Positions 1-47,306 of a DNA stretch of 47,306 nt are shown piece after piece; positions within the stretch are counted from its first letter, which is position 1; the number at the start of each line of letters is the position of its first letter. The notes under the pieces are model-generated. The model was not told where the DNA came from. It did no database searches and was given only the letters and a program-made list of their open reading frames with translations. Origin of the DNA: Nitrospira sp. (GTDB taxonomy: Bacteria > Nitrospirota > Nitrospiria > Nitrospirales > Nitrospiraceae). The DNA is taken from positions 1 through 47,306 of the forward strand of contig JAHBWT010000024.1 of assembly GCA_019636815.1 (NCBI GenBank), read 5' to 3'. The position numbers and the translations under genes are program-made.

Positions 1-1
1 G

Positions 2-106
2 TTCGGTGCGTTTGGCACCAGTCAGGTGCTGACTCCTTTTTCAAACCTGGCCATCTACTTCTACACACATCACCCTCTCCGCCGATGGGGGGTCCGCTAC
101 CACTGA
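2..106 (+). CDS. C-terminal end of an unidentified protein, cut by the window edge
   Basis: An open frame enters from the left edge and stops at a TGA at 104-106, giving about 34 residues rich in aromatic and basic amino acids (it ends ...RRWGVRYH). No start is visible and I do not recognise the family. It may be the tail of a real gene or a chance frame. Nothing else in the first 128 bases looks coding. Confidence 0.25.
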   Translation, partial: FGAFGTSQVLTPFSNLAIYFYTHHPLRRWGVRYH

Positions 107-128
107 GCAACAACACACCCATCGAAGG

Positions 129-673
129 TCAGTTCGCGAGGTTTTGTCTAATTCTTTTGAAATCTTGGTCCATCTGGTCGAGTGCTGACAGAAGTTCCGT
201 TGCTGTGGTGAAACCGCACAGAGTGCGCCACTTCTTACCGCTGCGGTACAAAGGGTATCGATAGAGAACGCTAGAATCAGGTGCTGCTTTAATGAATTTC
301 TTAAGTCTATCTTCGTCGATGTCTGGCCACTCCTGTTTCATAGCGGCGATTCCTTCCGTGCCAGAGAGTGGTGACGCAAAGGGAATATCCCAAGCTAATG
401 TAGGCTCTGTGAACACTTGTCTATATTTCTCAGCGAGCTGTTGAATATTATGTCCTAATTTCTCTTCCCCTCTCTTCAGTAAGGCTCCTTTAGAAATAAT
501 TCCACAGCATGTGCTGCTAGCATCAAGATCACCGCAGCATTAGGCCAGGTGTAAAACGTGTCATCACTTTCCATTCTGCGACATAGCTGCTCTGAAGCAG
601 ATCGATAAGCCTCTGCATAGGCAAAGAACTGATCGTGAGCGTCCAAATAGTTGAATTCTGAAAGTGTGAGCAT
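129..673 (-). pseudogene. HEPN-domain protein gene, split by a one-base frameshift
   Basis: Two adjacent minus-strand frames join into one protein of about 181 residues if a single base is restored in the AAA run (plus-strand TTT at 489-491). The first frame (673 down to about 490) ends in an AAHAVELFLK stretch typical of HEPN helical domains. The other frame continues with GALLKRG and LGHNIQQL. The join rebuilds an R-X6-H motif (R...LGH), which fits the Rx4-6H signature of HEPN ribonucleases and toxin-like or nucleotide-binding HEPN proteins. The ATG at 673 is the only sensible start, and the apparent start at 416 is internal to the second frame. A partner nucleotidyltransferase (MNT) is not visible. 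It could be a true pseudogene or a sequencing error. The HEPN call rests on motif resemblance only. Confidence 0.6.
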
Positions 674-1209
674 GGTATGGCGATTAGTCGAGTTGAAGGG
701 GAGCTGTCAGTAGCATCCACAGATCTAAACGCCAGTTAGCTTTGGTATCTTTGGTGTTGTAGTCTTTTCCCCAATTAATTCCGCTTTAGCTTCCTTCGGC
801 CACTGAATTAGGAATGCTCCTTTAAAATATACCGAATCAAGGCTGGTCATCAATCCTAGCTTCTACAAACCGTTTAAAGGCTGACCAACTTGAACACCGC
901 TTAGCCTCTTCTTTCAAGTCTTCAACATCGACTCCCGCAGTAACTGCGGACTCTAACAAGACCATGATGTAGTCTTCATTGACGGTGACGCGATTTCGCA
1001 GAACAGTACGGACGTAGTACAGGTCTCTGATATATGGTTTCCGCTTCTCAAGGCGTCGGGTGTGGCAAATGCCTTGAATCTTGTTCCATGCTAGATCTAC
1101 GGAATCCTGTGTGGGTTTGCCCTTGTTGTCAAATCTCAAATAATGTTCAGCCGCAATCGGGATAGCGTCAAATATTTCCTGCAATTCGAATTTGTGTAGT
1201 ATTTTCTTT

Positions 1210-2101
1210 GGTGATTGTAAAACATTTGGCACCAGATTTAGGCTGGTGTCGTGCGCGTCAAAGCGTTCGAACAACTGATCAGTCGCGAGGCAGTGGCGCG
1301 TCGTCTGGTGCGATGGTTGCGTGACAAAAAGGGGCGTCGGTTTTGTCCGGGCTGTCAGGGGCGCGTGATCTACCGATTGGCCGAGGGCCGATTCCGGTGT
1401 GGCCGCTGTCGCTATACCTTTGGCGCGTTGACCGGGACATGGGTGGGACAGTCGCGGGTGACGTTGCCCACATGGCTGTGGTTGATCAAACTGTTTGAAC
1501 TGGAGGGCACGGCCCATCAAGCCGCCGTCCAGGTGGGGGTAAGCTATCCCACGGCGCTTCGCGCCTTCACCACGTTGCGGCGCGCCATTTTGGCCCAAGA
1601 AGCCCCGGGCTTGTTGCGATGCGAAGTGGAGGCCGATGAGTCGTATTTGGGGGGAGTCCGCAAGGGGAATCGCGGACGCGGCGCCGCTGGCAAGATTCCC
1701 GTCTTTGGCATTCTGGAACGGCAAGGCCGCGTAGTCGTGACCGTCGTCCCGAATGTGACAGGCAAGACCTTGCTGGACGAGACGGTGAAGATGGTGAAGC
1801 GAGGCACGCTGGTGTACACCGACAAATGGCAGGCCTATGATGCGCGCACCTTTTGTGGCTACCGGCATTTGAAGGTCGATCATGGGCGGCGCTTTAGTCA
1901 CGGCAAAGTCCATATCAACGGGCTCGAGGGATTGTGGAGTTATGCCAAAGGCAAGCTGCTCAAGCATCATGGCGTCTCCCCGCACCGATTTCCGCTGTAT
2001 CTGTATGAAATGCAGTTTCGATCTAACCACCGCCGCCAGGATCTCTTTCACTTGATCCTGCACGCGGCCGTGCAACCGGTGCCAGATCCTTTATAATCAC
2101 C
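1210..2101 (+). mobile_element. IS1595-family insertion sequence, complete, 892 bp
   Basis: The element is bounded by imperfect inverted repeats of about 24 bp starting GGTGATT and reaching GGCACC (1210-1233 and 2078-2101 on the other strand). Twenty of the 24 positions match. It carries one plus-strand transposase gene and no passenger genes. The 8-bp direct repeats outside define both ends exactly. It disrupts the minus-strand HNH endonuclease gene. Confidence 0.85.
1251..2096 (+). CDS. IS1595-family (ISXO2-like) transposase
   Basis: This is a 281-residue DDE-type transposase that moves its own element by cut or copy at the inverted repeats. The N-terminus has a zinc-binding pair, CPGC at about 32-35 and CGRC around 50-53, typical of IS1595 transposases. 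The catalytic core shows ADESYLGG (Asp near 129), VYTDKW (Asp near 191) and INGLEGLWSYAK (Asn and Glu near 223-226), as in ISXO2-like domains. The start is a GTG at 1251, about 40 bases inside the left repeat, and the stop lies within the right repeat. No frameshift is visible, so it may be active. Confidence 0.9.
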   Translation: MRVKAFEQLISREAVARRLVRWLRDKKGRRFCPGCQGRVIYRLAEGRFRCGRCRYTFGALTGTWVGQSRVTLPTWLWLIKLFELEGTAHQAAVQVGVSYPTALRAFTTLRRAILAQEAPGLLRCEVEADESYLGGVRKGNRGRGAAGKIPVFGILERQGRVVVTVVPNVTGKTLLDETVKMVKRGTLVYTDKWQAYDARTFCGYRHLKVDHGRRFSHGKVHINGLEGLWSYAKGKLLKHHGVSPHRFPLYLYEMQFRSNHRRQDLFHLILHAAVQPVPDPL

Positions 2102-2798
2102 TTTTCTTTAAACTTCTCATCCCATGTTCAGTGGGGCTGTATCCAGGAACGTGTTTGGACCAATACTCAGCGATTCGAGTCAGCGTTTCTTCTTTTAGAT
2201 TCCCAAGCTCCTCCCTCCACTGAATCAACATATCAAGCTGTTCACGTCGCTCGTTCAGTTCCTTCAGTTGGTCCAGTTGTTTAGTGATGGCTGTACTGTC
2301 GCCGAGTGGACGCTTGCCTTTTCCCGCGTTGCAAGGATCACATGAGGTGATGAGGTTGAGGATGTCTGACTTTCCACCATTGACCACAGGCGTGACATGG
2401 TCAATGACCAATACAGCTTCTGGTGCGGCTGCTCCACAAACTGACAGCGGAAGGAATCACGCTTGAAGACTTCGAATCGTAGTTTCTTTGAAATGGATTC
2501 GCGTGTGTGAGGAGGCGTGGTTGGCAAAGCGAGCCTCGTCGAAAGAGGCGGTATTGTACGAGGGATTGACCAAAGGATTCAATAAGCCTAGCTGGACTAA
2601 CCTTCCAGACAGTTAGTTTGGCTTCCAGGAATTTAGCGTACGGTAATTCAGATTTTTTTTAAAAGGCGGTCTTCGACGAACTCGTAGATCTTCAGCGAAG
2701 CGGCGACAAAGGTAGTGACAGCCGCGAGAGCTTGGAAGGTAAAAGAAAGGTCAACCACGGATGTCTTTTATAGTACGAAGTTCGAGATAACTGAACAA

Positions 2799-3011
2799 TC
2801 ACACTCCCGATAGTTTGACCATCTTCACAGTTGATGACTCGCCTTGAATCTCTTTCTTGGCGTCTTTGAGCCACTGAGTGAGGATCTCAACTTGATCCGT
2901 CGCAATCCGAATGACGACGGCTTCGGTTGGATCACCGAAACTGTCTTGAATAATCTCAATGGTCCCGTCGTTGGTAGTCCTAACCTCGATAGGCTCCATT
3001 CTTCTGTCCAT
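2799..3011 (-). CDS. Small hypothetical protein
   Basis: This is a 70-residue acidic/basic mixed protein without a signal peptide or membrane segment. The ATG at 3011 is preceded by a strong AGGAGG site, which supports expression and fixes the start. The sequence alternates beta-like stretches (EVRTTNDGTIEII, AVVIRIATDQVEIL) with a short helix. I recognise no family. It lies upstream of the broken HNH gene on the same strand, about 270 bases away. Confidence 0.6.
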   Translation of the reverse strand: MDRRMEPIEVRTTNDGTIEIIQDSFGDPTEAVVIRIATDQVEILTQWLKDAKKEIQGESSTVKMVKLSGV

Positions 3012-3047
3012 GAATAGTTCCTCCTACGCTGAAGATCTTCGTACAGC

Positions 3048-3584
3048 CTAATTACGAGCTCTATTTATCATTCCTGTTCCCACTCGGGATGCTAGCAGCT
3101 CTCCTGGAGATGGCTCTCGTTTGGACTGTGCAGCGAGCTTCTCCTTCTGCTCAGAGACTTGTTTGGATAAAGCAGACAACTCTCGCCGAACTTCAGCGAC
3201 TTCTGCGCGGGCGTCTTCACGTAGCTTCCTAAGATCTTGCCGTAGTTCCTCGTCCTCACCGACTCGCGACCCTGCTTCAATTTCTAGACTATTATAAACA
3301 TCAGTCTCAACGGCTGTTAGACGCTTGCCCAATTCATTGAGGCGAACAGGTATTGTCTCAGCGAGCTGGTGATAGAGCGTCCTAAAGAAACGGCCAAGTC
3401 GGACAGCAACATATACACCAAGTCCAAGCCAAATAAACCAGACGTTCACAAACAGACGCTGCCATACTTCGGAAGCAAAAGAACCCGCTAGGTTCCAGTA
3501 GTTAATTAGGAAGCCCAGTACCGTGACAGCTGCAGCAAGTCCGATGAGATAGTCAAAGTACGTCTTTGAAGGTTGGGCACTCAT
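3048..3584 (-). CDS. Small membrane protein with a C-terminal coiled coil
   Basis: I chose the ATG at 3584 (MSAQPSKTYF), giving 178 residues; an in-frame GTG at 3638 would add 18 residues with no better ribosome site. There are two hydrophobic segments (roughly residues 12-32 and 43-64), then a long charged helical region (about 75-160) rich in Glu, Lys, Arg and Leu that should form a coiled coil. Both ends are probably cytoplasmic. I recognise no family. The layout resembles small inner-membrane scaffolds, but no function is claimed. It is on the same strand as the small gene at 2799-3011. Confidence 0.6.
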   Translation of the reverse strand: MSAQPSKTYFDYLIGLAAAVTVLGFLINYWNLAGSFASEVWQRLFVNVWFIWLGLGVYVAVRLGRFFRTLYHQLAETIPVRLNELGKRLTAVETDVYNSLEIEAGSRVGEDEELRQDLRKLREDARAEVAEVRRELSALSKQVSEQKEKLAAQSKREPSPGELLASRVGTGMINRARN

Positions 3585-3733
3585 GGGTAGCGAATATACC
3601 ACAAAATCCGTTAGGTTTGTAGGATGGAATCGGTTCACGTTGAGAGTTTAGAAGAGAAATGGAAATCCAAGGAGGTATGGCCATCCTTCTAGCTCTTGAC
3701 GTCGCTTTGTATTCCACCCTAGGATTCTGCCCC

Positions 3734-4163
3734 ATGGATCGTGCTTTCATCATCCACGAAATCCAACGCACCGCGAAAGAGAACAATGGCAAACCTCTAG
3801 GGCAAAATAGATTCACCTCAGAGACTGGAATCAAATACACCGACTGGTTTGGAGTGTATTGGGCACGATGGAGTGATGCTGCACGTGAAGCGGGACTGAC
3901 TCCGAACACCCTTCAGGCTGCCTACGATAGGGCATTCCTTTTCTACAAGATCGGTCGCAGCAATGCCACTGGACGACGAACGTACGAACTGGACTTGCAG
4001 CTTCCAGATAAAACCAAGACCGTTCACGTGATCCGAACCGATGATCCGGCGGGTATTGAGGCGTACTGGCATACGCGCTTCGCGTCCAAGAGCAAAGAAT
4101 GACGAAATGGTTTGACCTAGGCGCGATTGAGGTATCAGCGTTCAAACGACGGAAGACAATGTA
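3734..4163 (+). pseudogene. GIY-YIG-like (T5orf172/Mug113-type) gene with an internal deletion and 3' frameshifts
   Basis: From the ATG at 3734 the frame reads MDRAFIIHEI...GQNRFTSETG...YWARWSDAAREAG, the N-terminal repeat of a family I recall as GIY-YIG nuclease-like proteins. It then jumps at about residue 63 to FYKIGRSNATGRRTYEL...VIRTDDPAGIEAYWHTRF, the C-terminal T5orf172-like part. The usual roughly 100-residue middle and the start of the GIY-YIG strand appear deleted. After the stop at 4102, two one-base insertions separate the frame from the expected ending (WFDL...EVSAFKRRKTM, stop near 4163). An upstream ATG at 3659 in the same frame is probably not used. No function is expected. 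Confidence 0.6.
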
Positions 4164-4164
4164 G

Positions 4165-4366
4165 GGTTGACGTGAAACGCCCCCACATCCAATAATCGGA
4201 GATCTTTTGAACTCGGCCAAGTGATCGACCAAGGCATCTTTACCAAACTTGGCCTTCAGTTCTTTTTAATACTCTTCGCAATGTTGGCCGGTACGGGACT
4301 ATGGTGACCAAATAATTTAGGTGAAAAATCCGTTAGGGTAATACGTATACGGCATCCGGCCCACAC
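4165..4366 (-). pseudogene. Remnant of an unidentified gene with a one-base frameshift
   Basis: A minus-strand frame beginning at a possible GTG (4366) reads ...TDFSPKLFGHHSPVPANIAKSIKK. It changes frame at an A5 run (plus-strand T5 near 4264-4268) and continues ELKAKFGKDALVDHLAEF...PIIGCGG. It runs into the end of the GIY-YIG remnant. The residue composition looks genuinely coding. Restoring one A rejoins the frames. I recognise no family. Confidence 0.35.
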
Positions 4367-4751
4367 TTCACCCTGTACCCCTCTCCTTCACGAATCGCAG
4401 CCGCTTAGTTTCGGGATACCCTACTATGTCTGATAGATAGCCACTAGAGGAGTGTCGAACTGTACCCGATAGGAAGAAGCGACGAGGCTAGCCGTGCGTG
4501 CCGGTCTTGCGAATGGTTGGAAACCACGGTATGCGGCTGGTGTCTAGAGGCAATTTACTGGGGGACTTTGAATAGTCTTTGTAGCGGCCTGTCCATCTGC
4601 TTTTGATTTTGACAGCGGGCTTGCTGTGCTTCTTGGAGGGCATCGCTTATTGTATCACGGGGCCACTCTGTGACCCTTTTTGAATACATTTGCCCTTTTG
4701 TTATGAACTGTGACTGGTCCTTTGCAGAATGTAAAAAAAGCAGCGGGGAGC
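4367..4751. other. Intergenic stretch, no feature recognised
   Basis: About 385 bases between the remnants and the IS30-family element. I see no convincing reading frame, RNA gene or repeat here; the frames that exist are short and have no ribosome site. Confidence 0.4.
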
Positions 4752-5912
4752 TCAACCGGTCGGTGCAACACTCGCCTGGAGTTGCTCCGCCGGCGTGGCA
4801 TATTCCAAAGTTTTTCTGGGCCGCTGATTTAATTTCTGCGCAATCCTGTTGAGGTCGGTTTGCGAATGTGCAGAGAGATCCGTGCCCCGTGGGAAGTACT
4901 GCCGAAGGAGTCTGTTCGTATTTTCGTTTGTGCCACGTTGCCAAGGGCTTCGGGGGTCACAGAAATACACCCGCGTGTCCGTTGCCAGGGTGAAAGCTTT
5001 GTGGTCGGCCAGTTCCATGCCGCGATCCCAGGTCAATAATTGCCGGAGTTGGTTCGGCAGCTTCCTGACCTGCGTGCTCAGAGCCCTCACCACGGTCTTG
5101 GTGTCCTTGCCAGTGACTTTCACGAGCATCGTAAACCGGGAGTGCCGCTCAACGAGCGTCGCGATGTGGGTATTGCCACGTCCAGCCATGAGGTCGCCTT
5201 CCCAATGCCCGGGAACGGCTCTGGCCTCAACCTCTGGAGCGCGATGGGCAATCGAGACTCCGTCGATAATGTGGCCACGCCGCAGGCCCCGGATATTGCT
5301 GTGCCTCGACTGACGGAACACGCGCTGGGTTCGGAGATGCTTCTGGAGCTCTTTTTTCAGCACGCCACGCGTCTGAATGAAGAGGCTGCGATAGATGGTT
5401 TCGTGAGACACCTGCAGACTCTCATCGCCCCGATAGGTCCGTTTGAGCCAGCCGGTGATCTGTTCCGGCGACCAGTCCAACGCCAGCTTGTTGGCCACGA
5501 GAGCTCTCAGTTTGCCATTCAGCGCGAGTCGACAGCGTTTCGGGCGACGGGCGCGGTCCCAGGCGATCTCATCCGCCTGGTTGGCCCGATACCCCTGTGA
5601 CGTGGTGTTCCGCGCGATCTCCCGGCTGATCGTCGACGGGGCACGCTGCAGACCTCGAGCAATCTGCCGTAACGAGGCGCCCACCGCAAGCCCCAGTGAA
5701 ATCTCTTCGCGCTCGGCCCGTGTGAGAGCATGACTCGCACGATGGCGGGCTGGCGGGGTGATTCCACCATGGAGTCGTAAGAGCCCAAAGATCGACGCAG
5801 GGAATCTGTCCACGGCCCGACCAATGTCGCTCAATGAGGCACCCGTTCGCCACCGCCACCACACCTCGGCTTTCTGCGCCTCGGTCATCCCCGGTCGTCC
5901 CACTTGTGCCAT
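4752..5912 (-). CDS. IS30-family transposase
   Basis: This is a 386-residue DDE transposase. An N-terminal helix-turn-helix region (two HTH-like segments, about residues 10-50 and 65-110, with the SLRQIARGLQRAPSTISREI motif) is followed by the RNase H-like catalytic core: GHWEGDL (first Asp), TWDRGMEL (second Asp) and a Glu in GTNENTN. The last two motifs are hallmarks of IS30. The ATG at 5912 begins MAQVGRPG. The stop codon overlaps the left terminal repeat. The frame is intact and the length is slightly above the family's usual 320-380. Confidence 0.9.
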   Translation of the reverse strand: MAQVGRPGMTEAQKAEVWWRWRTGASLSDIGRAVDRFPASIFGLLRLHGGITPPARHRASHALTRAEREEISLGLAVGASLRQIARGLQRAPSTISREIARNTTSQGYRANQADEIAWDRARRPKRCRLALNGKLRALVANKLALDWSPEQITGWLKRTYRGDESLQVSHETIYRSLFIQTRGVLKKELQKHLRTQRVFRQSRHSNIRGLRRGHIIDGVSIAHRAPEVEARAVPGHWEGDLMAGRGNTHIATLVERHSRFTMLVKVTGKDTKTVVRALSTQVRKLPNQLRQLLTWDRGMELADHKAFTLATDTRVYFCDPRSPWQRGTNENTNRLLRQYFPRGTDLSAHSQTDLNRIAQKLNQRPRKTLEYATPAEQLQASVAPTG

Positions 5913-5982
5913 ACCACCGTCCTCCCAAACGTGAAGTTAGCCATCTTGGACGAAACCAGGTGGTGTTGCACTCACCAGTTGA
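4752..5982 (-). mobile_element. IS30-family insertion sequence
   Basis: Imperfect inverted repeats lie at 4752-4771 and 5963-5982: the first reads TCAACCGGTCGGTGCAACAC, and the complement of the second matches it at 17 of 20 positions. Similarity continues inwards to CCTGG on both sides. These give an element of about 1.23 kb with one gene. I could not identify a short target duplication with confidence, so the exact ends could shift by a few bases. Confidence 0.7.
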
Positions 5983-6000
5983 ATCTGCCGTGTCCATAGT

Positions 6001-6171
6001 TCAGGTCTGGCTGTTACTGAGTAGCTTCTTCAGGGCTCTGTTTATCGCATCGATCGACCAATCAAATATCTTGGGTACATGGTCCAAAATCCTCTTCATT
6101 TCAACAATCTGAAGTGCGCGAAATGAAGGGCTTTTGAAGGACCGAGGAAACGGGATCAAAATGAACTAATT
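6001..6171 (-). pseudogene. Short C-terminal remnant of an unidentified gene
   Basis: Between the IS30 and IS3 elements a minus-strand frame without a normal start reads ...RALQIVEMKRILDHVPKIFDWSIDAIN..., stopping at 6001. Its composition looks coding and helical, but only about 55 residues remain. An ATG at 6099 would give 32 residues. It is probably the tail of a gene destroyed when the elements inserted. The rest of 5983-6339 shows nothing I can name. Confidence 0.25.
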
Positions 6172-6339
6172 ATGAGACATTCCTGGCAGATGTGGTTAGC
6201 GCAGCACAAATTCAATATGCAACCCGCAGTCTAGAAATTATCTCTACTGTAACTTAGATGACATCTCCGTCGAAAACGACGACAGGTCTAGTAGAGGAAG
6301 ATGGCGGCGGCGGTGGTCCCGTGCGAAAGGAGCGGACTC

Positions 6340-6606
6340 ATGACGCGGTCAAAGTTCTCGGAAGAGCAGATCGTCTATGCCCTGCGCCAGGCCGACAGTG
6401 GCACCTCGATTGGGGATGTCTGCCGCCAACTCGGCATTGCCGAACAAACCTTCTATGCCTGGAAGAAGCAATACGCCCATCTCGGCGTGAGCGAACTCCG
6501 CCGCCTGCGGCAGGTGGAAGAGGAGAATGCCCGGTTCAAACGACTGGTGGCGGCTCTCTCGCTGGATACGCACAGGCTCTCGGAGGCCCTGCGAAAAACA
6601 GGCTGA
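6340..6606 (+). CDS. IS3-family transposase OrfA
   Basis: This is an 88-residue helix-turn-helix protein of the IS3 type (TRSKFSEEQIVYALRQ...CRQLGIAEQTFYAWKKQY), ending in a leucine-rich coiled coil (LRRLRQVEEENARFKRLVAALSL) used for multimerisation with OrfAB. The ATG at 6340 has an AAGGAG site eight bases upstream; the ATG at 6301 does not. In intact elements OrfB follows by a -1 frameshift. Here OrfB is broken, so transposition is unlikely. Confidence 0.85.
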   Translation: MTRSKFSEEQIVYALRQADSGTSIGDVCRQLGIAEQTFYAWKKQYAHLGVSELRRLRQVEEENARFKRLVAALSLDTHRLSEALRKTG

Positions 6607-7249
6607 GGCCCGCCCGCCGCCGGGAACTGCCCACTGGTTTCATGGGACATTGCAGGTGAGCGGTGCGCGGGCCTGTCGGCTGGCCCAGTTCGGTCGGGCA
6701 TCGTGGTACCGGAAGAGTCGGGCGAAGGATCAGACGGCGCTGCGGCTCCGCATTCGGGAGTTGGCGCATACCCGACCCCGGTGCGGCTATCAACGAATCT
6801 GGGTCCTGCTGCGGCGAGAAGGCTGGGCCGTCAACCGGAAGCGGGTCCGTCGATGGTACCGTCTGGAGGGGCTCCAGTTGCGCATGCGAGTGCGACGGCG
6901 TAAACATAGGGCCTTGCATCGGGGCCCAGCTCCAGTGCCCGTTGGCCCATCCGAACGCTGGAGCATGGATGTCGTGCCTGAGACGTTGAGTGAAGGGCGG
7001 CCCTATCGGATGCTGACCGTGGTGGACCAGTGGAGTCGCTCCAGTCCGGTGATAGAGATGGGATGTCGGATGTCCGGGGAGATCGTCAGTCGAGGGCTGG
7101 ATCGGGTGCTCGGGAACCGACCGGGACCGCGTTCCATTACGGTCGATCATGGGACGGAATTCCAATCCCGCGCCTTGGAGGAGTGGGCCTACCGTCGCGG
7201 TGTGCCACTCGACTTCATTCGGCCTGGCAAACCCGTCGAGAACGCCTTA
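6593..7249 (+). pseudogene. IS3-family transposase OrfB, frameshifted and 3'-truncated
   Basis: The frame starting around 6593 gives RPARRREL. A missing G near 6628 moves the reading to the next frame, which continues HWFHGTLQV...LAQFGRASWYRKS. It keeps the first catalytic Asp (WSMDVV) and the second (ITVDHGTEF). It then reaches RPGKPVENA and stops resembling the family, so the FIESFNG...DECLN segment with the catalytic Glu is absent. Sequence after 7249 belongs to another gene. The protein cannot be active. Confidence 0.8.
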
Positions 7250-7251
7250 GC

Positions 7252-7494
7252 TGCTGGTTCCAGCCCGCAAAATCACGTCGACCAAAGGCAGCAGCTCACC
7301 GGGAAAGCGGAGAAAAGTGTTTCGGCTTGAGCCTGGGTCGGCAGCTCATGCTCAAGGTCCAGTACCTGGCTTTCGATCAAGACCGCTATGTGAACGAGAT
7401 GATCGAAGAGGCGGCAACGGATTTGCTGAAGAAGTACCGGGAGAAGTCTAATAAGCCCTCAGCTAACAGGCTGACAACTTTTTTAACGGAGTAA
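7252..7494 (+). pseudogene. C-terminal part of a ribbon-helix-helix-like protein
   Basis: Directly after the broken IS3 element a frame reads SRRPKAAAHRESGEKCFGLSLG...LKVQYLAFDQDRYVNEMIEEAATDLLKKYREK. The strand-helix-helix pattern and the EEA.DLLKKYR ending resemble CopG/Arc-type DNA-binding proteins and some antitoxins. The normal N-terminus and start seem replaced by the IS3 junction. It stops three bases before the next gene, so the two were probably cotranscribed. The assignment is by pattern only. Confidence 0.45.
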
Positions 7495-7497
7495 AGA

Positions 7498-7713
7498 ATG
7501 GAGACCACGCACAAAGGAAGAAAGATTGTCACCACAGTGCGTCACGTTGGAAGCAACTGGTTACTGGAAACGAAGATCTGGCCAGCGGCACCCAATGATG
7601 ACGACGATCCACAGACGATTCAGACGATTGGCGAATCTAGCCAATCTGAAGATGAAGCCCACGCGAGAGCCATCCAGACTGGACAGCGATTGATCGATGA
7701 CAACTGTATATAA
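7498..7713 (+). CDS. Small hypothetical protein
   Basis: This is a 71-residue acidic protein, METTHKGRKIVTT...EAHARAIQTGQRLID. No signal peptide or membrane segment is present. It starts three bases after the stop of the ribbon-helix-helix remnant, with a GGAG-like site, so it was likely the second gene of that operon. The central part is rich in Asp and the end is helical. I recognise no firm family, and a toxin role is not supported by any motif. Confidence 0.6.
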   Translation: METTHKGRKIVTTVRHVGSNWLLETKIWPAAPNDDDDPQTIQTIGESSQSEDEAHARAIQTGQRLIDDNCI

Positions 7714-7915
7714 CCCTCTTCTCTAACACTATTCCCATTTACAGGGAACAATGAGAGGCTGCGGCCGCCGCCATCCCCTTGTCATGGCTTCCTGCAAGGG
7801 TGGCGTGGTATTGTCCGTAAACAATCAATATTCACAACGAGCAGGGCACCATAGAGTGAGACCGAATCGCGCATTCCTGTGCAGGGCCAGCCGGATTTCG
7901 ATATGACTAAATATC

Positions 7916-8875
7916 ATGCGTGACGAGACGATGTATCAAGCGGACAGGGCAACGACCGAGTGGAACGTCGAACAAATTGTCACGGAACTGCGTGCCTCTC
8001 GTGATGTGACGCACAACATCCGGCAGCACGGACGGATTCACCAACTACCGTCACGGAAGGCTCTGCTCGGCAGCATGGAAAGTCTCTGTGCCGCGTTGTT
8101 TCCAAGGCACTATGGGCCCCTCGATTTGAATGAAGCGACCACCGATCAATTTGTCGGTCAGACACTGACCCAGACCTTGCCGCTTTTACAGGAACAGATC
8201 CGCAGAGGGTTGCTATTCGCGTCGAATGAAGACACGCTGGACGAACACGCCACCCGTGACCGAGCCGAGAGCCTCACGCGTGAATTCGCCGGCCAGCTCC
8301 CTGGTATTCGAGGCGTGCTCGTCACGGATTTACAAGCAGCGTACAGCGGTGATCCCGCAGCCACCAGTCGGTCAGAAGTCCTGCTCTGCTATCCGGGCAT
8401 GGCGGCCATCATCTACTATCGTCTCGCACATGCCTTGCATCGCTTGGGTGTCCCGTTGATTGCACGGTTGATCTCGGATATTGCCCATTCGTCGACCGGC
8501 ATTGATATCCATCCGGCGGCCGAAATCGGCAGTCATTTCTTTATAGACCACGGGACGGGCGTCGTCGTCGGGGAAACCAGTGTCATCGGCACGCATGTCC
8601 GTCTCTACCAGGCGGTCACGCTTGGCGCGAAGCGCTTTCCCGAAGGCGAACGTGGGGTCTTGATCAAGGGCGAGCCTCGCCATCCGATCGTGGAGGATGA
8701 CGTGGTGATCTACGCAGGGGCGACCATCCTGGGGCGCATCACCATCGGACAAGGGTCCGTCATCGGCGGCAACGTATGGCTGACGCAAAGCGTGCCGCCA
8801 CGCAGCCATGTCGTGCAGGCGCAAATGCGCACCTCCGCGATCATTCAACCGAAACCCATCGATACTCAACTCTAG
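7916..8875 (+). CDS. cysE: Serine O-acetyltransferase
   Basis: It transfers acetyl from acetyl-CoA to L-serine, giving O-acetylserine for cysteine synthesis in the cytoplasm. The 319-residue protein has an N-terminal helical domain (about 1-180), then a left-handed beta-helix of hexapeptide repeats (about 195-300). The DIAHSSTGIDIHPAA segment and IDHGTGVVVGET (catalytic His near 212) are typical. It belongs to the longer type (over 300 residues), in contrast to the short EpsC form. The ATG at 7916 has no strong ribosome site, and an ATG at 7931 is an alternative. It converges with the cysteine synthase gene, so substrate maker and user are adjacent but not in one operon. Confidence 0.92.
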   Translation: MRDETMYQADRATTEWNVEQIVTELRASRDVTHNIRQHGRIHQLPSRKALLGSMESLCAALFPRHYGPLDLNEATTDQFVGQTLTQTLPLLQEQIRRGLLFASNEDTLDEHATRDRAESLTREFAGQLPGIRGVLVTDLQAAYSGDPAATSRSEVLLCYPGMAAIIYYRLAHALHRLGVPLIARLISDIAHSSTGIDIHPAAEIGSHFFIDHGTGVVVGETSVIGTHVRLYQAVTLGAKRFPEGERGVLIKGEPRHPIVEDDVVIYAGATILGRITIGQGSVIGGNVWLTQSVPPRSHVVQAQMRTSAIIQPKPIDTQL

Positions 8876-8985
8876 TCCTGACGATAGAGTACTGCTTGGT
8901 TTCTATCCCTTGAAGAAGAACCTCGATTCGTCCATTTATCTCTGCTTCCAGCCCGGATGTCTGGAGGTGAGGAGGGATTCGTCTC

Positions 8986-9990
8986 CTATGCAAGGAGACC
9001 CTCGACGGATAAGTCCGTCCGTAGTCCATTAGCGATCAGCCAATGCGGATTGAACAATTTCGACTGATATTTGGCGCCGGAATCGCACAGGATCGTCACG
9101 ATGGTCTGGCCCGGTCCGTGTTCAACAGCCATCCGAACCGCACCGGCGACGTTGATCCCCGAAGATAGACCGAGAAACAATCCTTCGTCGCGCAAAAGCT
9201 GATACAAAACGGTGAGCGCATCCTGATCAGGAATCCGCCACGCGCGGTCCACCCTAATCCCTTCGAGGTTCTTGGTCACACGGCCTTGGCCGATGCCTTC
9301 AGCAAAAGAATCGCCGTCATTTGTCTCCGTGTTGCCGTTGGTGAACCACGACCACATGGCCGCACCATAGGGGTCGGCGCAGCCGATCATAATCTTTGGA
9401 TTGCGCTCCTTGAGATACAGCGTAGTTCCCGCCAGCGTTCCGCCGGTGCCAACGGAGGAAATAAAGGCGCTGACCTCGCCGGCGGTTTGTTCCCAAACCT
9501 CCGGACCGGTGGTGCGGTAATGCATGAGACGATTGGCGGTGTTGTCGAACTGGTTGGCCCAGAACCAGCCCTTTTCCTCCGCCATTCGCCGGGCGACATG
9601 GTTGTAGTTATCGGGATTCGAATAGGGTTTCTCCGGCACGCTGAGCACCTCCGCACCTAGTGCCCGCAGCAGATCGATTTTTTCCGGCGACTGAGTTTCG
9701 GGAATGACGATGACGGAACGGTAACCTCGTACATGGCCGATGACCGTGAGGCCGATTCCCGTGTTGCCGGCCGTACCCTCGACAATGGTGTCGCCAGGTC
9801 GCAGCATCCCTTTGGTCTCGGCGTCCATGATGATGCCGAGGGCGGCGCGATCCTTCACCGATCCACCGGGGTTCATGAATTCGGCCTTGCCGAGGATGTC
9901 GCATCCCGTGAGTTCTGACAGGCGACGGAGCCGGATGAGCGGGGTGTTGCCGACGTGGTGATCCACTCCATGGTAACGGGAGGCATTCAT
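8986..9990 (-). CDS. cysK: Cysteine synthase (O-acetylserine sulfhydrylase)
   Basis: This PLP enzyme joins O-acetylserine and sulfide to make cysteine. The 334-residue protein has NPGGSVKDRAA with the PLP lysine at about 46, the EGTAGNTGIGL substrate loop and SVGTGGTLAG for phosphate binding. The ATG at 9990 is preceded by AAGGA at good spacing, whereas the frame's upstream extension to 10143 reads as non-coding. Fold-type II relatives such as CysM or cystathionine beta-synthase remain possible, but the neighbouring serine acetyltransferase supports cysteine synthase. The stop at 8986 overlaps a small hairpin (8981-8999) that lacks a T run. Confidence 0.88.
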   Translation of the reverse strand: MNASRYHGVDHHVGNTPLIRLRRLSELTGCDILGKAEFMNPGGSVKDRAALGIIMDAETKGMLRPGDTIVEGTAGNTGIGLTVIGHVRGYRSVIVIPETQSPEKIDLLRALGAEVLSVPEKPYSNPDNYNHVARRMAEEKGWFWANQFDNTANRLMHYRTTGPEVWEQTAGEVSAFISSVGTGGTLAGTTLYLKERNPKIMIGCADPYGAAMWSWFTNGNTETNDGDSFAEGIGQGRVTKNLEGIRVDRAWRIPDQDALTVLYQLLRDEGLFLGLSSGINVAGAVRMAVEHGPGQTIVTILCDSGAKYQSKLFNPHWLIANGLRTDLSVEGLLA

Positions 9991-10047
9991 GGAGTTATTC
10001 CTTGCAGTTCCATTGATAATAGTCCACGAGGTTCTTCTGAATAATGC

Positions 10048-10060
10048 TTTGCGTCGCAAA
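10048..10060. promoter_or_regulatory. Palindrome upstream of the cysteine synthase gene
   Basis: TTTGCGTCGCAAA is a perfect 6-1-6 palindrome centred about 64 bases before the cysteine synthase start, in the range of an operator or promoter-overlapping site. The protein that would bind it is unknown. Confidence 0.3.
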
Positions 10061-10250
10061 ACGCAAGGGTTGGGCAACAGTTTTCCAAAATTTATCGGAT
10101 AATGCTTCAAAAAGAATTTGGACAGTCTAGGGGATTCACTCATATGAGCTGAAGGAGAAAGACGTTACAGTACAAGAACAGGACTTACAAAAAAGTTGTG
10201 CTTCCAAAACGGAAACGTTGAGAGGGCATGACGGAAAAATGTAAGTTCTG

Positions 10251-10284
10251 AAAGCTCCGCTCTTGAAAGAGAGCGGAGCTTTTT
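10251..10284 (+). terminator. Strong intrinsic terminator with no annotated upstream plus-strand gene
   Basis: An AAGCTCCGCTCTT arm, a short loop and its complement are followed by TTTTT at 10280-10284. This is a GC-rich stem of 12 or so pairs and a textbook rho-independent terminator on the plus strand. No plus-strand gene lies between the cysteine synthase promoter region and this point, so it may end a small RNA or short leader transcript. On the minus strand the T run is weaker. Confidence 0.75.
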
Positions 10285-10411
10285 AGTCGATCGGTGTCCC
10301 AATATGAGCGGTGGAGTATACGGTGGCCTGCCGAAGGGACCCGACGCTAATAGATGAGGCATATCACCATGCTCAAGAAATTCCATACGGTTATCCGAGC
10401 GCCTTCGTGGC

Positions 10412-10699
10412 ATGAGTCAACGCGGCATTATGCTAAGCAGCCTAGCCGGGCTCGTTTTGCTGGCAACGGTGACCAGCGGAGAGATGCCTAGCGCTCCTAT
10501 CCAGTGCACGAACGTCTCAGGTACCTCCGTCGATCCCTTGCCTCCGCAACCGATTCCACCCATGCCGACTCCTAACCCGGAACCATTACCGCCGGCTCCA
10601 GTGCCGTCACCACCACCCGAACCCGTGCCGCCATCACCGGTACCGCCGCCCAGACCGACACCGATTCCTCCGGCTGGGCCACCGCCTAGTTCGCCTTAA
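10412..10699 (+). CDS. Proline-rich secreted protein
   Basis: This is a 95-residue protein with an N-terminal signal peptide (about residues 1-23, LSSLAGLVLLATVTSG) and a C-terminal half made almost entirely of PxP repeats (PLPP, PVPSPPPEP, PPPRPTP). Such extended segments usually span the periplasm or cell wall or act as linkers. A shorter start at 10430 would still leave the hydrophobic segment. No ribosome site is obvious. I recognise no family. Another proline-rich frame lies nearby at 11575-11967. Confidence 0.5.
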   Translation: MSQRGIMLSSLAGLVLLATVTSGEMPSAPIQCTNVSGTSVDPLPPQPIPPMPTPNPEPLPPAPVPSPPPEPVPPSPVPPPRPTPIPPAGPPPSSP

Positions 10700-10794
10700 C
10701 CATAGAGGATAAGGACTTGATATTTAAGGGAAGCCATAAAGCGGCGAACGGTGATTCAAGCACGAGTCGCAAGGAACCCTTGAGTCTACCAGGT

Positions 10795-11100
10795 TCATGT
10801 TGCCCGCGATCTTCGGCGGCCTGTGGCCCGGTGGGCTGTTTGGCCTTTTTGATAATCCCGGGCAGCTTTGACCCTGGTGGCCTCGGAGGTCTTACCTTTT
10901 TTCGGTGGCGGCAACGGCACGCCGGCTCGTCTCGCTTTAGAAAGACCGATGGCGATGGCCTGTTTAGCAGATCTGGCTCCATGCTTACCTTGTCGGAGGT
11001 GCTCCATCTCTTCTCGCACGAATTCTCCGGCCTGTGTGCTGGGTTGTTTGCCCTCGGCCGCTTTTCTCCGGGCTCGTCGAATCGTCTTTCGTTCCGGCAT
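10795..11100 (-). CDS. DUF6496-like small basic protein
   Basis: This is a 101-residue, strongly basic protein. The segment STQAGEFVREEMEHLR...GKHGARSAKQAIAIGLSKARRAGVPLPPPKKG matches a conserved family I recall as DUF6496, present in many environmental bacteria with unknown function. The high Lys/Arg content and helical pattern suggest nucleic-acid association, which is inference. The ATG at 11100 has an AAGGAG site, so the longer frame reaching 11244 is not the start. Confidence 0.75.
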   Translation of the reverse strand: MPERKTIRRARRKAAEGKQPSTQAGEFVREEMEHLRQGKHGARSAKQAIAIGLSKARRAGVPLPPPKKGKTSEATRVKAARDYQKGQTAHRATGRRRSRAT

Positions 11101-11230
11101 CACAAGCTCCTTCGAGGTCGGTTCGCAGTTCACCTTTCCCGTGATCCAGGTCCAGTTCCAGCAGGCTGGTAACCGTATCACGACGCTCTTCTTGCTCCAA
11201 ATGTCGCTCATCCCACTGAGGCTAAGGAAG

Positions 11231-11575
11231 TCAATGATCATCAAAGAGCGGAACAGAAAGCGCCGTGCGCTCCAGACAGACCCTGGTATGCGTCTCCGTC
11301 CTCACATCTTCGTAGGTCCGAAAATTCGAGTTGTACACCTTCGACAGGAGGATAAAAGGCCCTTCAGGGATAGCCACATGCTGGGTTTCATCTTTTTGAA
11401 TAGTGGCGTGCCAGTACTCTTTCCCTCCAACCACAATCCGGATGTCGACGGATTCCGAAATCGCCTTGAAGTGACAAGGAATATCAGCTGAAAAGGCCGG
11501 TTCCATCATAAATACGATGATGGACATCATGACAACCGACAGCCGAGTAGCTGCAGATTTGATCCAGAGCCGCAT
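11231..11575 (-). CDS. Small secreted hypothetical protein
   Basis: This is a 114-residue protein with a signal peptide (about residues 8-29, ending ...EPAFS-AD), so the mature protein should be periplasmic or secreted. The mature part is beta-rich (SVDIRIVVGGKEYW..., VAIPEGPFILLSKVY) with two cysteines. The ATG at 11575 overlaps the stop of the proline-rich frame upstream (TAATG), with AGGTGA as ribosome site, suggesting translational coupling. No family is recognised. Confidence 0.6.
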   Translation of the reverse strand: MRLWIKSAATRLSVVMMSIIVFMMEPAFSADIPCHFKAISESVDIRIVVGGKEYWHATIQKDETQHVAIPEGPFILLSKVYNSNFRTYEDVRTETHTRVCLERTALSVPLFDDH

Positions 11576-11967
11576 TAATCACCTATCGGTAAAGAAGGTT
11601 GAGCGATCTCAGCACAAGAGAAGGCACACGAGAACGGATGAAAGATTGATTCCCAACCAAGCCTCTTCGGTACGGGTGGTGGTCCAACGTTTTGCTTGAA
11701 GGCATAGCTTGTGTCATCACCTATGTCAGGCACGAGCAGTTGCGGAATTGGAGGTCGACCCGGAGGATTCGGCGGCGGCTGAGGATCTGGAATCGGGGGC
11801 TGAGGAGGCGGAAAGGGATCTGGATCAGGCGGCCTTGGATCGGGAACCGGATCCGGATTTGGGCGTTCGAGAACCATATCATCCTTCGTAGCAAGGAAAG
11901 AGACCCTGTGTAACTCGGATGATCCCTGGCCCATGATGACCGTAGACCATTTAATGCATATGGCCAA
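11575..11967 (-). CDS. Proline-rich hypothetical protein
   Basis: This is a 130-residue frame whose centre is a run of PDPxP and PPPxPP repeats, followed by a Cys-containing tail. The start is unclear: TTG at 11967 lies in frame, while the best ribosome site (AGGGGAG) serves an ATG at 11978 in another frame, so a one-base error near the start is possible. The stop overlaps the start of the next gene, which supports translation of this frame. The plus-strand complement is also open, so confidence is limited. Confidence 0.4.
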   Translation of the reverse strand: MAICIKWSTVIMGQGSSELHRVSFLATKDDMVLERPNPDPVPDPRPPDPDPFPPPQPPIPDPQPPPNPPGRPPIPQLLVPDIGDDTSYAFKQNVGPPPVPKRLGWESIFHPFSCAFSCAEIAQPSLPIGD

Positions 11968-12033
11968 CCCTTCTTCATCTCACGCTCCCCTTACAACGTG
12001 ATGGATATCTGTACGATCGACAGAAGAACGCTG

Positions 12034-12213
12034 TCAGGAATCATAGTGTCCTCTGTCGAACGGAGCTCTTAGCAAGTTGATGAACGCCTCTCGGACTTTG
12101 CCAGAAACGTGGAGTCTCAGGCCGGGAAACGAGCCTTCGACCGTCTGGATGCGCCGGTCAAATAGGCGCATAATCTCCGAACAAAGACCGTCATCCTGCG
12201 ACCAGGCTGGCAT
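12034..12213 (-). CDS. Short hypothetical protein, 59 residues
   Basis: A minus-strand frame from ATG 12213 to TGA 12034 reads MPAWSQDDGLCSEIMRLFDRR...LRAPFDRG. The composition is that of a normal soluble protein. The ribosome site is weak. It lies upstream of the proline-rich and secreted small genes on the same strand. I recognise no family. The rest of the gap 11968-12320 shows nothing else. Confidence 0.35.
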   Translation of the reverse strand: MPAWSQDDGLCSEIMRLFDRRIQTVEGSFPGLRLHVSGKVREAFINLLRAPFDRGHYDS

Positions 12214-12320
12214 CGTCTGCCGGACTCACGTCATGTCTTGCCGATGACCGGCACCGGGAAGCTTAAGCGGTTCCCATCGATCGGACAGATGAACCGCGTG
12301 CATGTTGCGCAATTTAGATC

Positions 12321-13412
12321 ATGACGACAGACCATTCACAAAAAGGGATCGTGAAACCGACTGACCGTCTCAGGCGCGAAGGGCAGGAAGCTGACTGTAC
12401 CGGTCAGGGCACGGAACACCCCATTGAAAATCTTATTGTGATCGGCGCGTCGGCCGGAGGCCATCACGCCCTGAAAGTACTGCTGAAGGGACTCCCCAAG
12501 AATATTCCTGCGCCCGTGATCATCATGCAGCATATGGCTGTGGAAATGCATTCTGGTTTGGTGCCGTTTCGATTTAAAGACTGGCTATCCGAATCTACCC
12601 ATATCCCGATTGTGCTTATCCGGTCGGGTGACCGGATGCGGAGCGGCACGATTTACATCGGGCCACCCGGGATATCAGTGTCTATCAAAGGGCGCGTGTT
12701 TGAGCTTTCACCGAGCCTGCCAGGAACCCATCGGGCTGTCCCCATTAACAGGCTGTTTGAGTCTGCGGCTCACGCATTCGGCGACCGGGTCATTGGTGTC
12801 GTTCTCACGGGCTTGCTGAAAGACGGCACGGATGGGCTCAAAGCCGTGCATGATGCGGGTGGGCTCACGATCGTGCAGGATCCCACCGAAGCCGAGTACC
12901 CCGATATGCCAACGAGCGCCATGAAGGATCTCCCCGTCACCTTTTGCCTTAGCTTGGCCGATATCGGTCCAACGCTGGATTTACTGGCCCGCCGTCGCAC
13001 CGAGCTGGAAACGGGATTGGCCGTCTCAGTCCGTATGCTCAAAGAGCGCCTGGCATTGCTCGTGCGCCTGATTGGTCAATCCAAAACCAATCCCGCAACG
13101 AATCAATTTCTTTCGACCGAGGTGATCGCGCTCGAGAATGATCTCCGTTCCATTCAAGCCCTTCTCGATAAAGTTTTCGTCAAGTGCATCACTAGTATGA
13201 TGACCGACGAAAAATCTGCCAAAGCGGCTCCGGAAGCACACAAGCTACTTGCCACGTTCATGTCGGCCAGCGCTCCGATCGAGACGTATTTACAGCATGG
13301 GCACCCTCTGACGGATCACGAATTGGAATTGCTCTCCCTCACCGTGTCCGGCCTTCAAACTTTCCTCGATATCTGGAAGCGGAGGTATGGGGTGAAAGAG
13401 CGGCCCTTCTGA
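12321..13412 (+). CDS. CheB-type protein-glutamate methylesterase without receiver domain
   Basis: The family removes methyl groups from (and deamidates) chemoreceptor glutamates. The 363-residue protein holds a CheB catalytic domain at about 35-225, with Ser44 in GASAGG, His71 in MQHM and Asp168 in GLLKDGTDG as catalytic triad. There is no N-terminal response-regulator domain. The C-terminal 130 residues are helical and unlike standard CheB. No CheR, receptor or CheA lies nearby, so it may serve a non-canonical signalling pathway, like the CheB-only proteins of CheB/CheR/PAS systems. It begins with ATG at 12321, without a clear ribosome site. Confidence 0.85.
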   Translation: MTTDHSQKGIVKPTDRLRREGQEADCTGQGTEHPIENLIVIGASAGGHHALKVLLKGLPKNIPAPVIIMQHMAVEMHSGLVPFRFKDWLSESTHIPIVLIRSGDRMRSGTIYIGPPGISVSIKGRVFELSPSLPGTHRAVPINRLFESAAHAFGDRVIGVVLTGLLKDGTDGLKAVHDAGGLTIVQDPTEAEYPDMPTSAMKDLPVTFCLSLADIGPTLDLLARRRTELETGLAVSVRMLKERLALLVRLIGQSKTNPATNQFLSTEVIALENDLRSIQALLDKVFVKCITSMMTDEKSAKAAPEAHKLLATFMSASAPIETYLQHGHPLTDHELELLSLTVSGLQTFLDIWKRRYGVKERPF

Positions 13413-13473
13413 GTTGTCGCACATCCTCACTACTCGGGAGCAATTGGGTCCAGAATACTCACTCGACGAGGCA

Positions 13474-13810
13474 CGAGCCCACGGATCTGTAGTGTCCGCG
13501 GCCGCAGGCAACGACGATCGCTCGCCGGTGGGTTTCCCAGCTTTGCTTTTCCTATGCATCGCCGTGTCGCGATGGGCCGGAAAGGTACCTTTCCTTCAGG
13601 CACGACTCACGGAGGTGCCGTGGCTGCTCCGTATGGAACCGACAAGAGAAATTTTCTGGCGGCATTCTCCGTGGGCACGGAAATCGATCTGACAGCTCCC
13701 GGTGTCGGTATTCTGTCGACGGTTCCTGGCGGCTATGCTGCTATGGATGGGACTTCAATGGCTTGCCCGGCTGATGTCACGCTAAAGCTTGCCGCCGAAG
13801 ACCGAACGTT
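13474..13810 (+). pseudogene. Remnant of a subtilisin-like (S8) serine protease
   Basis: The frame after CheB reads HGSVVSAAAGNDDRSPVGFPA. After a frameshift near 13545 it continues GRKGTFPSGTTHGGAVAAPYGTDKRNFLAAFSVGTEIDLTAPGVGILSTVPGG...DGTSMACP. The AAGND and GTSMACP (catalytic Ser) blocks of S8 proteases are present, but the catalytic Asp and His regions are gone and the segment after ACP is lost. It abuts the convergent SGNH hydrolase. No start or function remains. Confidence 0.75.
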
Positions 13811-13820
13811 TCCGGCCGTG

Positions 13821-14777
13821 TTAGCCCGGCAGACTATCGAGTTTTTTCGCAAAAACAGCAGTGACCAGCCTGAAGCCTTTCTTCGTGGGATGCAGTTCGT
13901 TGGCCCAGTATTCCTTGTAGTTGCCTCCCGATGAAAGCGTGCTTCGCAGGTTCACGTAAGAGACATGACCGAAATCAGGTAATGCGGTGACCTGCGCAAG
14001 CATCGTATTAAGACGGTCGATCAGTTCTTTCACGATCGCCTTCCGGACAGAGATCGCTTCGAAGCCTTTCTCGCGGAAGCCAGGCTCGAGCCATGGCCCT
14101 GGCAACAGCCACCATCCTCCCAGAAAACCACGTCCATCCGGCACCGGGTAGTCATAGCCGTGAATGAGGATCGGGATAGGACGCTCTGTCCATCGGCGGC
14201 AAATCTGCGTCAGCGCCGACAGGATGGTGATGTAGGCAATGCGTATGCGCTGATCGATGACGCCCTGAGCGATCTGCTTGTTTAGACCAGCCACCGCGGA
14301 AGCCGCATGATTGAGCAGCATGCCGAATTCCGGGCCCGCGACGTCATTCCCGCCGCCTGAGAGGAGAATCGCCTTGGGGATGCGGTTTTGGCGGAGCAGC
14401 TTTTCGATCCGGCGGGAAAATTCTTCGAGTTGCCCGTCGGCGTAGGCCATCTCCTCGACGCGGTCCCCCTTATGCGCCACAGACTCGACGTCGTAGCCGT
14501 AATCATCCTCCAGGAGTCCAAGGACATCCGTCCAAGGATAGTCGAACCATGAATCACCCTCTGCGACGATGATACCGGCCGAGCCGACGGCAGTCCTCAG
14601 GACTTTGGGAACAGAGACCGCCGCCATGACCCGTTTCTGTGTGGGTACAGACCTGGCGACGTGCATTGCAACGGCACGTGTCCGAGTTCGCAGCGCCTTC
14701 ATCCGAACTCTGATGACCTTGTCAGCCGACTGACGGCCGATTTCAAGAGCGCGAAGCGTCTCTTTGTCTTTCGCCAT
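13821..14777 (-). CDS. SGNH/GDSL-family hydrolase
   Basis: This is a 318-residue protein with SGNH blocks: GDSW at 74-77 (nucleophile Ser76), a glycine in AHKGD (about 104), GGGND at 141-145 (Asn144) and ELHP...GF near the C-terminus (catalytic His with Glu instead of the usual Asp before it). The family hydrolyses esters of lipids or carbohydrates; the substrate here is unknown. No signal peptide is visible. The N-terminal 60 residues are basic. An AAGGAGGT site precedes the ATG. A sigma-54-type promoter lies at 14841-14854 with a palindromic activator-like site about 210 bases further up. Confidence 0.8.
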   Translation of the reverse strand: MAKDKETLRALEIGRQSADKVIRVRMKALRTRTRAVAMHVARSVPTQKRVMAAVSVPKVLRTAVGSAGIIVAEGDSWFDYPWTDVLGLLEDDYGYDVESVAHKGDRVEEMAYADGQLEEFSRRIEKLLRQNRIPKAILLSGGGNDVAGPEFGMLLNHAASAVAGLNKQIAQGVIDQRIRIAYITILSALTQICRRWTERPIPILIHGYDYPVPDGRGFLGGWWLLPGPWLEPGFREKGFEAISVRKAIVKELIDRLNTMLAQVTALPDFGHVSYVNLRSTLSSGGNYKEYWANELHPTKKGFRLVTAVFAKKLDSLPG

Positions 14778-14840
14778 GCGGAACCTCCTTCATGAACTGC
14801 CAGGCCTCGTGCGGTCACTGTCACACCCAAGACTGCACCA

Positions 14841-14854
14841 GCAAATACTGCGCC
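14841..14854 (-). promoter_or_regulatory. Sigma-54 (-24/-12) promoter for the SGNH hydrolase
   Basis: On the minus strand AGGCGCAGTATTTGCT matches the sigma-54 consensus TGGCAC-N5-TTGC, with the invariant GG and GC separated by exactly ten bases. The predicted start of transcription, near 14829, leaves a 50-base leader before the ribosome site of the gene at 14777. The -24 block deviates at two positions. Confidence 0.6.
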
Positions 14855-15036
14855 TCATTTTCACCAGAACATGACGACACTCCATTCCGGGAAATTCATG
14901 TAGAGGTGTCCGTCCCGTTTGATCCAAGGCTCCTAAAACGGGCATCCGGCACCATCCCCACCACTGAACGCTACCATAAAATTTCATTTCAGTAGCCTCG
15001 AAGGGCAACGAAGTGCGGGTCTTCTTATCAACTTGC

Positions 15037-15072
15037 TGAATCCAAAGAGATTCACCTGAAGATAATTCTTCA
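15037..15072. promoter_or_regulatory. Enhancer-like palindromes upstream of the SGNH hydrolase
   Basis: TGAATC-CAAAGA-GATTCA at 15037-15054 is a perfect 6-6-6 palindrome. It is followed at 15057-15072 by a second palindrome, TGAAGA-TAAT-TCTTCA. The first is the same motif seen before the sensory operon (20295-20333). The distance of about 210-240 bases to the predicted transcription start suits a sigma-54 activator. The only downstream target in range is the SGNH gene. Confidence 0.6.
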
Positions 15073-15241
15073 ACATAGACGGCATGGCAATTCTTCGGAA
15101 TTCACTCCATTCGACAGCTTCACGCGTGGTCCCCACTTTACCGCATCGGCACAGCATCTCAGGGGCTTTCAGTGAGCAATATGGGCGAGACGGATCAAAT
15201 GCATAGTTCACCTACAGGGTCTTCTGGACTGAATTGTCTCT

Positions 15242-16693
15242 TCAAACAGAAGAGGGAGTGGTGGGCGGCCTTCCGGATATCTGCTTTTGGCGCAGCAGTT
15301 TAGTCAAGTAGGTTCGCTGTAGGCCGAGGTCAGCGGCCGCTTTCGTTTGATTCCACCCGTTCCGAATCAACGCATTTTCGATAAGCTTTCGACTCTGGGC
15401 ATCCATACTTTCATGATAAGAATGAAAAATGGTTTCACCGTCTGCAGACATGACCGGTTCCTGCCTTGGGCGGACGGGAGAATCAGGCAATAAAAGATCT
15501 TCCGGTTCGATGGTTTCTCCGGAGCATAAGACAAGAGCGCGAGAAATCACGTTCTCCAACTCACGGATATTGCCTGGCCAGGAATAGCGTTGCAACGCCT
15601 CCAACGCAGGGTCGCTGAGCACGTAACGCTTCTGAAGACCCAGCTTGACGGGCCGAGAATTGATGAAGTGCTGAGCAAGGGCGAGAAGGTCGTCCATCCG
15701 CTTCCGTAGCGGAGGCAGTGTGACCGTGATGACGGCAAGGCGAAAGTATAAATCTTCCCGGAATGTTCCTTGACGGATCACCTGTCTGAGGTCTTTATTC
15801 GTAGCGGCAACAACTCTGACGTCGACTTTAATCAACTTAGTCCCGCCCACCCTCGTGAATTGCTGATCTTGCAAAGCACGTAGGACTTTTGCCTGTGTGC
15901 TCATACTCATGTCGCCGATCTCGTCGAGAAACAATGTTCCGCCGTCTGCTTCTTCGAATTGGCCCCGCTTCATGGACGTGGCACCGGTGAAGGCGCCTTT
16001 TTCATGCCCGAAGAGTTCGCTCTCGATCAATGTTTCAGGAATGGCTGCGCAATTGACGGCCACGAATGGTTTGTGGGCGCGAGGACTCCAACGATGAATG
16101 GCGCGGGATAGAATTTCCTTGCCGGTTCCGGTTTCCCCAAGCAATAAGACGGTTGCGGTCGAAGCGGCCGCTTTTTTCGCACAAGCAAGTTGCGCAGTCA
16201 TCTCCTTGTTTGTGGCGACGATGGGGCCGAACTGGTCATCAACCTCCTTTCGAAGCTTATTGAATTGGTGATGGAGGGCGACGGTATCCAGCGCCTTCTT
16301 GATCACGACGGTCAAGTGATCCGCGGTAAACGGCTTGGGGACAAAGTCGAAGGCACCGAGTTGCATGGCCCGCACGGCAAGTTCGATGGTTCCAAATGCG
16401 GTCAGGATAATCATGAGAGGGGTCGTGTACGTACCCGAAATCTGTGGATTGCCCTCTGCTCTAGGTTGATTCAAATTTGAGGTCTCACGGACTCGTTGTA
16501 ATACCTCCATGCCGGATTCAGGCCCAAGCTTGAGGTCCAATAAGACGAGATCAGGCTCCTCTTCCCGGATCAGGCGGAGTGCACCCGCGACATCGGTGGC
16601 GATGAGGGGTTCATGCCCCATCCAGGTGACGCGATTCTCCAAGCTCATGCGGATATCATTTTCGTCATCGACAATCAGTATCTTGGCGTGCAT
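15242..16693 (-). CDS. NtrC-family sigma-54-dependent response regulator
   Basis: This 483-residue activator couples a phosphorelay to sigma-54 promoters. The receiver domain (1-125) has phospho-acceptor Asp53 and Lys120, with a small insert around 72-90. The AAA+ domain (about 155-390) has Walker A GETGTGKE (186-193), the sigma-54-contacting GAFTGA loop (233-238) and Walker B LFLDE (254-258). A Fis-type helix-turn-helix lies at about 440-475 (NALIRNGWNQTKAAADLGLQRTYLTKLL). It is the third gene of an operon with the binding protein and kinase. The kinase is 67 bases upstream, and a GAAAGGAC ribosome site precedes ATG 16693. It probably binds the TGAATC-N6-GATTCA sites in this window; that is inference. 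Confidence 0.92.
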   Translation of the reverse strand: MHAKILIVDDENDIRMSLENRVTWMGHEPLIATDVAGALRLIREEEPDLVLLDLKLGPESGMEVLQRVRETSNLNQPRAEGNPQISGTYTTPLMIILTAFGTIELAVRAMQLGAFDFVPKPFTADHLTVVIKKALDTVALHHQFNKLRKEVDDQFGPIVATNKEMTAQLACAKKAAASTATVLLLGETGTGKEILSRAIHRWSPRAHKPFVAVNCAAIPETLIESELFGHEKGAFTGATSMKRGQFEEADGGTLFLDEIGDMSMSTQAKVLRALQDQQFTRVGGTKLIKVDVRVVAATNKDLRQVIRQGTFREDLYFRLAVITVTLPPLRKRMDDLLALAQHFINSRPVKLGLQKRYVLSDPALEALQRYSWPGNIRELENVISRALVLCSGETIEPEDLLLPDSPVRPRQEPVMSADGETIFHSYHESMDAQSRKLIENALIRNGWNQTKAAADLGLQRTYLTKLLRQKQISGRPPTTPSSV

Positions 16694-16760
16694 GGGGGTC
16701 CGTCCTTTCGGAGAGCGGCTTCTCTGCTACAGGAAAACATGGCTATACGCGGCGAATTGC

Positions 16761-19064
16761 TTATGTGGTCTGGCCTGTCTCATTCAGCGGTCCGGCAATC
16801 GGGAGCGTGAAGGAAAAGCGTGATCCGGCCTCAGGTTGACTTTCCACCCAAATCCTCCCGTGATGCCGCGCGACCAGAGTTTTTGTGATGTACAGCCCCA
16901 ATTGGGCGCCTTGTGATGCAGGCATGGCCGACGGGACCTCGGAAAACTCATCGAAGACATACGGGAGGTGGGAGGAATCGATTCCGCAACCGGTGTCGGC
17001 GACACACGTCTGTACGAAGCCTGATGAGCCTACCGTAAATTCGACCGTGACACGGCCGCCTGATGGTGTGAATTTGATCGCATTTCCGATGAGATTCACC
17101 AGGATCTGCTCCAATTTGTCGGGGTCACCTTGGACCAAAGGAAGATTCTCGATCGGCGCGACGGCCAGGGACACCCGGCTATCCGACGCGACGGTTTCCA
17201 AACCTTCGGCGACGATCGTTGCAATTTGGCCGATGCAGACATGTTGCAAGCGAAGATGGTCGGAACGTAGCCAATCAAGCAATTCTTCAGCCAATCTCGC
17301 CAGTCGAGCGACGCTGTGTTTGATTCGTGTGAGATAGATACGCTGCTGTTCGGTGAGCGGCCCCGTGACGCCGTCAAGCATGTTTTCCACGAAACTCCAA
17401 ATCGCCGTCATCGGAGTCCGCAGCTCATGCGAAACGACTTTGACGTACTTTGATCGGCGTGTGTCGTGAGCCTGAAGCTGTAAGTTAGCGAGTGACAACT
17501 CTGCCGTCCGTTGCGCGATGCGCTCCTCGAGATGCTGAGTGAGTTCGGTCAGTTCGGAATAGGCCTTGGCATTGTCGATGGCGGCGGCGACGTGGCCGGC
17601 AATCGTCAGCAGGATGTGGAGATCCTCTTCGGTGCATTGGTGAGCGCCTCGGTCTCCGCCGAGGTATCCGAGGATCCTGGCATGGCTCTGGAGCGGTACG
17701 GCGACGAACGACCGCACTCCTGAATGGCGCATCAAGTCGAGCACGGGCGGATACATGCGATGAGCGATGGTTTCGACGTCGCGGATCAGGACTGGTTTAC
17801 CGTGAATGATGAGTTCAGCGGTGATACTATCGCTAACGACAGGTATATCCAACCTGTGACTTGCCTCCTGAACCTCGGGCGCAAATCCAAGACTTTGAGC
17901 GATGGACGCGCAGTTCCGTTCCGGATGGTGAAGGAACACGACCATCCGGGAAAAGCCAAGATTCTCGACGAGCAGGTGGAGCACCGAGTCCAGCAGTTGA
18001 TTCATGTCGAACATGTTGGCGTTCGCGATCGCGGTGCTGGCCTGATGGACCGTGGTCAGTTGTTTGATTTGCTTCCTGATCGTATCGAGGTTCATGGTGA
18101 TCGCATTATTGCGATCATGGAGGGATTGAATCATCACGTTGAACACGTGGGTCAGCTCACCTACTTCGTCGTTGGTGGATGCCGTGAGTCGAACCGGCGC
18201 ATCGTTTCCTCCCGCCAGTTGCCGGGCGGAGTGGGCGAGGCTTCTGAGCGGCGTCGTAATGCGTGAGGTGAGCAGGTGAGCGCCAAGGATGCCTAGTGCA
18301 ATAATGACCATCGTCAGAATCGAAACATTCTGGACGATGGCGAGTAGCGCTTGTTTGGATTGCGCGTCGGTGATTCCGATGCGCACGAGGCCGAGCACCG
18401 GAGAAAATGGGATTGGGGTCATCGAACCTTGTTTCTCTTCCAATTCGACTGAAAGGCGGGACGGGGCGGTTTCAGACGAGGGTTCCCGAAGGACCGGCAT
18501 CGCAAAGTCAAACAGGGTTTCTTTGCGCATGAGAAAAGGGAGAAGCCAGTCTGCAAACTGGTCTTGAGGAACCAATGTCTGTTCTGCAGACAGAACGAGT
18601 TTGGTCATGAGCGGAGCGGTCAGCGGAGTCTGGAGCAGTGATTCTGAGATGCGGTCATCCGGGTAGAGCGGCTGTTCCGTGGTGAGAGAGGACCCGTTCA
18701 ATGTCCTCCGCATTCGTTTGCTTTGCCGCTCCAAGATACGACCGTCCGCGGAGGTGATGGTCACGTAGACGACGTGGTCGATTGTCATAAGACTTTGTAT
18801 GAATTGATCAAGCGTGCTGCGATCTTCGAGCACGACACCGGCGATCCGAAAGTGATCGTTCCGAACGGTATTGATCAACAAGATGTTTCCGAGCTCTTCC
18901 AAGTTATCGGTCATGGCCTGGCGTCTTGTTTCGATGAAATACCAGCTTAGGGACGAACAGGCCATGACGAGAATGAAGCTGAACAGGCACACGAACTTCA
19001 AGCGAAGGCCGAAAAACCGAGCTGTGGACTCCGATTCCCGCCTGTCCTGAAGGTGTGTGTCCAT
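16761..19064 (-). CDS. Membrane sensor histidine kinase with HAMP and GAF domains
   Basis: It autophosphorylates and passes phosphate to the neighbouring response regulator. From the N-terminus: a transmembrane helix (about 25-45), a periplasmic sensor region of about 200 residues, a second helix (about 242-263), HAMP, a GAF-like domain, a coiled coil, HisKA with SHELRTPMTAIW (phospho-His) and HATPase with N box NAIKFTPSGG, DTGCGI and a GLYITK G2 box. I chose ATG 19064. A TTG at 19079 overlapping the upstream stop (TTGA) is an alternative that would give translational coupling. The signal may be sensed through the binding protein encoded just upstream. Confidence 0.9.
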   Translation of the reverse strand: MDTHLQDRRESESTARFFGLRLKFVCLFSFILVMACSSLSWYFIETRRQAMTDNLEELGNILLINTVRNDHFRIAGVVLEDRSTLDQFIQSLMTIDHVVYVTITSADGRILERQSKRMRRTLNGSSLTTEQPLYPDDRISESLLQTPLTAPLMTKLVLSAEQTLVPQDQFADWLLPFLMRKETLFDFAMPVLREPSSETAPSRLSVELEEKQGSMTPIPFSPVLGLVRIGITDAQSKQALLAIVQNVSILTMVIIALGILGAHLLTSRITTPLRSLAHSARQLAGGNDAPVRLTASTNDEVGELTHVFNVMIQSLHDRNNAITMNLDTIRKQIKQLTTVHQASTAIANANMFDMNQLLDSVLHLLVENLGFSRMVVFLHHPERNCASIAQSLGFAPEVQEASHRLDIPVVSDSITAELIIHGKPVLIRDVETIAHRMYPPVLDLMRHSGVRSFVAVPLQSHARILGYLGGDRGAHQCTEEDLHILLTIAGHVAAAIDNAKAYSELTELTQHLEERIAQRTAELSLANLQLQAHDTRRSKYVKVVSHELRTPMTAIWSFVENMLDGVTGPLTEQQRIYLTRIKHSVARLARLAEELLDWLRSDHLRLQHVCIGQIATIVAEGLETVASDSRVSLAVAPIENLPLVQGDPDKLEQILVNLIGNAIKFTPSGGRVTVEFTVGSSGFVQTCVADTGCGIDSSHLPYVFDEFSEVPSAMPASQGAQLGLYITKTLVARHHGRIWVESQPEAGSRFSFTLPIAGPLNETGQTT

Positions 19065-19075
19065 GATCGGACCTG

Positions 19076-20002
19076 TCAATACGTCTCGTCGATATGGCTG
19101 TCGAACTCTTTCGGAAGCGTGATGCCCAGATACCGTGCCATTTTCTGATTCACCGTGATCTTGACCCGGTGAACGGAGACCGGCCTGAGCGGCAGTTGTT
19201 CGCCGTTCACAATCCGTTTGGCAAGAAGGCCGGCTTCACGGCCGACTTCTCCGTAATCGATCGAGATGCTGAGCACCGCACCGAGACGTGTAAATTCTGA
19301 AGAGAACCCGACGACGGGAACCCGTTTGGCTACCGCCGATTCTAGAATAAAGCGAATCGATTCATCCGTCAGGACAGTCGAGTCCGGAATGAGCCATAGG
19401 GCTTCTGATTCTGATAAAAGCGACCGTAGTTGCTGCGGAACCTCTTTCTCGTTTTTGACCGGAAACCTCTGCAATTGAAACTCATGGATGGCGGCTTGGG
19501 ATTCTGCCTCCTTCAGCTTGGCCGCAGTCTTGTCGGGGCCGTAGATCACACCGATCCGGCGAAGGGCGGGTAGGAACGAGCGCATGATCTTGAACTGACG
19601 ATCCATCGGAATTTCCAGCAGGACACCGGCCATATTGGCGGTGGTGAGATGGTATTTCAAGGGATCGAGAATCATCAGGTAAAGAATCGGAATGTCCGTA
19701 ATTTCAAGCTTAGCCGCCAGCGCTGCCTTGAGACCGACGGCAACCACGAGCGAAGACGTCGAAGCGCGGATTGTCCTGGCCAGTTGCTTTCCCCGGTCCA
19801 GATCGCCCCGCAGGTCGTACTCGGCGTAGATCGAAGCCCCGGGCGCCGTCACCTTGAACCCTTCGATCGCGTCGTTATAGGCTTTAAGGTCGGATGATTT
19901 CAGGATGGCAATCTCTACCCCGGCGGCATGAGCGCTCGTAGGGGCAATGGACCAGAGAGCGGTGAGCATGAGAGACAGCAGCCACGTGTGTGAGAAGCGC
20001 AT
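19076..20002 (-). CDS. Periplasmic ABC-type substrate-binding protein (PF04392-like)
   Basis: This 308-residue protein has a signal peptide (MRFSHTW...APTSAHA) and a two-lobed binding fold resembling the TrpX/ABC_sub_bind family: VVAVGLKAALAA, PILYLMILDP, RRIGVIYGPD, ALWLIPDSTVL, RVPVVGFSSEFTRLGA. No ABC permease or ATPase is nearby. It is overlapped by the histidine kinase gene, so it likely acts as the periplasmic ligand receptor of the two-component system rather than in transport. The ATG at 20002 gives the cleanest signal peptide; TTG 20044 or ATG 20041 would extend it by 13-14 residues. It is the first gene after a sigma-54 promoter. Confidence 0.85.
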   Translation of the reverse strand: MRFSHTWLLSLMLTALWSIAPTSAHAAGVEIAILKSSDLKAYNDAIEGFKVTAPGASIYAEYDLRGDLDRGKQLARTIRASTSSLVVAVGLKAALAAKLEITDIPILYLMILDPLKYHLTTANMAGVLLEIPMDRQFKIMRSFLPALRRIGVIYGPDKTAAKLKEAESQAAIHEFQLQRFPVKNEKEVPQQLRSLLSESEALWLIPDSTVLTDESIRFILESAVAKRVPVVGFSSEFTRLGAVLSISIDYGEVGREAGLLAKRIVNGEQLPLRPVSVHRVKITVNQKMARYLGITLPKEFDSHIDETY

Positions 20003-20188
20003 TCCTATCTGTTCACGGCGGGTATAAAGAAGAGAGAGCATCAATACGCCGTTCGAGCAAAGATCATGGAGTCTGTGACCAAAGCATTGGTCTTGTGCAG
20101 CCGAAACGTTGAGACTCGGACGAGATGTTATCTTTCTGTGCGCAAACGTATCCGATTGAGAACGTTGCCGTTGTAATATTGTGATACA

Positions 20189-20203
20189 GCAAGCGGTGTG
20201 CCA
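20189..20203 (-). promoter_or_regulatory. Sigma-54 (-24/-12) promoter of the sensory operon
   Basis: The minus strand reads TGGCAC-ACCGC-TTGCT, a near-perfect sigma-54 promoter: full TGGCAC and TTGC blocks and ten bases between GG and GC. Transcription would start near 20177, about 135-175 bases before the binding-protein start. Because sigma-54 promoters need an activator of the type this operon encodes, autoregulation is likely. Confidence 0.8.
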
Positions 20204-20294
20204 TTGGAGTTACGGGTTTCCCAATGCTTCAATTGATCCAGACAGGCTATAGACACTCGGACCTCAGCGGCTTCCGATAAACGATCTTCCCAGG

Positions 20295-20333
20295 TGAATC
20301 CAAATAGATTCAAACTGAATCCAATTGGATTCT
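20295..20333. promoter_or_regulatory. Tandem palindromic activator sites upstream of the sensory operon
   Basis: Two copies of TGAATC-N6-GATTC(A/T) occupy 20295-20312 and 20316-20333. The second contains a 16-base perfect palindrome. Their centres are 21 bp apart, two helical turns, so two dimers would sit on the same DNA face. They are about 120-155 bases upstream of the predicted transcription start, normal for NtrC-type enhancers. The remainder of the gap 20045-20379 shows nothing else. Confidence 0.75.
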
Positions 20334-20379
20334 CCAGCTTAGGTCACACACGTGATGTCCATAAGGTGCCTGTAATCGG

Positions 20380-21138
20380 CTATTTGGCATGGCTCTGAAT
20401 GGAACTAAGATCCCAGTCCGCTACACCGTGCAGGCCGACTTGTCGTAGCAGGGCGGCACGCATCCTCCGAAGTGATGGGTCTCTCGGATCTTTCGTGATC
20501 AACGAGCAGAGGCAGTCCACCGCGTCGTACCAAAGTCCCATCATGGCATTGGTCCGCACACTCTCACGATCGCAGTTCATATTTGGCGAGGCGATCGTCA
20601 GACATTCGCTGAACTCACAGCGTTCGATCATTCCGCCCGCGACGATATCTTGAGAATGGGAGTCGGGATTGCGACGAGCGGAAACGAACCATCGGTACTG
20701 AACATTGGGCTCAAGCACAAGTCCCAGAGCCTTGAGATCGATAGACTGAACCCCGGCGTCAACGGGTGTGGGGAGCGGGCCTTCGTAGACCGGACGTATT
20801 TTCTGAGTGTCGTTGAGCGTGAATCGTAGAGGATAAGTCGTCAGTTTCGAGAGATACCAACTGAGCGTCGGTGTCTGCTTGACGGTCAAACCGACATGAT
20901 CGGGCACCAAGGCGACGATTTCGGGTTCATTGCCCTCCGGTCCCCGCAACGCTCCCCCGACACGTGCACGGGGAGTCAACTTCTTTGGCGGAGTATAAAG
21001 AGGAATCGACAGGTCGTCCTGCTGATCTGCCGACGGCGCGGTCGGTTTGTCTGCGGCAGCAACGATTGCTTGCGGTCCAATAAGGGTCAGGACGAGGCTC
21101 AATGCTGAGATTGGTAGGGAACTCATGGCAAATCGCAT
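20380..21138 (-). CDS. DUF928-family secreted protein
   Basis: This is a 252-residue protein with a signal peptide (MRFAMSSLPISALSLVLTLIGPQAIVAAA). The mature part has the pattern I associate with DUF928: PPKKLTPRARVGGALRG, VALVPDHVGLTVKQTPTLSWYLS, VQYRWFVSARRNPDS, and a C-terminal helical segment with AMMGLWYDAVDCL. The family is best known from cyanobacterial clusters with CHAT and haemagglutinin-type proteins; its function is unknown. The ATG at 21138 follows a GGAGGG site, 11 bases after the CHAT gene's stop, so it is the last gene of the TPS operon. Confidence 0.75.
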   Translation of the reverse strand: MRFAMSSLPISALSLVLTLIGPQAIVAAADKPTAPSADQQDDLSIPLYTPPKKLTPRARVGGALRGPEGNEPEIVALVPDHVGLTVKQTPTLSWYLSKLTTYPLRFTLNDTQKIRPVYEGPLPTPVDAGVQSIDLKALGLVLEPNVQYRWFVSARRNPDSHSQDIVAGGMIERCEFSECLTIASPNMNCDRESVRTNAMMGLWYDAVDCLCSLITKDPRDPSLRRMRAALLRQVGLHGVADWDLSSIQSHAK

Positions 21139-21149
21139 GGGCCCTCCTT

Positions 21150-23492
21150 TCATAGCCAATTGTTCAGAAGGAGAAATGACGACCAGTAGGCCGGATGCGC
21201 GTACACTCGGTCGCTCAAAAGTTTCATCTGTGCGCGCTGGAGCGCGACGGCTTTCGACAGGGATGGGTTGCGCAGGTGACGATAAAATTCGGAGATCAGC
21301 GTTGCCGACGCTTCGTCGTTGATGAACCATAGCGTAGCCAACGCGCTCCGGGCTCCGGCCTTCAGTGCAACGCCGGCCAGGCCAAGGGCGGCGCGATCGT
21401 CACCGACGCCTGTCTGGCACGCGCTCAAGGTCAAGAGTTCGAGCGGCTCTTGCCGGAACCGAAAGAGGCCAACCAGTCGATCAAGCGTCTGCATCGTCAG
21501 TTTCCCATCGAACGTCAAGAGAAACGAATCGTTCACGTCGGCAGAGAACTTGCCGTGTGTCGCAATATGCAAGGCCCCATAGCGTCCATCGCGCAATTCC
21601 TGTTCCAACCTGGGCGTCTGAAAGGCGTTGTTGATGAGTTGATCGCTCGTATAGAGCTGCTTGATCGAGGCGACTTCCTCCGCGACGTAGGGAAGGGGAG
21701 GAAAGCCCTGTACGGATTTCGTGAGGCCGACGGCGAGGAAACGCAGCTTGTCGCGGTTCAACGGTCTGGGGTCGGTCAAGGTAATGCCCGGAGTCAAGGC
21801 AAGGGCGAACTTATTGATCAGGAAAGCTGAGCCGTCGTGGAGCGCCGCCAGTGGAATGGTACGCAGGGAGCTGTCCGGTACGAAGACCAAGGTGGTGATC
21901 TGCGGTTGCACAAGGTCCGTTTCCAACGGGCGCACGAGCCAATCGTACAACTGTTGTGCGTGGGGCAGATATTCCCGAGTGGTCCGTTTTTCCACCACTC
22001 GGCGGAATGCCCGAATTTCCTGGGTCAGCCGATCGGCAGTCACGGGCACCGAGATACGTTTAAGCCCCGAGGGCAGGCTTAGGAGCAGTTCCAGACGGGA
22101 AGTGAACATAATGGGATAGACGACGGCAGTGTCCGGTGATAACTGATCGAACGTCGTCACCTTGGAGCGAACGGCGTCGACACAGTCATCCTTGAAATAG
22201 TCTCGCAGTTCGGCCGTCTTGTACGCCTCAATCGCATCTCGCGCTGCGAGCAGATAGCCCTCGGCTGCTTGACTCTCCTCCGTGAGCGATGCCCGCTGGA
22301 GCAAGAGGTCGGCCAGCTCGAAGAACATCGGTTTCATGACTTCCTGATCAGCTAGAAAATCTTCGGAAGATGCGCGCGCGACCTCCACGCGAATCGGTTG
22401 GAGCGTGGACGCCGCTTGTCGGTAGGCGGCGATGGCGTGATCCAATTCTCCAACAGCGGCCAGCTGCCGCCCTAACTGCCATTGCCAGCGGTAAAGTGAC
22501 TCGGGCGCGTCCACCGATTGCGCCGCGAACAATGCTTGCCTAGTGAGTCGGAGCGCTTCGTCCAGGCGAGACTCTGTCTCGTAGAGATGACCGAGATACC
22601 CAAGGGCATAAGACCGGGTTCTCCTGTCGCCCAACCGCTCAGTGACCGTGGCCGCTTCCTGGAGCATTCCCGCAACCCTCAACAAGAGAGAATCATGTAT
22701 CTGGGGTAGCTGTGAGGCGAGACGCTGGTAGACCAGAGCCATGCCGATCAATCCGAGCGATTTATTCCGGGAGGGTCCAACGTCCTTCAACTCATCGAGC
22801 GCTGCGTCAAGAGCCATGCGGCTATTGACCGGTTGATCCAGATGCAGCAAGACCCGCGCCGCATTGGTGCGGCCGGTGGCGGAAAGCAGTGGCAAGCCGG
22901 CCTTTTGTGCGAAGCGTACGCTTTCATCGAACGCATCCAGCGCATCCTTGTCTTGCTGCTTCAACACGAACAGGATGCCGAGATCGTTCAGCATAGCGGC
23001 CATGTGCGGGAAAGCGTCTTGCTTCCGCGCTAAGGCCGTTGCTTGATGGAGGTATTCCGATGCTTCGACAAGTTGCCGCAGTGTCAAGTAGGCGCGTCCC
23101 AGATGACCGAGGACGGAGGCTTCAGCGAGGGGATCGCCACCCTCCTGTGCGAGCGCAAGTGCCAGTTCCAAAGACTGGAGCGCGTATCTGGATTGCCCCA
23201 ACGCCATCGAAGCCTGAGCAGAGAGAGTGAGCGCCTCGACTTGCGCAGGAGTATTCCCGATACCTTTATAGGAATCCGCAGCCTGTTTCCAATGAGACAA
23301 GGCTTCGCCGAATGCTCCGCGTTCAAAATGCTGCCCGCCTTCCTTCATCAAGGTGTCGCCGGGAGATGACGGTTGATGCGATTCTGATCGCGTGACGGCG
23401 AACAGCAGAACTATGACGAAGAAGAGAAGACTGATTCCGCGCAGAATGAAACGCATGAGTGGTCGAGCGCATTCTGATGTTGCGTGGTTCAT
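21150..23492 (-). CDS. Secreted TPR-CHAT caspase-like protease
   Basis: CHAT domains are caspase-related cysteine peptidases. This 780-residue protein has an N-terminal hydrophobic segment (MRFILRGISLLFFVIVLLF, about residues 13-31), an array of TPR repeats (about 50-400) and a C-terminal CHAT domain (about 480-780). The likely catalytic His (about 646) is in ALHIATHG and the Cys (about 692) in TLSACQTG, both intact. I chose ATG 23492, three bases from the TpsB stop. A later ATG at 23456 would start directly at the signal segment. Export would place the protease in the periplasm beside the two-partner secretion system. Its target could be the TpsA exoprotein or the transporter, which is inference. 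Confidence 0.88.
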   Translation of the reverse strand: MNHATSECARPLMRFILRGISLLFFVIVLLFAVTRSESHQPSSPGDTLMKEGGQHFERGAFGEALSHWKQAADSYKGIGNTPAQVEALTLSAQASMALGQSRYALQSLELALALAQEGGDPLAEASVLGHLGRAYLTLRQLVEASEYLHQATALARKQDAFPHMAAMLNDLGILFVLKQQDKDALDAFDESVRFAQKAGLPLLSATGRTNAARVLLHLDQPVNSRMALDAALDELKDVGPSRNKSLGLIGMALVYQRLASQLPQIHDSLLLRVAGMLQEAATVTERLGDRRTRSYALGYLGHLYETESRLDEALRLTRQALFAAQSVDAPESLYRWQWQLGRQLAAVGELDHAIAAYRQAASTLQPIRVEVARASSEDFLADQEVMKPMFFELADLLLQRASLTEESQAAEGYLLAARDAIEAYKTAELRDYFKDDCVDAVRSKVTTFDQLSPDTAVVYPIMFTSRLELLLSLPSGLKRISVPVTADRLTQEIRAFRRVVEKRTTREYLPHAQQLYDWLVRPLETDLVQPQITTLVFVPDSSLRTIPLAALHDGSAFLINKFALALTPGITLTDPRPLNRDKLRFLAVGLTKSVQGFPPLPYVAEEVASIKQLYTSDQLINNAFQTPRLEQELRDGRYGALHIATHGKFSADVNDSFLLTFDGKLTMQTLDRLVGLFRFRQEPLELLTLSACQTGVGDDRAALGLAGVALKAGARSALATLWFINDEASATLISEFYRHLRNPSLSKAVALQRAQMKLLSDRVYAHPAYWSSFLLLNNWL

Positions 23493-23494
23493 CG

Positions 23495-25303
23495 TTACAA
23501 TGCCTGGACCACCACTTGCAGATGAATGCCATGGTCTTGAAGGTTGCCGGTCGGATGGGGTACATGATTGAGCGGTACGCCCCAATAGAGTTCGAATCTG
23601 GCTCGGTCTCGAGGCAATACGTTCCAGCGGATGCCGAGACCAACGCTGGCGAGCGTTTCGGGATCCGGCGTGCTGTCACGCGATATCCAGGACCGTCCGA
23701 CATCAACGAACTGAGCAAACTGCACCATGTCTTCGCCGCCTGCAAACTTGAGCAGGGGAATTCGGCTTTCCAGGGAGGCGATGAACCCGTTGTCCCGGAC
23801 CAGCGTGTTTTCCCGATAGCCGCGCACGCTGAAGCGCCCGCCCAGCGGGATCTGTTCGAGCGGAAACAACCGGTTGTTGCTGAGCTGGAGATCCAGCCGT
23901 CCTAGTATCTGCCAGCCTCCCCACTGATCGAGACGTTTCACTGCCTGCAATTGCCCCAGCCAGGAGACGAACCGGCCGCTGGGCAGCGGATCGCCCTCGG
24001 GGGTTCGCACCTCGCGCGAATTGATCGTGGCGCCTAGGACGTCGAAACCCACACTGACGCGGGAACGGACCGCAATCACGGACGATGGAGTCCGGTGCTG
24101 GTATTCCTGAATGAACCGAAGGGCGCTGACGGTGTTCACACCGGTGTCGGACGACCCAGGGACAAAAATGAATGGCTGACCAGGTAAGTCAAAGGCCGAG
24201 GTAATCTTGTTGTAGAGATGCTCGCCAGTGATCGCAACGGCCAGTTCGTCGGTCAAACTTCGATAGATCGGTTGCCGGAGCGTAAAGCCGATGATTTCCG
24301 CCTCGGAGTTCAAGTCTAAAACACGAAACGTGTCGTCAACGACGAGAAATTCGTTTCGGCGATAGGATGTGGTGAAGGTCGTATCATAGCGGTTCAGTGG
24401 CAGGCTGTAAGAGACGTCGATGATCGGATGCACCCCGCGTGAGCCTCCGTAGGTGAGGGTGAGGGGATCTCCATGACCCGTCACGTTGAGGTGCGCCATG
24501 GTGATCAGACCTCGCTCTGCACCCACAGTCGGCGTCTGGTAGTTATTGAAATCCAACCACATTTTCCACGGACTGGCCTCTTTGACCTTCACGCTGAGGA
24601 CGCTTTCGCCGCGCTGGTCACCCGGTCGGAGTTCGGCATTGATCCGTTCAATGCGGGGATCTCGCTGGAGCAATTGCAATCGCTCTTGGATCGGTTCAAG
24701 TTTCAGAGGCGGGCGGGCGCCCAGGGCCACCCGGTCGCTCAAGTAACCGCGCCGGAACCAGTTAGTCCCTTCGACGTCGATTTTAGTGAGCGTTCCCTCA
24801 ATGATCTGCAATCGAATCACACCATCATTGACGTCTTGATCGGGAATGACTGCACCGGACGTGATGTAGCCCTTATTGACATACAAGAGCGTCAACGCGA
24901 GCCGCAGACGCTCCAAATCTTCGGTCGTCAAGCTTCGATTCGTAGACGGCTCGGTAATGGCTTCGATTTCTTCGTCCGAGAAGACGGTATTGCCGGTGAC
25001 CTCGATTGCCTTCACAAACACGCGTACCTGACCGAGTTGTCTCTGAGCATCGCCGTCGGGCGGTGTCGGAGGTACCACCGGGAGGGTGGGGCTTGGTACT
25101 GGCGTAGGCGGTTTGAATTCTTTCTTTAACGGAGCAGGCGGCTCGCCGGATCGGAGCGTGGGGTCGAAGATCGGAGGAGCGACTTGAGCTGAGAGCGGGG
25201 AAAAAGTCGCGATGATAGTCATGGCCAGACCACAGGAGAGAAAGGCTTGGGCGATGAACCGGCGCCGAGTTCCTCGAGCCGGATCGCCAGTGCCAACCGT
25301 CAT
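23495..25303 (-). CDS. TpsB outer-membrane transporter of two-partner secretion (ShlB/FhaC/HecB family)
   Basis: This 602-residue protein moves the TpsA exoprotein across the outer membrane. After a signal region (about 15-40) comes a proline-rich linker (about 45-85), POTRA domains (VKAIEVTGNTVFSDEEI at about 95, then VIRLQIIEGTLTKIDVEG) and a C-terminal beta barrel ending in an aromatic/hydrophobic strand (HGIHLQVVVQAL). RGYRENTLV matches the conserved barrel motif of this family. Its ATG overlaps the TpsA stop (ATGA), so the two are translationally coupled. The CHAT gene starts immediately after its stop. Confidence 0.92.
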   Translation of the reverse strand: MTVGTGDPARGTRRRFIAQAFLSCGLAMTIIATFSPLSAQVAPPIFDPTLRSGEPPAPLKKEFKPPTPVPSPTLPVVPPTPPDGDAQRQLGQVRVFVKAIEVTGNTVFSDEEIEAITEPSTNRSLTTEDLERLRLALTLLYVNKGYITSGAVIPDQDVNDGVIRLQIIEGTLTKIDVEGTNWFRRGYLSDRVALGARPPLKLEPIQERLQLLQRDPRIERINAELRPGDQRGESVLSVKVKEASPWKMWLDFNNYQTPTVGAERGLITMAHLNVTGHGDPLTLTYGGSRGVHPIIDVSYSLPLNRYDTTFTTSYRRNEFLVVDDTFRVLDLNSEAEIIGFTLRQPIYRSLTDELAVAITGEHLYNKITSAFDLPGQPFIFVPGSSDTGVNTVSALRFIQEYQHRTPSSVIAVRSRVSVGFDVLGATINSREVRTPEGDPLPSGRFVSWLGQLQAVKRLDQWGGWQILGRLDLQLSNNRLFPLEQIPLGGRFSVRGYRENTLVRDNGFIASLESRIPLLKFAGGEDMVQFAQFVDVGRSWISRDSTPDPETLASVGLGIRWNVLPRDRARFELYWGVPLNHVPHPTGNLQDHGIHLQVVVQAL

Positions 25304-28300
25304 GAGCGGCAGCCTGTGGATCCAATCGCAAACGTCCGAACCAAAAATCCGGGCGGCGTCAGCCGTCGAAGGGACACGATCTCTGTCTCAGTCACCGGTG
25401 CAGTCGCACGCAAACCCGTCGCATGCTCGGGACCTTCTCCAGTGACATGATCTATCGAAATAGGGCTATTGAGCCATCCGCCCGGTTGGGAGGGGAGGGC
25501 GTCACGTCCGGCGACGATAAAGGTGCTCTGTTCCCCGCCGGCAAGCGCGGCGCAACGGTTGTACAAGAGGGCTTGCGTGTTGCTCGGTTTCGACGGGAGC
25601 TGCGTGACCGTGCCGCTCAAGTTCGACGTGGGGGACTGAATCGTCACCGTGCCGTTCACGCCAAATTGTGATGACGCATCGACGAGACTTGCAGGGTCGG
25701 CCAGGAACAGCGGCGTTGTAATCGTGATGTTGCCGCCGTGTCCTTGGACCGCTTGTGCAAGGACCTGGCTGTTTTGCAGAATAACCACGTTCGGATCGAT
25801 CGTGATGTTGCCGCCGTTGCCGCTGTCGGCACCGACTGAAGCGCTGACCTGACTGTTCACGAACCGGATACGATCGATGGCGCGAATATCGATATTGCCG
25901 CCGCTGGCTTGATCGGCCTTCGTTGTGATCAAACCGTTCTGGACATCAAGTTGCTGACCGGCATCGATCAAGATATTACCTGCGTCGCCGGGACCAGTAC
26001 TGCTGGCGGAAATGCTTCCGCCGCGATTCAACTCGACCGACCGATCTGCAATGATTATGATATTTCCGCCCCTGCCTGATGATCCAAATTCAGAGGTGCT
26101 AAGAATGGCTGTTGGCGTTACGGCGCCTGCCGGATCAGTGAATCGTCCGGATAAGGCCATGTCTGTGACAGCAATAAGTATGTTTCCACCGTTACCTGTG
26201 CCGACCGATGTCGAGCTGACAATTTGGCTTCCACCGGAAAGTGCCAGGCCATTCGAGGCAATTGAAATGTTTCCCGCATTACCATTTTCAAACGTAAGTG
26301 TGCTTACCATGGCATGATCAGCCAAGGTGATTGTCTGAGCGGACATCTTGATCGAGCCGACGTCAGATAAGAAACCACTGACGCGTACATCAGCCCCACG
26401 TGTTAAGTTGATCGAATCCGTAGCGAGGAGAGAAAGTTTAGGTTGTGCCGAAGGGGTTGGGTCAAAAAACGTGGTGCTTCTGATCCAGGCCCCGTCTGTA
26501 ACAATCAAGTCTTTCGAGTCGATGACAATATGGCCAGTGCCCCCATTTCCAAAGTTCTCATTCATAATCCGGCTCGGTGTACCGTCTGCTCCAATGCCGG
26601 TAATGGAGACAGCGTCCTTTGCGTTAATTGTGATAGTTCCAGACTGCTTGACATCGCTCCCACTTGTCTGAACTGAACCACCGCCGGTGACCGTCAAGGT
26701 ATCAGTGGTAAGGGCAATATCGCCGGCGCGTCCAGTACCAAAGGGAATCGTTTCAATCATTCCTTGGTCGTGAAGCACGATAGACCGCGCAGTGACAGAG
26801 ATAGAGCCACCATCTCCCACTGATTCTGGCTTGCTTCTGATAGCACTGTTTGCACCAAACGTATCTATTCCAGAAATCGAAAGTGAGTCGGTAACTACTG
26901 CAATGTCTCCAGCCTTTCCATTCCCGCGTGTCTCGAATGTGACAAAGTCTAGTCCTGAACCGGTGAATATTCGTCCGCCGGTTTTGAGGCCAATTTCCCC
27001 TGAATCAATGGAGACGCTGCCTCCTGCTCCGTCACCTGATGTGAATGTGGCGATTCGACCCGTATCTTCGACAGTGAGTCGCGGGGCAACAATAGTAAGC
27101 GCTCCGCCAACTCCCTCTGTGGAGGTATTGCTGAAGACGCCACTCGCCATCACGGGAAGATCGCTGGCGATTCCGGTGAGCGTGCCAGTTGTATCGAACC
27201 CGGAAATGGTCAGAGAATCCGTCGCGGCGATATGGACCGACCCTGCGGATCCGTTCCCGTCGGTACTGCTGGCTATTTGTGCACCGCCGACAAGTGCGAT
27301 AGACGAGGCATTCACGGAAATATTGCCACCGGCTCCTTCGCCGACCGCACTGCTTCTCAGCAGGGCACCCTCCATGGCCAGGTGACTGGAAACCAGTTGA
27401 ATGCTCGCTCCTGGATCGGCCCCAGAGTTCGATGTCACGATCGAACTTTCTCTCATAAGACTGATCGTATCGGAGGAATCGGCATTCTCGGTGGTGGTGA
27501 GCAGAGCATCATTTACAGTGATGGCGAACTGGCCGCTGCGAATGGAGACTGTACCCTTGTCGTTGATATTGATGTTTGAGCCCGGAGTCAGAACGATGAC
27601 CCCAGACGACTTGAACGATGTGTCATTTACATTCGCACGTGGCTGAAGAGTCGCGGCATCAAACTCGCCGGGAGATGTAGTGCTGGCTAATTGAACCTTG
27701 CCTTCTGGTGCAGAGAGGCGTGCAGGTTGGACAGTGCCGCTATTCAAAGTTCCTGATTCAATTGTGACGTTTCCTCCAATCAGAGAAATTCCCATACCGT
27801 TTGATACGGTAAGTTGACTGCCTTGAACCGTAATCACTCCTGGATTAGATCCGAGGAATCCAAATGCTGCGACAGGGGAGGCGCTTAATAAGGCGTCTGC
27901 GGTTGTGCTTGGAATGGCGTTAAACTTCGCACCGTCATTGAGCCTCAAATGGTCTGCCGATGTGAACGTGACCATTCCACCAACGTTCAGCGTCGCATTT
28001 GGCCCGAATAAGAATCCTGCTGGATTGATGAGGAATAGATTGGCATTCCCAAAATCAGTGGTTTGAATTGATCCATAGATATTTGAGATGTTGCCGTCGG
28101 TAATGCGACCTAATATGTTGGCTGTCGGAATCCCGGCATCATTCTGAAAATTTGCAATACTGTTATGAGGGACCCCGAATTGACCAAAGCTATGAAACAG
28201 GTTCGTTCCGTCTCCAGGTCTTGTTCCACCGGTGATATTAAATTGAGTTTTCCCCCCAACAGCGATCGGTCCGCTGACCTGCGTGTTTAATCCGGATGGC

Positions 28301-28428
28301 GTGATGGGAATGGTTTGAGCTCGAGCGCTATCCACACAGGGGCTGAGAGAAACAGTCCAGAGTAACAGAATGGGGACAGTGCAGCTCCTTCGACTGAAAA
28401 GTACGGTTTGGCATGTAGCCCCATACAT
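25300..28428 (-). CDS. TpsA filamentous haemagglutinin-like exoprotein
   Basis: This 1,042-residue secreted beta-helical protein is the substrate of the adjacent TpsB. A signal peptide (about 1-38, ending DSARAQ) leads into the TPS secretion domain (about 40-250), with NLFHSFGQF and NLFLINPAGFLFGPNA at about 130-145. The rest is a repetitive beta-helix of GGNI, GGSIS and AGNI motifs rich in Gly, Ser, Thr and Asn, with almost no cysteine. The end is proline/threonine-rich. I chose ATG 28428; an ATG at 28491 would add 21 residues before the signal peptide. Large exoproteins of this type act in adhesion, biofilm or contact-dependent competition. I see no toxin domain at the C-terminus. Confidence 0.9.
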   Translation of the reverse strand: MYGATCQTVLFSRRSCTVPILLLWTVSLSPCVDSARAQTIPITPSGLNTQVSGPIAVGGKTQFNITGGTRPGDGTNLFHSFGQFGVPHNSIANFQNDAGIPTANILGRITDGNISNIYGSIQTTDFGNANLFLINPAGFLFGPNATLNVGGMVTFTSADHLRLNDGAKFNAIPSTTADALLSASPVAAFGFLGSNPGVITVQGSQLTVSNGMGISLIGGNVTIESGTLNSGTVQPARLSAPEGKVQLASTTSPGEFDAATLQPRANVNDTSFKSSGVIVLTPGSNININDKGTVSIRSGQFAITVNDALLTTTENADSSDTISLMRESSIVTSNSGADPGASIQLVSSHLAMEGALLRSSAVGEGAGGNISVNASSIALVGGAQIASSTDGNGSAGSVHIAATDSLTISGFDTTGTLTGIASDLPVMASGVFSNTSTEGVGGALTIVAPRLTVEDTGRIATFTSGDGAGGSVSIDSGEIGLKTGGRIFTGSGLDFVTFETRGNGKAGDIAVVTDSLSISGIDTFGANSAIRSKPESVGDGGSISVTARSIVLHDQGMIETIPFGTGRAGDIALTTDTLTVTGGGSVQTSGSDVKQSGTITINAKDAVSITGIGADGTPSRIMNENFGNGGTGHIVIDSKDLIVTDGAWIRSTTFFDPTPSAQPKLSLLATDSINLTRGADVRVSGFLSDVGSIKMSAQTITLADHAMVSTLTFENGNAGNISIASNGLALSGGSQIVSSTSVGTGNGGNILIAVTDMALSGRFTDPAGAVTPTAILSTSEFGSSGRGGNIIIIADRSVELNRGGSISASSTGPGDAGNILIDAGQQLDVQNGLITTKADQASGGNIDIRAIDRIRFVNSQVSASVGADSGNGGNITIDPNVVILQNSQVLAQAVQGHGGNITITTPLFLADPASLVDASSQFGVNGTVTIQSPTSNLSGTVTQLPSKPSNTQALLYNRCAALAGGEQSTFIVAGRDALPSQPGGWLNSPISIDHVTGEGPEHATGLRATAPVTETEIVSLRRLTPPGFLVRTFAIGSTGCRS

Positions 28429-28551
28429 TGTGCTGCTTCCCTCAGTATGCACCCGTGGGCAAATATAAACTTCACTCAAGGAGAAAGACAATGCTCATGC
28501 GTTCCTTCCTAAATCTAATCACTGCTAATGGCCAGATTAGGCGCACAATGC

Positions 28552-29400
28552 TTACTTGATATAGACACCCACACAGCCAGAGTTGGGGAAATAGATTCCC
28601 AGGCAACCTTCACGTCCAGGACCGATCTGCTTCAAGACCGTGTCGAGAAGCGGTGTGGCCGTCGGCTCTGGGTCACTCTGTCCCCCACAGATAGGGTCAT
28701 AGTCAGTGTCAGACTCAGTTAGACACATAGGAGGATCTTGAGGAAATGCTTGATTGTGGTATTTCATAAATGGGTTGGTTGTGCGGAAATCCAGTGTGCT
28801 GCCGGCAGTAAGGTTTTCGATGTTGAGGTCTACCTCCAGTGTTCGCGCCCCGCTAAAGTTGGGTGCTTGTGGGGCTGGTGTCTTGGTTTTATTGATATTT
28901 GCTCCTTCGGACCACATATGAGTAAGCGACGACGTCAAGAGGATATTTCCCGAGGAATCCTTCAATCTGTATGTAGCGGTGATTTTGTTGGGACTGACGG
29001 CAGTCATCTTTCCGTATAAATGTGGTTTGTAATATACATTTGGTGGGGAGTTGGGTCCGGAGTCGAACTGCTTTTTGAATATGATGTGGAAATTTGTCAG
29101 AGTCGTATTTGCGGTGATCAATGCGTTCTTGATTGTGAGAATGTCGGAAGCGCTATCGACCCCTTCTGTAATGACCCTGGCTTTGTTGCTTGCATCTAGG
29201 TCTGTGATGGTGATCTGAGGAGTCGCGGAGGGGCAGTGTGTTGCAATCAGAACCTGGGTTAGTCCCGGTGTCAATGCTGGGCTGCATGTCAGACCGTTGA
29301 TATTGACCGTAATATTGCCTGCCGCCAGCACGGTAGAGTGAACGTTCGCCATTGCGAAGAGTAGAAACGCTATTATCAACCAACCTCTAGACCTCCTCAT
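28552..29400 (-). CDS. Secreted hypothetical protein
   Basis: This is a 282-residue protein with a clear signal peptide (MRRSRGWLIIAFLLFAMANVHSTVLA-A). The mature part is beta-rich with several Asn/Thr/Pro stretches (NITVNINGLTCSPALTPGL) and Cys residues spaced to form disulfides (two near the N-terminus, four near the C-terminus). An AAGGAGGG site precedes the ATG at 29400. It lies just upstream of the TPS operon on the same strand. I recognise no family. A surface or matrix role is possible but unproven. Confidence 0.7.
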   Translation of the reverse strand: MRRSRGWLIIAFLLFAMANVHSTVLAAGNITVNINGLTCSPALTPGLTQVLIATHCPSATPQITITDLDASNKARVITEGVDSASDILTIKNALITANTTLTNFHIIFKKQFDSGPNSPPNVYYKPHLYGKMTAVSPNKITATYRLKDSSGNILLTSSLTHMWSEGANINKTKTPAPQAPNFSGARTLEVDLNIENLTAGSTLDFRTTNPFMKYHNQAFPQDPPMCLTESDTDYDPICGGQSDPEPTATPLLDTVLKQIGPGREGCLGIYFPNSGCVGVYIK

Positions 29401-29690
29401 GAGTGCCCTCCTTGTCAGAATGTAAGATTGTGGCCCGATTCTTTGAACGCGAATGGTGTGGCTTGACGAGAGAGGTGCGAAAGGACGGGCGATCTTCTTG
29501 CCATAGTGTGTTTGTGGTCTCGATTGGGGGAATCGGTTAGGTTGCAGTCACAGACAGAAAAAATCGCGTCAAGCCCGTATTGGATTTCGATGAAAATAGT
29601 TCGTCGAATAGTGAGTGGTTCGGAGCGACTTACGCTAGGAGATCGGTTGGCCATCTTAATATCTCGGGATTAACAAGCGATTCTGAAACC

Positions 29691-31187
29691 TCATTCCTCT
29701 CGTAAATCAGATGGTTCAGCAGGAGGTGAATTATCGAGATAAAGTCGGTCGCTGAAGCGGGACACTTGGCCAGCCGTCTCATTTAATACCCGCAGGTTAT
29801 TGTCGATTGATGTACCCGCAGAAGATCCCGTAGGAAACGGATCCGAAGGGCTCGACCACATGTTGACAAACCACGCGGGTTTGATCGGAACTCCCATGAT
29901 TGTGGCCTCATGGCTGCTCTCGTTCACATATCCATACCCGTATCCAGTAAGGGGAGGACCCCCTCGCCTCTCAACATCGGCGCGGTCATGGTCTGCCCCC
30001 ATGACATGCCCTAATTCATGGTGAAATGTGAGAAAGTTGGCGGCGCAATTCCGTCGCACAACAGAGAAGGCCCAGTTTTCTGGATCTGCGTAGTTATAAT
30101 CCCATGTTCCTGATGACACCCATTTCATAGGTCCGTAAGATTCGCCACATGGTTCCGGATTGTCATACTCCACCCATAGACTGACGACGTCTGCCTTATT
30201 GTCACGACGCCATTGATGAACTTGATTGAGAAATGGGTCTGTCGGTCCCCCCTTTCCTTGGAGGTAACTTAAGTCTGTGTTAACACTATGTTGAGGGTAG
30301 TCCACCTCATTGACATACACCAGACGGAATTCTAACTGGCTATTCGGACCCAGACTACTATTGGCTTCTCCGACTGCCACAAGAATGTTGTCCGTAATCA
30401 GACACAGCTTGCACCAGTCCTCTACAGTGGTTTTTGCTTGTTTGGTGTAGACAACCATCACATCGACTTTCGTTTTTTGCCCCGTCTGAACCTGGATTGT
30501 TGAGGGAAGCGGCAGCGTCAGTTTGTCTGCTTGAGGGGTGATCCTAGCGGGTGAAGAACTACGACGTTCCTTAGGTGACTTGTCTGGCATACGCGGTGAT
30601 CTATTACGTACACGGGGTGGCGTATCGGCCACATAGAGTTGGGGATCCACCTCGACAATCGAAATGGTCGCGCGACCAACCGGACGAATATCATAGATGT
30701 GCCCTTGATACCTGATTGTCCCAGAAATCGCCTGATCTCGCTCTCTAACGATGAAGACGGCCTCACTGGAGGCATCGCCGTTTATTCGTCCTATCCAACT
30801 CAGGCGAGCAATGGTTCCCTCTGGTCCAGCGAATTTCTGGACAGTGCTCGGCGGTTTTACAGGGAAAAACTCACGACAGTCCATTGAGGAAGTCAGAGGC
30901 AGGCAGACTCTGGTGATACCCTTGAGTCCAGCAGAAACTATATTCCAATCTAACTGCGCAATTCTTAGATGTGCTCCCGGTAGACCATCTGGCGAAGAAC
31001 GGGAGAAATTGCCAGCTTGAATTTCGTCATCCGACAGATCGGTAAAGATCGACTGTACGGTTTGTCGAACTTTTGGAGGATCTCCATAGGCAAGTTGTCT
31101 GTAGATGGAAGTTCCTCCATAAAGGGCATCAATGATCAATAAAGTTACTATAAAGATTGAAAGGTCGAAAGGGGGCATTCTTCTCAC
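29691..31187 (-). CDS. Secreted zinc metalloprotease (metzincin-like)
   Basis: This 498-residue protein has an N-terminal hydrophobic segment (about 8-22), a long pro-region (about 40-235) and a catalytic domain (about 236-470). The zinc site HELGHVMGADHD at 390-401 fits HExxHxxGxxH(D), with His390, Glu391, His394 and His400, as in reprolysin-like or peptidyl-Asp-type metzincins. Four cysteines occur around 259-262 and 347-381. The start is a GTG at 31187 behind an AGGAGAG site. It lies in a run of minus-strand secreted-protein genes, so it may process extracellular proteins together with the CHAT protease. Confidence 0.82.
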   Translation of the reverse strand: MRRMPPFDLSIFIVTLLIIDALYGGTSIYRQLAYGDPPKVRQTVQSIFTDLSDDEIQAGNFSRSSPDGLPGAHLRIAQLDWNIVSAGLKGITRVCLPLTSSMDCREFFPVKPPSTVQKFAGPEGTIARLSWIGRINGDASSEAVFIVRERDQAISGTIRYQGHIYDIRPVGRATISIVEVDPQLYVADTPPRVRNRSPRMPDKSPKERRSSSPARITPQADKLTLPLPSTIQVQTGQKTKVDVMVVYTKQAKTTVEDWCKLCLITDNILVAVGEANSSLGPNSQLEFRLVYVNEVDYPQHSVNTDLSYLQGKGGPTDPFLNQVHQWRRDNKADVVSLWVEYDNPEPCGESYGPMKWVSSGTWDYNYADPENWAFSVVRRNCAANFLTFHHELGHVMGADHDRADVERRGGPPLTGYGYGYVNESSHEATIMGVPIKPAWFVNMWSSPSDPFPTGSSAGTSIDNNLRVLNETAGQVSRFSDRLYLDNSPPAEPSDLREE

Positions 31188-31351
31188 AGTGGACTCTCCT
31201 ACTTCTTTCGTTCAGTCGAGGCTATGAACCCGGCAATATAAAAAATCAGTAGATACATTTTCCTGTTCCCCGCAGATGCCTAGGGGCCAAGCCATGAGAT
31301 TGGGGTGATGGTGTAGCTGCCCGAAATCTGGCCTGCCCCTGTCCAGTCAAC

Positions 31352-31552
31352 TTACGACCCGGCAATTATTGCTCCTGGGTTGAACCGACAGGCAATCTCG
31401 AAGTCGTGTTCATCTGGATAGGCCTTTGCCATTTCATCGTCAATACGATCGCGCTCGCTGTGGCACTCCTGGGATGTGGGATAGGTTTGTAGCAATGTCA
31501 CGGTGCTTATCCCAGGCACCGTGTTCAGTAGAACGATAACCAACATCCACAT
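31352..31552 (-). CDS. Small secreted or membrane-anchored protein
   Basis: This is a 66-residue protein with a hydrophobic N-terminus (MWMLVIVLLNTVPGISTV) and a charged remainder containing two cysteines (CHSERDRIDDEM, EIACRF). A strong AAGGAGG site precedes the ATG at 31552. It would be the main intact gene downstream of the sigma-54 promoter at 31904-31917. No family is recognised. Confidence 0.6.
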   Translation of the reverse strand: MWMLVIVLLNTVPGISTVTLLQTYPTSQECHSERDRIDDEMAKAYPDEHDFEIACRFNPGAIIAGS

Positions 31553-31612
31553 GGCGCCTCCTTTCGGCAGAGACTTTGGCCATGGCTGCAGTGCACTCGC
31601 TTCTCAATTGCA

Positions 31613-31788
31613 TTACCCAGTTGTCAGCGATTCATCGGCATGGTGTAGGGATATGCCGGTCCTTGAGATCCAATGCTTTCTTATGATGTCCACTCGGCGC
31701 GCATCGGCGTCGAACCTATCGGTGACGCTCACACCTTGGTCAGCCCATCAACGATAAGCCGGCCATCAAGAGACCCGCGAGACTGCAA
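31613..31788 (-). pseudogene. Possible small secreted-protein gene with a frameshift
   Basis: After an AGGAGG site at 31794-31799 one frame gives a hydrophobic stretch LAGLLMAGLSLM. One base later another frame gives ADQGVSVTDRFDADARRVDIIR..., ending at 31613. Together they look like a signal peptide and a short mature protein, separated by one or two indels in GGG or nearby. It lies directly behind the sigma-54 promoter at 31904. It could instead be untranslated leader. Confidence 0.25.
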
Positions 31789-31903
31789 GGTGTCCTCCTA
31801 TGCGACAGAATAGTTTGCCGCTTTGCATAAATTTCATATGCGGACCATTGGCCCTTACCGATTACCGTTCCGGTCTGATAGGCCCTATATCTGTTCCCCA
31901 TTA

Positions 31904-31917
31904 GCAAAGGACGAGCC
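31904..31917 (-). promoter_or_regulatory. Sigma-54 (-24/-12) promoter for the small secreted genes
   Basis: The minus strand reads TGGCTCG-TCCT-TTGCT: one mismatch to TGGCACG-N4-TTGCT and the required ten bases between GG and GC. Transcription would start near 31892 and run into the small genes at 31788-31352, possibly on to the metalloprotease. Confidence 0.65.
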
Positions 31918-32036
31918 ATTGGTGAGACGGGGAATGCAGCTTCGCTAACTTCCCGCAAAGTGTGAGCGAATGGGCTGATGCTACGTTTTCTGTGTTGTAA
32001 GAAAGCGGTTAATTTGAGGCTGACAGGGGGTGTCGG

Positions 32037-32075
32037 TGAACCGAAACGGATTCAGTCTGAATCTAATTCAATTCA
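32037..32075. promoter_or_regulatory. Tandem palindromic activator sites (second tandem pair)
   Basis: TGAACC-GAAACG-GATTCA (32037-32054) and TGAATC-TAATTC-AATTCA (32058-32075) each match the TGAATC-N6-GATTCA motif at 11 of 12 positions. Their centres are 21 bp apart, exactly as in the pair before the sensory operon. They are about 145-185 bases upstream of the predicted start near 31892. Confidence 0.65.
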
Positions 32076-33004
32076 CCCGCCTGCGCAGCGCTGTCCTTGT
32101 AAAGCCTTGGTGAACGGAGACACACTTCGATGAAGTATCGTCAAAGATACAATGAAACCTCGACCGGCAAGAGCCAAAGTCGGTGACGAGGTGCATGTTG
32201 TTGAAAAAATGAGCTCTTCGCGAAATTGGCGAGCGCTGACTCCGTTCAACATGGTGGCTTGTTGCATCACTTCTCGCACAAGGCGGTGCGTGTGGTAGCT
32301 AGATCTGGATTTCTTGCTGCGGACCTCCTGTGTGTCGGCCCTCCCAAACCCGGCTTCAATTCCGTATGGATTTCTGTTGTGTCTCACTTAGATTATAAAC
32401 CGGGGGCATAGTCAATCTGCTGCGGCAAACACGGAAATTATCCAAAACTCATCACCACAGAAGATAGCCGAGTGTCTCCCACAAGACTGGACCATGACGG
32501 TTTTACATAATTCTATGTTGGCGGAAGAAATCAAGGCACTCTGTCAACGGGCGATCAAATAGAAACAGGACATGTTGATTTCCGAGACTGTAACTAATTG
32601 AATCTTTATGATATTTTTGAAGACCGCCCTGTTATTGCTTACTTGTGAGTTTGTTCAGCTCTTCAGGTGGCCAGCCCTCTCCAGGCTTCAACACTGGTTC
32701 GAATCCCGTTGGGACCACCACACCAAGCTTGCTCGTGCCGCGACCTCTTTATCGGTTTACGGAATTGTCGGCTGCGGATAAAATCCTCCAGTGTTTTTTC
32801 CCGACACCCCACTTCGTAAGAGAATAGTTTCTTCTCCAGCGTTTCATGTGATGCGGAACTTGCTTTGCGTATGATCGTGACTACTGATAAGCTAATGAGT
32901 TAGAAGCTTGAAGTTCAGAATGAATCGCGAGCGTCAACGATACGGCGAATAACGTTGAGGATGAGTGTGCCGTGTTGTTAGTAGTATAGAGCGAGGGGGA
33001 AGCC
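32076..33004. other. Gap between the secreted-protein block and ftsH
   Basis: About 930 bases with no convincing gene. A minus-strand frame at 32073-32387 lacks a ribosome site and recognisable content. A 22-codon plus-strand frame at 32494-32562 (ends MLAEEIKALCQRAIK) looks like a gene tail but is too short to call. A tRNA 3'-end remnant lies at 32693-32720 (separate entry). A GAGGGGGAAGCC ribosome site for ftsH ends the gap. Confidence 0.4.
32693..32720 (+). other. tRNA 3'-end remnant (T arm, acceptor strand and CCA)
   Basis: The sequence has a T loop TTCGAAT between ACTGG and CCCGT (a 5-bp stem with one mismatch), then TGGGACC, discriminator A and CCA. This is the layout of a tRNA 3' end. 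The matching 5' acceptor strand GGTCCCA and an anticodon arm are not found upstream, so it is not a complete tRNA. Such fragments are left when elements integrate into tRNA genes, so it may be an old attachment site. Confidence 0.5.
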
Positions 33005-34816
33005 ATGAATGCCAGAATGAAAAACCTGCTGTTATGGGGCATGATTGCCTTGTTCATAGTCTTGCTTTTCAATATGTTTTCCGTTCCGACGCATGCTCCC
33101 GAAGAAGAGGTCTATTTCAGTGATTTTATAGCGAAGGTGGAACAAGGTGCTGTGGTAAAGGTCATCATGCGTGGCCATCATATCAGTGCGGTTTTGAAAG
33201 ACAATACACGAATTCACACCTATGCGGCGGATGATCCTGAACTGATCACAGTGCTGAGGGAGAAGGGGGTCCAGATCGAAGTCAAACCGTCCGGCGAGAG
33301 TCCGTGGTATGTTGCATTTCTGTACACATGGGGCCCCTTTATTCTATTTCTTGGGCTTTTCATATTCTTCATGCGGCGGATGCAATCCGGCGGGAATGGC
33401 GCCTTGTCGTTTGGGAAAAGCCGTGCCCGAATGTTGACGGAGGAGCATAAGAAGGTCACCTTTGCCGACGTGGCCGGCGTCGATGAGGCAAAAAACGACG
33501 TTCAGGAGATCGTCGAGTTTTTGAAAGATCCTCGCAAGTTTCAGTCGTTGGGTGGCCGCATTCCTAAGGGGGTGTTGGTGGTCGGTCCGCCAGGAACGGG
33601 GAAGACCTTGTTGGCGAAAGCCGTCGCAGGCGAGGCCGGAGTTCCCTTCTTCAGCATCAGCGGGTCGGATTTCGTGGAGATGTTCGTCGGGGTCGGGGCT
33701 TCGCGGGTGCGCGACCTGTTTGAGCAGGGAAAGAAGCATGCACCCTGTATCATCTTCATCGATGAGATTGATGCGGTCGGTCGTCTGCGGGGGGCCGGGC
33801 TGGGTGGCGGCCATGATGAACGGGAACAAACGCTGAATCAGCTGCTCGTCGAAATGGATGGCTTCGATACGACCGAAGGTGTGATCCTGGTTGCCGCGAC
33901 CAATCGACCGGATGTCCTGGACCCTGCGCTGCTGCGCCCCGGCCGGTTTGATCGCCAGGTCGTCGTCGATCGGCCGGACCTTCGTGGCCGGGCGGAGATT
34001 CTCAAAGTCCATACGAAAAAGGTGCCGATGGCGGCCAACGTGGAGTTGAACAAGATTGCGCGTGGGACGCCTGGATTCTCAGGAGCCGACCTGGAGAATC
34101 TGGTCAACGAGGCGGCGCTGTGGGCTGCTCGTCAGAACAAGACTGAGGTAGACACGGTTGATTTCGAGATGGCCAAAGATAAGATTTTGATGGGAGCTGA
34201 ACGCAAGAGCATGATTCTGACTGACGAAGAAAAACGGGTCACGGCCTATCATGAAGCGGGGCACGCGCTGATGGCGAAGCTCTTGCCGGGGACGGATCCC
34301 GTGCACAAAGTCACCATTATTCCCCGAGGGCGCGCGCTGGGCGTCACGATGCAGTTACCGACCGAAGATCGGCATAGCTATACCAAAGAATTCCTGTGTA
34401 ATCGGCTGGCTGTCCTGATGGGTGGCCGAGTGGCGGAAGAACTCGTGTTCAACCATGTGACGACAGGTGCGGGGAACGATTTGAATCAGGCGACGGATCT
34501 CGCTCGCAAGATGGTCTGTGAATGGGGAATGAGTGAGAAATTGGGACCGTTGACGTTCGGTCAGAAAAACGACTCGGTATTCCTCGGTCGGGATTGGACC
34601 GCCAAAAGGGATCTCAGTGAGCGAGTTGCGAAGGAGATCGATTCCGAGATCAAGCAGTTTGTCACTGAAAATTACGAACGAGCCAAGCGAGTGTTGACCG
34701 AACACATGGCCAGCTTGACTGCGTTGGCCGAGGCGCTGTTGGTCAAAGAATCGTTGGATGCGATAGACATCGACCGAATTCTTACGGAGTTGTCTGCGGG
34801 AACGGTACCTGCCTAA
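33005..34816 (+). CDS. ftsH: ATP-dependent zinc metalloprotease FtsH
   Basis: This membrane-anchored AAA+ protease degrades membrane and short-lived cytoplasmic proteins. The 603 residues hold two transmembrane segments (about 7-26 and 105-124) flanking a periplasmic domain, then the AAA+ module with Walker A GPPGTGKT (194-201), Walker B IIFIDEID (about 249-256) and the SRH with RPGRFDR (311-317). The zinc site HEAGH is at 416-420, with a third ligand Asp in the [12 protein letters not shown] region. Length and motifs are normal for FtsH. The ATG at 33005 is preceded by GAGGGGGAAGCC. A hairpin at 34856-34875 may end the transcript. Confidence 0.96.
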
Positions 34817-34855
34817 CAACACCAGGTGCAGTGGTTATCCGATCGGCGTCTGCGT

Positions 34856-34875
34856 GTTCGCACGAGCGAACCTTT
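34856..34875 (+). terminator. Possible terminator after ftsH
   Basis: GTTCGC-ACGA-GCGAAC forms a 6-bp stem with a 4-base loop, followed by CCTTTCATT. The T run is short, so termination may be partial. Confidence 0.35.
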
Positions 34876-34896
34876 CATTGACGCCTCTGTTCGCGG

Positions 34897-35622
34897 TTGT
34901 GTATAAACGACTGGATGATGATGAACTTTTCTCGAGGATCGTTATGTACGCACGCGAATTTTGTGAAGGAAGATGAGGCTATTTTGCGGGCGATCGGCCG
35001 ATGGGTGGTTTCGCTGTGTGTGGGGAGTATGCTCTTCTGGTCTATCTCGGTCTCTGCCGGAGATGCGACCGAGACCGACGTCCGGGTGAGGGGACAAGCC
35101 AATGCGCCCCTGACTTTGATCGAATACTCTGACTTCACATGCGGGTACTGCCTGAAATTTTTCAAAGACACCTGGCCACGCATACAGGCCCGCTATGTCG
35201 ATACCGGGAAAGTTCGGTTCGTGTATCGCGATTATCCACGTGCCGATCAAGGGCCGGGCGTCGACGCCGCGACGGCCGCGCGCTGCGCCGGAGCGCAGGG
35301 CAAGTATTGGGCAATGCACGATCGCCTCTTTGCCGAAGGGGGCCGACTTGACAAGCAAATGTACCTTCGGCATACGTCAGCGATTGGTCTTGATCAAACC
35401 GCATTTGAACGATGTCTCAACGATGGCCGATACACCAAGGCGATCTTCGAAGATCGTCAGGAAGCCAACCGATGGGGGTTTCATGGAACTCCCGGTTTCA
35501 TTCTCATGCGAACGGCGAATGAACCGACCGACAAAGAGCCGGCCGTCGCGATACCTGGAGCATTTCCATTCGAGATGTTCGCGGAAGAAATTGATCGACT
35601 TCTGGAAAGTGTCAAAAAGTAA
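34897..35622 (+). CDS. DsbA-family thiol oxidoreductase (thioredoxin fold)
   Basis: This is a 241-residue protein with a hydrophobic signal or anchor segment (about 36-54) followed by a thioredoxin-fold domain of the DsbA/BdbD type: LIEYSDFTCGYCLKFFK with active-site CGYC at 82-85, a helical insertion and the cis-Pro loop GFHGTPGFIL. It should act in the periplasm in disulfide exchange. Several in-frame ATGs follow the first (34915-34921), so the start is uncertain; starting there gives the same signal segment. It is separated from ftsH by a possible terminator and precedes the zinc ribbon gene. Confidence 0.82.
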   Translation: MCINDWMMMNFSRGSLCTHANFVKEDEAILRAIGRWVVSLCVGSMLFWSISVSAGDATETDVRVRGQANAPLTLIEYSDFTCGYCLKFFKDTWPRIQARYVDTGKVRFVYRDYPRADQGPGVDAATAARCAGAQGKYWAMHDRLFAEGGRLDKQMYLRHTSAIGLDQTAFERCLNDGRYTKAIFEDRQEANRWGFHGTPGFILMRTANEPTDKEPAVAIPGAFPFEMFAEEIDRLLESVKK

Positions 35623-35717
35623 CCGAAGTAAGGCGGTGGTTGGCTGCCTTCACGGGTGATGTTGACATTGAGCATCTGTTGCATTAGTCCTGTTCACTCT
35701 AAGAGGTAGGACATCCT

Positions 35718-35993
35718 ATGGATTCCGTACAATCATTCTGGCCCACGTCCCATCGCGACGATGATTTTTGGGTTTGTATGTCCTGTCTGACAGAAGTCTT
35801 CTACCGAAAAGTTCCCATGCCGGACTGTCCGTCCTGTCATGGCGTTTCGACGTATGAAGGCTTTACCTTGGAGGCGATCCGCGATTGGGGAACAGAAGAA
35901 CTGATTGCGAAGGCTGTTGCCGCACAAGAGACGGCGACTTCTACTCAACAACCGCCCGTTGAATCTGCCGCGCCGATTGAAGCGGCGGATTAG
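35718..35993 (+). CDS. Small zinc-ribbon protein
   Basis: This is a 91-residue protein with two CxxC pairs (CMSC at 20-23 and CPSC at 37-40) forming a zinc ribbon, then a helical stretch and a low-complexity Ala/Thr/Pro/Glu tail. An AGAGGTAGG site precedes the ATG. No enzymatic motif is present. It sits 36 bases before the aldehyde dehydrogenase gene and is probably cotranscribed with it. I recognise no specific family. Confidence 0.65.
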   Translation: MDSVQSFWPTSHRDDDFWVCMSCLTEVFYRKVPMPDCPSCHGVSTYEGFTLEAIRDWGTEELIAKAVAAQETATSTQQPPVESAAPIEAAD

Positions 35994-36028
35994 CACCAGC
36001 TTCATTACGGACTCCAGCGAGTCTTCCA

Positions 36029-37483
36029 GTGCAGGAATCGCGACCATTCCTCGTTCATGGCCAATGGAAACAGGGAGAAGTTGCGGCTCCGGTCGTTGAC
36101 CCGTTCACCGGGAAGCTCATTGCGCAGATGACACAAGCGACGGAGTCCGATATCGAACAGGCCGTAACGTCGACATCCAGCGCAGCCGCTCCCATGGGGC
36201 GGCTTCCGTCCCATGCTCGATACGACATGCTCCAACGAATCGCGACGCTGCTCTATCGACGTCGGGACGAGTTCACGCAAACGATTACGACAGAGGCGGG
36301 CAAGCCCGTTACCGATGCGAGGCGGGAAGTCAGCCGGGCCATTCAAACATTCACGGTAGCGGCTGAAGAAGCACGACGGATTCCGGGGGAGGTGGTCCCG
36401 CTTGATTGGACTCCAGGCTTTGATACCCATATCGGCCTGCTTCGCCGTTTCCCCATCGGTCCGATTCTCGGCATTACTCCCTTCAACTTTCCGCTCAATC
36501 TGGTGGCGCACAAGGTCGCGCCCGCGCTGGCTTCCGGTAATCCAATTCTGATCAAACCGGCTCCTCAAACGCCGTTGACGGCCCTCTTGCTTGGAGAAGT
36601 TGCGTTAGAGTCGGGAGTTCCTCCGGGTGGACTGAATATCGTGCCATGCGACAACCGCCTGGCCGAACGGATGGTGGTCGATCCGCGATTCAAGTTGCTG
36701 AGTTTCACCGGTAGCGCCTCAGTGGGATGGATGTTGAAGGCCAAGTGTGGAAAGAAAAAAGTTACGCTTGAGCTCGGAGGCAATGCGGCGGTCGTGATCG
36801 AATCGGATGCCGACATCGAGCTCGCCGCTCAGCGTTGCGCCGCCGGCGGATTTGGGTATGCCGGCCAGACATGTATTTCCGTGCAGCGAATCTTTGTTCA
36901 CCATTCGATCGCCGATCTGTTTACGACCAAGCTGCTCATGCACGTCGCTCGGTTGAAAATGGGCGATCCGACCGACGAAACAACGACTATCGGCCCCCTT
37001 ATCGACGATGCTGCCGCTCAACGGGTGGAAGGGTGGATCGGCGAAGCCGTGGCGGACGGAGCGCGCGTGTTGTTGGGTGGAAAGCGAAGGGGATCGCTGG
37101 TTGAGGCGACGGTGCTGTCGAATGTGAACCCCGAAATGAACGTTTCGTGCCGAGAGGTGTTTGGCCCCGTCGTGACGGTCACCTCCTATCGTCAGCTGAG
37201 CGAGGCGGTCGCGTTGCTCAATCAATCGGACTTCGGATTACAGGCCGGCATTTTCACGCAGGACATCAATAAGATTTTTTATGCGTATCGTCATGTGGAG
37301 GTCGGGGCAGTCTTGGCGAACGAGATTCCCACGTTTCGTGCGGATCATATGCCCTACGGTGGGGTGAAAGATTCCGGGTTAGGGCGCGAAGGTGTCCGTG
37401 CGGCGATCGAAGACATGACAGAGCCGCGCATGCTTATCATGAATCTGAAGGAACCACCTAACTCACCCGAAAAAAGTGTCTAG
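36029..37483 (+). CDS. NAD(P)-dependent aldehyde dehydrogenase
   Basis: It oxidises an aldehyde to the acid with NAD(P). The 484-residue protein is of standard ALDH length, with PFNFPLNLVAHKVAPAL near 151, FTGSASVG near 226, general base Glu248 in LELGG and catalytic Cys282 in GQTCISVQR. The C-terminal PYGGVKDSGLGREG motif is intact. The start is a GTG at 36029. Substrate cannot be told from the sequence; succinate-semialdehyde, lactaldehyde or aminoaldehyde dehydrogenases all fit. The polyamine genes downstream make an aminoaldehyde substrate thinkable. Confidence 0.9.
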   Translation: MQESRPFLVHGQWKQGEVAAPVVDPFTGKLIAQMTQATESDIEQAVTSTSSAAAPMGRLPSHARYDMLQRIATLLYRRRDEFTQTITTEAGKPVTDARREVSRAIQTFTVAAEEARRIPGEVVPLDWTPGFDTHIGLLRRFPIGPILGITPFNFPLNLVAHKVAPALASGNPILIKPAPQTPLTALLLGEVALESGVPPGGLNIVPCDNRLAERMVVDPRFKLLSFTGSASVGWMLKAKCGKKKVTLELGGNAAVVIESDADIELAAQRCAAGGFGYAGQTCISVQRIFVHHSIADLFTTKLLMHVARLKMGDPTDETTTIGPLIDDAAAQRVEGWIGEAVADGARVLLGGKRRGSLVEATVLSNVNPEMNVSCREVFGPVVTVTSYRQLSEAVALLNQSDFGLQAGIFTQDINKIFYAYRHVEVGAVLANEIPTFRADHMPYGGVKDSGLGREGVRAAIEDMTEPRMLIMNLKEPPNSPEKSV

Positions 37484-37630
37484 CGGATATTGCGAAGCCG
37501 GTCCAATCTTGCTACAACACACGCGTTAACGCAGTAGATCCGGTCCGGTTTGTCTGGCTGACCGCTCGCGAACACGTCACCAAGCAACCTCCAAACAACC
37601 AGAAGGGTCGATTATCAGACGAAAGGGGAG

Positions 37631-38203
37631 ATGATGGTACCTACGCAGATGTTTCTCACAAGAGGTGTGGGAGTTCACAAGGAGAAGCTGGCCTCGTTCG
37701 AAGAAGCGTTGCGCAGTGCCGGTGTGGCGTACTGCAACCTCGTCAGTGTGTCTTCTATCCTCCCTCCTTATTGCAAGATCATCCCCCGAAAACGAGGAGA
37801 ACAGCTGTTGAAGCCTGGAGAAATTACGTTCTGCGTGATGGCCCGTTCCGAGACCAATGAGCGGAATCAGCTTATTTCAGCTTCGGTCGGCCTCGCGAAA
37901 CCCACGGACTTCGGCACATACGGGTATCTCTCGGAGCATCATGCGCACGGCGAAACGGATGAGGAGACGGGAGAATACACCGAGGATCTCGCGGCGCAGA
38001 TGTTGGCGACCACCTTAGGAGTCGAGTTCGATCCGAACGTCGCATGGAAAGAGCGGGAACAGGTTTTTAAGATGGGCGGAAAAATCGTGAAGACGTTGAA
38101 CATCACTCAGTCCGCCGTTGGGAAAAAGGGGAAGTGGACGACGGTGATCGCCCTGGCGGTCTTCATTCCACCGGAGAACGTTCTCAACCGTCCCCGCAAG
38201 TAG
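37631..38203 (+). CDS. Pyruvoyl-dependent arginine decarboxylase
   Basis: It converts arginine to agmatine using a pyruvoyl group made by self-cleavage. The 190-residue proenzyme has VSVSSILPP at about 38-46; cleavage between Ser41 and Ser42 would give the beta and alpha chains, as in PvlArgDC enzymes. [14 protein letters not shown] and EEHxHGET-like residues ([14 protein letters not shown]) match the family. A GGGGAG site precedes ATG 37631, and a second ATG follows directly. The agmatinase gene is 66 bases downstream, so the two encode consecutive steps. Confidence 0.92.
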
Positions 38204-38268
38204 GGGCTGATGGGGTGGATACGTCGGTGATGCCTCAGCTGTCCACCTAACTGAAGGGGGGAACGCTT

Positions 38269-39201
38269 ATGACGCTTCCCGTTGGTTGGGAGGGGGCGGA
38301 TCGCAATTTTCTGGGCATCGACGAACCTTGGTGCCATCCGGACCGAGCGGGCGTCTATGTGCTGCCGGCTCCCTACGAACATACCTCCAGCTACATCCGT
38401 GGATCAGACCGTGGTCCATCGGCCATCCTGGAAGCGTCCAGCCAGGTTGAATGCTACGACGAACAACTCCGGGTCGAGCCCTATCGCGAATGGGGCGGCA
38501 TCGCGACCGCTGTACCATTGAATCTCGGGGGAAAGGTCGATCGCGCGGCAGTCGACGCCATCGAGGCGTTTGTCTCCCCCCATGTCGGAGCCGGACGGTT
38601 TGTGGTCACACTGACCGGTGAACATACCGGCGCCTTGGGAGCGATTCGAGCCCACGCCAAGCGGTACCCACACCTGACCGTCGTGCAGGTCGATGCCCAC
38701 GGAGATCTACGGGATGCCTATCTCGGCAATCCGTTCAGCCATGCGAGCGTCATGGCACGGGTAGTAGAGGGCAATTTGTCCCTGGTACAGGTCGGGATCC
38801 GATCCATTAGCCCCGAAGAGGTAGCCCGTATCGACTCGGTAGACCGGATCACGACGTTTTTTGCAGCCACCATTCTTGATCCGTCGGGCCCGTATGAAGG
38901 CAGGGCGTCGAAATGGATCCCTGACGTGGTTGCGGCCTGCCGAACACCCGTGTATCTCACGTTCGACTGCGACGGCCTGGACGCCTCGCTCGTACCCGCC
39001 CTTGGAACCCCTGAGCCGGGTGGACTCGGCTGGTATGATACGCTCAATCTGATTACTGCCCTCGCCAACGGACCGGGGATTGTGGGGATGGATGTCAGCG
39101 AGATCGCGCCGATTGAAGGCTTTGTCGCGCCGCAATTTACCGTCGCGCGCTTGATCTATCGTATGCTCGGTCGGATCAGGGCCGGCAGACGGGTCCATTA
39201 A
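38269..39201 (+). CDS. speB: Agmatinase (ureohydrolase family)
   Basis: It hydrolyses agmatine to putrescine and urea. The 310-residue protein shows the binuclear manganese ligands of ureohydrolases: His119 in TGEHTGA, Asp142/His144/Asp146 in VDAHGDLR and Asp233/Asp235 in TFDCDGLD. Arginase or formiminoglutamase would share these motifs, but the adjacent arginine decarboxylase makes agmatine the natural substrate. An AAGGGGGG site precedes ATG 38269. With the upstream gene this is a complete arginine-to-putrescine route. Confidence 0.9.
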   Translation: MTLPVGWEGADRNFLGIDEPWCHPDRAGVYVLPAPYEHTSSYIRGSDRGPSAILEASSQVECYDEQLRVEPYREWGGIATAVPLNLGGKVDRAAVDAIEAFVSPHVGAGRFVVTLTGEHTGALGAIRAHAKRYPHLTVVQVDAHGDLRDAYLGNPFSHASVMARVVEGNLSLVQVGIRSISPEEVARIDSVDRITTFFAATILDPSGPYEGRASKWIPDVVAACRTPVYLTFDCDGLDASLVPALGTPEPGGLGWYDTLNLITALANGPGIVGMDVSEIAPIEGFVAPQFTVARLIYRMLGRIRAGRRVH

Positions 39202-39270
39202 GCCGGATACTGAAACAGGCTGCCCGCATCGTTCTCGCCTCGCTCAGACGCTCGATGGACACCAAACCGT

Positions 39271-40068
39271 ATGACTCGCGCCTTCGCTCGCTGCGGCCTT
39301 GCTGGCAACCTGTTTGAGTATCCGGAACTAGACCAATTTCCCGTGGCTCGCACCATCCGCATCAATAAGTTTTTTACCGAGCAGGGGATTTGCTCTCGAC
39401 GTGAAGCCGACCGCCTGATCGAATCGGGCATCATCACGATTAACGGCCGGGTGGCCAAACTCGGTGATCACGTAGAGCCCACGGACATCATTGCCCGCGA
39501 GGGGCGCGTGATCCCTTGGGGTAAGGCGAGCCTGTACCTCAAGTACCATAAGCCGGTCGGCGTGACGACAACGAGTGAGGCTCATGTTCCCCGAAACATC
39601 ATTGCGGAAATCGGGCATCATGAGCGGATTTTTCCGATCGGAAGACTGGATAAAGATTCATCCGGCCTGATTTTGTTGACGAACGACGGTGACATCGTCA
39701 ACAAAATCCTCCGTAACGAATTCGGCCACGAGCGGGAATATCTCGTGCGGGTGGATCGCCGCTTTGACCAAACATTCCTGGATCAGATGTCTCGGGGCGT
39801 GGTCATTCTAGGGAGCAAGACGAAGCCTTGTCGAATGACTCGGGTGGGAGGCGATCGGTTTCATATTGTTCTCACCGAGGGGCGAAACCGGCAGATCCGG
39901 CGTATGTGCCACGCGCTCGGCTATCGCGTGATCAAGCTCCACCGCACGAGGATCATGCATGTTACCGTCGAAGGGTTGAAAGCGGGCGAATGGAAAGAAC
40001 TCGAGGATCAGGAGCGGGAGCGGCTGCTCAGGGCCGTGGGGCGCCATGACGAGAGATCGATACGGTGA
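39271..40068 (+). CDS. 23S rRNA pseudouridine synthase, RluB/RluF type
   Basis: It isomerises a specific uridine in RNA to pseudouridine. The 265-residue protein has an N-terminal S4 RNA-binding domain (about 28-75, RINKFFTEQGICSRREADRLI) and the RsuA/RluB catalytic domain with Asp127 in GRLDKDSSGLILLTNDG; GRNRQIRRMCHALGYRV is the C-terminal signature. The true start may be a GTG at 39343 rather than ATG 39271, since homology begins at VARTIRINKF. RluF is the closest guess, but RluB, RluE and RsuA share the motifs. Confidence 0.88.
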   Translation: MTRAFARCGLAGNLFEYPELDQFPVARTIRINKFFTEQGICSRREADRLIESGIITINGRVAKLGDHVEPTDIIAREGRVIPWGKASLYLKYHKPVGVTTTSEAHVPRNIIAEIGHHERIFPIGRLDKDSSGLILLTNDGDIVNKILRNEFGHEREYLVRVDRRFDQTFLDQMSRGVVILGSKTKPCRMTRVGGDRFHIVLTEGRNRQIRRMCHALGYRVIKLHRTRIMHVTVEGLKAGEWKELEDQERERLLRAVGRHDERSIR

Positions 40069-40247
40069 GGCAACGCTGTGGTCTCGCGCTCTTTGTCTTG
40101 CTCAGGTAGACGCACCTTCGGCGCATCGACCTCGATTGGAATGCCAAATTCCAGGTATGCTCGAGCCGATCAACCGACTGAGCGCGCATCATTATCTTCG
40201 CTCAACTTCACCATCTATTGTTTAGGTTGCCCTTCAATCATCGAGTT

Positions 40248-40565
40248 GGTCTCTCTCCGAAATGTCGGTCGTTGGAGAGCCGGAGCGCATGTTGACGGCG
40301 AGGAAGGTCCCGTCCGAGAGCGGTGTCGCCTGTTATCAAGAGATTGCGCATAGTCGCATCATGGGCGACAATGCCGGGTTCATCAGGATGCTGTTGCATC
40401 AAGGTGACCGCCATCTCTTGGGAGTTCACGCAGTCGGCCCCGGTGCAACAGCGCTGCTCTATCTCGGCCAAGCTGTGTTGGGGGTGGACTTGATTAGTTT
40501 ACGTCCATCGCCTTTAACTCCCCGAGCTTGGCTGAATGCTACCGGGTCTCCGCATTGGACGCATT
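40248..40565 (+). pseudogene. C-terminal remnant of a soluble pyridine nucleotide transhydrogenase (SthA-like)
   Basis: One frame reads PEMSVVGEPERMLTARKVPSESGVACYQEIAHSRIMGDNAGFIRMLL...LLGVHAVGPGATALLYLGQAVLG, the dimerisation domain of flavoprotein disulfide reductases of the SthA type. After a frameshift around 40490-40510 the expected tail LAECYRVSALDAFSKL follows. The FAD and NAD domains are missing. It lies between the pseudouridine synthase and the TolC-like gene. The region 40069-40247 shows nothing else coding. Confidence 0.7.
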
Positions 40566-40737
40566 CAGCAAACTTGCATCAGAAAAAGGGCGGGACTACG
40601 ATCGACATTCCAGGTATCACCCTTATCGCCTGGATCTATGCTCTTCGCTCCCAATCCGTCCGATCAGATCGTTACGGGATGCTGCTTCTCGAAGCTCTAG
40701 TCAAACCGGCCTTGGTAGAACAGAAAGGAGTCTCCTC

Positions 40738-42210
40738 ATGAAAGTCCTGTCATGCGTTTTTGGCTCGCTCCTCCTGCTGCCGGTGGTCGGCTACGCCGGT
40801 CAGGCCGGAGAAGTACCGGTGGTGACCCAACGACTCCCGCCTATTCCGTTCAGTCTCGACGAACTCCATTCAAGGATTGATCGAGCTCATCCGCTTCTCA
40901 GGGGAGCCGGAGCTGAAAAGACGATCGCCCGCGGCAAGATATTGAAGGCGCTTGGCGCGTTTGACCCCAACCTCGTCAATGACACGGAACTTGAACGCTT
41001 TATTCCGAGCAGCGACCCGAGCAGGGGAACTCAAACGGTGGGTTTTAACGACACCGTGGTTGAAGCGCTTCACCCCTGGGGTTTTAAAGGCAGCGCCGGA
41101 TTCCGACAAGCGATTGGCGACGCGAGAATTCCCGATCTGTCGTTCGGCTCTCATAATCAGCAACTCGTTTTGGGCGGCTTCCTGCCTCTGCTCAGGGGCC
41201 TGATGATCAATCCCGAACGGGCTGAACTGCAGCGGTCGGAGTTGGCTGTCCCTCGCGCGGAAATCAAGGTTGCACAGACCAGGCAAGATCTCTTCTTGGC
41301 CGCCGCCCATCAATTCTGGGAGTGGGTGGCGGCTGCCAAACTGCTCGACGTCCAGAAGAGAGCGGTAGTCGTGGCGGAAGACCGCTTTAAGCAGGTGGCA
41401 GAGCGCGCGAGGGCTGGCGCAGTCGCCGCAATCGAGGTGACGGAAGCCGGTCAGGAGGTGCACCGCCGGCGCGAGGTTGCCGTCGCGGCCAGGCGACTGC
41501 TTGAGCAGGAGCAATTCAAGCTCTCCATGTTTCTATGGGAAAGCGGCTCTCCGACAACCCCGCCCATAGATCGTGTCCCAGACTTCCCGGAAGAGAGGGG
41601 GATGCCGACCGCAGATGACGTCATGGCGCACAAGCTAAGAGCAATGTCGGAACGGCCTGAGGTGAAGGAAATCGAGGTTGAGGCGAAGATTAACGACATC
41701 GACCTTGCCCTGGCAAAGAACAACTTGCTTCCAAGCTTAGACTTCGAGGCGTCACCGGCACGCGCGCCGGAGAAATTTGTTCTCGGATTAGGCTATCGAT
41801 TTGGTATTGAGCTGAGGTTTCCTCTTTGGCAGCGTCGCAGCCGCGGAGAAGTGCTTCAGGCGCAGGGACAAGCGGAGCGGCTCGTGATGGCGCAGCGGTT
41901 TCGAGAGAAACAAGTCGTTGTTGATGTGGATGATGCATTATCCGCGATCGAGCGAGCCCGCGAGCGGATGGAAGAAGCTACACAGGCTCTCCGTCTTGCC
42001 GAAATCGTCGAAGAAGGCGAGGGGTTTCGCTTCGACGTCGGCTCGAGCACCGTGCTGTTCGTCAATCTTCGGGAACGCAACACCATAGACTCGGAAAGCA
42101 AGGTGGTTCGAGCTAAGGCCGAGTACTATAAGGCGTTAGCTCTTTACCAATGGGCCATCGGAGCCTGGGCTAAAAGCCCGCTTGTTCCGATGTCGGTTAT
42201 GTACCGTTGA
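40738..42210 (+). CDS. TolC-family outer membrane efflux protein
   Basis: This 490-residue outer-membrane channel protein has a signal peptide (MKVLSCVFGSLLLLPVVGYA), then the two long helical-hairpin repeats typical of TolC (QTRQDLFLAAAHQFWEWVAAAKLLDVQKRAV... and the EARERMEEATQALRLAEI region). The ATG at 40738 has an AAAGGAG site, and the frame's upstream extension belongs to the transhydrogenase remnant. It is followed by the ABC-like gene and converges on an HlyD-type adaptor, suggesting a type I-like export complex. The partial gene at 46781 is its paralogue (shared ARAKILKALGA, HPWGFK and LLRGLMIN). Confidence 0.88.
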   Translation: MKVLSCVFGSLLLLPVVGYAGQAGEVPVVTQRLPPIPFSLDELHSRIDRAHPLLRGAGAEKTIARGKILKALGAFDPNLVNDTELERFIPSSDPSRGTQTVGFNDTVVEALHPWGFKGSAGFRQAIGDARIPDLSFGSHNQQLVLGGFLPLLRGLMINPERAELQRSELAVPRAEIKVAQTRQDLFLAAAHQFWEWVAAAKLLDVQKRAVVVAEDRFKQVAERARAGAVAAIEVTEAGQEVHRRREVAVAARRLLEQEQFKLSMFLWESGSPTTPPIDRVPDFPEERGMPTADDVMAHKLRAMSERPEVKEIEVEAKINDIDLALAKNNLLPSLDFEASPARAPEKFVLGLGYRFGIELRFPLWQRRSRGEVLQAQGQAERLVMAQRFREKQVVVDVDDALSAIERARERMEEATQALRLAEIVEEGEGFRFDVGSSTVLFVNLRERNTIDSESKVVRAKAEYYKALALYQWAIGAWAKSPLVPMSVMYR

Positions 42211-42335
42211 ACGAGCGGGGCTCGTGAGCGGGAGAGCCGAGTGGGTCACGGGAATGGCCGAGGGCCCCTGGAACGTCTGGTTTCAAGACAGGTTGCATGA
42301 CCCAACCCGCATGATGATGAGGAGCATCAGCTCGT

Positions 42336-44033
42336 ATGACACAGTCTTCTGGAGAAAATCAGCATAACTTTTTCCAAGTTTCCAGGCATTTGGGGAAGTT
42401 CATCCGACTAGAGCGCAGAATCCTGACTCTTGTCGTTGCATATGCGTTTGTGATCGGACTCTTCTCGCTCATCGTTCCCTTGACCGTGCAAGAATTGGTC
42501 AACACATTCTCTTTTGCAATCCAGCCAGTGATGATTGTCACATTGACCAGTATCATGGTTGTCGTGCTGGTATTTGTCGGACTGTTCAAAACGTTGCAAC
42601 ACTATGCCGTCGAGGTGCTCCAACGTCGACTGTTTGTCAGGACGGCGTTTGCCATGAGTCAGAAGCTCCTTCATACCCGTCTTAAAGGATTCAACCCCCG
42701 GGTCTCGAATTACTTCATGGAAACGGTGTTCATGCAGCGCGCATTGTCGGTTCTTCTTGTGGATCTGGTCCATGTGATCGTCGGCGGCGTCGTCGGGATG
42801 ACGATTTTGGTCTTCTATCACCCATACTTCATTCTCTTTAATCTGGTTCTGCTTCTTGGATTCGCGATCATTTTTTTCGTTCTGTCTCGTGGAGGATTGC
42901 GGACGACCATCGCCATGTCTCACGCCAAGTACGATGTGCTGCGCTGGATACAGGAAATTTCAGAAAATGTCTTGCACATGAAGGTGACGGACAGCCACAC
43001 GTTGCTCGTTCAGAAGACCGACCAGCTTACCGCAAAGTATATCGAATGCCGTCGGGCGCGTTTCGCCGTCCTGCTGCGCCAATTTATCGCCTCTGTGGGA
43101 GGACAAGCTCTCACACACGGTGGCGCCTTGGCATTGGCCGGATGGCTTCTGTCCATCGACCAATTGACCATCGGCCAACTGGTCGCGGTGGAAGTCGTGG
43201 TGGGGGGCCTGATTTCCAACTTTGATGCGGTGGTCAAGAGTATCGGACACGTGTATTACTTCTTCACGGCTTTGGAGGAACTCGAGTCAGTCTTCGCGCT
43301 GCCGAAAGATCAGCGCCAGCTCCCGTCGTCGACGGTGACCCTCCTTGACTCTAAGACTCATGGTATCCGGGTGAGGTGTGACGGGTTAGGTGTGGTTCAT
43401 GACGGCGTACCCGTAATTGCCGATTTTGATCTGGAGGTTCGGCCCGGTGAGACAGTGGCGATCTACGCGAGGACGAGGACAGAAAGAATGTCGTTGGCCA
43501 GAGTGTTGGCCGGTCTCGAATTGCCGACCAGCGGGCTCGTCTCCTACAACGACATTGATCTTCGCGATCTGAATCTGAACCTTATCAATCAGCATCGTGG
43601 TTTCATGATCGATTCACAGCTGTCACTGATCGACGGGACGATTGCGGACAATATCGCATGGCGACGTCCCTCCGTCTCCTACGACGATGTCCGCTGGGCG
43701 CTGAGGTTCACTCAGCTCCAGGAAGAGGTCGCGACCTTTCCAGAAGGGATTAATTCCGATATCAGTGCACTGGGAGAGATGCCTACCTCAAATCATATCT
43801 TGCGTATTTTGCTGGCACGCGCCATCGTGGGGCGGCCGCGACTCCTCATCTGCGACGGCCTGATTCACGATATGCAGCCGACCTTGCGAGACACCATCCT
43901 TCGGCGGCTCTGCTCAAAAGAGGAGCCCTGGACCGTCATTTTTATCTCGAACGACCCTGATCTGACGCCCTACGCTGATCGCCAACTCCTTCTTGGTGAT
44001 TCGACCGGCACCACGCGGTCGTCACCCTCCTGA
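42336..44033 (+). CDS. ABC exporter-like membrane protein with a degenerate ATP-binding domain
   Basis: This 565-residue protein has an ABC-exporter membrane domain (about 25-310, five or six hydrophobic helices) fused to a nucleotide-binding-like domain (about 345-555). All key ATPase motifs are altered. The Walker A position reads YARTRTER (377-384, no GxxGxGK). The signature region reads LGEMPTSNH instead of LSGGQ. Walker B keeps Asp507 but has Gly in place of the catalytic Glu. The H-loop His is Asn539. It therefore probably cannot hydrolyse ATP alone and may be a pseudo-ATPase half of a heterodimer or a structural partner. No peptidase C39 domain is present. It follows the TolC-like gene by 125 bases. 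Confidence 0.85.
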   Translation: MTQSSGENQHNFFQVSRHLGKFIRLERRILTLVVAYAFVIGLFSLIVPLTVQELVNTFSFAIQPVMIVTLTSIMVVVLVFVGLFKTLQHYAVEVLQRRLFVRTAFAMSQKLLHTRLKGFNPRVSNYFMETVFMQRALSVLLVDLVHVIVGGVVGMTILVFYHPYFILFNLVLLLGFAIIFFVLSRGGLRTTIAMSHAKYDVLRWIQEISENVLHMKVTDSHTLLVQKTDQLTAKYIECRRARFAVLLRQFIASVGGQALTHGGALALAGWLLSIDQLTIGQLVAVEVVVGGLISNFDAVVKSIGHVYYFFTALEELESVFALPKDQRQLPSSTVTLLDSKTHGIRVRCDGLGVVHDGVPVIADFDLEVRPGETVAIYARTRTERMSLARVLAGLELPTSGLVSYNDIDLRDLNLNLINQHRGFMIDSQLSLIDGTIADNIAWRRPSVSYDDVRWALRFTQLQEEVATFPEGINSDISALGEMPTSNHILRILLARAIVGRPRLLICDGLIHDMQPTLRDTILRRLCSKEEPWTVIFISNDPDLTPYADRQLLLGDSTGTTRSSPS

Positions 44034-44105
44034 AACTCGATTGTCGGTTCTGTATCGATTGTCCGGACGGTCTGGGGGTGTAGTGGCATCGGTGAGGAGT
44101 CAGGA

Positions 44106-45560
44106 TTACCTTGCACTCTGCCCAGCCTTCTGTCCAGCTTTCCCCAGAAACTTATCAAGATCGAAGATCGTGTGTGATCGCTCCTCGTAATCAGGGGGGA
44201 ACAGGTTGAATCGACGCCACAGTTCATACCAGAGCGGTACCCGGTTGAGAATGACCCACCCCATTGCTTTGGTGCCTTGGCGGACATGTGATTGCTCCGG
44301 CCAGACACGATCGTCGAAGGCCGGAACGACCCAGAATCGGTAATTTCCTTTTCCATCATCGACTTGGTCGATCACCTTGATCACACCGGTGTAGGTACCG
44401 GCCATCAATTCGGGCCATGCGGGCAACGGAATGGCCGGGATTCCGTAGAAAAGGATTTTGACCTTCCGACCGATATTCAAGAGGGGGGCATCCAGCCCAT
44501 CCGCTGTCATCTCAATCGCCTTGTCCATGCTGATGGGAGAGAGGCGGACTAACCTATCCCCTTGCCGCACCGTTTCGCCGACCCCGACTTTGGCCATTTT
44601 GACGATCGTGCCGTCGATCGGAGCCAAAATCTTGCTGGCGAGACGACGTTGCTCGGCGTTTGACAATCGCAGCGAGACCTCAGCAAGTTGGTCGGCGGCT
44701 TTGGCAGCTTCGGCCACCGATGCGTCACGAGCCGCCTGCGCGTCGAGTAGGCGCTGCAACATCTCTGCGCTCACCTGGTCGCGTCCGAAGCCGAGTGACT
44801 TCATGGCCTGTTCAACGGCTTGGAGATTGGCCTGCGCCCCTTCGAGAGCGGCCTGACTCGCGGTATCTCCTTGGATCGCCAGCTCCACCTCTCGCTGAGA
44901 AACCAAACCTCTCTTGAGGAGTTGTTGGTGCCGTTCGAGGTTAAGCGCTGCCGTAATAGCGGCGATTCGGGCTGCCTCGACCTTCTGATGCGCTTCGCGC
45001 ACTTTGTTTCCGGCTTCGATCACCCTGGCATCCGCCGAGGGTACGGCGGCTTTCACCAGATTCCGCATTTCCCGGATTCGCTTGTCTAGCTGTTCGACTT
45101 TGCCCAAAGCGGCGCTCCTGGTCTGCTCCAATGCCCTCTTCCGTTGATCCAAGAAGACGAGTAAGTCGGGTGACATGAAGTTGGGATCATAGTCCTCCAA
45201 TTCGAGAATGAGATCTCCTTCTTTGACCTCGTCCCCTTCGTTCACGTGCCATTTCTTGATGCGGCCGGTAATCTGAGCCTCGATATCCTGTGGCCGCTCG
45301 TACGGAGTATAGGCCGACAGTTGGCCGGTCACGGTGATTGTTTGAGTCCACGGGACGAAAATAACGATCAGCAAGAAGAGCAGAACCAGGACCACCGGCA
45401 AACGAGAGGAAAACCTCCATCCGGTTGCAAGTTGAGCCTTCTCCCAGGATTGGAGGTTAACCGAGGTGCCAAGTTCGTCGACGGAGATCGCGTTCGAGTC
45501 GGACGGCTCCTGACTGAGAGAACGGATTCTCTTTCTCAGGCCAAAATCCAAGCTGCTCAC
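44106..45560 (-). CDS. HlyD-family membrane fusion protein
   Basis: This 484-residue periplasmic adaptor links an inner-membrane exporter to a TolC-type channel. A cytoplasmic N-terminus and one transmembrane helix (about 54-70) are followed by a lipoyl-like half motif (ITGRIKKWHVNEGDEVKEGDLILELED), a long coiled-coil hairpin (about 125-320) rich in Ala, Glu and Gln, and the second lipoyl half (ILAPIDGTIVKMAKVGVGETVRQGDRLVRL). It is convergent with the ABC-like gene, 72 bases apart. The three genes thus form one export locus but not one operon. Confidence 0.9.
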   Translation of the reverse strand: MSSLDFGLRKRIRSLSQEPSDSNAISVDELGTSVNLQSWEKAQLATGWRFSSRLPVVLVLLFLLIVIFVPWTQTITVTGQLSAYTPYERPQDIEAQITGRIKKWHVNEGDEVKEGDLILELEDYDPNFMSPDLLVFLDQRKRALEQTRSAALGKVEQLDKRIREMRNLVKAAVPSADARVIEAGNKVREAHQKVEAARIAAITAALNLERHQQLLKRGLVSQREVELAIQGDTASQAALEGAQANLQAVEQAMKSLGFGRDQVSAEMLQRLLDAQAARDASVAEAAKAADQLAEVSLRLSNAEQRRLASKILAPIDGTIVKMAKVGVGETVRQGDRLVRLSPISMDKAIEMTADGLDAPLLNIGRKVKILFYGIPAIPLPAWPELMAGTYTGVIKVIDQVDDGKGNYRFWVVPAFDDRVWPEQSHVRQGTKAMGWVILNRVPLWYELWRRFNLFPPDYEERSHTIFDLDKFLGKAGQKAGQSAR

Positions 45561-45739
45561 GAGTCGCCTTCCTTTTGCATCTCACGACGCCGATGGCCCA
45601 TCAGCATGGACCGCCGACATCATACTAAGCACGCCGGGGTTTCCACAAACATTTGGTGTAAAGCAGTAGAAGGGTTCGAACGGTTTGTGGTGGCGTATCA
45701 GTCAGTCGTCCAATAGCCTGTGAAGTATCGCTGGAGGTG

Positions 45740-46639
45740 CTAACTAAGCAGCTCCATTCGGGCGGTTCGTACGAGCGCAAGAACCGCCTGGTGCTTGACG
45801 CGCCGTTCCACCGTGATCGCGTAGAAATGTTGCTTGAGCGCCTCCAACTGTCCGACCACCTGCACTCGGTATTGGCGGCAGATCTCCTTTTTGATCACCG
45901 ATGCGCCGGGAAAGAGACCGTATCCGTCCTGTCCGAACGCCTTTAAGGTGGCGCTGTCGTCGAACTCTCCGACGATGACAGGGTGCAAGCCATGGTTGAC
46001 CATCCATTGATCCAGCAGCCGTCGGAGCATGGCATTCGAGCTGGGGAGCAGCATAGGCGCGTTCCGTAACGAGTGCGGAAAGTCTCGACGATATTGCGAG
46101 GCCAACTTCGCCGTCGCGAACAGCGTGACTCCCGATTCACCCAACGGATGGGTGTAAATGTGCTCCTTGATCCCCGCCGGGGCCGGCGTATCGGCAATGA
46201 CCAGATCGGACCGGTGCGCGGTCAAATCGATCAGCAGTTGGCGCAGTTTGTCTTCCTGGCAGATCAAGCGAGTCGGCCGATACAGTTTCAGGGAAGACTT
46301 GAGGAGTTGAGTGGCGAGCGGTTTCGGGACCGCGTCCGCGATGCCCACGACCAGCCGTGTGGGGTGCCCGTTTCCTTGGCTCTTGACCGTGTTCAAGAGC
46401 TCTTGACCGGTCGCGAAGATGTCTTCCGCATACTTGAAGACGAGGTGGCCGATCTCCGTCAACGCAAGCCGGCGTCCGGTGCGGATGAATAACTGCTCCC
46501 CAAGCGTATTTTCCAAAAGGCGGATCTGTCCACTGATCGTCGGTTGCGCGAGGCGGAGCTCTTCGCAGGCCTTCGTCATGGTGCCGTGTTTGGCCACGGA
46601 CCAGAAATACAGCAGGTGGTGATAGTTCAGCCAATCCAT
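45740..46639 (-). CDS. LysR-type transcriptional regulator, NhaR-like
   Basis: This is a 299-residue regulator with an N-terminal winged helix (about 4-65, LNYHHLLYFWSVAKHGTMTKACEELRLAQPTISGQIRLLE) and a C-terminal ligand-binding domain. The MDWLNYHHLLYFW opening is characteristic of NhaR, but no Na+/H+ antiporter is visible. It is divergent from the second TolC-like gene, with a T-N11-A palindrome between them at 46676-46690, so that export gene is the likely target. The ligand is unknown. Confidence 0.88.
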   Translation of the reverse strand: MDWLNYHHLLYFWSVAKHGTMTKACEELRLAQPTISGQIRLLENTLGEQLFIRTGRRLALTEIGHLVFKYAEDIFATGQELLNTVKSQGNGHPTRLVVGIADAVPKPLATQLLKSSLKLYRPTRLICQEDKLRQLLIDLTAHRSDLVIADTPAPAGIKEHIYTHPLGESGVTLFATAKLASQYRRDFPHSLRNAPMLLPSSNAMLRRLLDQWMVNHGLHPVIVGEFDDSATLKAFGQDGYGLFPGASVIKKEICRQYRVQVVGQLEALKQHFYAITVERRVKHQAVLALVRTARMELLS

Positions 46640-46675
46640 ATGGCCCTAGGGCTCGAATTAGGGAAGACACTATAC

Positions 46676-46690
46676 ATCGGATTAGCCGAT
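46676..46690. promoter_or_regulatory. LysR-type binding site (T-N11-A)
   Basis: ATCGG-ATTAG-CCGAT is a perfect inverted repeat matching the T-N11-A LysR box (T at 46677, A at 46689). It lies 37 bases upstream of the regulator start and 91 before the divergent TolC-like gene. Confidence 0.55.
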
Positions 46691-46780
46691 AACTCCAATC
46701 CGTTTTATCTATTTTGAAAAATGAACGGGAGATTGCTAGTGTGGGCGCCGTCCGCCACCCGATGTGAAAGGAGCATCCTG

Positions 46781-47306
46781 ATGATCGCTCTGGTATTGGC
46801 CATGTTGATTCTCCTGCCAATGACCGCACTGGCGGACCCGGTGATCGATTCACGCGCCGTGCAGGCGCAGGCGACTCGCACCGCACCGCTGACCATCGAT
46901 GAAGTCCTGGCCCGTATCGAGTTGACGCACCCGCTGCTTCGGGCGACCGGGGTGGAGCGGACGAAGGCCCGGGCGAAAATCCTGAAAGCGCTCGGGGCCT
47001 GGGAACCGACGTTCAAGAACATTACCGAGGTCGATCGTTATACACCGTGGAATATCACGGGGGCTGCCACCTCGCAAGCTATTCAGACGACGGGATATAA
47101 CGATAGCAAGCTCGAGGTCGGGCATCCCTGGGGTTTCAAGGTCCATGGCGGGATCCGCAACGGCTTCGGGGATCGCTTCAATCAAGTAGCGATTGCTCAG
47201 GTCCCTGATCTGATAGGGTTCTATCATACGCAGCAACTCCTGATCGGTGGATCCTTCAAGCTGCTGCGCGGCCTCATGATCAACGAGGAGTACGCCGAGT
47301 TCCAGC
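46781..47306 (+). CDS. TolC-family outer membrane protein, N-terminal part, cut by the window edge
   Basis: The frame opens at ATG 46781 behind a GAAAGGAG site and runs off the end of the window after 175 codons. It has a signal peptide (MIALVLAMLILLPMTALA) and then a region clearly paralogous to the TolC-like protein at 40738: THPLLRATGVERTKARAKILKALGAWEP, VGHPWGFKVHGGIRNGFGD and LLRGLMINEEYAEF. It is divergent from the NhaR-like regulator. A second export system probably continues to the right. Confidence 0.85.
   Translation, partial: MIALVLAMLILLPMTALADPVIDSRAVQAQATRTAPLTIDEVLARIELTHPLLRATGVERTKARAKILKALGAWEPTFKNITEVDRYTPWNITGAATSQAIQTTGYNDSKLEVGHPWGFKVHGGIRNGFGDRFNQVAIAQVPDLIGFYHTQQLLIGGSFKLLRGLMINEEYAEFQ

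Follow-up and report, generated by a model that had tools for sequence, protein, structure and literature searches.

A putative autoregulated, sigma-54-dependent signalling locus predicted to control a surface adhesin system in Nitrospira

Members of Nitrospira, which grow in flocs and biofilms, are major nitrite oxidisers, and some carry ammonia oxidation to completion. In the textbook case of NtrC at glnA, a regulator composed of a receiver, an AAA+ domain with a GAFTGA motif and a Fis-type HTH acts through palindrome pairs placed some 100 bp ahead of -24/-12 promoters and controls its own synthesis; the locus described here encodes a regulator of the same composition, with a similar operator arrangement and predicted autoregulation. 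It likewise shares with two-partner secretion of the FhaB/FhaC type the side-by-side placement of a TPS exoprotein and a ShlB/POTRA_2 transporter. PrsK/PrsR, the PEP-CTERM regulatory system, consists of a kinase and a sigma-54 response regulator controlling surface proteins, and was found through a conserved upstream motif and then a sigma-54 site; its motif 1, a 17-mer with TTTACA at its end, lies at a mean distance of 62.8 nt from the sigma-54 motif (PMC1569441). A broad comparative claim makes sigma-54 a controller of the bacterial exterior, its promoters serving genes for exopolysaccharide, lipoproteins and the envelope (PMC3162934).

Judged by titles and abstract openings, no description of a sigma-54 regulon in Nitrospira was found among the literature matches listed. 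Searches on Nitrospira two-partner secretion, CHAT, filamentous hemagglutinin and NtrC with TonB, and on DUF928 with CHAT or two-partner secretion, returned nothing on this system among the matches listed, and none was found on SBP-kinase-NtrC three-component systems. Here, the window (the whole stretch of DNA analyzed, 47,306 nt, positions 1 to 47,306 of Nitrospira sp. contig JAHBWT010000024.1, assembly GCA_019636815.1) is considered likely to hold a sigma-54-dependent signalling locus that regulates both itself and a surface adhesin system. Operators, promoters, their distances, their conservation and gene families were read from the sequence, and from these we infer regulator binding, phosphorelay, ligand sensing, transcription and operon structure.

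Secretion and sensor genes

The genes under discussion are the following.

31352-31552, minus strand: small ORF of 66 aa, secreted-like and preceded by a ribosome-binding site, possible first gene of the secretion operon (ORF only)
29691-31187, minus strand: M12/reprolysin-type metallopeptidase with a hydrophobic N-terminus (PF13688)
28552-29400, minus strand: 282-aa protein with a hydrophobic N-terminus, without Pfam match
25300-28491, minus strand: TpsA-type exoprotein with a TPS secretion domain (PF05860, 2.4e-36)
23495-25303, minus strand: TpsB-type transporter with POTRA_2 and ShlB (PF03865, 1.2e-26; PF08479, 1.8e-22)
21150-23585, minus strand: TPR and CHAT protein (PF12770, 3.3e-58); longest frame, the true start may be further in
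20380-21330, minus strand: DUF928 protein (PF06051), last gene before operator pair B; longest frame, the true start may be further in
19076-20044, minus strand: substrate-binding protein, SBP (PF04392)
16761-19079, minus strand: transmembrane histidine kinase with HAMP, GAF, HisKA and HATPase domains, about 190 residues separating two TM-like stretches
15242-16693, minus strand: NtrC-type response regulator, the proposed activator, with a receiver, a sigma-54 AAA+ domain containing GAFTGA, and a Fis HTH with an LQRTY helix

The adjacency of a TPS-domain exoprotein and a POTRA/ShlB transporter identifies a two-partner secretion system; in the profile scan, 7 of 20 genes had no Pfam match. The regulator has NtrC-family architecture (PF00072; PF00158, 2.3e-72; PF02954), with the GAFTGA loop that contacts sigma-54 at about residue 233, and is predicted to activate in an ATP-dependent manner; RpoN has one match in the genome. 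As the preliminary description had stated, this is the only such activator encoded here, since it was the sole match to the regulator on the contig. Assignment to NtrC proper (TIGR01818) or AtoC (NF008469) was rejected, the scores being 410.0 and 421.8 bits against cut-offs of 558.6 and 714, as was assignment to the PEP-CTERM regulator PrsR (TIGR02915; 404.3 bits against a cut-off of 502.6), whose operator also differs.

The gene order SBP, kinase, regulator was found in all 20 relatives fetched, one of which (L184) has a second regulator without an SBP. Such linkage of an SBP gene to kinase and regulator genes is that of a binding-protein-assisted two-component system, in which contact between SBP and kinase is predicted. 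In the window, the SBP gene is flanked by the DUF928 and kinase genes and no transporter gene adjoins it. The genome has three occurrences of PF04392, all of them some 2 kb away from the regulator or a close paralogue of it, strands differing on C4 and C68. The SBP would sense a ligand on behalf of the adjacent kinase, which would phosphorylate the regulator.

Operator pairs and sigma-54 promoters

The following sites were located in the window.

32037-32075: tandem operator pair A, upstream of the secretion operon; two 18-bp palindromes (32037 and 32058), each with 1 mismatch, whose centres are 21 bp apart
20295-20333: tandem operator pair B, palindromes at 20295 (exact) and 20316 (1 mismatch), centres 21 bp apart, between the DUF928 and SBP genes
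15037-15054: palindrome C, exact TGAATC-N6-GATTCA
31903-31918, minus strand: sigma-54 -24/-12 promoter TGGCTCGTCCTTTGCT, 1 mismatch to TGGCAC-N5-TTGCW, 118 bp from pair A
20188-20203, minus strand: sigma-54 -24/-12 promoter TGGCACACCGCTTGCT, 0 mismatches to TGGCAC-N5-TTGCW, 91 bp from pair B
14840-14855, minus strand: candidate sigma-54 promoter AGGCGCAGTATTTGCT, 2 mismatches to TGGCAC-N5-TTGCW, without conservation support
14948-14963, minus strand: weak GG-N10-GC element TGGTGGGGATGGTGCC, score 4.4, at +73 from palindrome C

The alignments to TGGCAC-N5-TTGCW set the GG-N10-GC spans at 14841-14854, 31904-31917 and 20189-20202; the preliminary description had given the first two correctly and the third one base too long (20189-20203). 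It had also reported that two of three palindrome groups are tandem pairs with centres exactly 21 bp apart, which was borne out for 20295/20316 and 32037/32058. At 15037-15072, the TGAATC-N6-GATTCA palindrome that it described is present at 15037, but its partner is of another kind, the 16-bp palindrome TGAAGA-N4-TCTTCA (15057-15072), 19 bp away. With a sigma-54 PWM that is approximate, written from a consensus and untrained, the promoters at 20189 and 31904 took the two highest ranks of the 94,582 positions in the window, both strands counted, with the 14841 element in the top five.

Comparison with related loci showed that these pairs are a recurrent feature. In 446 kb comprising the window and related loci, 48 pairs were found against none in three shuffles, a number that includes L069r, an apparent duplicate of one L179 pair, leaving 47 distinct pairs, 42 of them with a promoter. 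Spacing was 21 bp in 33 pairs, 22 bp in 13, 19 bp in one and 24 bp in one. Within 220 nt downstream, on the gene strand, a sigma-54 score of at least 10 was reached at 43 of the 48 pairs. The opposite strand gave 2 of 48, and the upstream flank none of the 48 on either strand. Promoters lie 118-122 bp from the pair before secretion operons of relatives that have it, 87-105 bp from the pair before SBP operons, except for 52 (L180) and 64 bp (L186), and 72-75 bp from it in 10 of 11 cases downstream of the regulator.

The pair between the DUF928 gene and the SBP/sensor operon is kept in 19 of 20 related loci, three of these 19 (L182, L192 and L196) having it 1.8-6.5 kb before the SBP gene and not directly before. 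The pair before the secretion operon, upstream of TpsA, was found in 13 of the 20, with several of the remainder truncated at contig or fetch ends; in the CR1.3 locus (L070) no pair was found. When 19 loci were aligned on the pair, conservation was almost entirely confined to columns within the palindromes: the pairs have kept their place while the sequence around them drifted. This comparison with relatives lends good support to the earlier proposal of sigma-54 promoters with paired NtrC-type operators, autoregulation and an adjacent cognate activator. The regulator would bind as paired dimers on the tandem palindromes, two helical turns apart, and open sigma-54 promoters about 90-120 bp downstream. 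One predicted target is its own operon, as originally suggested. The other is the two-partner-secretion operon (metalloprotease, TpsA, TpsB, CHAT and DUF928); the preliminary description had spoken here of small secreted genes, which is too narrow, since the promoter at 31904 most likely drives this whole 11-kb operon.

The third site and the SGNH hydrolase gene

13821-14777, minus strand: SGNH/GDSL hydrolase (PF13472), tentative target

Of 20 related loci, 15 carry one or more palindromes (up to 2 mismatches) at this third place, which lies downstream of the regulator gene. A small RNA was considered, as little had been called there, and was rejected: the alignment showed reading frames with ribosome-binding sites, a pN/pS of 0.26 (from 8 of 10 sequences in two equal-length groups, the sequence pairs not being independent) and few changes at codon position 2, so that small proteins are more likely. 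L186 and L195 were left out of that count for length, L195 being shifted out of frame. The third operator probably drives small membrane proteins in many relatives.

In the window, the same operator may have been taken over by the SGNH hydrolase gene, which the preliminary description had named as a target and which stands only tentatively, the third site being weaker in this respect than the other two. The chances are almost evenly balanced, slightly to its disadvantage, that the gene is a genuine third target, having inserted recently and acquired a promoter of its own under an old operator. Pointing to it are the high rank of the 14841 element, the location of this element some 60 bp ahead of a start codon that has a ribosome-binding site, and candidate promoters 165-190 bp from some 17-bp pairs elsewhere (L209 and L211). 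Against it, the gene is present in 1 of 77 genus genomes, which gives no support to a conserved SGNH target and leaves no conservation footprint possible; the 14841 element lies 181 bp from palindrome C, compared with the usual 72-75 bp in relatives, and the usual +73 position carries the weak element only, possibly a decayed promoter.

The operator beyond the window, and known systems

The preliminary description had called the regulon local, which did not hold. This genome contains 6 exact and 36 near-exact sites (up to 1 mismatch); 19 of the 36 are in tandem pairs, 15 of them on other contigs, and some near-exact sites adjoin TonB receptors and paralogous regulators. Among 13 pair rows outside the window contig, 5 reach a sigma-54 score of at least 10, and in several of the rest the -24 element is present as an AG variant; with only 5 at that score, the motif is by strict criteria found in part without the promoter, an outcome listed beforehand as adverse. 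The AG variant, NAGCAY-N5-YTGCT, with A for the first G of the -24 GG, was counted 9 times beside pairs and twice elsewhere in 1.5 Mb of both strands, leaving out both L069r and L179; at the C133 pairs it takes the place of a strict GG-N10-GC (up to 2 mismatches), which was not found nearby. In a set of 40 loci, 34 had pairs, giving 47 rows, two places being listed twice as one site can pair with two neighbours; 37 of the 47 rows passed a relaxed score, taken as the better of both strands and without matched control.

Exact palindromes total 342, spread over 56 of 79 genus genomes, and the reversed pattern occurs in none of the 79. Uncorrected for shared ancestry, the median per genome is 7 in the 46 with a close regulator, 4 in the 9 with a second type only, and 0 in the 24 with neither. 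G022 was counted among the 9 by best E-value, though it holds a partial copy of the close type. Nine of the 46 have 0 or 1 exact palindromes.

That chance palindromes met chance promoter matches is next to inconceivable. Single palindromes at up to 2 mismatches are only mildly unusual in the window (7 against 2.85 expected, with 3 of 100 shuffles reaching 7), and 15 of the 36 near-exact genome sites are lone, 9 of 13 inspected lying inside called genes; the pairs, by contrast, are absent from shuffles, kept across the genus and tied to promoters, which refutes a chance origin for them. The palindromes might instead belong to an unrelated transcription factor, e.g. a repressor, with sigma-54 promoters merely adjacent, as several pairs elsewhere that lack a strict sigma-54 element would allow; this is very improbable given the regular distance and orientation to the sigma-54-like element at 43 of 48 pairs and the co-occurrence of palindromes with the regulator across genomes.

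A further alternative, which we place appreciably below an even chance, is that several paralogous NtrC-type regulators (C61, that of the window, C68, C4 and C122) read the operators with one helix, so that the window promoters answer more than one kinase and spacing or promoter distance sets which acts. The recognition helix NQT[KR]AA..L.LQRTY[LF][TA][KR]L is common to 4 of 16 aligned regulators, the other twelve differing; on C68 and C4 the regulator gene is preceded by palindromes no more than about 300 bp upstream, and each has an SBP of its own some 2 kb off; and genomes with the second type only still have sites, two of which in G019 are 1.6 and 5.7 kb from the second-type regulator. Set against this, the 1.5 kb or so around C122 and C73 contains no palindrome at up to 2 mismatches, the C68 regulator is preceded by a lone palindrome and not by a pair, and the pattern G.F.GA was not found in that regulator, making its sigma-54 contact uncertain. 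Furthermore, 18 of the 24 genomes with neither regulator type have zero palindromes, and spacing and promoter distance differ between site groups, which could mean separate regulons. Because three other regulators in the genome share its recognition helix, 15242-16693 is a candidate, not a proven, cognate activator. Wider still, and rather doubtful, is a genus-wide sigma-54 surface regulon in which paralogous SBP-kinase-NtrC systems would converge on one operator pair, with targets sorted by spacing (17, 19 or 21-22 bp) and promoter distance (about 72, 87-105, 120 or 165-190 bp), and which would include unannotated membrane proteins of 27-36 residues and the AG promoter variant.

If the preferred reading of an autoregulated locus controlling adhesin secretion is right, the control of surface attachment can be put to the test: there is an operator, together with a candidate regulator and sensor, and likely targets can be named among adhesin, secretion, lipoprotein-like and receptor genes. 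The operator can also point to unannotated targets, very small proteins included. Compared with NtrC at glnA, the operator sequence differs, and the predicted target is a secretion/adhesin operon. Unlike FhaB/FhaC-type secretion, the system has adjoining CHAT and DUF928 genes, in relatives too, and would be under sigma-54 control. With PrsK/PrsR it shares a kinase and sigma-54 regulator, an upstream DNA motif followed by a sigma-54 site, and a probable surface-protein target; it differs in having TGAATC-N6-GATTCA pairs at 91 and 118 bp from the promoter, and an SBP, which is not among the three proteins named there for PrsK/PrsR (PMC1569441). The locus also fits the theme of sigma-54 and the bacterial exterior, the accessible portion of that work describing neither its operator nor a Nitrospira regulon (PMC3162934).

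Putative operators and promoters of the sensor-regulator locus

The genome holding the window (4.01 Mb, 143 contigs, the window being the whole of contig C61) was searched for RpoN, giving one match. The minus-strand gene row comprises genes for an SGNH hydrolase, an NtrC-type regulator, a histidine kinase and a PF04392 binding protein (SBP), followed by DUF928, CHAT, TpsB, TpsA, a 282-aa protein and an M12-type metallopeptidase. The regulator contains a receiver domain, a sigma-54 AAA+ domain, GAFTGA and a Fis-type HTH, and its nearest named relatives are from Nitrospira (Nitrospira sp. BO4, 89% identity; CR1.3, 61%). A gene at 12321-13412 (plus strand) has, as judged by eye, a CheB-type methylesterase-like N-terminus with a GASAGG motif. 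The features considered are:

14841-14854, minus strand, candidate sigma-54 promoter (GG-N10-GC)
15037-15054, exact palindrome TGAATC-N6-GATTCA, the third site
15242-16693, minus strand, NtrC-type regulator
16761-19079, minus strand, histidine kinase
19076-20044, minus strand, SBP
20189-20202, minus strand, sigma-54 promoter
20295-20333, palindrome pair before the SBP operon
31904-31917, minus strand, sigma-54 promoter
32037-32075, palindrome pair before the secretion operon

Promoter and palindrome coordinates in the preliminary description proved correct, with an error of at most one base. Scored with an approximate weight matrix built from the consensus, two of the promoters ranked as the top two of 94,582 window positions and the third fell within the five best. 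The lone palindrome motif was only mildly enriched in the window. Genome-wide, it occurred six times exactly and 36 times with at most one mismatch, versus none and one for the reversed pattern. Nineteen of the 36 near-exact sites sit in tandem pairs and 15 are lone, nine of 13 examined lone ones falling within called genes; the last two are that at 15037 and one preceding the regulator on contig C68.

The locus was compared with 20 orthologous ones from elsewhere in the genus and with those of BO4 and CR1.3. In 19 of the 20 (locus L184 being the exception) the DUF928 and SBP genes have a tandem pair between them, which stands 1.8-6.5 kb ahead of the SBP gene in L182, L192 and L196; 13 of the 20 have a pair ahead of TpsA, several others being interrupted by contig or fetch ends. 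The CR1.3 locus has no tandem pair. In total 48 pairs were found (one a duplicate), versus none in three shuffles, with spacings of 21 bp (33 pairs), 22 bp (13), 19 bp (one) and 24 bp (one). In a pair-anchored alignment of 19 loci, columns were conserved within the palindromes and hardly any in their surroundings; such palindrome-confined conservation is a footprint.

A sigma-54 score of at least 10 was reached downstream of the pair, on the downstream strand, for 43 of the 48, versus two on the opposite strand and none on either strand of the upstream flank; the remaining five are L186 17825, L187 17325, L188 346, L195 17789 and L197 157. The pair-promoter distance varies with the gene served. 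Secretion operons have 118-122 bp and SBP operons 87-105 bp (exceptions L180, 52 bp, and L186, 64 bp); among the 11 pairs that lie downstream of the regulator, 10 have 72-75 bp and the other (L184) 121 bp.

The putative operator pair ahead of the SBP operon implies that the regulator would control its own expression, and that ahead of the 31904 promoter implies that the secretion operon would be under its control. SBP may act as a co-sensor for the kinase, because no transporter gene adjoins it in the window and about 190 residues separate two membrane-like stretches of the kinase.

The third site and probable small membrane proteins

The SGNH hydrolase had been proposed as a target of the regulator. 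The third site holds one exact palindrome, followed by two elements, one at +73 that scores weakly and a stronger one at +181 that precedes the SGNH gene. At least one palindrome occupies this position in 15 of 20 relatives; the SGNH gene was found in one of 77 genomes. The hydrolase is a possible target.

The next called gene after the regulator is a convergent rdgB in nine of 21 relatives, and in three of 21 the stretch after the regulator has no called gene. Of 16 loci examined, 12 carry membrane-type frames of 27-36 residues with ribosome-binding sites downstream of the regulator. The first small frame, used as a profile, matched 23 of 77 genomes (E <= 1.1e-6), the best match lying within about 900 bp of a close-type regulator in all 23. 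Eight more genomes gave weak matches (6e-5 to 2e-3) located elsewhere, and the window's own genome gave none. The sequences from L187 (G031:C32:45598-45684) and 22 other genus genomes form a single-helix family of 28-30 residues, uncalled by a simple caller, with consensus MMSDEMAMLTISGAI.FAVMML.MLMR.A and pN/pS of 0.26 (eight sequences). Its genes lie downstream of the regulator gene, after a sigma-54-like promoter, often paired with a second protein of 27-30 residues.

Sites elsewhere in the genome and the genus

On contig C133, paired sites adjoin TonB receptors and an Ig-domain protein of 2,389 aa, and on C105 a TonB receptor. On C68, roughly 5-6 kb separates them from the gene for an NtrC-type regulator, which is accompanied by genes for an SBP, a kinase and a TonB receptor; on C4 they directly precede an NtrC-type regulator, with an SBP gene nearby. 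Only five of 13 pair rows outside C61 in this genome had a sigma-54 score of at least 10. The C133, C105 and C4 pairs carry, at 97-119 bp, an AG variant, NAGCAY-N5-YTGCT, in which the GG of the -24 element reads AG. Across the fetched loci (1.5 Mb, both strands) nine copies of this variant follow pairs in the window of 60-135 nt downstream, and two lie elsewhere; GA, CG and TG variants were each absent beside pairs. All nine lie 97-120 bp from their pairs, and six belong to the window's genome.

AG-variant promoters beside operator pairs
Window's genome: L016 (C133) 746, 4297, 8592; L017 (C133) 25511; L020 (C105) 346; L022 (C4) 5904-5956
Further loci: L201, L204, L213

The C61, C68, C4 and C122 regulators share a recognition helix that differs in twelve others; the pattern G.F.GA was not found in the C68 regulator. 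Two further PF04392 genes (L018, C68; L022, C4) lie about 2 kb from NtrC-type regulators with palindromes just upstream. L016-L017 (C133:1-34000) hold five operator pairs in or near gaps, genes for TonB receptors and the large protein, here Ig/cadherin-like, and a row encoding M50/HlyD, SecA-like, HlyD and outer-membrane efflux proteins.

Tandem pairs were present in 34 of 40 stretches selected from other genomes for exact palindromes. None of 47 pair rows fell within genes called by a simple caller, and 37 had a sigma-54-like element nearby by a relaxed score with no matched control. Thirteen of 20 scanned adjoining genes matched Pfam, including TPS exoproteins, RTX repeats, a RoxA-like cytochrome, beta-propellers, an ABC transporter, TPR and AAA proteins, LuxR-type regulators and a BrnT toxin; seven had no match, and several further ones appeared lipoprotein-like by eye. 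Promoters resembling TGGYCCGTTCYTTGCT (L200, L203, L208, L210, L215, L221, L229, L233, L238) stand about 72 bp away from pairs spaced by 19 or 21 bp, and are often followed by genes for lipoprotein-like or very small membrane proteins.

Exact palindromes numbered 342 in 79 genus genomes, with medians, over raw genomes uncorrected for shared ancestry, of 7 in 46 with a close regulator copy, 4 in nine with the second type only and 0 in 24 with neither; nine of the 46 have just 0 or 1. Among 245 phylum genomes, those outside the family hold 0 to 2 each and the family's other genera 0 to 9.

Comparison with known systems

The system resembles NtrC-type enhancer systems. By its family scores the regulator does not qualify as PrsR, NtrC proper or AtoC proper. 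The nearest analogue is the system described in PMC1569441, whose operator differs from that of the window. The passages of PMC3162934 and PMC12316311 that were consulted contain no operator of the TGAATC-N6-GATTCA kind, and 'nitrospir' is absent from the main text of the latter. As far as the literature matches listed go, the regulon is undescribed and represents a general kind that is already known.

Follow-up and report, generated by a model that had tools for sequence, protein, structure and literature searches.

Why does a gene for a caspase-like CHAT protein sit next to a two-partner secretion (TPS) pair and a DUF928 gene in Nitrospira sp.? The window, that is, the whole stretch of 47,306 nt that was analysed, carries the four genes on its minus strand. 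The exoprotein gene tpsA (25300..28428) encodes 1042 aa with a secretion-type N-terminus, a TPS domain (PF05860, 2.4e-36; TIGR01901, 3e-18) and beta-helical repeats, and is followed by tpsB (23495..25303), whose 602-aa product combines a POTRA_2 match (1.8e-22) with a ShlB barrel (1.2e-26). Then come the genes of a 780-aa TPR-CHAT protein (21150..23492; TPR_12 and CHAT, PF12770, 7.2e-58) and of a 252-aa DUF928 protein (20380..21138; PF06051, 1.8e-32), both predicted to be exported. Reading of the sequence located an ATGA overlap between tpsA and tpsB (25303-25300), two bases between the tpsB stop (23497-23495) and the ATG of the CHAT gene (23492), and 11 bases containing AAGGAGG between the CHAT stop (21152-21150) and the DUF928 ATG (21138). 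The initial annotation had proposed a single operon, and these junctions, the Pfam matches obtained for all four products and the tight spacing in relatives, where the TpsA/TpsB junction is -4 in at least nine loci and the TpsB/CHAT junction -4 or -1 in many, bear this out; promoter and terminator scans gave no excess over chance. Judged by hydropathy, a secretion-like hydrophobic stretch opens each of the four proteins. A TPS-domain TpsA adjoining a TpsB with POTRA domain and ShlB/FhaC barrel, both identified by Pfam, is the gene content of type Vb secretion, from which TpsB-dependent export of TpsA is predicted. The term 'fused' used in the earlier description is loose here, where the genes are separate; true TPS-CHAT fusions occur at other loci. 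Just upstream of tpsA lies a gene (28552-29400) for a 282-aa protein with an export-like N-terminus, without Pfam or NCBIfam match and with one relative among the fetched loci; further upstream, there is a reprolysin-type metallopeptidase gene (29691-31187), of which no relative was found beside related loci.

Downstream of the operon, also on the minus strand, are genes for an ABC_sub_bind-type binding protein (19076..20044), a sensor histidine kinase with HAMP, GAF and HisKA domains (16761..19079) and, adjoining the kinase, a sigma-54-activating response regulator (15242..16693); the first two are frequent neighbours in Nitrospira. The binding-protein gene is likely to be its own transcription unit. 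A perfect sigma-54 consensus (TGGCAC-N5-TTGC, 10/10, at 20203 on the minus strand) precedes this group, with partial matches in some relatives, which suggests that the three genes may regulate themselves. Such neighbours invite the reading that TpsA is a surface sensor and CHAT a signalling protease acting on other envelope targets, coupled to the kinase and binding protein in Nitrospira or to CHASE2 and sigma genes in cyanobacteria. Sensor and regulator genes do recur beside the module, and Craspase and separase are regulated proteases; yet the regulators vary by lineage and are missing at other loci, and it is the binding-protein gene that the sigma-54 site precedes, not tpsA, before which the window has none and the relatives offered two isolated 9/10 matches. 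We therefore regard a sensing role as very unlikely.

The idea that the four genes form a conserved module had been suggested with similar sets of cyanobacteria in view, and the loci retrieved here sustain it far more widely. In 59 relatives, counting the window genome itself, CHAT was found in 35, TPS in 31 and DUF928 in 27. On contigs of sufficient length, all but a few of the CHATs scoring about 192-207 bits adjoin TPS and DUF928 genes, and a second, weaker-scoring CHAT group in Nitrospira does not lie beside them. The order TpsA-TpsB-CHAT-DUF928 is kept in about 20 Nitrospira loci, often with the binding protein and kinase next. In the window genome, TpsA-TpsB-CHAT genes occur once more on contig C25 (L127), where the end of the contig truncates the set, and contig C74 has an unrelated TPS pair (L128) that lacks CHAT. 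When 84,980 species genomes were scanned, with loci chosen by similarity to TPS-linked CHATs, 79 loci were obtained, spanning Nitrospirota, Cyanobacteria, Desulfobacterota, Gammaproteobacteria, Myxococcota, Alphaproteobacteria, Methylomirabilota, Acidobacteriota and Verrucomicrobia; because many of them are metagenome bins, single phylum labels may be wrong. Among the 54 loci with at least 14 kb of sequence, TpsA or its C-terminal module was present in 46, DUF928 in 33 and any partner in 50. Gene order and orientation differ across phyla, so that the linkage has been kept despite rearrangement. On annotated cyanobacterial plasmids the same gene set occurs with CHASE2 and other regulators, and the genome of Calothrix sp. 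PCC 7103 alone gave 51 TPS, 46 CHAT and 22 DUF928 matches.

What distinguishes the TpsA of these loci is its C-terminus. Residues 935-1042 of the window protein (25303..25626, minus strand), with Cys959, Cys1040 and a GRDALP motif at 974, have no Pfam or NCBIfam match and constitute a previously undescribed module, which marks the TpsA subtype that partners CHAT. A profile of 52 positions built from the last part of the window TpsA, centred on a Cys, S-x-F, a frequent GR[DG]xLP and L-x-SP, gave matches confined to TpsA C-termini or to the spot just before a fused TPR-CHAT. In 78 of 82 distinct module-bearing TpsA proteins the tail contains exactly two cysteines, typically 85 residues apart, and most have the terminal one 1-3 residues before the end; the body is free of Cys in 67. 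The window protein thus has a C-terminal Cys pair, as do anchors of the HMW1/HxuA type, and we predict a Cys959-Cys1040 disulfide and a C-terminus kept in the periplasm. A cut at the GR[DG] motif would fall within the presumed disulfide loop. Its Arg can be discarded as the cleavage residue in general, since it is found in about 83% of sequences and the motif is missing from two CHAT-adjacent TpsA (L096, L113). The tail also sets TpsA apart from contact-dependent inhibition proteins: a conserved module, followed downstream by TpsB and CHAT genes, stands in place of a variable C-terminal toxin with an immunity gene.

Among intact Nitrospirota TpsA, CHAT lay within 10 kb of 21 of the 31 with the module and of none of the 16 without it, a difference (Fisher 4.5e-6) computed as if these related genomes were independent, which they are not; part of the linkage inside one genus is due to shared ancestry. 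It had been stated that absence of CHAT from most related TPS loci would refute the proposed gene module, and that absence describes the TpsA without the C-terminal module and not the ones that bear it. The second subtype, exemplified by positions 5813-10261 of L128, is about 1450 aa long, ends in KRGVVIQVDVKPQ, mostly lacks Cys and never adjoins CHAT. Another locus (L130, 1-17870) carries several tandem module-bearing TpsA genes with no neighbouring TpsB or CHAT; a number of exoproteins may share a single exporter and protease. In cyanobacteria, 37 of 41 open reading frames of unfused TpsA bear the module, and each one read lacks CHAT within 10 kb; the module may accordingly serve TpsB or anchoring only, and CHAT may act in trans or not at all.

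We then considered the protease candidate. Its CHAT domain (21168..21962, minus strand; PF12770) retains, as had been claimed, the catalytic-type His (H642/H646; H646 codon 21557-21555) and Cys (C692, codon 21419-21417), and alignments with relatives show no substitution at the equivalent positions (17/17 and 50/50). The claimed export signal is likewise matched by an N-terminal hydrophobic segment (mean hydropathy 3.3 over 14 residues), and a segment of this kind, located upstream of the TPRs, was found in 93 of 98 full-length standalone relatives vs 14 of 315 control windows. Since matches of the window CHAT sequence in the PDB cover the TPR only, folds were compared, using a model (pLDDT 84.7) of the natural fused tail of a Desulfococcaceae protein (HSG8, L180), which is related to the window protein at about 37% identity. 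The model matched the Craspase TPR-CHAT with a Z of 28.7 over 580 residues and separase with a Z of 25.3; DdvA, a transmembrane anti-sigma factor (PDB 8rw5/8rot), was among its other fold matches. The window CHAT is thus most likely a putative periplasmic cysteine protease with a predicted separase/Craspase-like fold. The TpsA module part of the same model was disordered (pLDDT below 50 at residues 54-124) and no docking of the module on CHAT was visible in it, so that the model neither supports nor denies docking. A known defence system was rejected, PADLOC giving weak TPR/BovA matches only, and the locus is not of CRISPR type III-E, as the adjoining genes are TPS and DUF928 instead of Cas7-11/gRAMP.

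Protease and exoprotein are joined in one protein elsewhere. In four loci a single, Pfam-confirmed open frame runs from TPS domain through repeats and module to TPR-CHAT: Desulfonema magnum (L177), Desulfobacterales HSG16 (L179), Desulfococcaceae HSG8 (L180) and Acaryochloris marina (L093). Among 39 evenly sampled cyanobacterial genomes, 9 contained open frames with both TPS and CHAT, 17 frames in all; the His motif was present in all 15 fusions read and an LSAC-type Cys motif in 14, and none of the 15 had the TpsA module. In the Desulfobacterota and Acaryochloris fusions the first module Cys is kept and the terminal one mostly lost; fusion to CHAT, as judged from these sequences, removes the terminal Cys or the entire module. 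An apparent TpsB-CHAT fusion (L150) was discarded, owing to an unresolved codon (X) at the junction. In the Acaryochloris locus (11569-17390) the fusion gene is followed by two toxin-activating lysine-acyltransferase genes and a gene for a calcium-binding protein. A natural TPS-CHAT fusion of Acaryochloris has the accession WP_261892134.1.

These fusions bear on what CHAT does. As CHAT is the C-terminal domain of TpsA in them, and secreted caspase-like domains can be C-terminal toxins (PMC3482391), CHAT could itself be cargo, an effector exported by TpsB and placed like a CdiA toxin. We find this quite unlikely, because standalone CHATs lack a TPS domain and have their own export-type N-terminus (93/98), the CHAT part is not polymorphic but conserved, and the recurrent partner is DUF928 rather than a variable immunity gene. 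Alternatively, a periplasmic CHAT could guard the pore, clearing stalled or misfolded TpsA in the manner of DegP instead of maturing it. DegP does degrade blocked HMW1 and FhaB (PMC5422565), the CHAT gene lies directly behind tpsB, and DUF928 and the TPRs could serve client recognition; the fusions and the tie to one TpsA subtype, however, argue for a dedicated role, and we consider quality control unlikely.

DUF928, the remaining partner, was modelled with AlphaFold2 (pLDDT 83) as an Ig-like sandwich with C-terminal helices, whose best PDB match was the C-terminal domain of MtxA (4z29). The same 11 of the 39 sampled cyanobacterial genomes had DUF928 and above-cut-off TPS, and of 34 DUF928 genes on large contigs, 12 lay within 3 kb of CHAT vs 0.65 expected. 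Neither TPS nor CHAT was found within 10 kb of 26 of 72 cyanobacterial DUF928 genes, and DUF928 is therefore not confined to the module. Across 118 Desulfobacterota genomes, DUF928 was found in 1 and TPS in 5, making DUF928 too rare for an association test. A literature search conducted largely outside subscription journals retrieved no paper that combined any two of CHAT domain, two-partner secretion and DUF928; DUF928 did appear in a paper on WD40 proteins.

On balance, we slightly favour a two-partner secretion system that encodes a protease of its own, in which a periplasmic CHAT acts on the anchored TpsA C-terminus. TpsA would pass TpsB and probably be held in place by its C-terminus, where a loop of about 80-85 residues, closed by the Cys pair, could act as a plug, as in HMW1/HxuA. 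The exported TPR-CHAT protein would recognise this tail through its TPR solenoid and cleave in or beside it, and in this way determine if the adhesin remains anchored or is let go; DUF928 would be an accessory of the periplasm or envelope, possibly serving as adaptor, and in some lineages CHAT fused behind TpsA would replace the plug. The earlier suggestion that the protease processes the exoprotein is thereby sharpened by the C-terminal module and consistent with the fusions. Operon pairing and single-protein fusions suggest a built-in way to cut or release a surface protein, although we infer the protease activity of CHAT, its TpsA substrate, the anchoring and the regulation. A broader proposal, which we put forward tentatively as possible, is a branch of two-partner secretion whose exoproteins end either in a Cys-loop plug cut by a separase-like protease of the operon or in the protease itself as a self-releasing plug, with DUF928 as dedicated partner. 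Such a widespread branch, whose operons, and often whose exoproteins themselves, include a protease of the separase/Craspase fold, would offer a testable job both to the uncharacterised DUF928 family and to exported TPR-CHAT proteins, which are common in cyanobacteria and Nitrospira.

Maturation protease genes apparently lie outside TPS operons and several such proteases are unidentified according to a review of these systems (PMC5422565), and for type V toxins a 2012 survey (PMC3482391 Table 1) gave HINT as the sole processing protease. The job proposed for CHAT is that of LapG in Pseudomonas aeruginosa, a periplasmic cysteine protease that cuts the C-terminal tail of the TPS adhesin CdrA (PMC5422565, PMC4694147). 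LapG, however, is transglutaminase-like and not of clan CD, and LapG-CdrA has no CHAT, DUF928 or gene fusion; its c-di-GMP control was not seen at the Nitrospira operon, which is not classed as a Lap system because its protease is a CHAT. Proteolysis of the TpsA C-terminal region, proposed here, takes place in stages in FhaB/FhaC of Bordetella (PMC8263021), where DegP, CtpA and SphB1 belong to protease families other than CHAT. In HMW1/HxuA of Haemophilus influenzae a disulfide-bonded C-terminal anchor locks TpsA in the TpsB pore (PMC5422565), resembling the Nitrospira Cys pair by description; those systems are described without CHAT or DUF928, and the Nitrospira-type cysteines are about 85 residues apart. 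Polymorphic toxins with caspase-like release peptidases likewise place a caspase-like domain in secreted multi-domain proteins. The TPR plus caspase-like His-Cys fold is common to the window CHAT family, the Craspase TPR-CHAT (Csx29) and separase, but the latter two act inside the cell, in CRISPR defence and chromosome separation, whereas the TPS-linked CHATs have an export-type N-terminus and TPS neighbours. The Nitrospira gene set is a variant of two-partner secretion and not a new kind of system.
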